Origin: Emydura subglobosa
Lineage: Eukaryota > Chordata > Testudines > Chelidae
Direction: 5' to 3'
Length of the DNA stretch: 64,000 nt
NCBI GenBank assembly: GCA_007922225.1
Contig: ML679961.1
Coordinates: forward strand, 9,831,776-9,895,775
Positions 1 to 64,000 of this stretch are shown piece by piece. Position numbers and translations under genes: made by a program. The stretch's first letter is position 1; every line of letters starts with the position of its first letter. The notes under the pieces are model-generated. The model saw only the letters and a list, made by a program, of their open reading frames with translations, searched no databases and was not told the DNA's origin.

Positions 1-308
1 TCCACGCTAGGGGTTGTACTGGTATAATTGTCAGTAATCCGACTTGTCAGTGTAAGAGAAACGCTTAATGTGCAGTGGTTTGCAGGGGAGGATCATGCCT
101 CAAGTATGTATTTACACAGTAAACCACAACTGCTCTGAAAGGGCCATTAGTGTCCTTGTGGGTGGGTAAATAATGGTGTTAAATGCATGTAAATGATATT
201 TGTATGTGATAAACCCAAGCTGTTATCGTCTGTAAAGTCAGCTTCACTTATACTAATTTCTTTTTAACTTTCCGGACAGCTCATCCAAATAAGAACACTG
301 ATGGCCAT
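1..308. other. Non-coding, nothing recognised
   Basis: AT-rich sequence without a convincing frame or repeat. Probably intron 1 of KTN1. Confidence 0.5.
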
Positions 309-439
309 AGGTACTGGAGCTAGGAGTGCTGGGTGTGCTGCCACACTGCCTGGCTTGTTGTGGTTTCCTTCATATACAAGGTTTCCAGTTTGGTTCAATG
401 GCTCTCAGCACCCCCACTATACAGATTGTTCCAGCACCT
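309..439. mobile_element. Short terminal-inverted-repeat element, hAT-like
   Basis: Ends AGGTACTGGAGC and GTTCCAGCACCT are inverted copies with 10 of 12 matches. The centre (CAATGGCTCTCAGCACCCCC) resembles a short nonautonomous element I know from amniote genomes. I find no clear target duplication. Confidence 0.55.
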
Positions 440-516
440 TAGCTGACAGCTGATTGTTTTCAGTGCTGAGCACCTGCGGTTCCCATTGACTTCAGCTGGA
501 GTTGTGGATTGATAGC

Positions 517-845
517 TAGAACCCTGCATGGATACAAAAATGTGCAGTCACATCCGCCAGAATCAATTGACGTTTGACCTGTCATCTGCAGCCTCTGTCT
601 TCTCGGTTATTTGCACCCATAGCTCTGGGGCCCCCAATCAACTGTTCGAGGGGCCAGCCTCTCCAGGCAGATGCCAATCAGCTGCTTGGCAGCTGGCCAG
701 GGGGAGCCCCTACCTGGATCTCAAAGGCAGGAAAGCAGCGTCCAAGGCTATGAACTGCAGACAGCTGCTTCCCTGCCTTTGAGATCCGCATCCGATCCAC
801 CATCTGCAAAAATGGTCCGGATATCCATGGATTTGCAGGGCTGTA
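517..845. mobile_element. Short inverted-repeat element with internal foldback
   Basis: Ends TAGAACCCTGCA and TGCAGGGCTGTA are inverted with 10 of 12 matches. Sequence near the right end (GGATATCCATGGATTTGCAG) matches the reverse of the left end of the element at 40651-40985, so the two copies lie in opposite orientations. The centre contains the hairpin at 720-783. Confidence 0.6.
720..783. repeat. 20-bp inverted repeat (hairpin)
   Basis: Arms 720-739 and 764-783 pair at 19 of 20 positions around a 24-base loop. Confidence 0.85.
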
Positions 846-2484
846 TGGATAGACCTTTTGAATATCAGACTGCAGATAGCTGAATCAAATGATTTCTGAC
901 TTAAAATGCCAAACAACTCCGAGATGGAGCAGAAACTAGAACGCTCCCGGATACTGGAGTACATATAGTAGGTAAAACTGCTTGCTGTTCAGCCATTTTT
1001 TAATCTAAACCCATTTTTGGCTCTAAATCTAATAGCTTTTACTTTAGCATATAATTCTGCATTAATCTGGAACTTTGTGGAGTGGCTCTTTCTACATAAG
1101 GACCCTTGGGAAAAGCAAGCTTCTGTTTTATTTACAAAATTGAAACTAATAAGTAATATGAAAACAAGTTGCAAAAAACTAAACGTGTTTTGAACAAAGT
1201 TACATAAGCCATTCGCTGCACAGCAGATGGATGGGATTGTTGTGAGTAAAGCAATTAATTTTTAGTTAGTGGGGTACTTTTAAACTACAAGAAAGCTAAA
1301 CTGAGTGTAGTTGTACACTGGAAACTGACTGTAAAGAGTTCGCCTTCTCACTCAGTAGGTCTGCCCACTGTACTGGGTGTCTGACTTCAGTGAAGAAGTA
1401 TTTCATGCCCTGCAGAAGCAACAAAGCTCTGGGGGAAGGGAACTGATTCTTTTCAGGCTTGCACATCAACAGAATTGTTAAGAAGGCTTCAGTAGCACAG
1501 TTCAGGTGTGCAACATCTTTGTTTTCAAATTATACCCTCCGTTACAGTGCATCTGTGCAAGTATACTGGGGTGGAATTTGGCCCTCAGAACTTCTCCAGT
1601 GGTAGAACAATTGTTGCTGTGAAAAGGAGTTCAAACTACAGTCCCGTTTGGATGGGGGCAAAAGCTCAAATCAAGGATGTCAGCCTTCACGCAGAATTAC
1701 TCCTTGGTTTAAATCTGATGTGCTCTTGGCTCAGTCCCTCGGGACAAGGTGTGAAGGCAGGTGAGAATTTACAGTAGAAACCTGGTATATTTTGAGATTG
1801 AGGTAGAGAAGCATCGTTTTCACAGTATCTCTTCAGCCTTGCAGCCTGGTGGGTCGAAGAGCAGACAAATGTAGGTCTCTTTCTCAGCCCCCTTGTTTGG
1901 TAAGAGAACATGAAAGGGAAATAATTTAATTTAAAGATCACGCATTGAAGTCTTGGATACTAACTCCTCTAGAGACCTTTAACAGCTTGGAATCCGGGGG
2001 TCCCTGAAATAGAGGGGAAAGGGAGGAAGTGGCATATGGAAGTTGAGGGGTGGGGGGAAGAGGAATGGAGGAATGCAAGGGGAGTCCCTGTTGTGTGCAA
2101 TATGCTTGGCCTACAGATTAAGAATTTGGAACAGGGCACCTCTGATATCATGGGGAAAGGATGCCAAGTGGATTCTGATACTAGCAGGTAGTAACGTTAA
2201 GGATGTTCAGGAGTGTTGGATAGAGGCATCACTCTGAAAACGAAGGTGGCTTATCATGGCTGTGGTGCCAACAGCGCTATTGCTAGTTGAATTATTTAAC
2301 CTCCTGGTTTCATCCCCCCCCCTCACTCTGTCACTTGTAACAAGCCTTTTTTCATGCAACTATTTTAGATACAATAGTTATGAAAGGGGAACTATTTAAG
2401 AAGTGTTGGAGTTTCCTAGATGCTGCTGTTCGGTCACAAATTAAGTCTACCTCTTTGTGTATTTACTTACACTTCCTTGAAATC
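846..2484. other. Non-coding, nothing recognised
   Basis: No coding frame that I believe and no repeat I can name. Short open frames on both strands lack splice context or known similarity. Includes a G-rich patch near 2045-2085. Confidence 0.5.
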
Positions 2485-2818
2485 TCATAGGCTCATAGAC
2501 TTTGAGACCAAGTTCATGATCCTCTTGTCTGACCGCCAGCACATTGCAGGCCACAGAACCTCACCCCCCTACTCCTGTAATAGACCCCCTAATTCCTGGC
2601 TGAGTTTCTGAAGTCCTCAAACTATGATTTAAAGACCTCAGAGAATCCATTGTTTACACTAATTTAAACCTGCAAGTGAACTGTGTCCTATGCTGCAGAG
2701 GAAGGTGAAAACCTCCAGGGTCTCTGCCAATCTAACCCAGGGGAAAATTCCTTCCCACCCTGACTATGGTGATCAGTTAGACCCTGGGCATGTGGGCAAG
2801 ACCCATGAGGCAGACCAG
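2485..2818 (-). mobile_element. CR1 LINE 3' end, antisense
   Basis: Starts with the CTCATAGACTTTGAG type CR1 tail and continues through GCAGGCCACAGAACCTCACC and GGGTCTCTGCCAATCTAACC, which are sections of a common turtle CR1 3' region read on the minus strand. No reverse-transcriptase part remains. Confidence 0.7.
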
Positions 2819-3899
2819 GTCTCTTCAGTTCAGTTCTCAGTATGGAGTCCCTTTGCCCCTTCTTTGATTATAATCTTCGGCTAATAACTTGACGTGTTCA
2901 GGAGATGTTGTAGATTGTGACTAAGTAGGACATTGTTTATAGTTGTCTGTGGTCCCTCTCTACAAAATCAAGGTCATTCATACGATCTTGTGGATATAGC
3001 TATAGGCATCTAATGCTCCTGGCTGATTAAGAGCTTCAGTCCTTGGTACTGCAACCTCATTACTGTAATGTCTGTGTCCTCTGAATATGCCCTTTCCATA
3101 AGTAGATGGTTAATAAAGACCTTTGCTGAAATGAAACAAACTCTAGTTTAATTTAATAAATTAGTAATGTAAAATAACTGAGCATAGCCCAACAGATGGC
3201 AGAAACAATGGCATGTTTGGAATGGAAAATATTTACCTACAGGGTATTTGCAGTGCTGAGATTATTGTGTTCAGCAAATGGTTTAATTGGATCAGTTTAA
3301 TCAAGAGCAGAAAGAGGTATTGACAAGTCTTGTTTTTCCTTCTTGTTTTTCTTATGTTTGTCTGTCCTTACTGTTAGCATCCTTGGTGTTTTAAAGCAAT
3401 TTTGAGTAAACATGTTCAGTTAAGGCTTCTAGCCTTCCTAGACATAAAGGGTTAAATCTATCTTTAGGAGTCAGATTAATATATGATCTGTACAGTATCA
3501 TGAATGCTATAACACTCAATGCTGATTGCATTTGTTGCTGATTTACCATACTTCTCTTCCAGAGACTTTTCTAGTTTCAAGAGTACGAATGAAAACAGGA
3601 TATATATATATATATATATATTGGATAGTCCTTTTAAACAGCACATTACATGCAAAAATATTCATGTACAGTAGATGTATATAGGTATTTGTGTCAAAGC
3701 TGGTGCAATAATTCCATTTTATTAAATTAAAATCATCGTTCTCAATTTCTAGATATTTCTTTTGCACTCATACTAATACTTGTACGGTTTTCAAGGTGAC
3801 CTGGAAAATTATTTCTACAGCTTGTGCTCTTTTTTGCTGCTTTGTGGTGTATAAAGAAGGTGAAAGGGATTTGTAATGTGGCTTTGTTCTGTTCTTAAC
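2819..3899. other. Non-coding, with a TA dinucleotide run
   Basis: AT-rich and unrecognised apart from a (TA)n run at 3600-3621. Confidence 0.5.
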
Positions 3900-3901
3900 T
3901 A

Positions 3902-4096
3902 AGACCATGTCTACACTAGAAAATTAGAGTTGATAGGGGATGTGGATTTTTCACACCTCCAGACTGGCATAATTAAGATGACTTGTGTCCCTGTGTAGAC
4001 AGTGCTAGAATTCTCCCGTCGACCTAGCTATGTGGATTACCTATGCCAACGGGAGACTCCTGTGCTGCTGTAGCATTTTAAGTGTAGACAAACCCT
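3902..4096. mobile_element. GTCTACACT-ended MITE, copy 1
   Basis: Begins ACCATGTCTACACTAG and ends AAGTGTAGACAAACCCT, an imperfect terminal inverted repeat. The interior has the TGTGGATTTTTCACACC hairpin and CCCGTCGACCTAGCTATG, shared with the copy at 4707-4955. Confidence 0.75.
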
Positions 4097-4639
4097 TAGA
4101 AAAAGTAGGAATGTAATGTCTGGTTTTCTTGGAGGAACAGTGTGAGGTATAAGCTATATTTATTGTGAGTGCTTAACACCTTAATTGAAGGGCTGAGGTG
4201 TTTGAATCGTTAACAAAGACTTCCTTTGTTCAGACTGTTAATTAGCCACTGAAGTTAGCTAGGTGTTAGCAAAACCAAAACAAGTTCTAATTAGTCTGAC
4301 TAAAATCCCTTCCGGGTCTATGGGGCTCTACTTTCTCTCTTGCTTCTTGTGATGTCGTTTACACTACATTAGCTCTCCAGACAGTAGCCTTCTTGCCTAG
4401 ACAGGACGTGTGCATGCATGTGTGGACCCTAGGAATGTTCTCGAAACAGCAATCTGTTTATACATCATAAGAGAACAAAGTAAACAGGTTTAATCTATTT
4501 TTCCTTTGCAAATCACCTTTAGTAACACAGCTGTACTGAATTTAAACAAATGTTGGCTATCTTGGGTACTTCTCTGGCCCCCCATCACGGTAGTGTCTGA
4601 GCGCCTGATAATCTTCAATGGATTTATCCTTACAGAATG
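4097..4639. other. Non-coding, nothing recognised
   Basis: Unrecognised AT-rich sequence between two repeat insertions. Confidence 0.5.
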
Positions 4640-4706
4640 CCTGCGAAGCAGGGCAGTGCTATTATCCCCATTTTATAGATCTGGAACTGAGGCACAGAGA
4701 AACTTG
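4640..4706 (+). mobile_element. MIR SINE, left part
   Basis: CCCCATTTTATAGATCTGGA followed by ACTGAGGCACAGAGAAA matches the MIR core region. The element resumes at 4957 after an insertion. Confidence 0.8.
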
Positions 4707-4955
4707 GGGCTTGTCTACATTTGAAATGCTGCAGCCGCACAGCTACAGCTGTGGGAGGAATTCTCCCGTCGGCATTGTCATTCTACCTCCCCAAGAGGTG
4801 GTAGCTAGTCTGATGGAAGAATTCATCCATTGACGTAGTGGTGTCTATGCAGGGACTTAAGTTGGCTTAACCATGCTGCTCAAGGGTGTGGATTTTTTCA
4901 CACCCCTGAGTGATGTAGCTAAAATGACCTAATTTTCTAGTGCAGACCAGGTCTT
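4707..4955. mobile_element. GTCTACACT-ended MITE, copy 2, inside a MIR
   Basis: Starts GGGCTTGTCTACATTTG and ends GTGCAGACCAGGTCT. Interior matches copies at 3902 and 38411 (AATTCTCCCGTCGGC, then the hairpin). The hairpin arms 4879-4890 and 4899-4910 pair at 11 of 12 positions with an 8-base loop. CTTG occurs at both edges and may be a target duplication, but is too short to trust. Confidence 0.8.
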
Positions 4956-4956
4956 G

Positions 4957-5051
4957 ACAACTTGCCCAATGTGTCAAGGAAGTCTGTAGCAGAGCATGGA
5001 ATTGAATCCAGATCTTTCAGATCCTAGGGCTAGTGCTCTAACCACCAGGGA
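4957..5051 (+). mobile_element. MIR SINE, right part
   Basis: ACTTGCCCAATGTGTCAAGG, then GTAGCAGAGCATGGAATTGA and AGTGCTCTAACCACC continue the MIR consensus in the same orientation as the part at 4640-4706. Confidence 0.8.
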
Positions 5052-6059
5052 AACCTTCCTATCTGAAGGGCTATGATCTTTGAGAAAATAAGGATTGTAA
5101 CAGCAACCTGTTTTCAAGAGTTTCTCTTCAAAAGTGCGGTGGGTAGCTGATCACATACACACACAAAATATATAATAAAACAGTCACTTCTATACTGTTT
5201 GGGTACTCTAATCGGTGTTCCATTGATGACATTATTTATATATGTATATATCCCTGAGGTGAATCAGCTAAATACTGACTAAAAGAACCATAATCTACTG
5301 ATTTCAGTTACATGGTTATGTACTATATACACCAAAGAGCACCTAAACCTTGGAAAAACCTTGCCATACCCAAGATGATGATCATTTAAGTGCAAGTCTC
5401 TTAAATCTCTGCTGCAGCATTTACTGACATGGCTCAGCCTGCAGGGCGATAAAGCCTGCTGTGTCACTCAGGAATAAGAAGGTTCATGAACCCTCTTGAC
5501 AAAATCCCAGGGAAAACCCTGATTAAAGGTGCTCTAGCTTTAACTAAATCTTATATTGCATCTTTTTAAAATCAAGATGAAATTGTTTGTTCTTGGCAAT
5601 TTTTTACTATTTAATTTTCAAAGAAGCGTAAAAATCTTAGGGGATTACATGTGTCTTGAGACACAGGAGTTCATAGTGATCATACCTTTAATATGCAGGG
5701 CTAAACTAAGAATGACTCATGCATCAACCAGATGGAGTTATAGCTTATTTCTGTCTTGCAGAGTACAAGTTTAGGTCCACGGATTAAAACTGATTGTACA
5801 TCCATCAGAAGGTTATATCTTAGCATAGAGAAATTTGAGTTCTAATTACGCTAGTAGCTTTTAGTATTGTGAAATATAATACAAAGTTAACTTTCTTTCT
5901 TACAGGAAGTCAGTTGCTAATAAACAATCATGTTACATGCAGCATTAGAATAATTGGCTAAGCATTTCCTGTGGTGGTGGCCCAGTGCAGGTGAATAAAA
6001 GTGATTTGGCTTCTTAATTCAAAGTGAAAATACTAGAGATATCTATATTTTTGTAACTC
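5052..6059. other. Non-coding, nothing recognised
   Basis: AT-rich; no repeat or gene identified. Confidence 0.5.
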
Positions 6060-7302
6060 GGAAAAATGCAGTTCTTCTTTGCGGAAGGGTTAAAGGGATG
6101 CCATCAAAGGTGACACTTAGACTGAGGTTGAGATGGAAATAGGAGACAAATTTGTTGAAAGTCTCTGGGTAGAGATAAAAAGGGTAAATAAAAAATAAAA
6201 TAAAAGGGTGATGTCATGGTATGAGTCTACTACGTACCACCTAAACAGGATGAAGAGGTGGATGAGGCTTTTTTTAAACAGCTAACAAAATCATCCAAAG
6301 CATTGGACTTGGTGGTGATGGGGGATTTCAACTACCAAAACATCTGTTGGGGAAAATAACCCAGCAGGGCATAGATTATCGAATAAGTTCTTGGAATGTA
6401 TTGGAGACAATTTTTTTATTTCAGAAGGTGGAGAAAGCTGCCAAGGGAGAGGCTGCTTTAGCTTTGATTTTGACAAATAGGGAGGAACTGGTTGAGAATT
6501 TGAAAGTGGAAGGCAACTTAGGTGAATGTGATCATGAAGTGGGTAGGGTTCATGATTCTAAGGAATAGTGGGGAAAACAGCATGATAAAGATAATGGATT
6601 TCAAGAAGGTAGACATTAGAAAACTCAGGGAGTTGATAGGCAAGATCCCATGGGAAGCAAGTCTCATAGGAAAAACAGTTCAAGAGAGTTGGCAGTTTTT
6701 TTAGAGAGACATTATCAAGGGCAAAAGAGCAAACTATTCCACTGCATAAGAAAGATAAGTAGTATGGCAAGAGACCACCCTGGCTTAACCGGGAGATCTT
6801 CAATAATCTGAAACTCAAAAAAAGAGTCCTACAAAAAGTGGAAACTAGGTCAAATTACAAAGGAGGAATATAAACAAACCATGAGTCTGTAGGGATAAAA
6901 TTAGAAAGGCCAAGGCACAAAGTGAGAATAAACTAGCTAGAGACATAAAGAGTAACAGGGAAACCTTCTACAAATACATTCGAAGCAAGAGGAAAACCAA
7001 ATGATAGACCAAATATAGTGCCAATGTATAAAAAGGCGAATAAGAACAACCTGGGGAATTAAAGACCAGTCAGCTTAACTTCAGTACCTGGAAAGATAAT
7101 GGAGCAAATAATTAAGCAATCAATTTGCAAACACCTAAAAGATAATAAGGTGATAAGTAACAGTCAGCATGCATGGATTTTTCAGAAACAAATCTTGTCA
7201 AACCATCCTAATAGCATTCTTTGGCTGGGTAACAAGCCTTGTGGATAAGAGGGAAACGGTAGATGTGGTATATCTGGACTTTAGTAAGCTTTTGATGTTG
7301 TC

Positions 7303-7893
7303 TTGCATGACCTTCTCGGAAACAAACTAGGGAAATACTATATGGATGGAGCTATTATAAAATGGATGCATAACTGGTTGGAAAATCGTTCCCAGAGAGT
7401 AGTAGTTAGTGGTTCACAGTCAAGCTGGAAGGGGATATTGAGTGGGGTCCCGCAGGGATCAGTTCTGGGTCCAGTTCTGCTCAATATCATAACTGATTTA
7501 CGTAATACAGAGAGTAAACTTATAAAGTTTGTGGATGATACCAAGCTGGGAGGGGTAGCAAGTCTTTTTGAGGATAGGATTAAAATTCAAAATGATCTGC
7601 ACAAACTGGAAAAATGGTCTGAAGTAAATAGGATGAAATTCAATAAGGACAGATGCAAAGTACTCCACTTAGGAAGGAACCATCAATTGCACATGTACAA
7701 AATGGGAAATGACTGCCTAGGAAGGAGTGCTGCAGAGAGCGATCTTGGGGTCATAGTGGACCACAAGCTAAATACGAATCAACAGTGTAACACTGTTGGA
7801 AAAGAAGCAAACATCATTCTGGGATGTATTAGCAGGAGTGTTTGTAAACAGGACGTGAGAAGTGATTCTTCCATTCTATTCTGCGCTGATTAG
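7303..7893 (+). pseudogene. CR1 reverse-transcriptase fragment (open for 196 codons)
   Basis: The longest intact piece of the CR1 at 6060-8526. It covers the middle palm motifs and the start of the thumb. The preceding YLDFSK motif near 7271-7290 is out of frame, so the open stretch does not begin at a true start. It is a relic, not a host gene. Confidence 0.88.
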
Positions 7894-8314
7894 TCCTCAG
7901 TTGGAGTATAGTGTCATGTTCTGGGCACTGCATTTCAGGAAAGATGTGGACAAATTGAAGAAAGTCCAGAGAAGAGCAACAAAAATGATTCAAGGTCTAG
8001 AAAACATGACCTATGAGGGAAGATTGAAAAAAATTGGGTTTGTTTAGTCTGGAGAAGGGAAGACTGAGGGGGAACATAACACTTTTCAAGTACATAAAAA
8101 GTTGTTACAAGGAGGATGGAGAAAAATTGTTCTTGTTAACCTCTGAGGATAGGACAAGAAGCAAGGGCATTTTAGGTTGGCTATTGGGGGAAAAACTTCT
8201 TAACTGTCAGGGTGGTTAACCACTTGACTAAATTGCCTAGGGAGGTTCTGGAATCTTCATCAATGGAGATTTTTAAGAGCAGGTTAGACAAATACCTGTC
8301 GGGATGTTCTAGAT

Positions 8315-8438
8315 CAGTGTTTCTCAACAGCCAGTCCATGGACCGGTGCTGGTCCTTGAGATCTCCCTGACACGGCTGACTCTCAGCTTAGAAAGGCAGC
8401 AAGCTGGTCCCTGATATCAAGAAGGTTAAGAAACACTG
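8315..8438. mobile_element. hAT-like MITE inserted in the CR1 3' UTR
   Basis: Terminal repeats CAGTGTTTCTCAAC (8315-8328) and GTTAAGAAACACTG (8425-8438) match at 13 of 14 positions. Flanking octamers TTCTAGAT (8307-8314) and GTCTTGAT (8439-8446) match at 6 of 8, as expected of an aged 8-bp hAT duplication. CR1 sequence resumes exactly after it. Confidence 0.85.
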
Positions 8439-8526
8439 GTCTTGATAATACTCAGTCCTGCCATAAGTGCAGGGGCCTGGACTAGATGACCTCTTGAGGT
8501 CCCTTCCAGTCCTATGATTCTATGAT

Positions 8527-10059
8527 AGGTTTAGAACTTATATGAGGGATATAAAAGCTTCTTTTTAGAGGGGGGAAAAAGGATTGTCAAATCCAATTCA
8601 GTTATTCAGCTTAATAAATCAGAAGCGGAACTTAAAAAGCCTCTGCTAGGATAGACGTCTGAAAGATGGCATGTCAAGAGTTTGTTGCAATGCATGGAAT
8701 TTAAAGGTGTGCTGGTTAAATTCAGGGCTTCTCATGGCGCTGCTGCTTGGCAGTGAGAGTGCATGTTAAGTAGTTAGTTACTGCCAGGTGTGTTGTACTT
8801 GGCTGTTGCTGCGCATTGTGTGGCTACAAGGCGGGGTGCCACAACCCCCTCCAAAGCGGCAGTATCTCATTGTGGGCTACATCCTGCGATGTCCATTGCG
8901 ATTCATCAAACTACTTTTTGCAAACCCTATTGAGGAAAAGGGATGACTTTTTCTAAAAGCATCGTCGTGCTGCTATAACTAGTCCTAAAGAAAATAGACA
9001 CGAACAGTTTAAATAGGTCAGTTTTTGTCCACTTCCCTTATTTCTTCCAGTTTTCTCTGTATCTCTTGATGAAAGTAGTTTCTCCATCTTACCCCCCTAC
9101 TTCTCGACAGCCCCCCCCCACTTTGGTTTCCCTCTTGCCTGGGAGACTTGCAAATTTGGCAGGAAAGGAACGGGAGAGGGAATGAAATTGTTCTAATTGT
9201 ATGCTAAGCCAAAGATATAAGTACAATTTCATGCAAGGCAAAATGCTTCTTATTTGTGCTGAAAATGTTATCTTAGACTCTGGATCAAAAAGCCTTTATA
9301 AATGCCATCTTTCCTGTGCTGAAGGCAGCCACCTTGTCATTCTATTTATACTATGACTACAATACTGTAGCTCTGGCAGTTTTCATTATAACCTTGCTTA
9401 TGCTGGAGGTTACTAAGTGAAATTACAGTGTAACTATCAGATCAGTTTTTCTCATCAGGCGTATCTATGAGGTGCCAACTCCTTTAAACTGAATGATACT
9501 CCTTTGACACGTCTGTAGTAGAAACATCCACTTCAAATCGCATCTTAAAGCTTTTATTTTTTGGAGCCTTTCTTTTGTAGAAGAGGCATCCTATGGCTTC
9601 TGAATACTGCATCTCCTGTCACACCTCCTGCATTTATTTTATAGGTCTCTGATCCCAGAATTCGGGGTGGAAGCATGCTTTTTTGTTCATATTGCTCTTG
9701 ACTTTGTGGGGAGTAATGAGTAGAACCGGAGCAGAGGCTGGTTCTACTGAGATTATGGAACTGGAAGTTGTAACCCTGTGCTTTGGATCAAGCATAAAAC
9801 ACCTTTTACTATAAAGAGGTTGCAAATGCAGCTTCTGGTGCACCTGGGATAATTGGCTGCCTTCATCAGATAAGTCTGAAAATAATAGTCCATGCCTGGC
9901 TTCAAACATTCAAAGGACTTTTAGAATCCACTCCCCCCCACCACTTTTTAATCCCCCTTGACAAATAATAAGTGGGGGTTGGTCTGGAGCCAGACCTGTA
10001 ACTCTAATGCTACTTTCCAAAGCACTTTTGAGTTCTGTTTAAAACGTTAAAATGAAACA
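8527..10059. other. Non-coding, nothing recognised
   Basis: Mixed AT-rich sequence with C runs near 9110 and 9935. No gene or repeat I can name. Confidence 0.45.
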
Positions 10060-10449
10060 CTGGTTATGTTTGGGGTGGTTGTACATGGCCATTCTACCGT
10101 CGTGTGGGCGTACCTCGTGCAGAGCTGTCAGAGAATTTTCCCTCAGCACTACCCGTCGGGTCAGCGTGAGTGCCCTCTGGTATCTTTTACAACTGCTTAC
10201 AGTGGCACGAAAGTTGTGCTGCCCTTGACCCTCACTCAGTTCCTCCTTTAGCAGCAGTGCCGTTGTTGGAACTCCCAGCTTTGTTTCTGCAGGTCTTCCC
10301 TCTTTTAGTGTGTGCAGTACCTGTAGAATTGCTTTTTAATCTCATGTAGTGTTAGTATATATTTAGATGTAAGAATAAATTTAGGATAGTAAATTTTCTA
10401 GACTAGGGTTCCTGGCTGGACTCTGGGCTCGGTGTCAGACTACCAACTT

Positions 10450-11265
10450 ATTCTTCTGGCTTTAAGGCCTGTTGCTCTTGTAACAAGTCTGTGCCAGTGT
10501 GTGGAATGCCTGGAAGAGATGCAAGGGAGTGACAAATGTCACATTTGTAGAGGATTCAAACCCTGACTGAAAAAGGACACGGTGCCAGACTCAAGTAGAC
10601 TCAAGGAGCCTATGGAGTCAGTGCTTTGCCTGCCGTCGGAAACGTCCCGTTCAGAATGGGTACTGAACGCATCCAAGTTGGTTAGGAGTGCTCCTCGTGT
10701 TCTGATTGAGTCCAGAGGCAGACCCTCATCACCGTACCTAAGAAGAGACAATGTAAGTCTCCCAAAGACTCGGTACTGGGGCCTTTGAAGTCTGTTATGA
10801 AGGCACCAAGCAGAGGCAAGTATTCAGCAGGTGCTCAAAGAGGAAGCACCCCCAGACAGCCTGTAAGCCAGGACGGATTGCTGGCTACATTGAGACCGGT
10901 CCCTGGTGCACCTTTTAGTACCCAGATTCAGGAGCCCTTTTCGATGCCGTCTACACCCGAGGCTTTCAACAAAGCCAGAGTTGTTTAACCTGTTGATGCT
11001 GCCTTCCCCTGCAATTCAGAAATCTTGCCTGGTGCCGGGTTTGGAAATTCAAGTTCCCGTGGTACTGGCTCCAGCCCTAGAGCACTGTGTTGTACCGGTG
11101 GCTTCTGCAATTGCAGCTCCTCTTCATAGGGTACCATCTAGAGGGAGGCCAGCAATGATCTCACCTGGTACCCCATCTCCAGACTCTGAGCCAGTCTCCC
11201 TGGTACTGACGGGGTCAGCTCCATTGTGGTCTGAGGAAGCAGATTCCTCATCGGATTCTGACTAA
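10450..11265 (+). pseudogene. DIRS gag-like remnant
   Basis: CVEC at 10498-10509 and CHIC at 10537-10548 give a CxxC-x9-CxxC zinc-finger-like motif, and RGFKP follows. A stop codon at 10564-10566 interrupts it. Downstream, proline/serine-rich segments in shifted frames run to an acidic, serine-rich end (EEADSSSDSD) at 11265, as in gag of reptile DIRS elements known to me. Confidence 0.65.
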
Positions 11266-11272
11266 CCATCTT

Positions 11273-12030
11273 TTGTTTCTGAAGCAGCAAGGGGTAGCTC
11301 TTAGTCACCAAATGGACTTTGATGGAATTATCTCAGCTTTCCATCTTCCCATAGATGACACAAATTTTTTTTCAAACCCTTTGTCCATGAGATTTCTAAA
11401 AGGTTTACTCAGATTATACCCACAGGTTCACATCCCCATTGAGTTGCTAGAGACTTGTTTTCGGTTACATCTGTCTATGAAGGTAGCTTTCTTGGTTGCT
11501 ATAACCTTGGCCAGGAGAGTAGGGGAGCTACGAACCTTAGTGTCAGAGCCTGTGTATACAATTTTCTTTAGGGAAACGGTTTTCTTTCAGCCTCACCCAA
11601 AAGTCCTGTCTAAAAATTGTTCCAATTTTTCACATTAATCAAGCAATTTATTTATCAACTTCCTTTCCAAAGCCTCATTCAAGCGCCACACTCTAGATGG
11701 TAGAAGAGCTTTGACTCTTTACCTGGATCAGACTAGACTTTTCAGGTCTTCATCTCAGCTCTTGGTTGCAGTTTCAGACAGAGAATCTTTTCCTGGATTT
11801 CTAGCTATATTCGTTTATGCTATTGATTGTCTGATGTTGCACGTCTAAGTAAAGAGGTGGCTCAGGCAATTTCTGTGGCCTTCCTGGCTCATGTACCCAT
11901 ACTGGACATTTGTAGGGTGGCAACTTGGTCGTCTATCCATACAATGGCCTCTCACTATGCCATCTCTCATCAATCTAGAGACGATGCCAGATCTGGATGG
12001 GTGGTCCTACAATCACTGTTCAAGTAGATT
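11273..12030 (+). pseudogene. DIRS tyrosine-recombinase remnant
   Basis: LSMKVAFLVAITLARRVGEL (around 11467-11529) contains the Arg of recombinase box I (ARRVGEL resembles the TGLRISEL pattern). ICRVATWSSIHTMASHYAI (around 11911-11970) carries the Arg, Trp and Tyr expected of box II. The two parts lie in different frames with stops at 11636-11638 and 11848-11850, so no active enzyme is made. Confidence 0.75.
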
Positions 12031-12400
12031 CCAAGCCCACCGCCAGCTCAAATTGCTTGTGAGTCACCTACAGTGGAATAAACGTGTGCCATCACTCGAA
12101 GAAAAAATGGTTAACTGCCTTTTCATCACTGTTGTTCTTTGAGATGTGTTGCATGTATCCATTTGATGACTTGCCCTCCTTCCCCTCTCTGTGAGTCCTT
12201 CCAGTAGGAAGGAACCGAGGGGGTCAGGACAACCAGGCCCTTTTTTTTCCTGCATGAAGTGGTGCAAGGCAGTAGGAGGTGCTTGCGCTGCCCCGGTGGC
12301 TACTGCTGAGGGAAAAATCTCACAGCTGTGCAAGAGGGGTACCCTCACCTACAGTGGAATGGATATGTGCGACATGTCTTGAAGAACATAAGTTAAGGGA

Positions 12401-14725
12401 AGGTAGGTAGCTGTGTTTTAAAAACGCTTTTAGAGGTTAAGCAACTGAAACTGAATTTGCCAAGCTGTCTTGCTGTAATCCCCCATGACGTTTTAATTTG
12501 TGATTCATTGGCACTTTGAAAATATAGTCTACTGTACAAGCAAAATAAAGCTTTGGAGAAACAAACCTATCAGAAGGAGTTTCGCTGAGAAGACTAGAAC
12601 GTGTCTGCTAACTTAGGTAGGAACTCATTTGATCAGGTATGTATTCCTCACTAAAAAATTGTCCTAATGACACATTGATGGCTCCTTCGGAAAGCATTTG
12701 AAGCTTTTATGTACCACGTGTCTTCTACTGACCCATCATTCTGTGTAAAAATGACAATCTACTCTTGTATTTACTTAGGAGCACTGGTGTTCAGCTGTGG
12801 CGGCCCACATCCTTCCCAGCAGAGAGCCACAGAATCATTGCTAGGCCATTATATTACAATACTGCACCAGTTTGACTCAGTTTCATTTTTGCATTGATGC
12901 AACCTCACAATGAAAACATTGCGACACAACGTCAAGATCTTGGAGCATGGTTTTTTGGCTCTCTGCAATTCCCTTTAACACGGTTTTGTCCACTGTTCCA
13001 ACACCTTTTGTGACTACTGGGAGGGATCTTTGCTCCCAGGTGTTTTTTCCTTAGCGCGTTTGGGTCCACTCCCCTTGATTGTCTTGTGCTGAGTATGGAA
13101 AGTTGTGTGTGGGGAGGGCTGCAGTAAATGAGAGTCGGCACTTTGCCTGAGTCCAGACAGAGTGTGGTGAGTGAGAGAGGCTTGAAGGAGTTGTATGATG
13201 GTGGGGTAGAAGATTGGTATGGCTCTGAAGGTGCTTTCTTAATAGTTTGGTATTATGTACTGCATAATTACTGTAATAATGTACTGTAAGATCAGTTTAA
13301 TTACACTTGTGAAAAATCTGCATAATTGCATGTTTATTTCAGGGATTAGGCTCCAGTGTAAATATTCAATATTGACTCTGGCTGAGGGAAACATCAAATT
13401 CTAATTTCTTCAAGAAAACTCATTTGGCTCACTTGCTAAAACAAGAAGCTGGTGTTATAGCGTAATTATAGCTATGATGTAGTTAAAGCTGAAGCTAACT
13501 TTGTATTGTAAGCCCAATTTTCAAACCCTGGCCCCCCTATTTTTCTGAAGAGACAAAGCTTCCTGAAATTCCCCATGCTGCATCTCATGTGAGACTCGAC
13601 TTTGTCTGGGAAGCTGGATAAAAATCAGAGTTTTAATCTATGGTATTTTGAAAAATTGTCTTAACTTTAGTTATTTACTGATATTTATTTTGATACAGTG
13701 ACAAACTAATTATTGGGTGAACGCCTTTCTAACATATATAACAACACTCTCCCCCTACCCCTATGGGTGAGGCCTCTGCTGACCCAGCGTCTGGTGACGT
13801 AACACGGGGAGAGGTGGTATAGATAAAAACCAAGTAAAATTCTAGCTGCTAATGAATAAGAAGCCAGTGCAGATCCAAAAGCACTGGGATCATGTGCTCC
13901 TGGCAAGAGGTCCACTAAAAAAGGAGCTGCCAAATTCTTCCCCAGCTTCACTGCTATCGTCTCCTAAAATCATCAGAATGACTTGGCTTACAAACTAAGA
14001 TTATTTTCTGTTGGCCTTGCTGACAAGATGTTCTTATTTCTTTGGAGGGGAAATTAGAAAAATTATCAGCTTGCTGTACCCCAGACCGAGGGCAGCAGGG
14101 AAAGATTAATGGGTTTATTAAAGAGGGATTATAAAAAGGAGCCAGTGAAGTGCTATATCTGAATCCCTGTACTGAAGCTGTGGTGGAAAAAGGCTCCATG
14201 CAACTTGCTTTAAAGTGTCAGGATGTAATAATGGTCATTTGTCCCTCTTCCTGCTTTTTACTTATGGCTATAACTGGCACTAAATTCTTACCCAGAGATG
14301 TGTGTGTGAGAGAGAGAATGATCTGTTACTAACTCTAGATATGCAGGAGAAAATAAAATTTCCTACTAACTAGTTGCTAGGACCTTTGCATATATTTCAA
14401 CATAATTTAGGGTGCACCATTATGGGTGAATGAGCCGTGTAAATAGGGTGGCTAGAAGTGGCAAAAATTATATGGCTGTAGAAACAGGCTGGATTCCTTG
14501 ACTGTTCAGCTCTATCTACATTCTGATAATCAGGTGTAGGTTTTGTTGGAAAGAGAGTGATACTGTGTTAGCTGGACTCCATTGAAGCTCACGTTTCCAA
14601 CCGTAATTATTTTTAAACTAAGTTTAAAGTTAGTGAATTTGTAGTTGCATGTTTTCAGGTGGAATTCTAGGTTCATTTTTTGAATAATTGTAACTCTGAT
14701 GTTTATAGATGGATTCTTTTCTTTT
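12401..14725. other. Non-coding, nothing recognised
   Basis: AT-rich with a TG/AG microsatellite at about 14299-14318. Minus-strand open frames near 13706-14199 show no recognisable protein. Confidence 0.45.
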
Positions 14726-15032
14726 GGGCTTGCCTACACGGAGATACTCAGGAATGTTAATCCAAACTAACTTTGTGGATTAAGAGTTAAACTGCATTAA
14801 ACCACAGTGTGGGCAGAAGTAAAGTGGCCTTGATTCAATTTAGTTTAATTGGCCCCTGTAGATCCTGCCACTACAAGTTGCCTGGTGCGCTTTAATGTAG
14901 TGCTGTTTTCAAACACACTATGTTAAAGTGCACCAGCCTAGTCTACACAGACCAATTAACGTGAAGCACATTAGTTTGCTTTGGCAATCACACTCCCATA
15001 GAGTGCATTATTCCACCGGGTAGACAAGTCCT
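14726..15032. mobile_element. GTCTACACT-ended MITE, copy 3 (long variant)
   Basis: Ends GGGCTTGCCTACACGG and CCGGGTAGACAAGTCC are inverted, with 13 of 16 matches. The interior is rich in TTAATCC/GGATTAA and differs from copies 1 and 2, so it is a related but distinct subfamily. Confidence 0.75.
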
Positions 15033-16678
15033 TGGAAACTAATAGTCTAAAGCAGGTTGAAGTCAGGAAAATAACATCAGTACAAAAGTCCAATTCTGTT
15101 CCACTTTCTAACAAAGTATATCCTTAGTGTCCAATCTAAAATTAAAATTAGGTGTTCAAGTCTGGGCCTAAAATTAGGATTTATGGTTTTACTTTGATGT
15201 GTGAATGCTTGCATGTATGTTCCCTTGCATTTCTGTTTCGCTTATCGACTGCAGTGTCAATGTGCATGTATGGTAATGCAATGAACTACCATAGAATTCT
15301 TTTGCCTTCTTACACACTTAAACTAAAATAATCAATGCTTATTACATGTTTCACAGGTCAGAGCAACTGTGTATGTGTTTCCCCGCAGTATACCAGCAAG
15401 GGCACTCGAGCTCAGGCCACTGGCTCCCCTGGCTGTCACCTCTGTTGGCTGGAGACACACATTTCTCTCCCTTCTTACTTTGGTATTTCCAGGCTGAACA
15501 GTTCCCAGCCTTCACTGTGTTCTTGCCAGCAGATACAGGCTGCCCAAGCATTCCTGATTGCTTTCTCCTCAAAGAGGATTGGGTTAGTGTGACTGCCCAC
15601 AATTTTAGATACCACACAACTCTTCTTATGCAAGCCTATTTTATTAAGGTAAAAGCATATTGAAAAACAGTCAGAGAACCTACTGGGTGCTAATAAACGT
15701 ACCACAGTTCTCTCAGCCCTAACATATGCTCTGGTAGGAGCAGTCCTTCCAAACTTCACTTTATGGGATTACTTGTGGTTTCAAGTTCATCACAGCTTCA
15801 GCTCAGAACAAGCACACAGTTCTTCCAATCTTTCCCTAAGGATTGGCGCCCTCCATGGACTGGAGGTCTTGTTCCTTTGCTGGAACAGGAAGAAAGCCAT
15901 GAGCCTCTTTAAAACCAGGCTATTTGTCCAACATATCCTCTTTGTCTGTTTTCCTGGACAATCCAATTTGAGTATACGTGAACCTTTGGAGGGGGTGGCT
16001 TCAAAGGGGCTGATAACCAGAGGAATTAGCATCTGCTCCTTCCAGGAGGAGTTACATATGATTTCACACGAACACATACCTTTAGGCTCCATTGAATTAA
16101 AAATGCAATTGTGTATCAGACCTAATTCATATGAGGTTTAACATAATTCAGCAAAGTTTATCTTAATTCCATAAGGTTTGTCCATGATGCTGCAGGATGT
16201 TGTCAGTCTGTCACGACATGTACACAGCTAAGATCGTGGGGAAACTTGGTCTTTTGAGTTTATTGAATTTGCATGTTTTGAAGCCTTGGTTTTGAGGCTA
16301 AAAAGACTGTTTTGGGTTAAGATTCAGGACATTATTCAAAGTAGGCTAAGATTTAGGACTTGGTTTTCTCTCCTTCCTCTTCCGTTCAGCTCACTTCTTA
16401 GGTTATCAGAAATCTGGATATAATAGGAGGCTGAAATTTGATTGAACTTGGCCAGGTTAAAACTTAATAAATATGATTTAACTTTTTGCAAACGGTTTGG
16501 ATTGAGGGTGACACGGTCACCCGTTGCCCTGTATTTATTGGTTCTCGTTTGACAGCTGTTGAAGTGTGTTTGTGATATTTTAAATATGTAAATTCCTGAA
16601 AATTAGGTGGTGGTGGGGAACCCCTGCAAACTAATGGGCACTAGTCTTACAAACTGCAAAACTTTCCCGTACAATTTG
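15033..16678. other. Non-coding; possible old LTR at about 15340-16213
   Basis: The stretch 15340-16213 is less AT-rich than its flanks and has an AATAAA on the minus strand near 15640, which could fit an antisense solo LTR. I see no clear TG/CA ends or duplication, so this is weak. The rest is unrecognised. Confidence 0.25.
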
Positions 16679-16765
16679 AGAACATAGGAATGGCCACACT
16701 GGGTCAGACCAATGGTCCATCTAGCCCAGTATCCTGTTTTCTGACGAAGAACTTCTGAGAGGTGA
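16679..16765 (-). mobile_element. CR1 3' fragment, antisense
   Basis: GAACATAGGAATGGCCACAC, then GGGTCAGACCAATGGTCCAT and CTAGCCCAGTATCCTG are the CR1 3' UTR in reverse. It ends about 200 bp before KTN1 coding exon 1. Confidence 0.85.
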
Positions 16766-16962
16766 CTGTCCAAAGATAACTAGTTCCAGAAATTCTTATT
16801 TATCTAGATTTTCAGATTTGCACTGAAGAAGTAACTGAGGCTGCTATATCAAAACTCCCTATAAAATGTAGTCAGTAGTTGAGGAATGAGAATCTGAAAA
16901 AACCTGACCTGAAACTAATTCTTGTTTCTCTTTTCGCCCTTAGATTTTTTTTTTTTTTTAAG

Positions 16963-16982
16963 AAGTAGTTAAGAAAAACACG
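16963..16982 (+). other. KTN1: End of KTN1 5' UTR before the start codon
   Basis: A long T tract ending in AAG at 16960-16962 looks like a splice acceptor, so the exon probably starts at 16963. A second possible acceptor is the TAG at 16941-16943. The start codon has A at -3 and G at +4, a strong context. A noncoding first exon and the promoter must lie upstream; neither is visible. Confidence 0.55.
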
Positions 16983-17505
16983 ATGGAGTTTTATGAGTCT
17001 ACGTATTTTATCATCCTCATTCCTTCAGTGGTTATTACAGTCATCTTCCTCTTCTTCTGGCTTTTCATGAAAGAAACATTATATGACGAAGTCCTTGCAA
17101 AACAGAAAAGGGACCAAAAGTTTGTGCCTTCTAAAACGGATAAAAAGAAAACCGAGAAAAGAAAGAACAAAAGGAAAGAAGCTCAGAATGGGAACCTCCA
17201 CGAGTCAGATTCTGAGAGCACACCTCGGGAGTTTAAATTGTCTGATGCCCTGATTGCAGATGAAGAGCACATAGTTCCTGTTCCCTTGAGTCTGACTGAA
17301 GCTTCAAGCAGCATCAGAGAACGGAAGAAGAAGGAGAAGAAACATAAGACTGTGCAAGAGGAGCACGTGTCTAAAGAGTCAGAAGGTTCCAAGCCTGCAG
17401 GCAAGAAAATTGAACCAGTCCCTGTTACAAAACAGCCCACTCCACCCTCGGAAGCAGCAGGATTGAAGAAGAAACCGGGGCAGAAGAAGCAGAAAAATGG
17501 AATTG
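16983..17505 (+). CDS. KTN1: KTN1 coding exon 1: membrane anchor and Lys-rich region
   Basis: Encodes residues 1-174 plus one base (523 nt). The N-terminus [20 protein letters not shown] begins the signal-anchor, which runs on through IFLFFWLFM. It is followed by [18 protein letters not shown] and a basic run rich in KKK and KRK. The donor is the GT at 17506. Its last G joins AT of exon 2 to make Asp, as expected from the orthologous DDQD segment. Reading past the donor gives an open frame to 17639, which is intron. Confidence 0.96.
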
Positions 17506-20500
17506 GTATCTCGTCTTACATATATTTCTTGCATGCCAAAATTGTGTTCTGCTTATTGCAAGGCAGTGTAGTATTTAGCTATTTATCAGAACTGTTCTAC
17601 CAGTTCTGCATCAGGCAGAAGTTCATTTTTAGTTTGTAAGGGTTTTTTGCTTCTTCCATATTTCATCTGGCAATGATGTCTTTATTTCCCCCCTCCCCCC
17701 CCAATATTTATTTTCCTTTGCCAAAATTGGTGAGCGGTAGAACTACTTTATCTCCTAACTCTGCTTTGTTCTGTGGTTTGGCTAAATTAGTCTTTAGCTA
17801 TTAAAAGCTTGATTACCACAAAGACTGCAGAGAAGTGTTTGCTAGAACGCTCTGCCATCATGCTATCCCAAAATGAGACCCTAGGACATGAGAGAGACAA
17901 GGTGGGTGAGGTAATATCTTTTATTAGACCAACTCACCCACTTAACTCTCATATCCAGGGATCAATACGGCTACCAGACTACAGCAAACCCTAGCACGTA
18001 ACAGCTGCTTTGATGAGAGGGCATACAGAAAGCCTCGTATCCTATGACAATTCATTTTGCTTTAAGTACCAGGATCCTTATATAAGTTGATTACTGCAAA
18101 GTCAGATATCAGCGATAAGAACTCTTTCCACTGAGTAACCATCTTGGAACTGTAGGAAATAGAATTTTTTTTAGTAAAATGCTATCGGGAGCTAGAAAAG
18201 AAACTGGTACAGCCACTGTAACTAACTTGAGTTACTAGAGTGTAGATTGATCTTACAGAAGGCAAGAAAGCTGCCTGATCATAGTCTGACTGGCTTGTTT
18301 TTAATCCATATTATCTAGGTGGCAAAAGCTGGTATGTTAAATGCGTTAACTACAATTGCTTGAATATGAATAACAGTTTAAAAAAATATCCCGACTCTTA
18401 AAATAATTAAAAAAACAATTGGAGATTTTGACCTTTTTTTATGCAGCTCTAACCTGCTAGACACATGGAGTGTGACATGGCTGCCTTGTGCTTTAGAATA
18501 GAAAAGCAGATGTATTACATCTTAGTGCAGGTAATCAGATCTTTTAAGAAACCATTTTTTTGGACATGGCTATGAAATTTGGTTTGCAAAGACTGTTTTG
18601 AGGGCAACCACAACTAACTTTTGTCCTTGGATTACATAAACTAATGCCATAACCCTGTATTGTGTGTTCCAGCTCTGACAGGAAAAGCATATAGTATATT
18701 TTTTCCAATAAGAGAACTGAATGTCCATTAAAAAGCAACTTTAAAAGGAATAGTTCCATAATAGGGGATGTTATTTTCTGCTTCTCACAGTTCCAATATT
18801 TAGAGGCGAATTGTTTAAGGGGGTGGCAGGAAAAGGTTGCTGAAAATGAGAAGTTACTTTTTGTTACAAAAAGTGATTGATTTTGCTTTTGTGCAGTAAG
18901 GCATCTTGATTCGAATTGTTAAAACTAGAGGATGCCAGTTGCCATTTGTTTCAGTCTTTGGTTTCACTGCTCTGTGTTCTGCTTGCGGGTATAATTCCCT
19001 GTGTCTGATAACATTGTTGCTGATGTTAAGGTGTAGTAGCATGGTTGCTGCTGCTAAGTTTGCTACAGCCCTGTATTGCCTTTGGGTGTAATTTGGCTTT
19101 ATTTATGCACACACAACTTTAAATTCTGATTATAGTGTAGGCGAGAACGTCTTCAGTCTGGAATGACTTCACTGCTTATTGCACTTTCACTGTTTAAATG
19201 TAGCTCTTAGTAAATACAGAAGTGTGTGTTTCTATCATATCCTTTTTACAGATGACCAGGATTCAAAGAGTGAATTGTTTCTGTCTCCTACCAAAAAACA
19301 AGACCCACTGCTGTTCCAACATGAGATAAAACAAGAAAGTGGATCAGGAAAGAAGAAAGTTTCCACAAAGAAACAAAAAATTGACAATGGTGAGAAAATA
19401 CTATAAAATATTTCTTAGCTCAAATTTCATTAAGTGGATATCATGTAAATAGGCAGACAGTTGAGGACCACAACCAATATTCCCTCCCTAACGCTAGTAA
19501 AGGGGTAGCTTTTCTAATAAAAAAGTAGGAATTTTAAAGGGTAGAGATCTTTTAATTTCCTTAAAAGAAAAGAAGAAATTACTCAACGGGGTCTTGTTTT
19601 AGACTTAAAAGATACCTCGCTTTAGGCAGAAGTCATTAGAAAGTTCTCAACTTTCAATTACCCCAAGGCTTCTATTCACCCTTTCTTAAAATACTTTGTC
19701 TCAAGGGGATATGGAACGAAACTGAAAAGCAACACATTTCAAACTCAGATGGGACTCATTTTTGTTTTACACAACACAAGCCTGTGGTATTTGTTATCAC
19801 CCAATGATATTGAGCCTGAGTGGGTTGGTTAGGGTTTAGTTCAGTTACGATGTTGGGGACATCCACAGTTTAAGGAAAACAAACCCTCATGTTTCAGAGA
19901 ATAAGCTGATCACTAACCTGTCCAGGCCTCATCCCTTTACACCATGATTACTGTAACTTTTTTTTTTCTCTGGATTTGACAAGTGCATTCTTGCCCTGCT
20001 CATACCCATTCAAAATGCTTCTGCAAAGATCATATTTCTAGCCCACGCTTTGCCCATGTCACCCATCTCTTTGGCTCTCCCTTTGTTTTTGCTATCACAT
20101 CAGACCTAAGCTGCTTGTCTTCATTTTCCAGGCCCTTCACGGAGTATCCCCACCCTATCATCTCACATTCGGACTGAGATGTCCACTCCTGCCTCTAAAT
20201 CAGCCGATTATACCAGCCTCTGTCACCCACTTGTTACATTTTCAACCAAGCACATTTGTGCTTTCTCCCTGCTGCCCCCTCACACTTGGGAGAAGCTTCC
20301 TGTAAACATCTGCAACATTATATTCTCCTCCTTCAAAACCCTCCCTAAAATTCTCCTTAGCTGTGAAGCCTTCGGAAAGCTTGACAACACTTACCCTGTT
20401 GGTGCACTGAGAGAGACCACGGCTGATCATGCTGACCAATATTGTCTTGTCGTTTCCTGGGACATCCCCATTTGTTTCTCACCATCTGCCTCTTGTTCTG

Positions 20501-23500
20501 TGTTTGTACAGTGCTTAGTGAAGTGGTTCATGACTGGGGCTCCTCGCTGCTACAGTAATACAAATTATTAATAATAAAAATAGCTGCTTCATGAGAACTT
20601 CCCCTCAGGTAGCTTATTGCATAGTTGTGGGAAATGGAATTTCTTGCATGTGTCTCTGGTGTGTATGGGACTAGTCACTGTCTGACAGGTACTGATCCTA
20701 TATGGCATTTTCTTTCTTCAGTCTGTTTCAGCCAAAGTGCTGACGTTTTTTGGACTGCAGACCTTGCCTATGCAGAGGAAAATCGACCAAAAACTCAAAT
20801 CATTTCCAGCACCAGCTCAGCTGAACTGGCATGAAAACAAGTAATGTAGACAAGCGTCCAACCGCCAAGCAGTTTTGATCCCTGTTTGGATTAGACTTTG
20901 TTTTTCAGCCAGTTTCACTAAAACAGCGGGGGGAAATGAGCTTGTGTGTAGTATGGCTTCCACCTGGTTCAGCTCAACGTCTCTTAGATTTAGGATGGAG
21001 GTAATGGTAAACTTCCTGGAGTGGACATGACTATGTACGGGATGATGACTTATGATTCAGAGGCAGTATAGGGCACTCGCCAAGGTGTCAGAGCTGGTTT
21101 CTCTTGCCAGCGCTGATCTGCCAGGTGACCACGGGCAAGTCACTCCACCTTTCTCTGCCCGTTTCCCCTCTCACTGTGTCTTGTCCACTTGGACTGTGAG
21201 CTCTTTGGCAAGGACTCTTTCCTGCAGTGTGTTTATATGCTTCCTTGCACTGTGGGGTCCCAGTATCACTCAGCATGTCTAGACATTACTGTAATAATAC
21301 AAATAATGTGTGAGCTTACTGTTGCAAAATACTAGATTTCTTAGTGAAATTAACGTCAGTCTGCAAGTATGCTAACCCTGACCACTGTCCGTAGTGTATT
21401 CTGCTTAAACAGTTTAGTCTGCTTATGGGAATAACTTGCTGGGGGTATAGGATGTAAAATAGGTCAATACTTCACAAAGATAATAGTCATTTTTTCTCCA
21501 TCTTAAACTTCATGAATGCTGAATGCTCCTTGTCTGAAATGGCTGTTGCAGCCGTAGGTAGTCAAGCCTCATAAAAGTTACATGTGGCTGTTTCATTAAA
21601 GTTGGCATATGAGTCTGTTTAATTCATCTGCTGGTCAAGTGCCGACAGGCGATACTGGCAAATGTAAATAATTAAGTTATTAAATCATTGTTTTAGAGAT
21701 ACTCAATTGCTTAGTTAATTGAAGAGCTGTACTGAGTTATTCATCTGTGGCAAATAATAGAAATGGGGATATGTGAAACTCTAGCTGATGAAGTTTATAA
21801 AGGGGACCAGATATGTTTTTCACCCACCTCTTTCTAGCATGATATGCTTCTCTTTTGATGCTAAAGGTAACTATTAAATAGCATTAACCCATTCCATGGA
21901 ACTCTAGTTGCAGCTTTGGTGGATGAGCCTCTTATTCATGCAACTACGTACATTCCTTTGATGGATAACTCTGATCTGAACCCTTTGGTGGAAAAGAGAG
22001 AAGTGGCTGATATGGCAAAGCAAGACATAACGGAGGGGATCCAGAAAAGTGGTGCTAAGAAACCGAAGAATGAAACTGATAAAGGTAATATTACAAAGAG
22101 ACCATATAATTAATGCAACTTCCAGATACAGTGGATGTTGTAAATTAATCTGTAGAGCAGAAGAGTTTAACTCCATCTTGAGAATGTCACTATAGATTGT
22201 TAAAAATTATTCAAATAGGAAAGCAGATGTTGATCCTCCTAATCCTGGAAAAAACCCTTTTTTGTTCTCTAGAAATCCCCAGTCTTTTGGGTTTTTTTGT
22301 GTCTGCAGCACCCTGAAATGTGACCTTCAAATGTGTGAGTGGTGCAAGAGGAGGCTGCTGGGAACCTGAGAGTGAGGTGGTGACCCCTTAATCAAGCCCT
22401 CCAAGGATCAGTCTCTTGATGTCCTTATAAACATTACCTAATTAATGACTTGGCAGAGAGCTGTTTGGCACTTTGATTTCTATATGCAGTAACGTTTTAA
22501 ATATAGAATTGAAGGGATCCTGGTGACTTTCAGGGGACTTGCACTGGAGTCCCAGCATTGTACTGTTACACTGCTTTCCTTTTTCCCTGTATTTGTAGTC
22601 CAGATGGCTGTTCAATACCACAGTGAGGCTAAAAACTTGTCAGTCACACCCATCCCTTCTTGTTTACTCCATAATCTGTAACCTTCTGTAGTGGAACATA
22701 ATTCAAATGTGGCTAATTCTTCTGTCATCTGGGATTTGTCCACCTACTTTAGAAACATTCCCCTATTTCAGTTATAAGCTTCTTGGGCACAGGGGTAAGG
22801 TTTTCCTGTATTGCAGAGCACTAAGCACATGTTGCTTTGAGCCAAGGTTTTCTCTTCCTGTGTCATCTTAACCTACTTGACTCTTGCCAGTCAGGGATTT
22901 TGGCGTATCGCTCCATGATGACTGCATTAGTGACGGTTTCAATCTAGTTATTTCTCGATACGCAAGCCTGTGGTCAAAGCTAATACGGATTTATCTGCTG
23001 AATAGAGCAGATAATTAACTATAGTTGCTCAACATCTTTCCCTGGTCTGTGGTTTCAGGGTTCTATCATTTATTGGCTTGTTCTCTTGCTGGGTAATCTT
23101 TAGAGTGCTGGAAAAACTGATTTGTTTTGCCACCTGTGTTTCTACCACTTTTGCGTTAGTAAATGGGAGTAGGTTTTGATTTGACTTGTATCTCAGTACC
23201 CATGTCAAATCTTAAATGGGGAGTGGGTTTGGATCTCTTACTGGTCTTTTTTATATCTTTTTTCCTTTCAAATAAATTACCTCTCACAAATTTCTCCACT
23301 GACATTCATTCTTATGCTAATTGATGTTTGGTAGATATAGTGGATATGTCAGAGCTTTGTTAAATTTTACTAAAATAACTCAGTGCACTATATTTTTCTG
23401 TACTGTTGCTACCATTCTTATAACAAAGATAAGCAAACTGGATTTGACTAGTCTCTCTATCCACATTAAATCAGTCTTTTTCCTACTGCTAGATGCCTTC

Positions 23501-26500
23501 TGTAATTTAATCTAGGAATGAATCAGTTATTTTACACTGCAGTTGCTGTGCTATTCTTGAAAACTTCCATTTCTCTTGTTCAGAATCATGCTGCTTGATG
23601 AATTCAGTAACCTTGCTATTTGCACATCACTCTTACTTACAAAATCATACAAATTGCCCTTTAAATTGGGAACGAAGTGCAAATTGCTGTCACAACCTCA
23701 AGTCACGCTACTTAATTCATGTGCTGGTTTTTGTTTTCTTTAGTCCGTTTGCTGTGGTTGGTGACTTTATATAATTCTACTTTGTGCACAAACAGTGGTA
23801 GGTATTCTGATAGAACTGTATTCCAAAGAGTCAACTGGCAGGCTTCATTGTCAGAGTCTATTCTAAATATAAGGCATGTTATCTTTACTCAATACTTGAC
23901 TCTTTGCTGTTTAATTTCAGTTTGAAACATCCTAATGCATGTGAATGTGCCTACATACATTTATTATTTTGAAGTAAAGTAAGTGAATACATATTCACAA
24001 CTGACAATCTCACTGTCATTTAATTATAGAAAATGCTGAAGTAAAGTTTAAGGACTTTCTCTTGGCTATGAAGAGCATGATCTTCACTGAAGATGAGGCC
24101 CTTTGTGTGGTTGAGCTGCTAAAGGAGAAATCCAGTGTGATACAGGACGCTTTGCAGAAGGTGAGCACCAGAAGAGCTAAGTAGCATTCCTATTTATTTT
24201 TAATACACAGGTGTTTGGAAGGGATGCTGTCAAGTTAGCTAGACCAAAAATTTGACATGCCTGAATAATGGCTCTGTCATTTAGGTTTTGCATTCATCTC
24301 CAGAGCTCCTCTTTTTTCAGTTTGTCAGTGCTGTGTTTGCATCGGACTTCACGGCTGAGGACATGAGGCTGATTTCCAAACTGTAGCCATTCTTTTTAGG
24401 TGAAAAATCTGAGAACTTGTCCCAAATTGAGGTGTCATTAGAGGAGGTTTTTGAACAAATTGATAAATTAAGCAGTAATAAGTCACCAGGACCAGATGGT
24501 ATTCACCCAAGAGTTTTGAAGGAATGCAAATGTGAAATTACAGAACTAGTAACTGTGGTATATAACCTTTCATTTAAATCAGCTTCTGTATCAGATTATT
24601 GGAGGATAGCTAATGTGACGCCAATTTTTTAAAAGGTTCCAGAGGCAATCCAAGCAATTACAGGCCGGTAAGCCTAACTTCAGTGCCAGGCAAATTACTA
24701 TATTTCAATCAAAGAACAGAATTATCAGACCCATAGATAAATATGATTTATTGGGGAAGAGTCAGCATGGTTTTTGTAAAAGGAAATTGTGCCTCACCAG
24801 TCTACTACAATTCTTTCAGGGGGTCAGCAAATGTGGACATGGGTGATCCAGTGATTGTAGTGTACTTAAATTTTCAGAAAGCTTTTGACAAAATCCCTTA
24901 CCAAAGACTCTTAAGCAAAGAAAGCAGTAATGGGATAAGAGGGAAGGTCCTGTCATTGATCAGTAACTGGTTAAAAGATGGCAAACAAAGGGTAAGAGTA
25001 AATGGCCAGTTTTCAGACTGGAGAGAGGTAAATAGTGGTGTCCCCCAGGAGTTTGTACTGGGACCAGTACTGTTCAACATATTCATAAATGATCTGGAAA
25101 AAGGGGAAACAGTGAGGTGGCAAGATTTGCAGATGATACAAAACTACTCAAGACAGTTAAGTCCAAAGCAGACTGTGAAGAGTCATCCAGTTTTGTGAGA
25201 TACCTTTGTGACTGGGCAACAAAATAGCAGATGAACTTCAATGTTCATAAATGCCAAGTAATGCACTTTAGAGAACATAATCCTAATTATACATATGAAA
25301 TGAGGGGGTGTAAATTAGCTGTTAGCACACAAGAAAGAGATCTTGGAGTCATTGGGGATAGTTCTCTGAAAACATCCACCCAATGTGCAGCGGCAGTCAA
25401 AAAAGCGAACAGAATGTTGGGAATCGTCAGGAAAGAGAGCTAATAGGACAGAAAGTATCATATTGCCTCTTCATAAATTCATGGAACACCCACATCTTGA
25501 ATACTGTGTGCAGATCTGGTTGCCCCATCTCAAAAAAAGATATTGGAATTGGAACAGGTACAGAAAAGAGCAACTAAAATGATTAGTTCCAGAAGGGTAG
25601 CCGTGTTAGTCTATATGCAGCAAAAACAACGAGAGTTCTGTGGCACTTTAAAGACTAACAAATTTAATTTTTGTAGGCATAAGCTTTCATGAGCCTCAGC
25701 TCACTTCCTCAGATGCAGAGGTAGAATGATACAGTAAATAGGAAACATAGATATACAAGTGCATAGAGAACAATGGGGGAGGTGGATGAAAGCCGGGTAC
25801 TTGAGGGCTAATGACAGTCATTGAGTAGGAGGTGAGATTCTCTGTTTCTATCTGTTTCCTATTTACTGTATCATTCTACCTCTGCATCTGAGGAAGTGAG
25901 CTGAGTCTCATGAAATCTTATGCCTACAAAAATTAAATTTGTTAGTCTTTAAAGTGCCACAGAACTCTTGTTGTTCTGTTTTTTTGTATCATATCCTTTT
26001 TAAATGATTAGGGGTATGGAGCAGCCTCCGTATGAGGAGATATTAATAAGACTGAGATTTTACAGCTTGGGAAGAGAAGACTAGGGGGGATATGATAGAG
26101 ATCTATAAAATCATGACTGGTATGGTGAAAGTAAATAAGGAAGTGTTGTTTACTCCTCATAACACAAAAACTAGGAGGTCACCAAATGAAATTAATAGGC
26201 AGGAGGTTTAAAACAAACAAACGCACAGTCAACCTGTGGAACTCCTTGCCAGAGGATGTTGTGAAGGCCAAGGCTATAACAGGGTTCAAAAAAGAACTAG
26301 GTAAATTCATGGAGGATAGGTCCATCAATGGCTATTAGCCAGGATAGGCAGGGATTGCTGTTTGCCAGAGGCTGGGAATGGGTGATGGGATGGATCACTT
26401 GATGATTACCCGTTCTATTCATTTTCTCTGAAGCACCTGGCATTGGTCACTGTCGGAAGACAGGATACTGGGCTAGATGGATCATTGATCTGATAGACAA

Positions 26501-29500
26501 GTTAATTGTTAGCCATCAGTGTATGCATACTAGCAATTGTACTAGGTACTGGTTTGGTAAGCTGTGTGTTGGCTTTGTGTGCATGTAAAAATGAATGTTG
26601 TTTGGTTTGGAGAAAAAAAAGTAATAAATTTCAGAAGGCAAGACCTATGAGATGGAGGCACTGCTAAAGTAAGTCCACTTTCTGGCCGTGTCCTTTTCTC
26701 GTGGGGATGGTCTAATATAGCTCCTTGTGTTATGGCAGGAGCTTAAACACAGTGGGTGAATTTGGGATGGTGGCGGGAAGAGGGACTGGACAAAAGGGAG
26801 AAAGAAATGAATGGAATGAAATGAATCCATTACATAATGGGGCCAGATTGTCTGCCTTATGTAAAGTGCAACACCACAGTCCCACAAAGCCCCACAGCAA
26901 TTTTACTGTAAGTCTTGAAGATAATTTGATAACTTGTCCTATGGGAAAAATCTAATGTACTATGTATGTAGCTAATTCTGGTGTTGAATATAGACAATGC
27001 ACTTCTACATCTTCAGTATATTCTAGAAACATAGGAATTGTCATATTAAATCAGACCAATGGTTCCTCTCAGCTAGTATCCTATGTCAATACTTGATGTC
27101 TCAAAGGAAGATGGAAACCCCCCCACAGGCATGTTATTGCATAACTCCCCATTCTTTGGCAAGTTTTTTCATTAAACCCACCAGTCAGTGCATAGTGTCT
27201 TGAAGGAATGATATCTCTTACACATTTTATCTTAGCTAGTCAGCGGTCTGATATTTATTCATCTGAATGTTTAAACTTCTCCAGTCCGACTAGGCTTTTT
27301 ACTTTCATAGCTTGCGTCAGTGGGTTCCACAGGCTAATTATGCAGTGTGAAAACTTTCCTTTTTGTAAGCCTTTAAATTTGTTGCCTTCTAATTTCTTAG
27401 GATGTCCCCTTATTTTAGATTTTGACATTTATTTCAGCTACCCTTATGTAATCCTTTTGAATCCTCGAAGTGGTCCTGATATTTTTTTTTACCTCTCATG
27501 GACCTTTTTCTATGTCTAACTTCACTTTGTCACCTAACCTGAACCATTACATTCCTACTATGTTCTTGCTGGGATGGGGTGACCAGAATAGAACACTACA
27601 GGGAAGGTGTCAGCACAAAAATCAACGTGTATAGTGGTGATACGTTTTCAGTAGTATTCTGTTTTGTTAATACAGCTTAGCATCTGGTTTGCCTGATGAA
27701 TGTCTATTTGTTGCTATGGATTTTTGAAGGGAGCCAGTCTTGGCTTCTATAACCCAATAAGTGTTAACTTTTGCAGGTGAAAATGTGGATATTACCCAAT
27801 CAATAGCACAGGCTGCAGAATGCAGGAAATGTTGTTATATGTCAGTTAATTTATCAAGTGGAAGAAAATACTTGCTTTGTATTATCGAGCTGCTACCAAA
27901 CAATTGACTGACTTGATCTCTAAGTATTCACGTACCTTCTGCCTTTTTCTCTGCACAAACACAAAATGAAGATAGTACCATTATGGAGAAGTTTCAGAGA
28001 AAACTGAATCTGGATCTCCAAGATATGTCACCAGTTATCAGACTTAATCTAGAAATTGCCACATAGTCTCACAAACATTTAGTAAGTCTACCAATGTCAC
28101 ATAGCTGAGTTCTAAAATGTCTATGTGGCAGAGGTCACAGGCATTTGTCAAATCTAGAATTTGCCCAATTCCTTCTCCTTCCATTCTGCTTTCATGTAGT
28201 TTTACAACAATGTCTAGAGCAAGTTTGAATAAGTTATATATTCGTCCTCTCCTAGGATCAACATGACTCAATCATGGTAGACTGCCGCAGAGTAATAAGC
28301 TGGCAAATAAAATATTTTTCCTGTCACTGCTAGTGTGTAGAGGGGGATCCCTGGCCAACATTTCCTCTGTTGCAGGGGTTCTCAAACTTTTTTCTTTCAG
28401 GCTGTGATGACCCTCCAAAAAAAGTGTCGACCCCCCACCATGACGTTCCACCCTTACTTCTGTGCTGCTGCTGGGGGCAGTGCTGCCTTCAGAGCACCCA
28501 GCCAGCAGCCATTGATCTCCAGCCACCTGGCTCTGAAGGGCTCTGGCTGTCAGCCATGCACTGGGCTGACTGTTGCAGCCACGTTCTGTGCGGAGGCTGA
28601 CAACTCGTGACCCCCCCCCCCCTTTCACATAATAACCTTGTGATCTCTTGAGGGGTCCCGACTTCCAGTTTGAGAACCACTGCTCTGTTGGGTAGTAAGA
28701 TGCTTTCGGAGACAAGCTTGTTGTGTTTGTAGCAGCACATAACTTTTTCTCTACTTCTATAGATGCTTCTCACCAGACAACCGCTTTATTAGCTGACCTC
28801 AAATGTGGAGAATAATCTCCTCCAGTGCAGCTATACCTGCTGTGCTATGTGATTTACAGGCATCTCCTGGTCTAATTAAATTTGTTAGAGGCCTTTTGAA
28901 GCAGACCCAGAACTCCTTTGCATGCATTACGTTGCTGGTAGCAGGCTTGACAAATCATTGCATGCTGGATTGTGCAGCAGTGGGCGTTCGCTGAAGAACA
29001 AAACCAATCCAATCATGATTACAGCAACTTTCAATATGTGCCACAATAGATCATACAATTTAGTACTTTCAGCATGTTTGATCTCTCTTAATATCCTTTC
29101 GTTGTAGGCGAGTAAGGGAGACTCAGCTGCAGCTGTACATCAGCTACAAGAAAAAGACAAAATGCTTGCTGCTCTGAAGGAAGAAGCTGCTGTTGCCAAG
29201 GATCAGTGCAAGCAGCTAACTCAGGTGAATATAGTGAAGGGAAAAGGTATGGAATTGAAAGGAAACTAACAAGGAACCTCATGGAATTTCAGTGAAGTCA
29301 GTAGTTTAATGAGATCAGTATGAAACAAAAGGAGACATTTTTCTCTTAAATGTATCAAGACCAAGTCTTTTTTTTCTTTTTCTTTTTTCCAAATGCCATT
29401 ATTACTGCATTTGTGTTGCTCTGGTTTCCAGGAGACTTTCAAGATAAACGCCAGTATTTCACTTAATGGAATATGATTTTTTTTTAAAGTAAGAGTTATG

Positions 29501-32500
29501 TGAACATAATGTGTTAAGCATAAGCATCCTCTTCATCAGTATAAAATAGGCTGCATATCAAATTCTGAATTCTAATATTAAAGATATTCATATGCCACAA
29601 TTTTCAGTTGGTCCATTTTCTGATATCCACATGTTCCTAGATCCAGTGATCAGTGAAACTGAGTGACTTTTTGTGGGGAAGCTTGCTTGTTTTAGCCTGC
29701 CAGGCTTACGTTCACTATATCCAATCGCTAACAGTTTAATTGTATAGGACACTGGTTTCATATAGCTACATTTCCTAAAACAGTCTCTAGACTTTCTTCA
29801 TTTGGTGAAGATTTCAGAAGAAGGCAAAACACAATGAAAATGAAGCGAATCCTGTACAATTAGTTATGTAGCTCTTTTAGTAGGCTGGAGTAGCACTTGG
29901 GATAGAGTGGAAGGGAAATGGAGTTAGAAGTAGGATGGCTTGAGATGATGGGTATGGACAAAGATTTTAGTGGGAAGGATTGATTTTAGGAATGTATAGG
30001 GAAAGTCAAGATATTGAAATTGGGAGTGTAGGCAGATGAGTGGGGGTGTGTGGGTAGTGGTATTAACAGTGCTAGCAAACGATTTGGAGAAGAGGAAATT
30101 GGCTGGTGGGAGTATTCATCATGAGTTATTGGAAAGGCACTTGTATGACTGAACAGAGGGTGTGGTGGAGAGAGATTTGGGAGTAGTTCATGGATAGCTG
30201 GAGGCTGAACCTCTGAGAATCAGTGAGGTGGAAGGGGGATTGCAGAATGAAAGGGAAGAACTACTGGTGGATACACAGAAAGAGCAGTAGGAATGGCAGA
30301 AAGAAAACTTGGAAGAGTGGAGTAATATATATTTGGCATATGCAATCTGTTTAAGCCAAGCCAAACATTCTGATGGACGGTGTTCAAGGCCGGAAGACCT
30401 CCAGGAAGTTGAGCCATTTTGCAGTGGTGTGTGTCCTGGCTTGTGGCTGTAATGAAGTGGAGTAGTGAAAGCACAAGGAGGACAGCGAAATCAGCAACAT
30501 AGAACAAGAGTAGTAAGTGGACAATGAGAGGAGAGCAGGATGTCCTTGAATTTGAGGACTGTGACCTTGTGAAGAAAAGTGACTTCCACCCCCTTTGCTT
30601 TGCTGAAATGGAAGGAGAATGAAGAGAGGGATGGGAAGTGAATGCAATAGAAATTGACTGTCTCCAAGCTCCCTAAGCTCGCGAAAGGAGATATGAAGTA
30701 GCTGGAGAGACCTTGAGGGCTTTACACAATGTGAGAGAAATACTGGGACAGTTCTGAAAGGCAGGAAAGGGGGGAAATATGGCCAAGGAGACAGAGAGAC
30801 TTGACCATGTGTTAAAAATAAGATATCTTAGTCTGAGACTGAGATAAAGGAGGGAAAGGGTGTTTAACCAGAGCAGCAATAACTCTTGCTCCGCAACTAG
30901 TGCATCTCTGAAGAAATTAGGAAAATGCTGGGAGGAGATGCAAGGGAATTTTAGAAGCGGAGAAGAGCTCCTGGGAGGATGTTTGGTAAGGGAGGTGATA
31001 GAGAGAGACTAAATTACTAGTGCAGAAAGCATTTGTGTTCTCGGACACTCTGGAGGGCAAGTGTAGAGGAAGCTAATTTTAAGGGGGTGCCACAGTTGGG
31101 AATTATTGGGTGTAGATGAACAAGAGAGAGGATGGAGTTTTGAGTACATGCTTTGAATTTAGTGGAAGGAAGGTGCTGAGAGAAGTTTGTCTGGATAAAT
31201 ACCCAGACTGTTGCTGGGCCACAACCGATGCACATACAATATTAAGTTTAAAGTGTTCCTTAAGATGTGGAAAACAGAGGTATGTTATTTCCAGGTTGGT
31301 AAAAATCTGTCTCACTGGGTATAGGGGATTCCCGCATTGGTGGGAGGTAAATAGTAAATCATCTAAGTGACAAAATATGTTTGTTTCTGAGTTAAGTCTA
31401 ATTTCAGCTTTTAAAATTTTTCTATAGTTGAAAACTGCATAAAGTTTTCAACACGTTACCCTTTTCTGACTTCCTTAGTAGGTAAGTGAAAGAAATGGCC
31501 AGTTCATGTCTCCATAGCTGCTTTTGAAAATTAAGCCCCTGCGACGTTTCATTAAAGCGGGCTGCTTGAGTCCCATTTTTCCAAAGTGATTTAGGGCTTT
31601 CAATGCGACTTACGCTCCTAAGTCACTGTCTTGAAAACTTCACTGTGGGAAAAACGGCATTGAGGGTAATAAATTTGCATGTCAAAAGAAAAAATTAGCT
31701 TTTATTTAAGTTATAAATGTTAATAGTCCTGAGTAAACTGTGCACGTTTTCTCTAACTGATCTAATAGAAGCTTGGCAGAAGGCTGCAGTCAACATTATT
31801 TCCTTCAGCATGCGCATAAATGTGCATGCTGCCAAGAAGCAGTCCTGCAAATTTGTCTGAGGTTTGGATTTCTGCACCATCTAATAAACAATTACACCAA
31901 ATAAAACTTACATTTCTATTGGAAAATCATAAATTCATCATTTTGGTTATCCTCTCTTGGCTAGGGAATTAATCAGTCTGGGTTTGCTGCTAGTCTGTCT
32001 AGAACCTTACAAGCAGCTTGGCTTAATTGCAGGATACTGAAGATGCTGCTGTTGCTGACCTCACAAGACATGCTATAGCTCATATTTTATGCAACGTTGT
32101 GAAGTGTTTGCACAGTAATGTGGGCCTCCAATAGTGACATTCTTAGTTTGTGTTTAACATAATGATCATCATGCCCTAAGTGTGCAATATTGGATTGCAC
32201 TTGACTTGTTACCTGAGATTTAAACCTATACTGTGTGATTTAATGCCAGCCGTTATGTACTGAATGACTCTGGATAGCGGGCGGACCTGAATGTTAGACT
32301 GAACTCCACTTTCGCTTCAGCCTGACAGTTCATCTGTAATGTACAACATATTTCATCTAAAATGCTCTACTGTACTTTTGCAGCAATCCTATAACGGAGT
32401 TCTCCTGGTTCATCAGACAAATTAAATTCTGCCCTTAATTATACCGTGAAATATCAATCTCATTGGAGGCACACAGAGGTGGTAACTGAGGGAAGAATTT

Positions 32501-35500
32501 GGCTTAATCTGTTAGAAATAGTATTCCAGTTTCTCTGAAGCAGCAAGAGACCATTTTTTTCATTGCCATGACCAATTTTACTTTAATTGTGAAATTACGT
32601 TGATGCTAAATCCTTATAAAATATCAGAAACATGTTGCTCGTCAGACCAAACACTTGAATTCTTCTGTGGGTAAAGAATATTGATAATGGCTGTAATCTG
32701 ATGTATAGTGAATATAATTAGTAATTTATCACCTTGTGATTTTTAGGAGGTTGAGGGAAGGAGGAAACTAACTTTTCCCCCCTGATTTCCTACCCAAGGA
32801 GCTTGTTGCAGAGAAGGAGAGAAGCAACTTGGTTACGACGAAGATGAGAGAACGAATCAACACGCTGGAAAAGGATCATGGTACTTTTCAGAGCAAGATC
32901 CATGTTAGCTACCAAGAAAACCAGGGGATGAAGATGAAGGTAAAGCTTTATGAAAGCCATTTTGGGTTCTTGAATTGAGCACAAATAGATAATGATGGGA
33001 AATGACTGTTTTAGGAAAAGGTGCAACACTTGATTGTGTTTCCTTATGAATAAACTGCAGATGCTACTCAATCTCTAGTGATTTGAGGTGAGGAATCTAG
33101 GATTAATTCTTTATCTAGGTGAAGGCAGCAAGCTGCTGAAGATGGCTTTTGTTTCCAGGAGACAGGTCTTGTCATGTAAAATAACATACTACCTTTCATT
33201 CATTCATTTCCCTTATCTGAAAATGACCAGTAACAAGGAGCATGTCTTCTGACTGGAGCAAAGGTTTGGGATCTGGTGACTACCGTTCTAGTCCAGGCTT
33301 AGCCATTGACTCTGTAACTTAACCACCCTGTGCCTCCTTTATCTGTACAATGGACATGACATCTCCATTTCTTCGTAAAGTGGATTGTGATCTTATGTTC
33401 TGTAATTGAAAAGTACGATTCTTGAGGTGCAAAATATAGTTAAATCATCTAGCTTCAGAAAGATGGCCCTCATAGCCCTACACGTGTACCAGCTCTATTA
33501 ACCACTTATCTGTTGAAAGACGTGCTGGATGGATGCAATGTATCCTTAAAAGTGAATACATACATGTAGGGAGGTTGTAAAATACACTCTGCATAGCAAA
33601 GCACTTTACTGAAAATCATGAAGGACACTAAGAATATAAGAATGGTCTGACCCAGTGTGGCCAATGGTCCATCTAGTCCAGTATCCTGTCTTCTGACACT
33701 GGCCTGTACCAGGTGTTTAAAAGGGAATGAACAGAACAGCAATTTATGGAGTGATCCATCCCCGGTTGTCCAGTTTCAGTTTCTAGCAGTCAGATGTAGG
33801 GACACCTAGAGCATGGGTTGCATCCCTGACTATCTTGGCTAGTAGCCATTGATGAACCTATGCTCCACTCTGCCATAAGATTGTCCTATGAGCTGTCTAG
33901 ACCAGTGGTTTCAACCTTTTTTTCATTTGCGGACCCTTAAACATTTTCGACTGGAGGTGCAGACTCCTTTGGAAATTTTCGATATAGTCCGCGAACCACC
34001 AGAGATCCACAGGTTGAAAACCTGATCTAGACCCTGGTTATGCTATCCTTCATTCACATTATTACAGTGTGATCTAAGAGAAGCTTTAGCTTCATCAAAA
34101 TCAAAGGCGAACGTCCATCTACAGTAAGTCTAAGCTTTGTAGAAGACGTACGGCTGTATTTCTACCAACTGATTGATTTAAAAACTCAGATCTAAGCATC
34201 CTTTTTTTTCCCCTGTGTAACTGTAGCAATATTGAAGGTAATGTGTACACTTTTAAATCAAGTGATCCATTTCCATACATCCGAGGGCGCCCTGTCGGAG
34301 TTACTAAAGCAAAGTAGGCTCTCCAGAGCAGGGACCGTTGCTAGCTATGTACAGCACATTGCATAATGAGGTCATGATCCAGGCTGGGTTCTACTGTAAT
34401 AGAAATCTCCTTAGCTCTTGGCATTCTGGTTCTACTCCCCCTGCTGGTATACTATGGGAATTAGACTACAGGAAAGAGAATGCTGTTTGCTTGATGGTCT
34501 GATTACCTGAGCTCTCTGTTGCCTGTAGATTTTTGTGTGTCCTCTTTTTTTCCCAGGACTTCTGGGGTTGTATTGAGAGCAACTTGGAGTCCAGCTAAAT
34601 GTTGGCACTCCAGTAGCTTCTCCTATTTTCTGTCTCAGCCCAACAGCAAATGTTTGTCTGACAGCTTTTTTGTATACAAAATCCTTTCTGATGAATTAGT
34701 CATCTGATGATACTAGGTCCTGGAAGCAGTTTCAGCTGTCTCTAAACATTCTTGGCACCGGTAGAGGAGGAAAGAAATGTTTAAGCTGCATGTGTTGTGG
34801 GCCTTCAGGAAACTGGTAGCTTACTCTAGCCAGCCCTGCCTGTCATCTGGCATACAGAGTCTTCCTTCTGTGCTGAATCAAGATGCAGCCTGGTGGTGGA
34901 TCTCTGACTTGTGAGACAGCATGTGCTTCAGGGAAACATGTTCAGAGTGCGATAAAAGCACACAAATACCTGAAAAAGAGAGGAGAGTTCATGATCATCT
35001 TATCTTCAGTTAGAATCTCAGGAATAAAGACATGCCCCAAACCATTTTAAGGGCTGATTTTTTTTGCCCTTATAAATCATGACTTGTAGGCCATCTTCTC
35101 ATTGTGGCTTTAAACGTCTCTGCATGTTTTCAGTTTGATTTCAAACTTCCAACAGAAATAAATGGAAAAAACCCTAACCCTGAATCTACTTTAAAAATGT
35201 CTAGTGGAGTTTACTGAACTAAATCTCGTAATCAGGAATGCTCAGTGATCTACCACTAGATTTGTATGCTGCATAAGAAAACTGGCACATGCGCACACAA
35301 GTGGGAACACTGGTATGTAAGGCAAATGTGTCCTTAATTCACCTCCATGGGACTAAAACACCAATAGGCTTTTGATTGGGTGTGGACTGTAAAATCTAAG
35401 AGCCTTCCAAATTAATTTTCTTGATCTGAGACTACTGTAAATTTCTATTACAGTATAGTAACAGTGTCTATTACACAGCTATTGACTTGTATTCCTCAGA

Positions 35501-38500
35501 GCTTTAAAAAATAATTTGTGGTATTCATTTTAGTTCCAGCAACTTCGCGAGCAGATGGAGGCTGAGATAGGCCACCTGAAGCAGGAAAATAGTATCCTGA
35601 GAGATGCTGTCAGTACTTCTACCAACCAAATGGAAAGCAAGTATGTTCAGAAGTTCAGTGCCTCTGAGCCATCAGATTTTTTTAAACGTATGAAGGCTTT
35701 CTCTGGAGATAGCAGTCCTGGCCACGTTTTTAGGTGTTCTGCTAACTGAGTGGTGTATTATGCTGACGTAGTCTCCACAGCTTTATATATATATACACAC
35801 ACTTTATTATGCACTTTATTATACTGGTATATAACTATATTCTTAGGATGCATGTTCTGATACTCAGTGAGTTAGCCCTGGTCTGCACTTACCTGGCGAT
35901 TCGGCAGCAGTCGATGGGAGTTACGTAAGCTACACAGAGTAACTCACGTAACTCCCGTCCACTGCTGTGCTTCCCTTCTGCGTGTCGTCTTTGCCGCGCC
36001 GCGCCGATGGGAACCGATGCAGCGCTACGCCACTTGAGGGGGTGGATTAATACCGTTGACTTCCTGATCTACACTGACCGCTCAATCGATCCAGAAAGAT
36101 TGATCTGACGGCGGTGACTTTGCTGCTGTCAGTATAGACATACCCCTAGGTACTTAGGCCAAGATCTTCAAGTGATTATTGGCTTTGGATGCCTCAATTT
36201 GAGACCCATTGGTTTTTCAGTAGGTAGGCGCTCGGTACTTTCTGAAGAGCAGGCCCTGTTAAAGTTTCTTAAGTTGGGCGCCTAAATACCTAGTCACTTC
36301 TCACAATCTTGGCCATAAATCCCTGATCATCCCTCAGAATATAGCCCAGGTCAGATGATAACTGCAGTTGTCCATCTTTCTCTACCAGTTTGTGTACTGT
36401 AGTACTGTAGTCAACAGTGCCCCATCCTCATGACCTTAATGGCCTGTGAATAGGCTACTTCCCCAAGGGGCTAGGAAATGCCTGTCATCTGTACTTGGTG
36501 CTCTGCCGTGTTGGCTTACTTCAATGAAGGGTTAGCATGGCTTGTTGAGTCTGGATTTCTTAACATACATAATTGAATGGAAGCAAGGGTTTAAATTGAC
36601 AAAAGCAAAGACAATTAGAGTTAATGCTGTCACTTCACTGGGCTTCTTTTATAACTGGGGACTCTTCATCTCAGTGACATAAGAGTAATCTGTTAATGTT
36701 CAAAATGTTGGAGACCCTCTAATGGAAGGAAGTATAGAAGTGTCAATATGTCTGACAGAAATTATATAACCATGAGGCCTCAGCAGAAGTATTGATCTTG
36801 AAGCCTGAAATATTTTAAGATTTAAATCACTTTTACAAAAATAAACATTTGTGTAAATGATGCATATAATGGGTGGCAATAGGATCTTTATCTGTTGATT
36901 ATTTCAGAAGAGGGACAAGCAAAGTCATTCAGGGTTTCATAAGTGACTCCTAGTGCTTCTGAGCCAACAAAGAGGGTTAGTTTGTGCTGTTGTAGCACTC
37001 TGAGATAGCAATAAGAATAGAATCAGGGCTCTGTTGTGTTAAGTGGTGTCCAGAGACCCAGCTGTAATTGACAAGTAACAAACATTATTGCTTACTATGT
37101 GTAATTTTGTACCCATTCTGAAATGCTAAATACTTCTGTTACCTTCTGAGAGTCAATTGGTATCACACTGTATGTTTTTGACTTGATATTGATATTTGAA
37201 TGTCTACTGATATTTCATTGATTTGATCCTTGTAATCTCAAGCAATTACAATTCATGTGATGAAAAATCAGTCATTCTTATTTCTTTAGGCAGTCTAGTG
37301 AACTGAACAAATTGCGTCAGGATTGTGCTAGACTTATGAATGAACTGACCGAGAAGAACAATAAATTGCAACAGGAGGAACTCCAAAAGAAGAATACAGA
37401 GCAAACAATTGGTCAGCTAAAGGTGACTTCAGTTTTTTATCTCTGCAATTATGCTATGTCTTTTAAAAGAGCCTGAGATACTTTTGAGTGGGGAAATCTG
37501 CCTTCTGATACTTTGTTTAGGATATATGAGAAATTTGAGAAGAAATCTTGCTAAAATACCTGAAATATATAGCCTATAGGCCTACACATTAGCACTGTAT
37601 TTACTTGATAAAAATGGAAAATTGCATTTGGCAGAAAATAAACAAGCCTAGCATTTGATGCTTCCTTTTTCTAGGTGAACTTTGACTGTTTTGCACTTTT
37701 TAGAAATTGTGAACGCTCGTATTTGGTAAAAATGACTTCTACAGAAGAATGTTTTTTTAAAAGAAACTTGTGTAACTTAAATCTCTGAACATACTTGAAT
37801 GGTCAAAAAATTGTGAATGGAATATGGTAGTATCCTATAGTAACTTACATAGGTAGCATTGCCCCAATACGCGTTTCAAATTATATGTAATTTTATTCTT
37901 GTGGCTGGAGTAGCTTGTTCAAATATATATAGATAGATAGAATGACCTTGGATGTGCCTCTTTCCCCCATTCCTTCTCTTTGATAGAAGAGAGGGTACAT
38001 CTCTTCTTCCTCTGGGAGATACATTTAAAAAAAAGTCTGTCAAAAGGGAATTCAAAGTTTCTATTTGTTACTAAAAGAAAATCAATTTGCAGTGAAAGAA
38101 CCCATGAATCTCTTCTGTTGGAGGCATCTACAACTGAACCAAATTTTGGATAGCAAATGCAGATTTACACAAGACCTGGCAATTTTTGATTCAGATACTC
38201 CTTGAACTTGAGGAGTGACATTTCCCCTGTTGGTTGTAGAAACCTGTCTGCTAAAGACTTGGGGTTTGGATTCTTCCACTGTTGAAATAGAGGGGATTGG
38301 CTTAGGCTGAGGCTAATTGAGTGCTGAATTGAATGCTCCAGTGTGGCCTTGCTGTGTTTGAAAGGGAGGGGTGTGTTCTACCTTATATTGGATAGAAGTT
38401 TAGGAACATTCTTGGTCTACACTGGAAACTTACACTGGTGTAGCTATGTCTCTCAGGAGTGTGAAAAATCCGCACCCCTGAGAGATATAGCTAAGCCAAC

Positions 38501-41500
38501 TTAACCCCGGAAGTAGACAGCCCTAAATTGACAGGAGGACTAACTACAGCAAAGGGAAAAGCCCTCCTGTTTCTGTAATGAGTGTCGTCTACACTGAAGT
38601 GCTGCAGCTGTGCTGCTGTAGCTTTTTAAGTGTAGACATAGGCTAGAAAGTAGAGATGCGCTCAGTTAAATAGATCACGGAGACAATTTGAAAGCTGACA
38701 CATTTTTCCTCTCTTCCCAACTCCCACTTTCAACTTTAAGGTCCAACAGCAGGAAGCGGAGAGGAGATGGGAGGAAATCCAGGCCTATCTCAGGAAAAGG
38801 ATAGCAGAGCATGAAGCAGCACAGCAAGGTGTGGAAAATGTGGTGTTTTCTATTACTACCAACGAGAGCTGTCCCCCTTTCCTGTATGTAAAAAGGATAT
38901 TCTTGGAATATGGGGCAAATAACAGCATGAGCTGTAGAAGGTTTAAAGCATATTATCAATGTACTCACTACCTCCTCCCGCTGACACCCCCTTGAAATGC
39001 GTTATATTCCTGAGGTATCTGACATGGGTTGTTTTCAGTGTGAAGGGTTAAGTTTGAAACTATTCCTGTGCTTGCTTAAATAAAAGCTGTCTTTTACTCA
39101 GTTTTCTATTACACATTTTTAAATATTTCATTTCATTACAACCTTGATGTTTCTGTTGCAGACATGCAGAATAAGGTTGTGACCAAAGACAGTGAAATCC
39201 AGAGCCTACATAGTAAACTTACAGATACAATAGTGTCCAAACAACAGCTGGAGCAAAGGATGTTGCAGTTAATGGAGGCTGAACAAAAAAGGGTCACTAC
39301 GGAGGAATCTGTGCAACTGCAGGTGCAGGTACTGCTTTCATAGCTGAAGGTCTTTCATCATGCTTGAATGGTATCACTGTGTGTTCGTTTTAAAAAAGCT
39401 TTACAGCTGAATGCAAGAATGAATGCACTTTATTCCAATGGTCAGCTGGCATCCTGTAAAATGAGACACTGGTGCTGTATTGGTTTCAAGCAAACTGGCT
39501 TATGCTGTGTGGGCATATGGAGTGGAGGGGCAGGGAATGTTCTCTTGTGGCACGTACTGTGTTGTATTCCTTGCTATTCTTGACTTTACTACCAATAAGG
39601 TAGATAATTGTAATTGGAAAAATAGTGTCCTCCAATTAATGTGCATTCAAGTGGAAATTCCTAACATGGAGCTTTAAAACATTGTGGTTAATAAGAGCTA
39701 AAAAAATGCTCCTTGAACATATACGTTGGTTTTTCTTTTTGTGTTCTCTCTGCACAAGGAGCTGATGGAGCAGAAGGAGGCTTTGAAAGCTCAGCTTCAG
39801 AAGTTTCATTCCCAAATGGCAGCCCAGGTACAGCATGTTCTAAAGACTACATTTTATATTGCAGTCTGAACTGGGAAATGTTCTTTCAAAAACTAGTTAA
39901 ACCAACTTGTGTTATTTGAACCTAGATATGGTACACTGAATGTAGACAGTTGCTCTTTCAGCCATAGTGTGTGATGAAATATACCATAGAAACAGTGTCT
40001 ACAACATGAAGTGGTGTTGCATAATTTCTTAAATCCAATGACACTTTCTGTGGGGAGACTCAATAGATGACTCACAATAACTCAGTGTTTGTTTAAATAG
40101 TCTGTACAATGTCATTAAATACTGTACATCAGATTTTAGTACCTCAGTAGAGGCCCCAGTTTTATCCAAATACTTCCTGGCTTCTGGGTTGTAGGCATTG
40201 AGAAGTTGACTCTCTACACTGCCAATTTGTAGAAATCAGCTGGCTTAGAAAAGCCCATTTTAACTTTGCCTGCTTTAACGCAGGCACAAATGGAACAAGT
40301 AAAGAGATTCAGAACTCCCTGGCCGTGTACAGCTGAGTATCGATTTTTTGAGTCATACATGGATGTATTTGCCATCCGTTCATAGAGTCTAAGGCCAGCA
40401 GAGACCCCAGTGAGCATCTGACCTGACCACCTGGATAACAGGCCATAGGGTTTCACTGAAATAATTGCTCTTTGAACTAGAACCTGTCTTTTAGGAAAAC
40501 ATCCCATCTTGATTTAAAAATTGAGTGATTGAGAATCCTCTGCAACCTTTGGTATGTTGTTCCAATGGTTATTTGCCCTCACTATCAAAAATGTGTGCGT
40601 TTATATCCTGCATGAATTTGTCCAGCTTCAGCCTCCAGCCAAGCAGAAGCTAGAGCCCTGCAAATCTGTGGATATCTGCATCCGTGGATGGGGACAGGGA
40701 TATCCACAGACAATTTCTTGAGGATCGCGGTCAGATGGCCACAGAGGTCGGGACCTCTGTGACTTCTGAGACAGGGCTGGAGCAGCTCCCAGCTGGTGTG
40801 CAGCAAACAGCTGATGGGCTGTTGGCAGGGCTCAACAGCTGTTAGGTGGGGGGGTGGGGCTCAATGCAGGGGTGCGTGTGGTTAAGTCTAAAAGAGGGAG
40901 GGCGGATTGAGGGTTGGGTAAAAGTTTATTCCTGAGGATGCGGATCGGATGTCGATCCACATATTTGTATGCGTGAAGGGCTCTACACGTGACCTGAACA
41001 AACTGAAGACCGCATTATGATCTGGCACATGAATAAGGACATCGTGGCAGGTTTGGTTGGTTATTTTGAGGGAGAGGGGCTGTAGTGTTGGATGTCTGTC
41101 TACTCCCAAGGGATTCACTGCAGTGGCTTGTGCTGAGGTTGCCTGGGAGATTACCAGAGAGCTGTTGGCTCACATTCATCATCTTCCTGATGCTGTCTCG
41201 TAGGAGTGGGGAAACCTGTGTTGAGGGTGGGTGATGGTATTTCTGTGTGTTACCAGGATTTTGGGGGGGGAAACTGGATGAGAAGAATCTATGGCGCCAA
41301 GGCACAAAATTGTAAGAACCTCCACAATTACAGGTCCACATTGCATGTCTGCAGTACAAATCCATCCAACTGCATACGAAGCATCTCCCAAAGCCTGGAA
41401 TCTGTTTAACTGTCACAGTGATGACCAGCATGACCACTCTGGGGTGTGACTATCGGAGAGCAGACAGTGCAATTCACTTGTGTCTCTGAACTGAGAAATG

Positions 41501-44500
41501 GCCTGGCTGGAGGTCCGGTTACCAAAGATTCATCAGTGTTTGCTAGGAGAAAAAGCCGCCTGCTCGCTTTGTACTGTTCCATTTCTACATCGTGTCTGTC
41601 AAAACCTTTCTTAGTATAGCAATTGATGCACTGTGCAGTGCTTTTATTCCTAGAGCAGCCTGACACTAATAGCTCCTATTTTAGTGTGTCTGTTAGTGGG
41701 TGATGGCTAGAGTGGAGTCTACCAACGGTTCCTTGCCTCTTGGGCCAGTGTGGGCAGGGACTTGGAAATAGTATAAACACACCCTAATGTTCTTTGGCCA
41801 GGAAACATTGAGTATTGGCCTGTGCCAGTTTCAAACATCTCTAAACAAGTCCAGCAAATGCTATTTCTGAGCCAGTTTGAAAAAGGACTTCTTAGTCTTT
41901 GATTTTACATTCAGCAATTTTTTTTCTTTGCAGACCTCTGCTTCAGTCCTGGCAGAAGAGCTACAGAAAGTGTAAGCATTCCTTCTTCCAGCTGTTTATG
42001 AAGAAGTTGCTAGCTTTGTTGCCTGCTCAATATGTAGAAACTCTTAACTCGTGCTCAGCACAGACGAGAGATTTGTGAAGGAAACGCCGTCACTCAAGTG
42101 TTTTACTTTCCATTGTGTGTAATCCTCTTGGAAGCTGTGAAACTTCTTCCTACGGATATCCCCTCCCCATCCCAGACTTGGAATGCATTGTGTATGGCTG
42201 TGTTTGCTGTGCAGGAGTGAGAGCTGCCCGTTTGTTGACGTCTGAGTGTATGGATCGGTGAAGTTAGTACAGCCTCTAAAGCAGACCTCCAGCGAACTTG
42301 TCCTGTTGGGGGGAGAAAGGAGTTGTTATGATGCACCAGGCTTGGTGCACGTTTTGTAAACTCTTGGAAAGCATGAGAGGATTTAAAACAAAAATGAAAA
42401 CCTCTTTGTCCAGAACACTCTGCCAACAGGAATAATTTTACAGGCCTGATTTTGTGCTGCATATTCCTCCTTTATGTGTAGCCTAATGCTATACTTGCAT
42501 TTCTGTCTAAAAGGCCTTGCTGCAAATTACTTGTATCTCTTTTTTTGTACAGAATTGCAGAAAAGGACAAACAGATGAAGCAGGTGGAGGACTCGTTAGT
42601 CAATGAACATGCTAATCTAACCAGCAAGGAAGAGGAGCTCAAGGTATAGGAAAGGCCTATATTGAAGGAAACTGAATGTAACGAGCTTGCTCTGTAGTCA
42701 GAAGCTATGATTTATGAATTGAAACCCACAAAGCTAATGCCTTGCTTTCTCCCATTCGTGTTCCTGTGAGCACCAATGGTCTGTTTGCACAGATCTTTTG
42801 GTGGGACTGGGGCCCAAGTTCACTGCAGGTGTAACCTTTGGGTGAGCTAGAGTTTACTTCACTGCCCTTCTCCACTGCTTTTAAAAAAAAAAACAAACCT
42901 CCCATAGAAATGCAAATGGCGACCCAGAATTCAGTTACTGAGGATTTTAAGCAAGGATTGCACTGGGTCAACCTCCCCACAATCAAGTCCGAAAAGAACA
43001 AAAGGTATAAACTTAATTCTGAAGTACCAACTTTATAAAAATCTTATGCTAAGGAAACAATAACTACAGTATAATGTGGCTACTTTGTAATCCACATAGA
43101 ATCATAGAATATTAGGGTTAGAAGGGACCTCAGGAGGTCATCTAGTCCAACTCGCTGCTCAAAGCAGGACCAACCCCAACTAAATCATCCCAGCCAGGGC
43201 TTTGTCAAACTGGGCCTTAACAACCTCTACAGATGGAGATTCCATCACCTCCCTAGATAACCCATTCCAGTGCTTCACCACCCTCGCTAAAAAAGTTTTC
43301 CCTAATATCTAACCTAGACCTCCCTCACTGCAACTTGAGACCGTTGCTCCTTGTTCTGTCATCTGCCACCACTGAGAACAGCCTAGCTCCACCTTCCCTG
43401 GAAACCCCCCTTCAGATAGTTGAAGGCTGCTATCAAATCCCCTCTCCCCCACTTGTCTCTTCTGCAGACTAAATAATTCCAGTTCCCTCAGCCTCTCCTC
43501 ATAGGCCAGGACCTCCCCTGCTTGCCACAAGTTTTCAAAGATAATGGCCAATGGCTCTGCAATCACATCAGCCAACTCCCTCAGCACCCTCAGATGCATT
43601 GTGTATGGGCCTATGGACTTGTGCATGTCCAGCCTTTCTAAATAGTCCCGAACCTGTTCTTTCAGCACTGAGGGCTGCTCACCTCTTCCCCATTCTGTGC
43701 TGCCCAGCCCAGTGCAGTAGTCTGGGAGCTGACCTTGTCTGTGAAAACAGAGGCAAAAAAACCATTGAGTACTTCAGCTTCTTCCACATCATCTGGCACT
43801 AGGTTGCCTCCCCCATTCAGTAATGGGCCCACACTTTCCCTGACCTTCTTGTTGCTAACATACCTGATCATACATTATCTTCACAGTTATACAGAAACAT
43901 AAAGAAAACAAGTTAAATCTAAACAGGGCTGTCCCCACAGAAACGCCTTAGTTCGCCTGGGTCTGTTAGTCTGTGATCACTAAAATCTAGTGTCTGCTGA
44001 GTTCAAAAGCACTGTTCTTTCTTCCACTTGGTTGTAGAAACCTCCAGCTGGAATCCATGCAGACTCCTCCTCCTCCTCCTCTGCTGAAATCACTGTTAAC
44101 CAGTCAGCTGACTAATTAACCAACCACTCAATTTAAGTGTATACATTAGGGGGAAAAAGCCCTGCTGCAAAATGCTTCAGAGTTAGGGAAAACAGTCTGC
44201 TTTCTGCTCCTGTGCTCAGCTTCTCCCAGGGCACATGGTCTTTTGCAACGCACCTGCCCTGACTACTTGCCCTCATGGAGTCTGATGTCTGAGTCCAGCA
44301 GCAACAGGGAACCTATTGAGCATGCCCCAAACTGCCACATCCACTTCCAGAAACTTCAGGTTGTGGAGTGCCTGCCGGTTGTGCATCGGCCTGCCAACAG
44401 TGACGCAAACCCAACTCATATGTACCCCCTCCTCATAGATCTCTTAAAGAGAGAGCTCCTTATTAGGCATGCGGGTTACACAGGCAGATGAACTTCAAGG

Positions 44501-47500
44501 GAGTCGGAGGTTATCTTGGTGTTAACGTCAGGCTCTTAGCAAAAGATTGAGTGAAATATTTACACTGAAGAATATGGAATGACTTGAAATAGTGTCTTTA
44601 AAAAGCATATGAATTCATCTCTTTTCTCCGTAGGTTGTACAAGCTATGAATTTATCCCTAAAAGCGGAAATGCAAAAGTTACAGGCTCTGACAAATGAAC
44701 AGGTAAAATAACCATGTTTAACTCATGAAGTGCTAGATTCTGCCTCACATACATCTGAGTGGTACCTTACTTTGTGAGTAGCCCTATTGATTTCACTGAA
44801 ATTACTCTTGGATTAGGGTAGAAGCATGAAGGCTACAGATCTGGGCTAATTTGTGATGAATTTTGAGAACCCTAACATCTTAGGAATCTTTTTAAAACAG
44901 CCCTGCTTATTTAACATCCCAATCACTGGAGCAAACAGCTTTAATTTGCTGTTCATACGGATTCGTTTAAATTTTCAAACGTGTTCCTCGAGGAGGCTAT
45001 GCCCACAATTGTCGATACAGATACCATGATTCCACGTGCAGTCAGGACAAGCATCTAAAATAATCACATGCACACTCTTTCCCAGGTGCAATTCTAAAAA
45101 ACTGGCCCTTTGCGTTTCAGCCCTGTGGGCAGGTATTTAAAATACTTGAAAGCGCTTTACTTCATCATAGCGAGTGCCGGATATCTGAGAGCACCAATGC
45201 AGAGTGCCCGTTGTTAAATGCATAACGTGGAAGATATGAGCTTGCAGCCATTAAAAATGAGTAAAGATAACATTACTCCTTCACTTAGGTTGGAGACTGA
45301 TATAACGAAAGAATCAGGGAAATGGCTTATTGGGGAATGTGGGGTTGATTGAATCTTGTGATGTAATATGTTACGACTGTGCTAATCCTCTTTATATCTA
45401 GGCTGCTGCTGCACATGAGATGGAGAGGATGCAGAAAAGGTAGATTAAATAAAATAAATCCAACCAGCTTTTGGTAAACAGTTTTTGTAGGTCTTTGTTT
45501 ATACCTTATTTGAACTGAATGGATGCTTTTTGTAAGACAATGGAAGAGGGGGGAGCGTTTTTAACTGTGTAATTTACTGTCACAGTACTCATATTAAAGA
45601 TGACAAAATAAGAGCACTTGAGGAGCAGCTACAAGGACAACTTGCCCAGGTTTTGAACACAAGGGAAGAATTTAAGGTACCATACTCTATGTATTATGCT
45701 TATTTGTAACATTTTCTAGGTGTCTGAAAGGTTCTGTAACAGTGTTAACAACTGCACTGATTTGCAGAGTGGGGCTATGTATTTTCAGCTGTTCAGCCTG
45801 TAAATAGGAATATGTGATATTGCTGGCATCCTTTCAGGATGTTACTGTAGCAGCAGCAAGCTATGCAACTGAGTACGTTTGTGCTTAAAATCCAGACTGT
45901 CTCTAAATAGTTAATGAAATCTCTGAAATGGCAAGATGCTCATTAATAATTACGACCGTTTTTCTGCATTTCATATTTGAAATGTGTCCTTCCTGCTGTT
46001 GGTTCATACATGGCTTGGATTATCATGTTGCTATTGATCGGATTATGACATTTCTTAAAATCTAAATAAATGTAAAAATATCTGATTTTTAACTTAAAAC
46101 TTGTCATCTGTAATATGGCAGCTAAGCGATTGATTAAAGTTACAGCTCTGCCAATGTTTGAACTCCTTTGTGTAGAGTTGTTTGTTTCTGTATCATGTAC
46201 AGACAAGAGCAAACAGTGCAAAAAAACAAAACAAAACCCACCACAAAATCCCCACCCAAACAGCCTCACTTCAAGATGTAGACCCTTATAAGCAAGGCCT
46301 GCTTCCCATGAAGGGATTTGATGCCTTCTTCCTAAAGATAGTTTGTTCAGCACAGATGGGATCGTGCTTTTGCTTCTCTTCCCAAACAAGATGAGTTTTG
46401 CTGTGAGCTGAGACATGACCACCTAGTGTATCCCATAAAGGATGTAACAGTGCTGGGCATTGTAGTTCTTTGCATCAGAGAGGAAAGACAAAAATGGGTT
46501 GAGTAATCTAGTCCAAAATGGATTTTACAAAATTGACATGGTGCTAATAAGTAGTTTGCTGCAGGCGGAGAGGATAGATTTCACTACGTTGTGTAGTGGG
46601 TACAGAGTGATTCGAATATCTCAGGATGAGGACATTTGCTTTTGGCTATCTGGGGACAAGAATCTTAATGTTCTGAGGAAGCAAGAAAGAGGAAAAAGCA
46701 ACTTTTTTTACAGTCTTGGTTCTATGCTACTGTATTGATTTTTTTTTTAAAAAAAAAAAAAAGTACTTCCCTACTTATGATTCATTACGTGGTTAATCTT
46801 ACAAAACAAAGTAATTTGAGTGTGCTGTTCTGAATTGATGGCTTGCTATCTCATCAAATTTCCTTCCAGATTCTGAAGGAACAAAACAAAGCTTTGCAAT
46901 CGGAAGTTCAAAACCTGCATGCTCTCTTGTCCGAGCAGGTATAGTCAATATTTATGTGTGTCTTATTAAATAGCCAGTGTTGTTTCTCTTTTAAAGAGTA
47001 CTACTTCTGAACCAGGGTCCCTTGGTGAGCTAGTTGAAAACTCGGCTGTCCTGGCCATTGCTTTTGGAGCTCTGGTTTCACTGCTGCAAGATGGAAGGTC
47101 CTTTGTGGGCCTAACCTGATGTTTGAGCAGCAGCTTTCTGTCAAAACGCTGGATATCAAGAATCCAATAGTGATCATCAGGAGGCCAGTATTGAGTCAAA
47201 AGCCTGGGAACAGATTGCCCAAGCTGCTGACGAGTCAATCTCATTGGTTAAATATAACTTGGTGAGCCATGCTACGCCCTCCCCCACTATGATGTGTCAA
47301 GACAGAGGACATCACTTTCCTTTTGTCTGTTTGCCACCGATTATCCCAGCAGCCAACAGGGCCACTTGGAGATCAGAGACATCTAGGTTCAAAATCCCTG
47401 CGGATTGTTCTTCATTTGGATTTTGGTGCTTCCTGATGTGTTTTCTCCTCTCCTTGTATAAAAGCTTTTCCTTCCTCAGGGGTCCTGATGGCTTCTCAGA

Positions 47501-50500
47501 CACAGTTCATTACAATTATAGTTCAGTCAGATGAGGCTTGTTGCAGCAGGTAGTGTGGGAGGCCGTGGTGTTACAGGGGAAGCGGCGCTGGTTAATGAGA
47601 CAGAATCCTGCTAGTGGAAAGTGCCTGCTTCATCACTATGGATGAGACTCATTCCCCTGCTTGAGCTAATCAGTGAGACTAGAGACTGAAGCCCCACTGA
47701 GGAATGCCCTAAAATGGGCGGAGCGCTGGGGACTTTAAAGGGACAGCCCCTGGAGGCAATAAATTGGTCATTCCCCTAGGCAAGCCCTTGCTGTGCTAAT
47801 GGGGAGAGGGAATTGCTCTGTCTCCTTTGGTTATGGGTCACTTTACATGGATGTGATGCAAGGCTGTGTGTGGAGGTGGCTTCTTGTAGCTAATCACAGG
47901 AGATTAGGGTTGGAAGAGACATCAAGAGGTCATCTAGTCCAACCCCCTGCTCAAAGCAGCACCAACCCCAATCCCAACTAAATCATCCCAGCCAGGATGG
48001 AGATTCCACCACTTCCCTAGGTAATCCATTCCAGTGCTTCACCATCCTCCTAGTGAAAAAGTTTTTCCTAATGTCCAACCTAGACCTCCCCCCCCCACAA
48101 CTTGAGACCATTGCTCCTTGTTCTGTCATCTGCCACCACTGAGAACAGCCTAGCTCCATCCTCCCTGGAACCCCCTTTCAGGTAGTTAAAGGCTGCTATC
48201 AAATCCCCCCTCATTCTTTTCTTCTGCAGACTAAACAAGCCTAGTTCCCTCAGCCTCTCCTCATAAGTCCCATTCTCTAGCCCCCCCCTAATCGTTTTCG
48301 TTGCCAACTGCTGGACTCTCTCCAATTTGTCACCATCCTTTCTGTAGTGGGGGGTCCAAAACTGGAAACAATACTCCAAATAGAGGGGAATAATCACTTT
48401 GCTCAATCTGCTGCCAATGCTCCTATTAAAGCAGCCCAATATACGAATGGTCTGACTTTTCTCATTTTGCCCCAGATGGCAGGTTGTTACTTAAGAGCCA
48501 CAGCCCTTTGACCCAGTGTTTTAATGTATTCACTCAAAAAGTGGGGTGGTAGGTGCAGGAAACCTGCCTATCGACATTTAGCTCTAGGAGTACATTGTAG
48601 GGGCTGCTGCGTTAGGTCCTTTAACTCTTCTCCTGTTTTTGATGCTCTTGCTTTCACTGCAGGTGTAAATAGCGCAGGTAATTCTGTGCGTTCAGACAGG
48701 TTATCTGCTACCACTGTTCCCTTACTCAGAATAACTCTGTCCCTTTACTCCAGACTGACACTTTTACCACATTGTGTCACTCAGCTTCCAGTTTCCAAAC
48801 TGAATTGGCCTTTAAAAGCAGCGTTACCCTTCTTCTGTGACTGCCTGTTGTTCTGTGGCAGCAGCCTTTCCCCTGCAGTAGGAACTTGTGACAGGGCAAG
48901 CGGCAATAGCACCGTATTTCATAGCCAACCAAAACTCTGGGCTTCCCAGCAAGCAGCATGAAGCTAAAATTGAGCTTAAACTGATGAACCTTTTAGTAAT
49001 ATGCTATTTCCTTGTCTAAAGACCCACTGACTCTCATAATGAACAGTACCGACTTTGTCTTATTCCTAATCTCTGATCCTGGAGTACTCCCCCACATTTC
49101 TTTTTCCTCACCTACCAGATAAGCTGGTGGTAGCTGCCTGTAAAAAGATTCAGCAAAGGACGTGGCTTTACCCTTTCACCACAGGTCTTGCTGCCTCAGT
49201 TTTGAAATCTGTTTGGCTGTAGTTCCAGCTGTCAGTCAGCACCTCCTACCCCTAGAACAGCTCCATTGTTCTCAGGGTTGACAGTTAGAGATTCCCAACT
49301 GGCACCTTAGAGCCTGAAGAATCACTACAGGGTTTTCGCCAGCTGTTGGCTGGAGCACCTCCTCTCTCGTGGGTGTCATTAAAAAAAAAAAAAAAAAGCT
49401 GCCGCCACCATGCCCTGCTGTTGGCCCTTGCATAGATGTCAGAGTCATAGCCTGGTGCGTGGTGCCCCAGCTAAGTGCGTTGCTTTGGAAAACATAAAAA
49501 CTCTGATCTTCATTATGTTAGTGGATGTTCAGGCCTGAGCTGGAAGCTCTGAACCAGATGCTGCAGGGTGCTTGTCCCCTTCAATTTCCACTGACATCGT
49601 TGGACTTAGGGGGCAGTTGGCACCTCATAGGATCAAGCCTGATGTCCAGAACGCCTATTTGTCAACTAACATAGAGTATAAAAGTTGGCCTGGACCAGCA
49701 CCCCATTCAAATCCTTCTTCCCACTAGCGATACTAGAGGTGCACATGTGAAAACTCTACTTTTTGGACTAGTTTAATCCAAAAACTCAGTGTCAAGACAA
49801 ACTGATGCTAACCAGTCCCTTCTGTTACTAAAATCTTAAACCAGCGTTGATCCAATCAGTGACCAATTTTTTATACTTTAATTTGTAGGCCAATAAAGAG
49901 CTGTTGGAGCAAATGGAGAGGAGGTAAGGGGTTTTCGGTTCTCCTCAAGAAAGCTAAAATACTGCCTGATCCTACGGCAGTAAGGTTACCATTTTCCACC
50001 TGAAAATCTCTTGTCGGGCCAACTGTTCCTTCATGGAGAATATGTTGTAACATCTTTGTTTAATTTCTCAGTATTACCGAAAAGGATGATAAAATAAAGA
50101 CTGTTGAAGAACTGCTGGAAGCTGGGCTAATACAAGTGGCTAATAGGGAAGAGGAACTGAAGGTAAAAACCTCTTGCACTATTATCATCGGTAGGAAATA
50201 GAAATGAGGGTTTCTTGTATGATGTGTAACTTTTAGCTTTGGGTATCCATGTCAAGGTTTCAGAACATTAAGGTGACCTCTTTAAGGCCAAAATGTTCAC
50301 TTTCTGCTGATGGTGTTTTCATGCACAAGTCTAGAACAGGATATTCTTACTGTAGAGGAGTTTGGTAATGTCCTAGTTGTTCAGGAATAAAAACAAGTGC
50401 GGTCCCAGATGTATATGTCCAAAGTAATTACTGACAAGCTTCCATCTAGAAAAAGTTGTTGTTTAAACTCTTGGGATTATTCCTGCAGCCTCTATGATTT

Positions 50501-53500
50501 TCTACTCTAATGCTGGTTGGAAGATGAAGTAAATTGTAAACTGATCGAACTTGCTTTTATCATCCACTGAGAAGTATTTGTAAATACATCAAAACGGAAG
50601 AATAAGCTAGATTGGTGGGGAGCCCAGAGAGCCACAGTGACAAAAAACAGGACTGCCCCTTTCCTATAGAACAAAAATCTGGGCATGGAGATCGATGCAC
50701 TTGTAAGTGATTGGCTCATTGACTGAAATGCCTATCTAGGAATGAAGCCATCTGCTGTGAAAAAGCTACAGTTTACGCAAAAAGCAACAACCTGGTTGCT
50801 AAGCAACCAAAGTTGCTGTGGGAACATCACCCTGTGTTCTTCACTGCCCTAGCGTCCTGTGAATTAGTATCCCGTTCAGGAAGTGAAGGCTGCCTTTCAG
50901 TGTCCGTCATTTGAATGCCTTGGCTCTAGCTGTCTGAGAGATCTCTATGATCTCTCATGACAGCTGTACTGCACCGGAATAATAGAAATGTCAATCAGTA
51001 GGGAGAAGTGTATGACTGGAGAAGTGAGGACTTTCATAGCGGTGGAAAGGAAGCTGTGGAACTTGGTATCAGATGAAATTGCAATGACTATTAAACGCAT
51101 TGCAAAACGTTTTTTTGACCCAACATTCCTACAAGATGTATTTCCGTGCCCTTTTTCGCCCATGCACCCTTCCTGTAATTCTGTTCAAGCCCTTTAATGT
51201 TACTTGCTGGGAAGGAGAAGAGGAATGACTATTGTTGATATCCCGATGGTACTCGTATACAGTGGTGTGTGCCAACATAAACTACAAATGTACATGTTGG
51301 CTAAATGGTTTTAAATGGATCAGAAAGGTTGACGAGTATTTGAAGGGTGTGTAAATTCCAAGACAGGAGAGAGGCTTAAATTAAAAAAAAAATTACTGGT
51401 TTCACTTAACATGTAAAACTAAGATAAATATTCTTTACTGGCAGGATATAGGGAGATTATATCTAGGTGGCTCTTTTTCATCTTTAATTTCTATCCCATT
51501 TCAGTGGGATTCAGTTGAATTGAGAAAAAAATAAAAACTTGAAGGAGAATGTGAACAAATTTGGTTTTGATCTTTTTTAAAATTGCATTTTTTCACTCTT
51601 GCTGTGTTTTCTCTTTAAAAGGTACTGCGAGCAGAAAATTCATCCTTGAAAAAAGAAGTTCAAAATCTGCAAATTCAGCAATCAGAGCAGGTGGTACTTT
51701 AAATCCTAAATTATATTACATGCAAACGACATTAAAATAACACTATTAAGATTTAAAAGTTAGGAAATGGTATAATTAAGAATGCCTGTGCAGCTTTAAT
51801 TCGATCTCTATGTGTATGCATTATGTAGAAGAGCTCTGTGTCGCTCGAAAGCTTGTTTCTTTCACCAACAGCAGTTGGTGCAGTAAAATATTACCTCACC
51901 CACCTTGTGTGTCTGCATTATGAGGCAGTCTTTAGTTACATAATCGTGTACGATATTTTGATACCCACATGGGTCATCAGCATGGATCCAAAGGGTTGGA
52001 TCCTTTAGATCAACTGCATGGACCTCTTCCAGATAGTCAGATATTTGCAGCAGAATGGCGAGCCTCAGGCATCTTGGATTCTGTTCCAGCTTCTGGAGGG
52101 GAGTGTGCTCTAGTGGGTATAGATTCTTCTATCTGTTCCCCACTAGTGTGACCCTATTCTGCCCCCAGTTCGTTCCTGACTTGTTGCTTCTCCCACGCCT
52201 CGCTCTCCATTCCGGCTCCATTCTCCTCACCTAGCCAGTCCGTCTCCTTTCTGCAGGTTTCTCGTCCAGTCTTTTTTTTTTTTTTTTCCTCCAGCAAGTC
52301 CTAGTCTCACCTCTCCGAATGTCCCATCCCAATCTCTGTGCCGCATCATTCCCAATTCCATCCCGTGTATGTTCCCCATTCTCACTGGTCTCCAGTCTCT
52401 CTCCCCCAGAACCTGGAATGGAACCCAGGATTCTGGATCTCACCATTCCTCTGCTGTCAGCAAACGTCTGTGAAACTCACTGGCAAAGTCTCTCTCTAAC
52501 CCCCCGCCCCCCGCTAGTGCTGGCCCAAATAGAGGGTGACAATCTACTACAGTACTGGTATCAGTTCCTGCGTTAGCTCACGTGGCAGAAGTCCTGTGCC
52601 ATTTGATCGAAAGTTTCCAAACCTGCTGATGACTCACCATGGGCGTCCATATGATACCATGTAATGCAATTTCTGGGTTTAGTATTGTTTTTTAAAAAAG
52701 CTAGGAAATTACACACACACACAACCTATGTTAAAATATTAAAGTTGCAAAGTCAAATACTGAAATGAGGAAATGCCAGAACTAAGGTTACCCAGACAAC
52801 CTAAATTTGGCCCCCTTGGTGCATGTGAATTATAATGTCTAATTACATGATCACAACCTTGCTGTTCTTCTAATTTGTGTACGTATGTGCACGTTACAAA
52901 GTGCTCTCGTTTTATTCTTTGGGCAGTTGCAAGAGTCTGCTCACTTATTGGCACCAAGGGTTTCAGCCAAATAGCTCATGAGAGCACTTTTAATACTGGA
53001 AAAAAGTCTCACGGGGGAGCCTATATAAATAAATACTTCCTTATTGATTTTGAATTTTATAAATGTACGATATCTATCCCCAGTCTCTACTTGCTTTAAC
53101 GGCTGCTAAAATGTAATCTATACACAAGAACAACACATCCAGCAGCAAATCCCAACCCACTTAAACCAGCCGGTTGGCAAAGGGGTATCTCTGCCTCTTG
53201 CTCCCCCCAGAATCTCAGCTCCCATTTATCTCAGTCCTCCCCCAAGCTGAAGGAAATACAGACCATGTTCACAATCGGGTGATACCAAATAAGCCCTCTC
53301 TCTAGGCACTATGTGTCAATGATAGTAGTATTTTTACTACATGTGCTAATAAACCTGACCACTGAGCAAAGCGTGACCTGCACTTGCGCACAGAGCTATG
53401 GATTGCACTGGGAATGCTATGTCTGTGACCTGCAAAATGCATGGGTGACCGTCAGGGTCTGAGAGCACCAGCCAGAGGTTTCGAGTCCACTGTCTCTTTG

Positions 53501-56500
53501 GTCTGTGTTTGTAGAGTGGCTAGCGTAATGGGGTCCTAGTCCATGACTAGGGCTTGTAAACGCTATGGTAATTCCAATGCCTTAATGGTATGTCTTGACC
53601 ATTGTTAAAGAAGCAGTGGCTGGGCTTTAGCTCAGGAAGCATTGCCTGTTTCAATAGCTCATCTTGAACCTTTTTCTTTTGGGGAAGGTTATTCTGGAGT
53701 GCGCTGCAATAACTTTGATGGGTTTTCTAATGAAGTAGACATTAGTCCACTAGGAACCTCCTGAAACCACCAATTCATTTCATAGAAGCTATCATATGAT
53801 GATAACTTTGGGCCACTACAAACCCAATCCAAATTCAAACCCGAGTCCTTGGAGCTGGCAAAGCTTTGTCTCCCTGCATTCTCCACCCCATACCCCTCCC
53901 CGCTGCCACCCCTAGTCCATTTCTTTGAACTCGTCAGTCTCTCTAAACTCAATCTTTGTTTTGCTCAGCTTTCTTTCGAATCAATGGTGGAAGAACTTCA
54001 GAAAGTGTAAGTAGTGTTTTCTGAGCCTGTTACCCCTCTGACCTACACCTTCTCCCTAGTTTTCAACTCCTCTTCGCTATGGTCAGGTGTCTTTTGCCTC
54101 TCCTGAACATGCCATTTTAATCAGGAGACCAAAGTTGGCACGGCTGTATGAGCTCCATGCAACACATGACACTAAACTAATGCTTCTGAAAATCTAGTAA
54201 TAGATCTACACTAAATAGTCTAGGAGACAGGAGTTGTCTGAAGTAGGACCCACATTAGCTTTGCTGACCCAGGCCTTACAGTTCTAGGCCTATCCTTGGT
54301 CACTAGATGCTGGACTGTTAGATTATTGGTTGGTTCTCTTGACTGTGTCTGAAACGGGAGGGGGTTTGTATTTCTTGCATTTAAAAGTTAAGAAAAACAA
54401 AAATACAGCAGTAAATACTTTGCTGAAGCATGTTTGCCAGAACTTGAAATCTGAAGGTAGGCAGGCAGCATGCTAGGACTAAAGTTACAGATTCAACTAG
54501 ATACCTACCAACTGTGCACAGAGCTTGTTTGTGCAGAAGGAAGCTTGTAATACATTACCCTATCCTCCTCCTTCCACTACCTTGGGTGTGTGAATCATAC
54601 CTACTTGTGTTGGTTTAAAAGTGGATTGTAAGCTCCTTGGGGCAGAGACTGTTACTGATGTGCAGATAGACTGCACCTAGCGTAGTGGGGCCTGGCCAGG
54701 GATCCTTAGGACTATCGTGATGTTAATAATAATGACGCTCCTTACGCTAGTTCAACTAGCTTCTGATGTCTCCTCTCTGTCCTATGCTAAGAATCCATGA
54801 GAAGGATGGAAAGATAAAATCAGTGGAAGAGCTCCTACAGGCTGAAGTCCTAAAAGTTGCAAACAAGGAGAAAACTGTTCAGGTACCTATCAATCATGTT
54901 GTTGCCATTCTGTGTCTTTGCCATTAACTTCCATTTATTTGTTCTTGCATTGCATTTTTGTAGTAATAAACTCGTAGACTCCATTTTGTGGTGGTGTCTC
55001 CATTGTCCAATCCTGTCTGTTTTGTCATTGAAAAGGCTTTGGCACAGGAAATAGAGACTCTGAAAGAAGAAGTAGGAAATTCTCAGCTTGAGATGGAAAA
55101 ACAGGTAAAATTCCTTAGAGCCAGAAGTATGAGGCAGCTTTGCAATGGATGCTTTGCTTACTAGCATATCTGCTCTAGTACCTCAGCTGTTTTACTGGGG
55201 ACTGTTGCTGGATGAGGCCTGGTTTTGTATGGGGAAGCTAGTTATAGGCAAGGCCCTTCATTTCTGGTTTTTATTTTGTTTAAAATTTCCTGGGAGTTTC
55301 AGGGTTTTTTATAAAAATTAAAAAATGGGTGAAAACTGTGCAAAAATTAACTTCACAGTTCTCTGAATAAATATGGGGGTTAATATTGGGGAGTCAGGAG
55401 GACAGGGAAAAAAAACAATGAATAGAAAAAAGTCAGAGTACTTCTGACACGACTCCGACTCCCCGCTCCAGCAGGAGAGATGGCTGCTTGGTAGCTAGGT
55501 GGCCCAGGTTATCAAGCTGCCGTATCTCCTTCTGAAGGGGGCCCAGAAGATGTGGCGCTGAGAGGGCACCATCTCCCCACTCGGCCTCATTTTACCCTTT
55601 TTGCATGTGGGCCTGCTCTGGAAGCAGAGATGGTGGATCAGTTACCTGGGCTGCCCAGGTACTGGGCTGCCATCTCTTCTTCTGGAGTAGAGAAAACGAG
55701 TCCCCGGTGTTCTCCCTGAGTCCACCCTGGTTACTGAGATGCCATCTTTCCTTCCAGAGCAAGGAATCAGGTCTGGGGAGTTCTGGCACTTCTTCAATTA
55801 GGACTCGAGCACTAATATACATATATACACGCACGTGTGTATCTTCCACCACATGGCCTTACTTTAACAGACAGCCTTGCATTAGCACTTCAATTAATTT
55901 ATTATTAACATAAACACATCCTCCTAATGTAACGTATTGCATTTCTTAACATAATCAGTCTCTTCACGTTCTTTAGTGGTCCAAACTTCAGGTGAAATTA
56001 AAAAAAAAACAAACAAAAAAAAACCTTTTGTGTAAAACCTGGGAATTTTTTGGTAAAAACCTCTTCAAACCAAAACTGACTGTCTTGGTTATAGGGTACA
56101 AAACTATATGGTTTTAGGGTACAAAACAATCTAACAGACATTTTCCACAGTGACCCCATAACAGATACTCAGAGTTCTGTGCTCGCTGAGAATGGCGAGA
56201 ACTCCTGTTGCCCAGAACTCTGAACAATTAGTTCCAGCAGTTACTTACCTTCGTTTAATAGAGCCATGGCACCCTCTAGTGCCTCCAGTGGTTCTGTTCC
56301 CTTCTGACTGCAAACCGGGAAGGAGTTTCCTCTTGTTGTCCTACTTCAGCTGCTCTACCAGCTTGAAGCTACTGTGTCAAAACGGTTCTTGCCCAAACCT
56401 TCCTCTTGTCAAATCATATCCTTCCCCTCTAAAGCCAGAGGGTCTGTGCTCTCTGCATTTCTGTTCTCCAGGGAGGCGTGCTAGCCATTCTCTTCCCTTA

Positions 56501-59500
56501 GTCAGCAGTTGAAAGCAAGTCTCTGCAGAGTGAGTTTTCACTCCATCTACCGGAAGCAAAGAGGCAAAAAAGTCAGATTTCATAGTTTCTAGTGTCCCAA
56601 ACAATGGGACTCCTGTTCCCTTTAGGAGATCATTTTACAGGCAGCCTGATCCATCTTGCTCTCAGGCAGTCGCTTGATACTTTGCCTGTACTTTAATTTA
56701 CGTGATTTCACCCCATTGTTCTTAGTTATACCTCGAAGCACTACCCCTACTCTCCTCCCTCCTTGCTGCTCACACCCTTCAAATATGTAGAGGGTGTTTG
56801 TCATTTTAGGCAAAGTTGTACACAGTTTTTCTGTCCAATCTTTTCCCCTAAAGCAATCCCTCCTGGTCTTGATGATCGCTCAGATAGCGTGCCCGGAATT
56901 GCACACCGTGTGCAGCTGCAGTCTCCTGAGAGCCACATAGAACACCTGCTCCTTGAAGTGCTACTCCAGGTGGCGATAGCTGTGCTCCAGCAGCCCTCCG
57001 CTTCCATTAGCAGTGCATTGTGGGAGACTTTGTGGAGTGTTAGCAGAGCACTAGTGGAACCCTTTCGGCTAGTCTGTCCACACTAGCACCAAAACGACTG
57101 ACCTCTCCCCACTGCTCAGCTCTGATGCTCTAAACAGTCACTAGTTCCCTGGTAAACTGTTTGACGCATGTGCAGGTATGGACATGAAGTGTTCTTATTG
57201 TGGAACAAACATTGCTTAGCATGATGCATTTCTCTGCTGTAGACAAGGCTTGGGAAGTAATTCAGATTCTAAGGCAGCACTGGAGCAGGGTACCATCTAC
57301 TGGAGTTGATGGGCTTTGTGCCGTTGTGATTCCTCCCAGGTCTCTTGCTAAGAGCATGGACCATAGACTAGTAGCCTGCTGTTTTAAATAGAATTCAAAA
57401 GAAAAAATTCCAGGTAAACTTCGTGTTCTCTTCATCCACCCACAAAAATTAAATACTCTCTATGGCATCCTCCTTTGAAGAGAGACTTGGAGGCATTGTC
57501 AGTCTGGAAATCCTATTTAAAAATCTCTTACTTGTGTTAAGATCTAAATTATTAAGAGATCATCTGTTTTGAGCTTCACTCAGGGTGGGTAGTGACACAA
57601 AATAGACGTCTTTTGGCTCAGTGTTTGTTTACCTCTGGTTCTCATACGCTGGCCCAGTGCTGGAGTGCTTCTCTTTGACACTGCCGGGGATATGCTGAAT
57701 CATCATTTAAAGGGTGTAAACGATAACGTTCAGTTTTGTAATTCTTCCCCACAGACCTGCCTTCTGGGCTTAAACGATCAGTGTCCCTTTGAACAATCCC
57801 TAATGGCCTTGTCTTCCCAAACTGTTTTTAATATTGTCTGTTTACTTCCCTGTACATACTGGATTTTGATGTGGATAGTCCAATCTTATGGGAGTGATTT
57901 AAATACCGAATGTTGTCTCTAGGTATCGATCGCTTCACAAGTCAAGGATCTTCAGACTCTGTAAGTACTGCTGCCAACAGAAGTATCTAATCTGTTCCAT
58001 GGTACCCTTCTTCAGTTTCATTCTCAAATTTCTGTTATGAAGATTTTAGCTTTTCTGGGATCCTTTCGGTGGTCTGTGTGAAACGAGGTGGTAATTTTAG
58101 TGGGTGAGCATCCTTGTTACAAATGCCATGGATTATTTGCTGAAATAGCTGAGCAGGTTGTCAGGTGTTCAGTGGGCATAGAGACCCATTTATTTTTCAG
58201 GTGATACATCCAGGTCAGAGTTGAGAAACGTTGGCAGAGCAATGTGGGAAGCTTACACTGCTCTTCTGTTTGTACGTATGTGGAGAAATAAGACTTAAAT
58301 CTCCATGGCTGTTAGTTCAGCCCCTTTCCTGGAGGGAGGGAAAATACCTTTAGATAAGAGAAGATGTGTATGGAATCCCTGCAATGTATATTAGTGCAGA
58401 ATTTCAGTCCACTTTGATTTAATGTGCTGTAGCTTTGATCAAGTGCACCTTCGAGCTCCCAGCTAAAGTGGAGTGAAATGGAAGTGTTCATACTCCTCTT
58501 CAGTATGGCATAAACTGCAGTGGGAGCCTTTGATCACGCAGCCTGCTCTTGTTTGTGATGCACTCATTGAAAAGCTGAAGTGTTTTTTTTTCAGATGGAT
58601 AAAACACTTTTTTGTGCATAATGGTACAGGTTGAAGGGGAAGGAAGAACAGATGAAAACTATGGAGGCCTTGTTGGAGGAGAAGGAGAAGGATGTTGCTA
58701 AGAAAGGAGAATGGTTGCAGGTACATATTTTTAGTATCCAGTGAAGTGTCTGATGCAATAATTATGAATACAGAATTTACATGGACACTTAAATCTTCTT
58801 CTTTTTGTATCCAAAGGGTCAACAAGATACAATTGCCTGCTTGACTGGTAAAGTTCAGGAGCTAGAACAAGAGAACTTGGCACAGCTACAGCAGGTATGG
58901 ATTCCAGAGCAGAATGGTCTGGCAGTGCCTTTGGCTTTTGGTACAGGCCCATACCATCCCCGTGTGTCCCTTGTGACCTGGTATGGCATTGTGGGTGCCC
59001 CGTGCCCTAATAGGGGCAGTAACAGGTTCACTTTCACAGCCCAGGGCAAGGAGGAGCCAAAACAGCATGTCTCCTTTTACTAAGGTTTCAGGACTGAAGC
59101 AAGCTAACTTAGTCTACAAAACAGAGTCTCTTATTAGGTTAGTTTCCTAGGGCCTGAGAAGAACAGCCATCTCTCTGCAGCCTGCCTGGCTTCTAATTCT
59201 AACAGAATCTTAGAGTTGGAAGGGACCTCAGGAGGTCATCTAGTCCAACCCCCTGCTCAGAGCAGGACTAACCTCAGCTAAATAATCCCAGCGAGGGTTT
59301 TGTCAAGCCACAGCTTAAAAACCTGTAAAGATGGAGATTCCACCACCACCCTAGGTAATCCATTCCAGTGCTTCACCATCCTCCTAGTGAAAAAGTTTTT
59401 CCTAATGTCCAACCTAGACCTCCCCCCCTGCAACTTGAGACTGTTGCTCCTTGTCATCTGCCACCACCGAGAACAGCCTAACTCCATCCTCCCTGGAACT

Positions 59501-62500
59501 CCCTTTCAGGTAGTTAAAGGCTGCTATCAAATCCCCCCTCATTCTTCTCTTCTGCAGACTAAACAAGCTTAGTTCCCTCAGCCTCTCCTCATAAGTCTTG
59601 TGCTCCAGCCCCCTCGTCATTTTTGTTGCCCTCCACTGGACTCTCTCCAACTTCTCCACATGCCCCTTTCTCTTGTTCAACTTCCTGTTCCTGTTTAAAT
59701 AGCCCAGCCCTAGGGTGAAGCAAGGTCTCCTTGATTACACTCCAATGGGGCCCTTAAAGGGGTAATATACTCCTTCACACTTCTGAACTGGACAATTGCT
59801 TTTTGCTTCTACCCATGGCCCGTTTGAAAGGACTGGCCCTGGTTTAATTTAGGGTGTGATTTTAAACCTATTTAGGGCTTGTGTACACTGGAAAGTTAAA
59901 GTGCAATATCTATTCTGGAGTAACTCCATATGTAGAGAAGCAGTGCAAAAGGCTGTGTAGACATGCTTATTTTGGTTTGGAATGGCTTCTCGTGGTTTAG
60001 CTTGAATTAATTAAGACAAGGCTAAAGTTGCAAAAGTAGCAAATATGGAAGGGGTTTCTTACCCTCAGGCAGAAAACCAACGATGGTGGTAGCCGTGGTC
60101 TGGACCCTTTGAAGATTGTGGACTTTATCACAATTATCTACTTCTTGGCACCTCAGGGCTGAGCTACATAACGTGCACTTCTTACAGCTATGTTTGCAGA
60201 CCGCCTGCCTTTAGGTGTCTCAGACTGATTTCAGTGTGACATCTATGCTCTGTCTTGCATCTCCCTCCTGTGTGCACCTAAAGCTCTGGCCTGGAATCTC
60301 TGAGTGCTTCTCCCTTTTGATTTATGCCAGAAGTTGTTGGCTGAGATTTTTGCTCTTCTTTCTATGGGATGCCAAAGGGCAGGCAGGCAGCACAATCTCA
60401 GGATTTTGTGCTGAAATTTGCAGACTCTGCAGTGCTGAAATTGGGCTCATTTTTCTGAGGGCAAGAGGTGATGCCTTACACACTTTCTGTGTCTGTCTTA
60501 AGTTGGTCCTGTAGCCGGGGAGGGATTTATCCCATTGGTGGGTGGAGGTGGTAGCGGCTGCTTGCGTTAGATCTGTGCCATTTGGCATCTGTTCTGTGTT
60601 TGATTTGTTTAAATTTGGTGTTATGCAGTTTTGGAGCAATACAACTTTTTAAACTCAATTGGTCTTCCCTAGAAAAGTGACACTTCATCTTCTAGTTCCC
60701 TTTGTGGAAGCGCTTTAAGGTCGTCTGATGATAAGCGCTGTAGAAGATCTAGGTATAACTATTCTGCCCCATGTAACTGTTCACTCTTAAACTGAAGGTG
60801 TTCACTGTGCTATCAGGCTGGGTCTGAATGTCTCCGTTATTTGTTAGGTATCTGCTGTGTCGCACGTCCAGGATCTGGAGAGCTTGTAAGTATGCCTAGC
60901 AGTAGCTTCTCAAGTGTCCTTTCCTATGCCTGCTGGTTTCTGTGCTGTGATTTATCTTAAATTGAAATGCGTGTGAGTTCACTGCGGGAGTTTTTATCTG
61001 CTTTGCTGTGATAAGCTTTAGTGCTGATGGAAGCTCACCAGTCAAGGTAACTGCCGGCCTGACTAAATATGAGTGCGCATAGACAGAGCAAAAGGAAGTG
61101 ATCATGGAAGCTCCTTTAATTTCACTGGGAGCTTAACACATGGCTAGTAGCTCTTATGTGTTCAGCACTCTAGATGTTCTGATCTCTCCCCATCTGCCTC
61201 GACATTAAGTATAGGTTTGACAAAGTAGCCAGGTCTATACAGCATCAAAGGGTACGTCTACATAGCCCATGGAGCCAGCCTTCAAACCTGGTTTACGGGC
61301 TTGGATTTGTGCTACCAGGCTAAAAATAGCTGTGTAAACAGCTCTTAAGTTGGACCTCGAGGTCTGAGACCCACCCCACTCCGCAGGCTTCTGAGTCTGA
61401 GGTGCAGCATCTACATAGCTATATGAGCCCAAATGACCCAGGCTGAGGCCTGCTACTGCGGGCTTTGTAGAAGTACCCACTCGGGCAGCAAGTAGATAAA
61501 CAGCAAGAGATACTGATGGCTAATTTACCTCCATACGACTCCTGAAGCACCCAGCAGTCCACCACTTGATTGGCAAAGAAACACTGACACATTTTCCATT
61601 GTCATTTTGGTTTCATGCTAACTATTTGTCTGACAACTCTGTCTGACATGAAGATAGAGGATGGGTGCATGTATTCGGTATTTCAAAAGAGGATTGCTTT
61701 AAAAGTCCTTAGGTTCAGATAGCTTAGTTTGCTGTCCAGAGAGACAAGTGATAGATTCTCATGCCAGAAGGGACCCCTGTGAACATCTGGTCTGCCTGAC
61801 TGCATAACGCAGGCCATAGTGACCGTGATGAAGAATCCACCACAATGCTTGGTATTGTCCCACGTCCGTTGAGCCCAATCAGAGAGATGGAATCACCTTC
61901 CCCAATTTTGAAACATTGTCCCTCGCCCTGTGTCTCAGGTGAGATTCTGGTTACTTGAGGGCCAAACCTGGGTTTTCCAGTTGAAATGACAGAAGCCGGG
62001 TTTAATTCTTCTAGGGAGCCAGCTGGTGGATGGGTTACGGGGATTTGTAACCTTTGTCCTGTTTCTGTCTGAATGTTATGTAGGTTGATAGTGACTCAAT
62101 GAATTTGCTGTTTGGTGACCTGTGAAATAACTCGGTACCTTCAGGCCAGTTTTTAGTGGGCCGGTGCTTGCAGTATAGCAGCTGGTGCTATTTGTTTCTT
62201 TCTTGGCACAGAGGTCATGGATTGTATGTGTGCGGAGCCCACTTTGTGCTGTGGCGGTCCCTCCAGATTGACCTTGCTCGGCAGCCGTTTGTCATGTATA
62301 TGCTGTAAATGCACAGGCTTAATTTCTTGATTGCTGTGAAGCCAGCACCCCCTAGAGCATCAGACTCTTATCCCGAGTGATATTTATTTTTTAATCAAAG
62401 CACTTTCTGGTTTCCTGAACTTCACAGATTGAAGGAGAAGGAAGAACAGATGAAGATGATGGAGGCTGTGTTAGAAGAAAGGGGGAGAGAAATGACAAAC

Positions 62501-63182
62501 CAAGGAAAACAGTTACAGGTGAGTTGTTAATGGGAAATAAGCATTCTAGGCAATAGTGTCTTGGGTGATAAACAGGAGTGCCTGAGTGTGAAGATAATGT
62601 CGTATCCTCTCTCTATATAGGTGGCACAAGATGAAAATGAATTATTTAAAGTGGAAATCCAAGAATTAAAGCAAGAGAACTGTAAACAGGTACAGCTCCC
62701 GCTTTGACTTTGATAACTGACGTTGATGAACTCGTTGCTGAGAGTATCCAGAGCAGGTTTATCCCCATTCTTTATCAGCTATATCGATCCTGGAACAATT
62801 TAAAGACCTGTTCGATGTTTCCCTAACTTAAGACTGTTTTCCAGTTGCTGAGTACCTGGTCCCTCTGTCGCTACCCTCCCCCTTATTTCGTTGGCCTGCA
62901 TCCCTGCTGCAGTCTGGTTTATCCCACCACATTGCTCCCTTGTTTCACATTTCCTACCCGTCAGGCCACATGCCATGGTCACCAACCTTCTGGCCAAAGA
63001 AAACTGGGCAGGATTCCCTTGGAAGCTGTTAATGCTGCTGCTTAATCTGGCAGGGAGTGCTGGTGAGCAAAGCAAGGCGGCACCTCACAGCACTCCCAGC
63101 TACTGTTTTTAATCTGGTTTAAGGCATTTCTGATCTATTTGTAGGCATCTCGGGCTGTCCGAACTGAAGAGCTACTGCAAAT
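16983..63182 (+). CDS. KTN1: Kinectin 1 gene (KTN1), 30 coding exons, 3' end outside window
   Basis: Kinectin is an integral ER-membrane protein that binds kinesin and has a long cytosolic coiled-coil rod. Joining the 30 exons listed below gives one open frame of 3017 nt (1005 residues plus 2 nt) with matching phases at every junction and GT/AG borders throughout. The protein starts with a short lumenal tip, a hydrophobic anchor at about residues 8-29, and a Lys-rich stretch at about 48-66. Next come a low-complexity charged region to about 275 and an almost unbroken coiled coil from about 280 on. The segments [16 protein letters not shown] and [15 protein letters not shown] are hallmark kinectin sequences known to me from vertebrate orthologues. 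Human kinectin has about 1357 residues, so roughly 350 are missing downstream. From exon 12 the gene is built of repeated 38/91/69-nt exon triplets. The related ribosome receptor RRBP1 is excluded because its decapeptide repeats are absent. Confidence 0.96.
17506..19251. other. KTN1 intron between coding exons 1 and 2
   Basis: Contains one short repeat (17886-17950). A T/C tract at 17680-17705 follows the exon. Otherwise unrecognised. Confidence 0.6.
17886..17950 (+). repeat. Interspersed repeat fragment, same family as 51826-51909
   Basis: ACAAGGTGGGTGAGGTAATA, then TCTTTTATTAGACCAAC matches a common reptile repeat. The copy at 51826-51909 is in the opposite orientation. Class unknown to me. 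Confidence 0.65.
19252..19389 (+). CDS. KTN1: KTN1 coding exon 2
   Basis: 138 nt, residues 175-220, phase 1 at both ends, so skipping it keeps the frame. Acceptor TTTTTACAG ends at 19251 and the donor GTGAGA starts at 19390. It encodes [18 protein letters not shown] and the Lys-rich [16 protein letters not shown], matching the kinectin linker after the first exon. Confidence 0.93.
19905..20575 (+). mobile_element. L2-type LINE 3' end
   Basis: The frame fragments read [18 protein letters not shown] and, further on, a Ser/Pro-rich C-terminus with PPSKPSLK, as in L2 reverse-transcriptase tails. The 3' UTR has TTGTACAGTGCTTAG and GGGGCTCCTCGCTGCTACAG and ends in AATACAAATTATTAATAATA. Multiple stops; dead copy in the intron between exons 2 and 3. 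Confidence 0.75.
20576..21056. other. Intronic, nothing recognised
   Basis: Intron between exons 2 and 3. No repeat or gene identified. Confidence 0.5.
21057..21310 (+). mobile_element. MIR-type SINE with L2-like tail
   Basis: GTGACCACGGGCAAGTCACT and CTCTGCCCGTTTCCCCTCTC are the MIR core. GACTGTGAGCTCTTTGGCAA and ATAATACAAATAATG form the L2-type tail shared with the copy at 19905-20575. Confidence 0.8.
21914..22084 (+). CDS. KTN1: KTN1 coding exon 3
   Basis: 171 nt, residues 221-277, phase 1 at both ends. Acceptor TAGTTGCAG ends at 21913; donor GTAATA starts at 22085. It carries [16 protein letters not shown], one of the most recognisable kinectin segments, then [17 protein letters not shown]. 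Confidence 0.96.
22085..24029. other. KTN1 intron between exons 3 and 4
   Basis: AT-rich; a possible L2/MIR tail at about 22770-22845 (AAGCTTCTTGGGCACAGGGG). Otherwise nothing recognised. Confidence 0.5.
24030..24160 (+). CDS. KTN1: KTN1 coding exon 4: start of coiled coil
   Basis: 131 nt, residues 278-321, phase 1 in and 0 out. Acceptor AATTATAG ends at 24029; donor GTGAGC starts at 24161. It encodes [20 protein letters not shown] followed by a helical acidic segment ending in DALQK. A CR1 insertion begins only about 235 nt downstream of the donor. Confidence 0.95.
24395..26505 (+). mobile_element. CR1 LINE, sense, containing a palindromic insertion
   Basis: Begins in the transcriptase N-terminal part ([18 protein letters not shown], near 24470). 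It continues through [12 protein letters not shown] (near 24860) and [20 protein letters not shown] (near 25035), and the FADD box at 25126-25137 in a shifted frame. C-terminal sequence and a 3' UTR (GGATACTGGGCTAGATGGAT) follow. A 415-bp palindromic element interrupts it at 25586-26000. Its 3' UTR differs from that of the copy at 6060, so a different subfamily. Frameshifted and dead. Confidence 0.9.
25586..26000. mobile_element. Large palindromic element nested in CR1
   Basis: Arms 25625-25746 and 25854-25975 are reverse complements at 119 of 122 positions, around a 107-base centre. CR1 sequence ending AAATGATTA (25577-25585) is repeated as AAATGATTA (26002-26010), where CR1 resumes with GGGGTATGGAGC. 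This gives a 9-base direct duplication. The arm motif GACTAACAAATTTAATTTTT and CAGCTCACTTCCTCAGATGC is a widespread reptile repeat in my memory, usually not in palindromic form. Confidence 0.9.
26506..27017. other. Intronic, nothing recognised
   Basis: Part of the intron between exons 4 and 5. No repeat or gene identified. Confidence 0.5.
27018..27735 (-). mobile_element. Old CR1 LINE fragment, antisense
   Basis: AGACCAATGGTTCCTCTCAG is the degraded CR1 3' UTR. GATGGGGTGACCAGAATAGA with AACACTACAGGGAAGGTGT near 27572 is the typical antisense of the CR1 C-terminal coding part. Strongly diverged, so an old insertion. Confidence 0.75.
27736..28364. other. Intronic, nothing recognised
   Basis: Part of the intron between exons 4 and 5. 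A minus-strand open frame at 28044-28271 shows no known protein. Confidence 0.45.
28373..28682. mobile_element. hAT-like MITE with perfect 8-bp target duplication
   Basis: Terminal repeats CAGGGGTTCTCAAACTT (28373-28389) and CAGTTTGAGAACCACTG (28666-28682) match at 15 of 17 positions. Both sides carry CTCTGTTG (28365-28372 and 28683-28690), an exact 8-bp duplication. Total length 310 bp with no transposase; interior has long C runs. Confidence 0.95.
28691..29107. other. Intronic, nothing recognised
   Basis: End of the intron before exon 5; no repeat identified. Confidence 0.5.
29108..29224 (+). CDS. KTN1: KTN1 coding exon 5
   Basis: 117 nt, residues 322-360, phase 0 at both ends. Acceptor CGTTGTAG ends at 29107; donor GTGAAT starts at 29225. 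It encodes [20 protein letters not shown] and ends in CKQLTQ, continuous with kinectin coiled coil. The intron before it is the longest inside the coding part seen here (about 4.9 kb). Confidence 0.94.
29225..32798. other. KTN1 intron between exons 5 and 6, with a purine-rich block
   Basis: About 29880-31150 is strikingly rich in A and G on the + strand (GGAAGGGAAATGGAG-type sequence), and is unrecognised. A short foldback at about 31580-31640 resembles a common amniote inverted repeat. The rest shows nothing. Confidence 0.5.
32799..32939 (+). CDS. KTN1: KTN1 coding exon 6
   Basis: 141 nt, residues 361-407, phase 0 at both ends. A C/T-rich tract ends in CCCAAG at 32798; donor GTAAAG starts at 32940. 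It encodes [20 protein letters not shown], then [15 protein letters not shown]. The orthologous human segment has nearly the same residues, including KIHVSYQE. Confidence 0.95.
33250..33400 (+). mobile_element. MIR SINE fragment
   Basis: TTCTAGTCCAGGCTTAGCCA, then TGTAACTTAACCACC and TGTACAATGGACATGACATC follow the MIR consensus in sense orientation, diverged. Confidence 0.65.
33625..33885 (-). mobile_element. CR1 3' fragment, antisense
   Basis: CCAATGGTCCATCTAGTCCA with GTATCCTGTCTTCTGACACT and CAGATGTAGGGACACCTAGA are CR1 3' UTR in reverse. Confidence 0.85.
33903..34024. mobile_element. hAT-like MITE, 122 bp
   Basis: Starts CAGTGGTTTCAACCT and ends AGGTTGAAAACCTG, inverted with one gap and few mismatches. 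Flanks GTCTAGAC (33895-33902) and ATCTAGAC (34025-34032) match at 7 of 8. Confidence 0.9.
34033..35533. other. Intronic; possible L2 tail, otherwise unrecognised
   Basis: Intron before exon 7. About 34318-34400 (CCAGAGCAGGGACCGTTGCT) may be an L2/MIR tail. Nothing else identified. Confidence 0.45.
35534..35640 (+). CDS. KTN1: KTN1 coding exon 7
   Basis: 107 nt, residues 408-442 plus two bases. Acceptor CATTTTAG ends at 35533; donor GTATGT starts at 35641. It encodes [20 protein letters not shown] and a segment ending NQMES. The two trailing A bases join G of exon 8 to give Lys. The frame stays open past the donor by chance. Confidence 0.95.
35885..36150. mobile_element. CpG-rich GTCTAC-type MITE, copy 4
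   Basis: Ends CCCTGGTCTGCACTTA-like at the left and AGTATAGACATACCCC at the right. The interior is GC-rich with many CpG (GCCGCGCCGCGCCGATGGG). GGGAGTTACGT (35916-35926) and ACGTAACTCCC (35946-35956) form a perfect 11-bp inverted repeat. The CpG content suggests a fairly recent insertion. Confidence 0.7.
36157..36314. mobile_element. Foldback element
   Basis: GGCCAAGATCTTCAAGTGA at the left is inverted at the right end as TCACTTCTCACAATCTTGGCC. The interior (AGAGCAGGCCCTGTTAAAG, TTAAGTTGGGCGCCTAAATA) resembles a widespread amniote inverted-repeat element. It directly adjoins copy 4. Confidence 0.65.
37290..37422 (+). CDS. KTN1: KTN1 coding exon 8
   Basis: 133 nt, residues 443-487, phase 2 in and 0 out. 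Acceptor TTTCTTTAG ends at 37289; donor GTGACT starts at 37423. It encodes [20 protein letters not shown], then a Gln/Lys-rich coiled-coil stretch. Confidence 0.95.
37423..38410. other. Intronic, nothing recognised
   Basis: Between exons 8 and 9; short TA/GATA run near 37923-37940. No repeat or gene identified. Confidence 0.5.
38411..38644. mobile_element. GTCTACACT-ended MITE, copy 5
   Basis: Starts CTTGGTCTACACTGGAAAC and ends TTAAGTGTAGACATAGG. Inner hairpin arms 38444-38463 and 38471-38490 pair at 17 of 20 positions with a 7-base loop, at the place equivalent to the hairpin of copy 2. It lies about 100 bp before coding exon 9. Confidence 0.8.
38741..38828 (+). CDS. KTN1: KTN1 coding exon 9
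   Basis: 88 nt, residues 488-516 plus one base, phase 0 in. Acceptor CAACTTTAAG ends at 38740; donor GTGTGG starts at 38829, a weaker donor than its neighbours. It encodes [20 protein letters not shown] and then AEHEAAQQ. Confidence 0.93.
39162..39328 (+). CDS. KTN1: KTN1 coding exon 10
   Basis: 167 nt, residues 517-572, phase 1 in and 0 out. Acceptor CTGTTGCAG ends at 39161; donor GTACTG starts at 39329. It encodes [20 protein letters not shown] and ends in VQLQVQ. Its protein resembles the 38+91-nt unit of later exon triplets, here in one longer exon, which may reflect an ancestral unit whose introns were lost or never gained. Confidence 0.94.
39759..39827 (+). CDS. KTN1: KTN1 coding exon 11 (69-nt type)
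   Basis: 69 nt, residues 573-595, phase 0 at both ends. A C/T-rich tract ends in GCACAAG at 39758; donor GTACAG starts at 39828. It encodes [20 protein letters not shown] then AAQ. It has the size, phase and ending of the third exon of each later triplet. Confidence 0.94.
40376..40640 (-). mobile_element. CR1 3' region, antisense
   Basis: TTCATAGAGTCTAAGGCCAG, then ACATCCCATCTTGATTTAAA and GTTCCAATGGTTATTTGCCC match CR1 3' sequence in reverse. It stops at the MITE starting at 40651. Confidence 0.75.
40651..40985. mobile_element. Short inverted-repeat element, second copy of the 517-845 family
   Basis: Ends TAGAGCCCTGCA and TGAAGGGCTCTA are inverted with 11 of 12 matches. Interior motifs GGATATCTGCATCCGTGG and GCGGATCGGATGTCGATCCA recur, reversed, in the copy at 517-845. 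Confidence 0.75.
40986..41933. other. Intronic, nothing recognised
   Basis: Open frames on the minus strand (up to 140 codons near 41015-41437) lack known similarity. No repeat identified. Confidence 0.45.
41934..41971 (+). CDS. KTN1: KTN1 coding exon 12: triplet 1, 38-nt exon
   Basis: 38 nt, phase 0 in and 2 out, residues 596-607. Acceptor TTTCTTTGCAG ends at 41933; strong donor GTAAGC starts at 41972. It encodes [13 protein letters not shown] with the final Val split across the junction. Confidence 0.95.
41972..43094. other. Introns around exon 13, nothing recognised
   Basis: Two intronic stretches without identifiable repeats, flanking exon 13 (42553-42643). Confidence 0.5.
42553..42643 (+). 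CDS. KTN1: KTN1 coding exon 13: triplet 1, 91-nt exon
   Basis: 91 nt, phase 2 in and 0 out, residues 608-638. Acceptor TTTTGTACAG ends at 42552; donor GTATAG starts at 42644. It encodes [20 protein letters not shown] and ends in SKEEELK. Confidence 0.95.
43095..43880 (-). mobile_element. CR1 LINE, antisense, catalytic core deleted
   Basis: Begins with the CR1 tail ATAGAATCATAGAATATTAG and the well-conserved GGGACCTCAGGAGGTCATCT. Reading the minus strand, transcriptase N-terminal sequence ([20 protein letters not shown]) passes directly into C-terminal sequence ([17 protein letters not shown]) at about 43505. Everything between, including the SGVPQG and FADD motifs, is absent. An upstream part ([20 protein letters not shown]) extends to 43870. 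Confidence 0.9.
43881..44633. other. Intronic, unrecognised; short TCC repeat
   Basis: A (TCC)n run lies at 44064-44083. The stretch 43900-44510 is moderately GC-rich and could be an old LTR, but I see no ends. Confidence 0.3.
44634..44702 (+). CDS. KTN1: KTN1 coding exon 14: triplet 1, 69-nt exon
   Basis: 69 nt, phase 0 at both ends, residues 639-661. Acceptor TCTCCGTAG ends at 44633; donor GTAAAA starts at 44703. It encodes [20 protein letters not shown] then NEQ. Confidence 0.94.
45402..45439 (+). CDS. KTN1: KTN1 coding exon 15: triplet 2, 38-nt exon
   Basis: 38 nt, phase 0 in and 2 out, residues 662-673. Acceptor TATATCTAG ends at 45401; donor GTAGAT starts at 45440. It encodes [12 protein letters not shown] and a split Ser. 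The next intron is only 146 nt. Confidence 0.93.
45586..45676 (+). CDS. KTN1: KTN1 coding exon 16: triplet 2, 91-nt exon
   Basis: 91 nt, phase 2 in and 0 out, residues 674-704. Acceptor TACTGTCACAG ends at 45585; donor GTACCA starts at 45677. It encodes [20 protein letters not shown] and ends in TREEFK. Confidence 0.94.
46870..46938 (+). CDS. KTN1: KTN1 coding exon 17: triplet 2, 69-nt exon
   Basis: 69 nt, phase 0 at both ends, residues 705-727. Acceptor TTTCCTTCCAG ends at 46869; donor GTATAG starts at 46939. It encodes [20 protein letters not shown] then SEQ. Confidence 0.95.
46939..47887. other. Intronic, unrecognised
   Basis: First part of the intron between exons 17 and 18. Moderately GC-rich from about 47530; GGGACTTTAAAGGGACAGCC resembles promoter-proximal LTR sequence but I cannot assign it. 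Confidence 0.3.
47888..48520 (-). mobile_element. CR1 LINE 3' end, antisense
   Basis: Starts ATCACAGGAGATTAGGGTTG and reads on the minus strand as [20 protein letters not shown], then [20 protein letters not shown] and [16 protein letters not shown]. Relatively well preserved: open for 119 codons to 48439. Confidence 0.92.
48521..49888. other. Intronic, unrecognised, with a 17-base A run
   Basis: C/T-rich sequence up to 49370, then A17 at 49381-49397. No gene or repeat I can name. Confidence 0.4.
49889..49923 (+). CDS. KTN1: KTN1 coding exon 18: triplet 3, short (35-nt) exon
   Basis: 35 nt, phase 0 in and 2 out, residues 728-738; one codon shorter than the first exon of the other triplets. 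The human protein as I recall it is also one residue short here, so this is probably ancestral. Acceptor AATTTGTAG ends at 49888; donor GTAAGG starts at 49924. It encodes [11 protein letters not shown] and a split Ser. Confidence 0.93.
50072..50162 (+). CDS. KTN1: KTN1 coding exon 19: triplet 3, 91-nt exon
   Basis: 91 nt, phase 2 in and 0 out, residues 739-769. Acceptor AATTTCTCAG ends at 50071; donor GTAAAA starts at 50163. It encodes [20 protein letters not shown] and ends in NREEELK. Confidence 0.95.
50163..51621. other. Intronic, nothing recognised
   Basis: Intron between exons 19 and 20. Short open frames on both strands only. Confidence 0.5.
51622..51690 (+). CDS. KTN1: KTN1 coding exon 20: triplet 3, 69-nt exon
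   Basis: 69 nt, phase 0 at both ends, residues 770-792. Acceptor CTCTTTAAAAG ends at 51621; donor GTGGTA starts at 51691, a weaker donor. It encodes [20 protein letters not shown] then SEQ. Confidence 0.94.
51826..51909 (-). repeat. Interspersed repeat fragment, same family as 17886-17950
   Basis: GAGCTCTGTGTCGCTCGAAA, GCTTGTTTCTTTCACCAACA and ATTACCTCACCCACCTTGTG are the reverse complement of the family. Confidence 0.75.
51910..53489. other. Intronic, C/T-rich block and unrecognised sequence
   Basis: About 52140-52520 is strongly pyrimidine-rich on the + strand with a T run at 52270-52287. GAACCCAGGATTCTGGATCT near 52430 resembles an amniote repeat I cannot name. A short CA run lies near 52712. 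Confidence 0.4.
53490..53600 (+). mobile_element. L2 3' tail fragment
   Basis: TCTGTGTTTGTAGAGTGGCT, AATGGGGTCCTAGTCCATGA and CTATGGTAATTC match the L2 tail seen at 20500-20575. Confidence 0.65.
53969..54006 (+). CDS. KTN1: KTN1 coding exon 21: triplet 4, 38-nt exon
   Basis: 38 nt, phase 0 in and 2 out, residues 793-804. Acceptor TTTTGCTCAG ends at 53968; donor GTAAGT starts at 54007, the consensus donor. It encodes [12 protein letters not shown] and a split Val, very like exon 12. Confidence 0.95.
54620..54740 (+). mobile_element. L2 3' tail fragment
   Basis: GATTGTAAGCTCCTTGGGGC, AGAGACTG and TGCACCTAGCGTAGTGGGGC, then TTAATAATAATGACG, follow the L2 tail in sense orientation just before exon 22. 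Confidence 0.7.
54792..54882 (+). CDS. KTN1: KTN1 coding exon 22: triplet 4, 91-nt exon
   Basis: 91 nt, phase 2 in and 0 out, residues 805-835. Acceptor CCTATGCTAAG ends at 54791; donor GTACCT starts at 54883. It encodes [20 protein letters not shown] and ends in NKEKTVQ, close to exon 19 (both have EKDxKIKxVEELL). Confidence 0.95.
55036..55104 (+). CDS. KTN1: KTN1 coding exon 23: triplet 4, 69-nt exon
   Basis: 69 nt, phase 0 at both ends, residues 836-858. Acceptor GTCATTGAAAAG ends at 55035; donor GTAAAA starts at 55105. It encodes [20 protein letters not shown] then EKQ. The intron before it is 153 nt. Confidence 0.94.
55105..57922. other. KTN1 intron between exons 23 and 24
   Basis: Holds the diverged tandem repeats at 55460-55770. 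The rest is C/T-rich and unrecognised; 56850-57095 ends in GGCTAGTCTGTCCACACTAG and may be a relative of the GTCTAC elements. Confidence 0.45.
55460..55770. repeat. Three diverged tandem units
   Basis: A motif with CTGCCATCTCTTCTTCTGGA recurs at about 55520 (CTGCCGTATCTCCTTCTGAA), 55668 and 55738 (ATGCCATCTTTCCTTCCAGA). The first two are preceded by GAGATGG and GCCCAGG; the third by CTGGTTACTGA. Spacing is uneven (about 150 and 70 bases). Confidence 0.5.
57923..57960 (+). CDS. KTN1: KTN1 coding exon 24: triplet 5, 38-nt exon
   Basis: 38 nt, phase 0 in and 2 out, residues 859-870. Acceptor TTGTCTCTAG ends at 57922; donor GTAAGT starts at 57961. It encodes [12 protein letters not shown] and a split Leu. 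Confidence 0.94.
58630..58720 (+). CDS. KTN1: KTN1 coding exon 25: triplet 5, 91-nt exon
   Basis: 91 nt, phase 2 in and 0 out, residues 871-901. Acceptor ATGGTACAG ends at 58629; donor GTACAT starts at 58721. It encodes [20 protein letters not shown] and ends in KGEWLQ. Hand alignment to exon 28 gives 66 of 91 identical bases. Confidence 0.95.
58817..58894 (+). CDS. KTN1: KTN1 coding exon 26: triplet 5, long (78-nt) third exon
   Basis: 78 nt, phase 0 at both ends, residues 902-927; three codons longer than the other third exons. The acceptor GTATCCAAAG ends at 58816 and the donor GTATGG starts at 58895. It encodes [20 protein letters not shown] then LAQLQQ. A shorter start at 58827 would break the frame. 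The intron before it is only 96 nt. Confidence 0.88.
59203..59700 (-). mobile_element. CR1 LINE 3' end, antisense
   Basis: CAGAATCTTAGAGTTGGAAG, GGGACCTCAGGAGGTCATCT and, on the minus strand, [20 protein letters not shown] identify a CR1 C-terminus and 3' UTR closely related to the copy at 47888-48520. Confidence 0.92.
59701..60847. other. Intronic; small MITE-like piece, otherwise unrecognised
   Basis: About 59873-59968 (AGGGCTTGTGTACACTGGAA to GCTGTGTAGACATGC) looks like a short GTCTAC-family copy. The remainder up to exon 27 is unrecognised. Confidence 0.45.
60848..60885 (+). CDS. KTN1: KTN1 coding exon 27: triplet 6, 38-nt exon
   Basis: 38 nt, phase 0 in and 2 out, residues 928-939. Acceptor TTTGTTAG ends at 60847; donor GTAAGT starts at 60886. 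It encodes [12 protein letters not shown] and a split Leu; 24 of 38 bases match exon 24. Confidence 0.94.
61250..61478. mobile_element. GTCTAC-type MITE, distinct subfamily
   Basis: GGGTACGTCTACATAGC at the left and GCTTTGTAGAAGTACCC at the right are inverted at 14 of 17 positions. Interior (GGCTAAAAATAGCTGTGTAA, CCCAAATGACCCAGGC) differs from the other copies. Confidence 0.8.
61750..61870 (-). mobile_element. CR1 3' fragment, antisense
   Basis: ATTCTCATGCCAGAAGGGAC, ATAACGCAGGCCATAG and GAAGAATCCACCACAATGCT match CR1 3' sequence in reverse, diverged. Confidence 0.7.
62428..62518 (+). CDS. KTN1: KTN1 coding exon 28: triplet 6, 91-nt exon
   Basis: 91 nt, phase 2 in and 0 out, residues 940-970. 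Acceptor AACTTCACAG ends at 62427; donor GTGAGT starts at 62519. It encodes [20 protein letters not shown] and ends in QGKQLQ. Confidence 0.95.
62621..62689 (+). CDS. KTN1: KTN1 coding exon 29: triplet 6, 69-nt exon
   Basis: 69 nt, phase 0 at both ends, residues 971-993. Acceptor CTCTCTATATAG ends at 62620; donor GTACAG starts at 62690. It encodes [20 protein letters not shown] then CKQ. The intron before it is 102 nt. Confidence 0.95.
62690..63144. other. Intron between exons 29 and 30
   Basis: C/T-rich, no repeat recognised. Confidence 0.5.
63145..63182 (+). CDS. KTN1: KTN1 coding exon 30: triplet 7, 38-nt exon (last in window)
   Basis: 38 nt, phase 0 in and 2 out, residues 994-1005. Acceptor CTATTTGTAG ends at 63144; donor GTAAGT starts at 63183. 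It encodes [12 protein letters not shown] and a split codon beginning AT. A 91-nt partner exon is expected beyond 64000. Confidence 0.92.
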
Positions 63183-64000
63183 GTAAGTATTGCTAGTAAT
63201 TGTTTTAATGCATGACTTCCATTACTGCACTCAAAACTCGTACCTGATACAAACCAAGTGCTTTTCAAAAGCATCAGGCATGTGAGTGAGAAATGACCAG
63301 TAATAAATTAGGTGTCTGATAAATGGGGGCTTCACAGATACAATTCTGAATCGCAGTCCTTAGCCCAAGTGTTTTGCAAACCCTGAATCTCTCCTATTGT
63401 GTGTTCAGGGCACAGTGGAAGCAACATATTTCTTAGAGTTTAAAATTAAATATGCTCCAGGTTAATGGGTTAACCTTACACATCTGGTGGCTGAGATTAA
63501 AATTCATTTAAGGTTCCAAGCAAAGTGAATTTTTAGATCTCTGCTTCCCAGTGAATTGTTGTGCATGTCATGAAACCGCCTGTATGGCTTAAATATCCTC
63601 TCGAGGAACAGCTCAGGAATGACAGGGTGTTACAAGCTAGAAGTGAAGCATGTTGAAAGAACCATGCAAAAGGTTATGCAGCCCTTGCTTACAGTGTGCA
63701 TAATGGTCTTTTGCTCTCGCTCTCATGCATTAAGAAGTGCCAATTTTTTCTCTCTGCTTGGTTTACAATCACTTAAATACTGCTGAATACCTTGCACTGG
63801 GCTCTGCAGACCTAGGCAGACATGCTTCCTTCTCCACAGAGCCTGCAATCTAAAATAGGATGTCAGTTTGTTGCAGAAGGGGAGGAAGTAGATAACTGCA
63901 GGTGAGCAATTAAAAGGATTTCTGGAAGAAATGGGTTTTGAGGAGTGATTTGTAGAAAGGTGTCTGGCAGGCAATGAGAGAGGGGTGCTGGCCCAAAGAC
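63183..64000. other. Intron after exon 30; possible old repeat at its end
   Basis: From about 63768, CACAGAGCCTGCAATCTAAA and GAAATGGGTTTTGAGGAGTG resemble a widespread old amniote repeat cut by the window end. The rest is unrecognised. Confidence 0.35.

Follow-up and report, generated by a model that had tools for sequence, protein, structure and literature searches.

The rod of kinectin (KTN1) is encoded in the turtle Emydura subglobosa by exons whose lengths and phases recur in a fixed order. This raises the question of whether the rod grew by repeated duplication of a block within the gene, when it did so, and what the added length may do. The stretch considered here, called the window, comprises 64 kb (64,000 nucleotides) of contig ML679961.1 (C26:9831776-9895775, where C26 is our label for the contig). 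Positions below are those of the window unless stated otherwise. A preliminary description of it had proposed growth by duplication of a three-exon block of 38, 91 and 69 nt.

The Kinectin Locus

KTN1 lies on the plus strand. Its start-codon exon, at 16983, is counted as exon 1, which agrees with the numbering of the preliminary description; exon 30 is the last in the window, and the gene continues past its end. The KP-rich region (PF05104) was found with 77.2 bits (cut-off 25) at C26:9848842-9849192 (window 17067-17417). A hydrophobic N-terminus precedes it in the translation, as in the membrane segment of kinectin. The spliced product (1003 aa) is 99% identical over 100% of its length to kinectin isoforms annotated in the side-necked turtle Emydura macquarii. 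One of these records, P0003, differs from the array described below at 3 residues. At the junction of exons 6 and 7, P0003 is two residues longer than our splice, and thus one border there is six bases off.

All 19 of exons 12-30 (41934-63182) were found, each with a single occurrence, AG/GT flanks and no stop in the spliced frame. Their lengths are those first reported (38/91/69, 38/91/69, 35/91/69, 38/91/69, 38/91/78, 38/91/69, 38), their phases repeat as 0-2, 2-0, 0-0 without exception, and the motifs quoted for them are present (EELQKV in exons 12 and 21; EKDxKIKxVEELL in exons 19 and 22). The preliminary description had counted six cassettes with a seventh begun. The tandem array stands and the count changes: a further exon of the 69-nt type, exon 11 (39759-39827, phase 0-0), which had been overlooked, precedes exon 12. 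The array therefore runs from exon 11 to exon 31 and holds seven complete 69/38/91-nt cassettes of 65-69 residues each, 464 residues in total.

In the order 69-type, 38-type and 91-type, and all on the plus strand, cassette 1 consists of exons 11, 12 (41934-41971) and 13 (42553-42643). Cassette 2 consists of exons 14 (44634-44702), 15 (45402-45439) and 16 (45586-45676). Cassette 3 consists of exons 17 (46870-46938), 18 (49889-49923; shortened from 38 to 35 nt) and 19 (50072-50162), and cassette 4 of exons 20 (51622-51690), 21 (53969-54006) and 22 (54792-54882). Exons 23 (55036-55104), 24 (57923-57960) and 25 (58630-58720) make up cassette 5, and exons 26 (58817-58894; lengthened from 69 to 78 nt), 27 (60848-60885) and 28 (62428-62518) cassette 6. 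Cassette 7 begins with exons 29 (62621-62689) and 30 (63145-63182) and ends with exon 31, which lies past the window. Exon 31 was read from the P0003 protein, where it accounts for 30 residues and one split codon (91 nt); the next 29 residues (87 nt) correspond to the optional exon 32. A run of 4106 Ns starts at the base right after the window (positions 64001-68106 of the concatenate) and covers both exons.

An exon finder missed several array exons and added a few false ones inside the array, and the array borders therefore rest on the direct exon check and on the Emydura macquarii protein. The isoforms of that species contain these exons in identical order, so that the borders match public protein models, which are annotation rather than mapped transcript reads. 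Tandem Repeats Finder, run at the DNA level, reported no array at the cassettes.

Homology Among the Cassettes

The seven cassettes were aligned as protein on 66 columns, which gives 21 pairs. Register 0 was the best of the 66 circular shifts in all 21. The pair scores at register 0 sum to 1600, where the one-residue gap of exon 18 and the three-residue insert of exon 26 were positioned for maximal score; the other 65 shifts average -508 and do not exceed 101. In 2000 shuffles that preserve the hydrophobic/polar pattern, the sum is 427 ± 69, with a maximum of 665. Each exon type taken alone, a comparison that the preliminary description had suggested, also exceeds 2000/2000 such shuffles: 474 against 146 ± 33 for the 69-type (6 exons, exon 26 left out), 216 against 50 ± 22 for the 38-type (6 exons, exon 18 left out) and 768 against 230 ± 49 for the 91-type (7 exons). 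The mean local score is 30.8 within the 69-type, 41.7 within the 91-type and 20.4 between the two. Similarity is thus higher within an exon type than between types (rank test p 4e-8, for pairs that are not independent and with the 38-type left out).

A cassette profile, for which 70 cassettes from ten proteins were used, recovers the seven copies of the KTN1 array with 76.8 to 99.4 bits, matches that arise by construction. On the rest of KTN1 it finds at most 10.3 bits, inside the shuffle range (95% limit 13.1). It is exceedingly improbable that the regular lengths reflect constraint, or repeated intron insertion into a uniform coiled coil: coiled coils are alike in composition, and elsewhere in the rod, too, exons have phase 0 and lengths divisible by three, but the in-register optimum of every pair, the excess over every pattern-keeping shuffle and the failure of the remaining rod exons to match the profile all speak against it.

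The exons before the array measure 117/141/101/133/88/167 nt. Among these, exons 6-8 (141/101/133 nt; phases 0-0, 0-2, 2-0) were considered as an eighth, older cassette and rejected because the profile reaches at most 6.6 bits in the N-terminal part, within the shuffle range.

Residual similarity among introns 11-29 is confined to introns 13, 17 and 26, which match through one interspersed repeat; we did not find any other trace in these introns of copying together with the exons. Missing intron similarity is expected if the duplications are old, and it leaves the event itself without a direct trace. The repeat shared by introns 13, 17 and 26 (at about 43.1, 47.9 and 59.2 kb) is 400-480 bp long with copies 79-84% identical, and presumably resembles the turtle CR1 element.

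The Paralogue RRBP1

RRBP1 (p180) was located in the same genome on the minus strand of contig C18. Its exons, as predicted, follow the same order and phases as in KTN1, and the two genes have in common the KP-rich exon (PF05104), the arrangement and phases of the exons to either side of the array, and a 38/91 pair. Unlike KTN1, RRBP1 is without an array, and we found no 69-type exon in its predicted gene. The predicted exons ahead of the array position measure 123/153/119/154/139/188 nt. The last of them is the positional counterpart of KTN1 exon 10 (39162-39328, plus strand, 167 nt, phase 1-0), the left flank of the array. After a gap of 184 nt follows the single predicted 38-nt exon (phase 0-2, C18:34436204-34436241), the positional counterpart of KTN1 exon 30, then the predicted 91-nt exon (phase 2-0, C18:34434534-34434624), and then a 93-nt exon, the counterpart of KTN1 exon 32. 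The comparison with RRBP1 proposed in the preliminary description thus yields one pair between matching flanks. A weak 48-nt exon (score 0.2) predicted between the two members of the pair was dropped together with other weak predictions.

The RRBP1 pair is most similar to cassette 7 (10/43 identical; score 48, the highest of the seven; shuffle p 0.006). Against cassettes 1-6 the shuffle p ranges from 0.04 to 0.54. The cassette profile gives the pair 13.8 bits, slightly below the 95% shuffle limit of 14.1, and because this score is within the shuffle range the homology rests jointly on position, lengths, phases and best match. The end of the 188-nt exon has a weak resemblance to the 91-type (41.7% over 24 aa; profile 4.7 bits).

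The flanking exons also favour 69/38/91 over 38/91/69 as the phase of the block, a choice that the array alone cannot decide. The repeat of three exons proposed at the outset is retained, and its starting point is moved to the 69-type exon, which fits the flanks better. A 38/91/69 register would also suit what the teleosts described below lack between cassettes 2 and 3.

Fragments at about 7940-8063 and 25534-25584 of the window, and at about 90.4 kb of the extended stretch, match a predicted stretch about 46 kb beyond the RRBP1 38-nt exon. We take these to be probable remains of a LINE reverse transcriptase.

Copy Number in Other Vertebrates

Ten amniote proteins, one per species (five turtles, three crocodilians and two birds), have seven cassettes each. 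Cassette lengths are equal across the ten, except for cassette 3 (one isoform without the 69-type exon) and cassette 4, which is four residues shorter in the three crocodilians. The part encoded by exon 21 is four residues shorter in four crocodilian kinectin records (P0108, P0109, P0110, P0119). A cassette tree for two turtles, an alligator and an eagle, of the kind suggested in the preliminary description, sorts them by position across species with 6 changes, the minimum possible. In it cassette 5 groups with cassette 6 as its sister (97/99), support for cassettes 1 and 3 is weak, and the copies of cassette 4 do not form one group. Since turtles, crocodilians and birds all have seven copies, the copies predate the turtle-archosaur split.

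The more distant sample consists of four long proteins, from the frog Pelodytes ibericus and three teleosts, picked by length and not at random. The three teleost kinectins have five cassette-like units each (t1 to t5), as seen in the protein. The last of these is without a full 69-type part and scores 9.2, 11.0 and 17.3 bits in the three species; as the score is low and that part incomplete, it was assigned by its position and by its best match, cassette 7. Cassettes 1-5 have counterparts in the frog, those of 1 and 3 lacking the 69-type part, and the remainder of the frog kinectin model looks faulty. The teleost models P0137, P0138 and P0139 are fused to an upstream MutS-type protein, which suggests that the kinectin and MutS-type genes adjoin in these three species.

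The cassette trees are built on 66 columns only. In a tree of 49 rows, t2 falls outside a group made up of cassettes 2 and 3 and the corresponding frog units (whole group 96/81, inner group 91/78), and t4 falls outside cassettes 5 and 6 with the fifth frog counterpart (91/96; 92/81). Unit t5 joins cassette 7 (93/90) and t1 joins cassette 1 weakly (68/69), and the placements of t3 and cassette 4 do not resolve. A tree of 37 rows, which leaves out the frog, t3, t5 and RRBP1 (12 of the 49 rows), recovers cassettes 5 and 6 (91/83) and cassettes 2 and 3 (80/67) as pairs, and does not recover cassette 1 with t1.

Fewer units in teleosts could also mean loss. The array may be older than the split of KTN1 and RRBP1, or have been sevenfold in the ancestor of teleosts and tetrapods, with cassettes lost later in RRBP1 and in teleosts. 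This history would agree with the 38/91 part of t2, which is far closer to cassette 3 than to cassette 2 (124-129 against 59-75). It would also agree with topology tests on the 37 rows, in which trees that join t2 to cassette 2 or 3, or t4 to cassette 5 or 6, are not rejected (p-AU 0.157 to 0.382); among these are t2 with cassette 3 (0.382) and t4 with cassette 5 (0.244) or cassette 6 (0.243). With the 49-row tree the alternative is likewise not rejected (p-AU 0.259). Against it, the best trees place both t2 and t4 outside the amniote pairs, RRBP1 would have needed a clean loss of the block that spared the last pair alone, and RRBP1 and the three teleosts alike end in a 38/91 pair without a full 69-type part. 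We regard an ancient array with loss as unlikely, if well within consideration. Duplication of 2/3 and of 5/6 after the teleost split would be the better reading, although unproven.

The in-register homology, the single pair of RRBP1 and the intermediate number of units in the three teleosts, taken together, support the proposal that the KTN1 rod grew by tandem duplication of a three-exon block, as far as can be judged from sequence comparison.

Isoforms and Splicing of the Array

Isoforms were compared in the best 120 of 3869 kinectin records. Many of these are predicted isoforms, with several per species, and thus the counts of skipped exons are annotations and not measured levels. Exon 23 is missing in 26/120 of these best records, exons 17 and 26 in 2/120 each, and exons 15 and 16 jointly in a single model (P0106). 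Apart from these, the best 120 records show no complete loss of an array exon, with partial gaps within single exons in a few, and in none is an exon of the 38-type or 91-type skipped whole by itself. All array copies occur together in 89/120 of the best records, and 31/120 are without some array exon. Outside the array, exon 32 is missing in 63/120 of the same records and one 84-nt exon in 60/120.

A mutually exclusive exon cluster was considered and rejected, as 89 of these best 120 records carry every copy. The mutually exclusive exons treated in one study (PMC9741552) are likewise tandem copies within one gene, but the KTN1 copies co-occur, and skipping mostly involves single 69-type exons.

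The optional exons raise the possibility that the array was retained mainly as a splicing device, in which phase 0-0 exons of 69 nt alter partners or register and rod length is secondary. The annotated skips of exons 23, 17 and 26 would fit such a role, as would an exon of zebrafish heart ktn1 that depends on rbfox1 (PMC4541041), although the passage that reports it does not say which exon this is and does not tie it to the array. We nevertheless doubt that splicing was the main reason for retention: the exons skipped most often lie outside the array, and for four of the seven 69-type exons the best 120 records show no complete skip. Ktn1 exon 41, which is reported to be misspliced in a mouse model of myotonic dystrophy (PMC8136287), is not tied to the array there either.

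After the array, three exons of 84 nt (74149-74232, 74434-74517 and 77280-77363 of the extended stretch) each have phase 0-0 and encode 28 residues, equal to four heptads. Two of the three are optional (missing in 8/120 and 60/120 of the best 120 of 3869 records). They are possibly another small modular series.

Form and Function of the Rod

The core hydrophobic columns of a cassette are 2, 9, 13, 16, 30, 33, 37, 44, 47, 51, 58 and 65. The best heptad phase shifts by three residues near columns 24-33, in the part encoded by the 38-nt exon, where the scores of both phases are close. Across the array the dominant period is 3.46 residues, close to 66/19. A cassette thus reads as nine heptads plus three residues. 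Hendecads (66 = 6 x 11) were considered and rejected: heptads with one three-residue step are preferred because the strongest period is 3.46 and not 3.67. The rise of a coiled coil is 0.1485 nm per residue. On these figures the length would come to about 10 nm for one cassette, about 69 nm for the whole array and about 6 nm for the pair in RRBP1.

KTN1, RRBP1 and CLIMP63 are described in one study as jointly positioning the ER on microtubules, and the fragment of human KTN1 purified there for microtubule binding comprises residues 29-400 (PMC8732269). Another study states that the C-terminal region of KTN1 is required for binding of EEF1D (PMC13231004). Because the array separates the microtubule-binding fragment from the EEF1D-binding region, it may be a spacer between an N-terminal microtubule-binding part and a C-terminal cargo part, a role that we consider plausible and put forward with some reserve.

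Growth of the Rod

The history that we hold to be very probable overall is that of a seven-copy, 66-residue coiled-coil module, gained in tandem in the KTN1 line from one 38/91 pair. It connects what was directly observed, namely the exon structure, the homology of the cassettes, the absence of the array from RRBP1, the copy counts in the proteins examined and the annotated exon skips. The ancestor common to KTN1 and RRBP1 would have carried a single 38/91 pair, flanked by two conserved exons. Tandem duplication of the block along the KTN1 lineage would have given about five copies before teleosts and tetrapods diverged, and seven in the lineage of turtles, crocodilians and birds, in an order that can be proposed from the trees. 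Because the block is a multiple of three with phase 0 at both ends, each duplication added 66 residues and left the frame intact. Each cassette would thereby lengthen the rod by about 10 nm and bring in one local break of register. The array would most likely set the reach between the N-terminal and C-terminal parts, and skipping of 69-nt exons would trim it.

Nebulin, with its super-repeats, and apolipoprotein(a), with its kringles, are known examples of genes grown by tandem duplication of multi-exon blocks. KTN1 resembles them in its recurring exon lengths and phases, its in-register homology and its tandem order. It differs from them in that the module is a 66-residue coiled coil with one register step, is old and strongly diverged, and changes in copy number between the three teleosts and the ten amniotes. 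We did not find a description of the array among the open-access papers searched on kinectin exons, their splicing and their duplication, on its relation to RRBP1, and on intragenic duplication in coiled coils generally.

KTN1 and RRBP1 differ by a block delimited by exons, and its copies vary among the vertebrate groups seen, which provides ready length variants for testing. More speculatively, the length of the kinectin rod may have been tuned in vertebrates in steps of 66 residues (about 10 nm), from one pair (RRBP1-like) to five units in teleosts and seven in tetrapods, each step bringing a three-residue register break and a 69-nt exon removable by splicing. The KTN1 array illustrates one stepwise, frame-safe route by which a coiled-coil organelle tether can be lengthened. 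If this reading is true, the stepwise series would be suited to testing how tether length sets the distances among ER sheets, microtubules and the machinery of translation.
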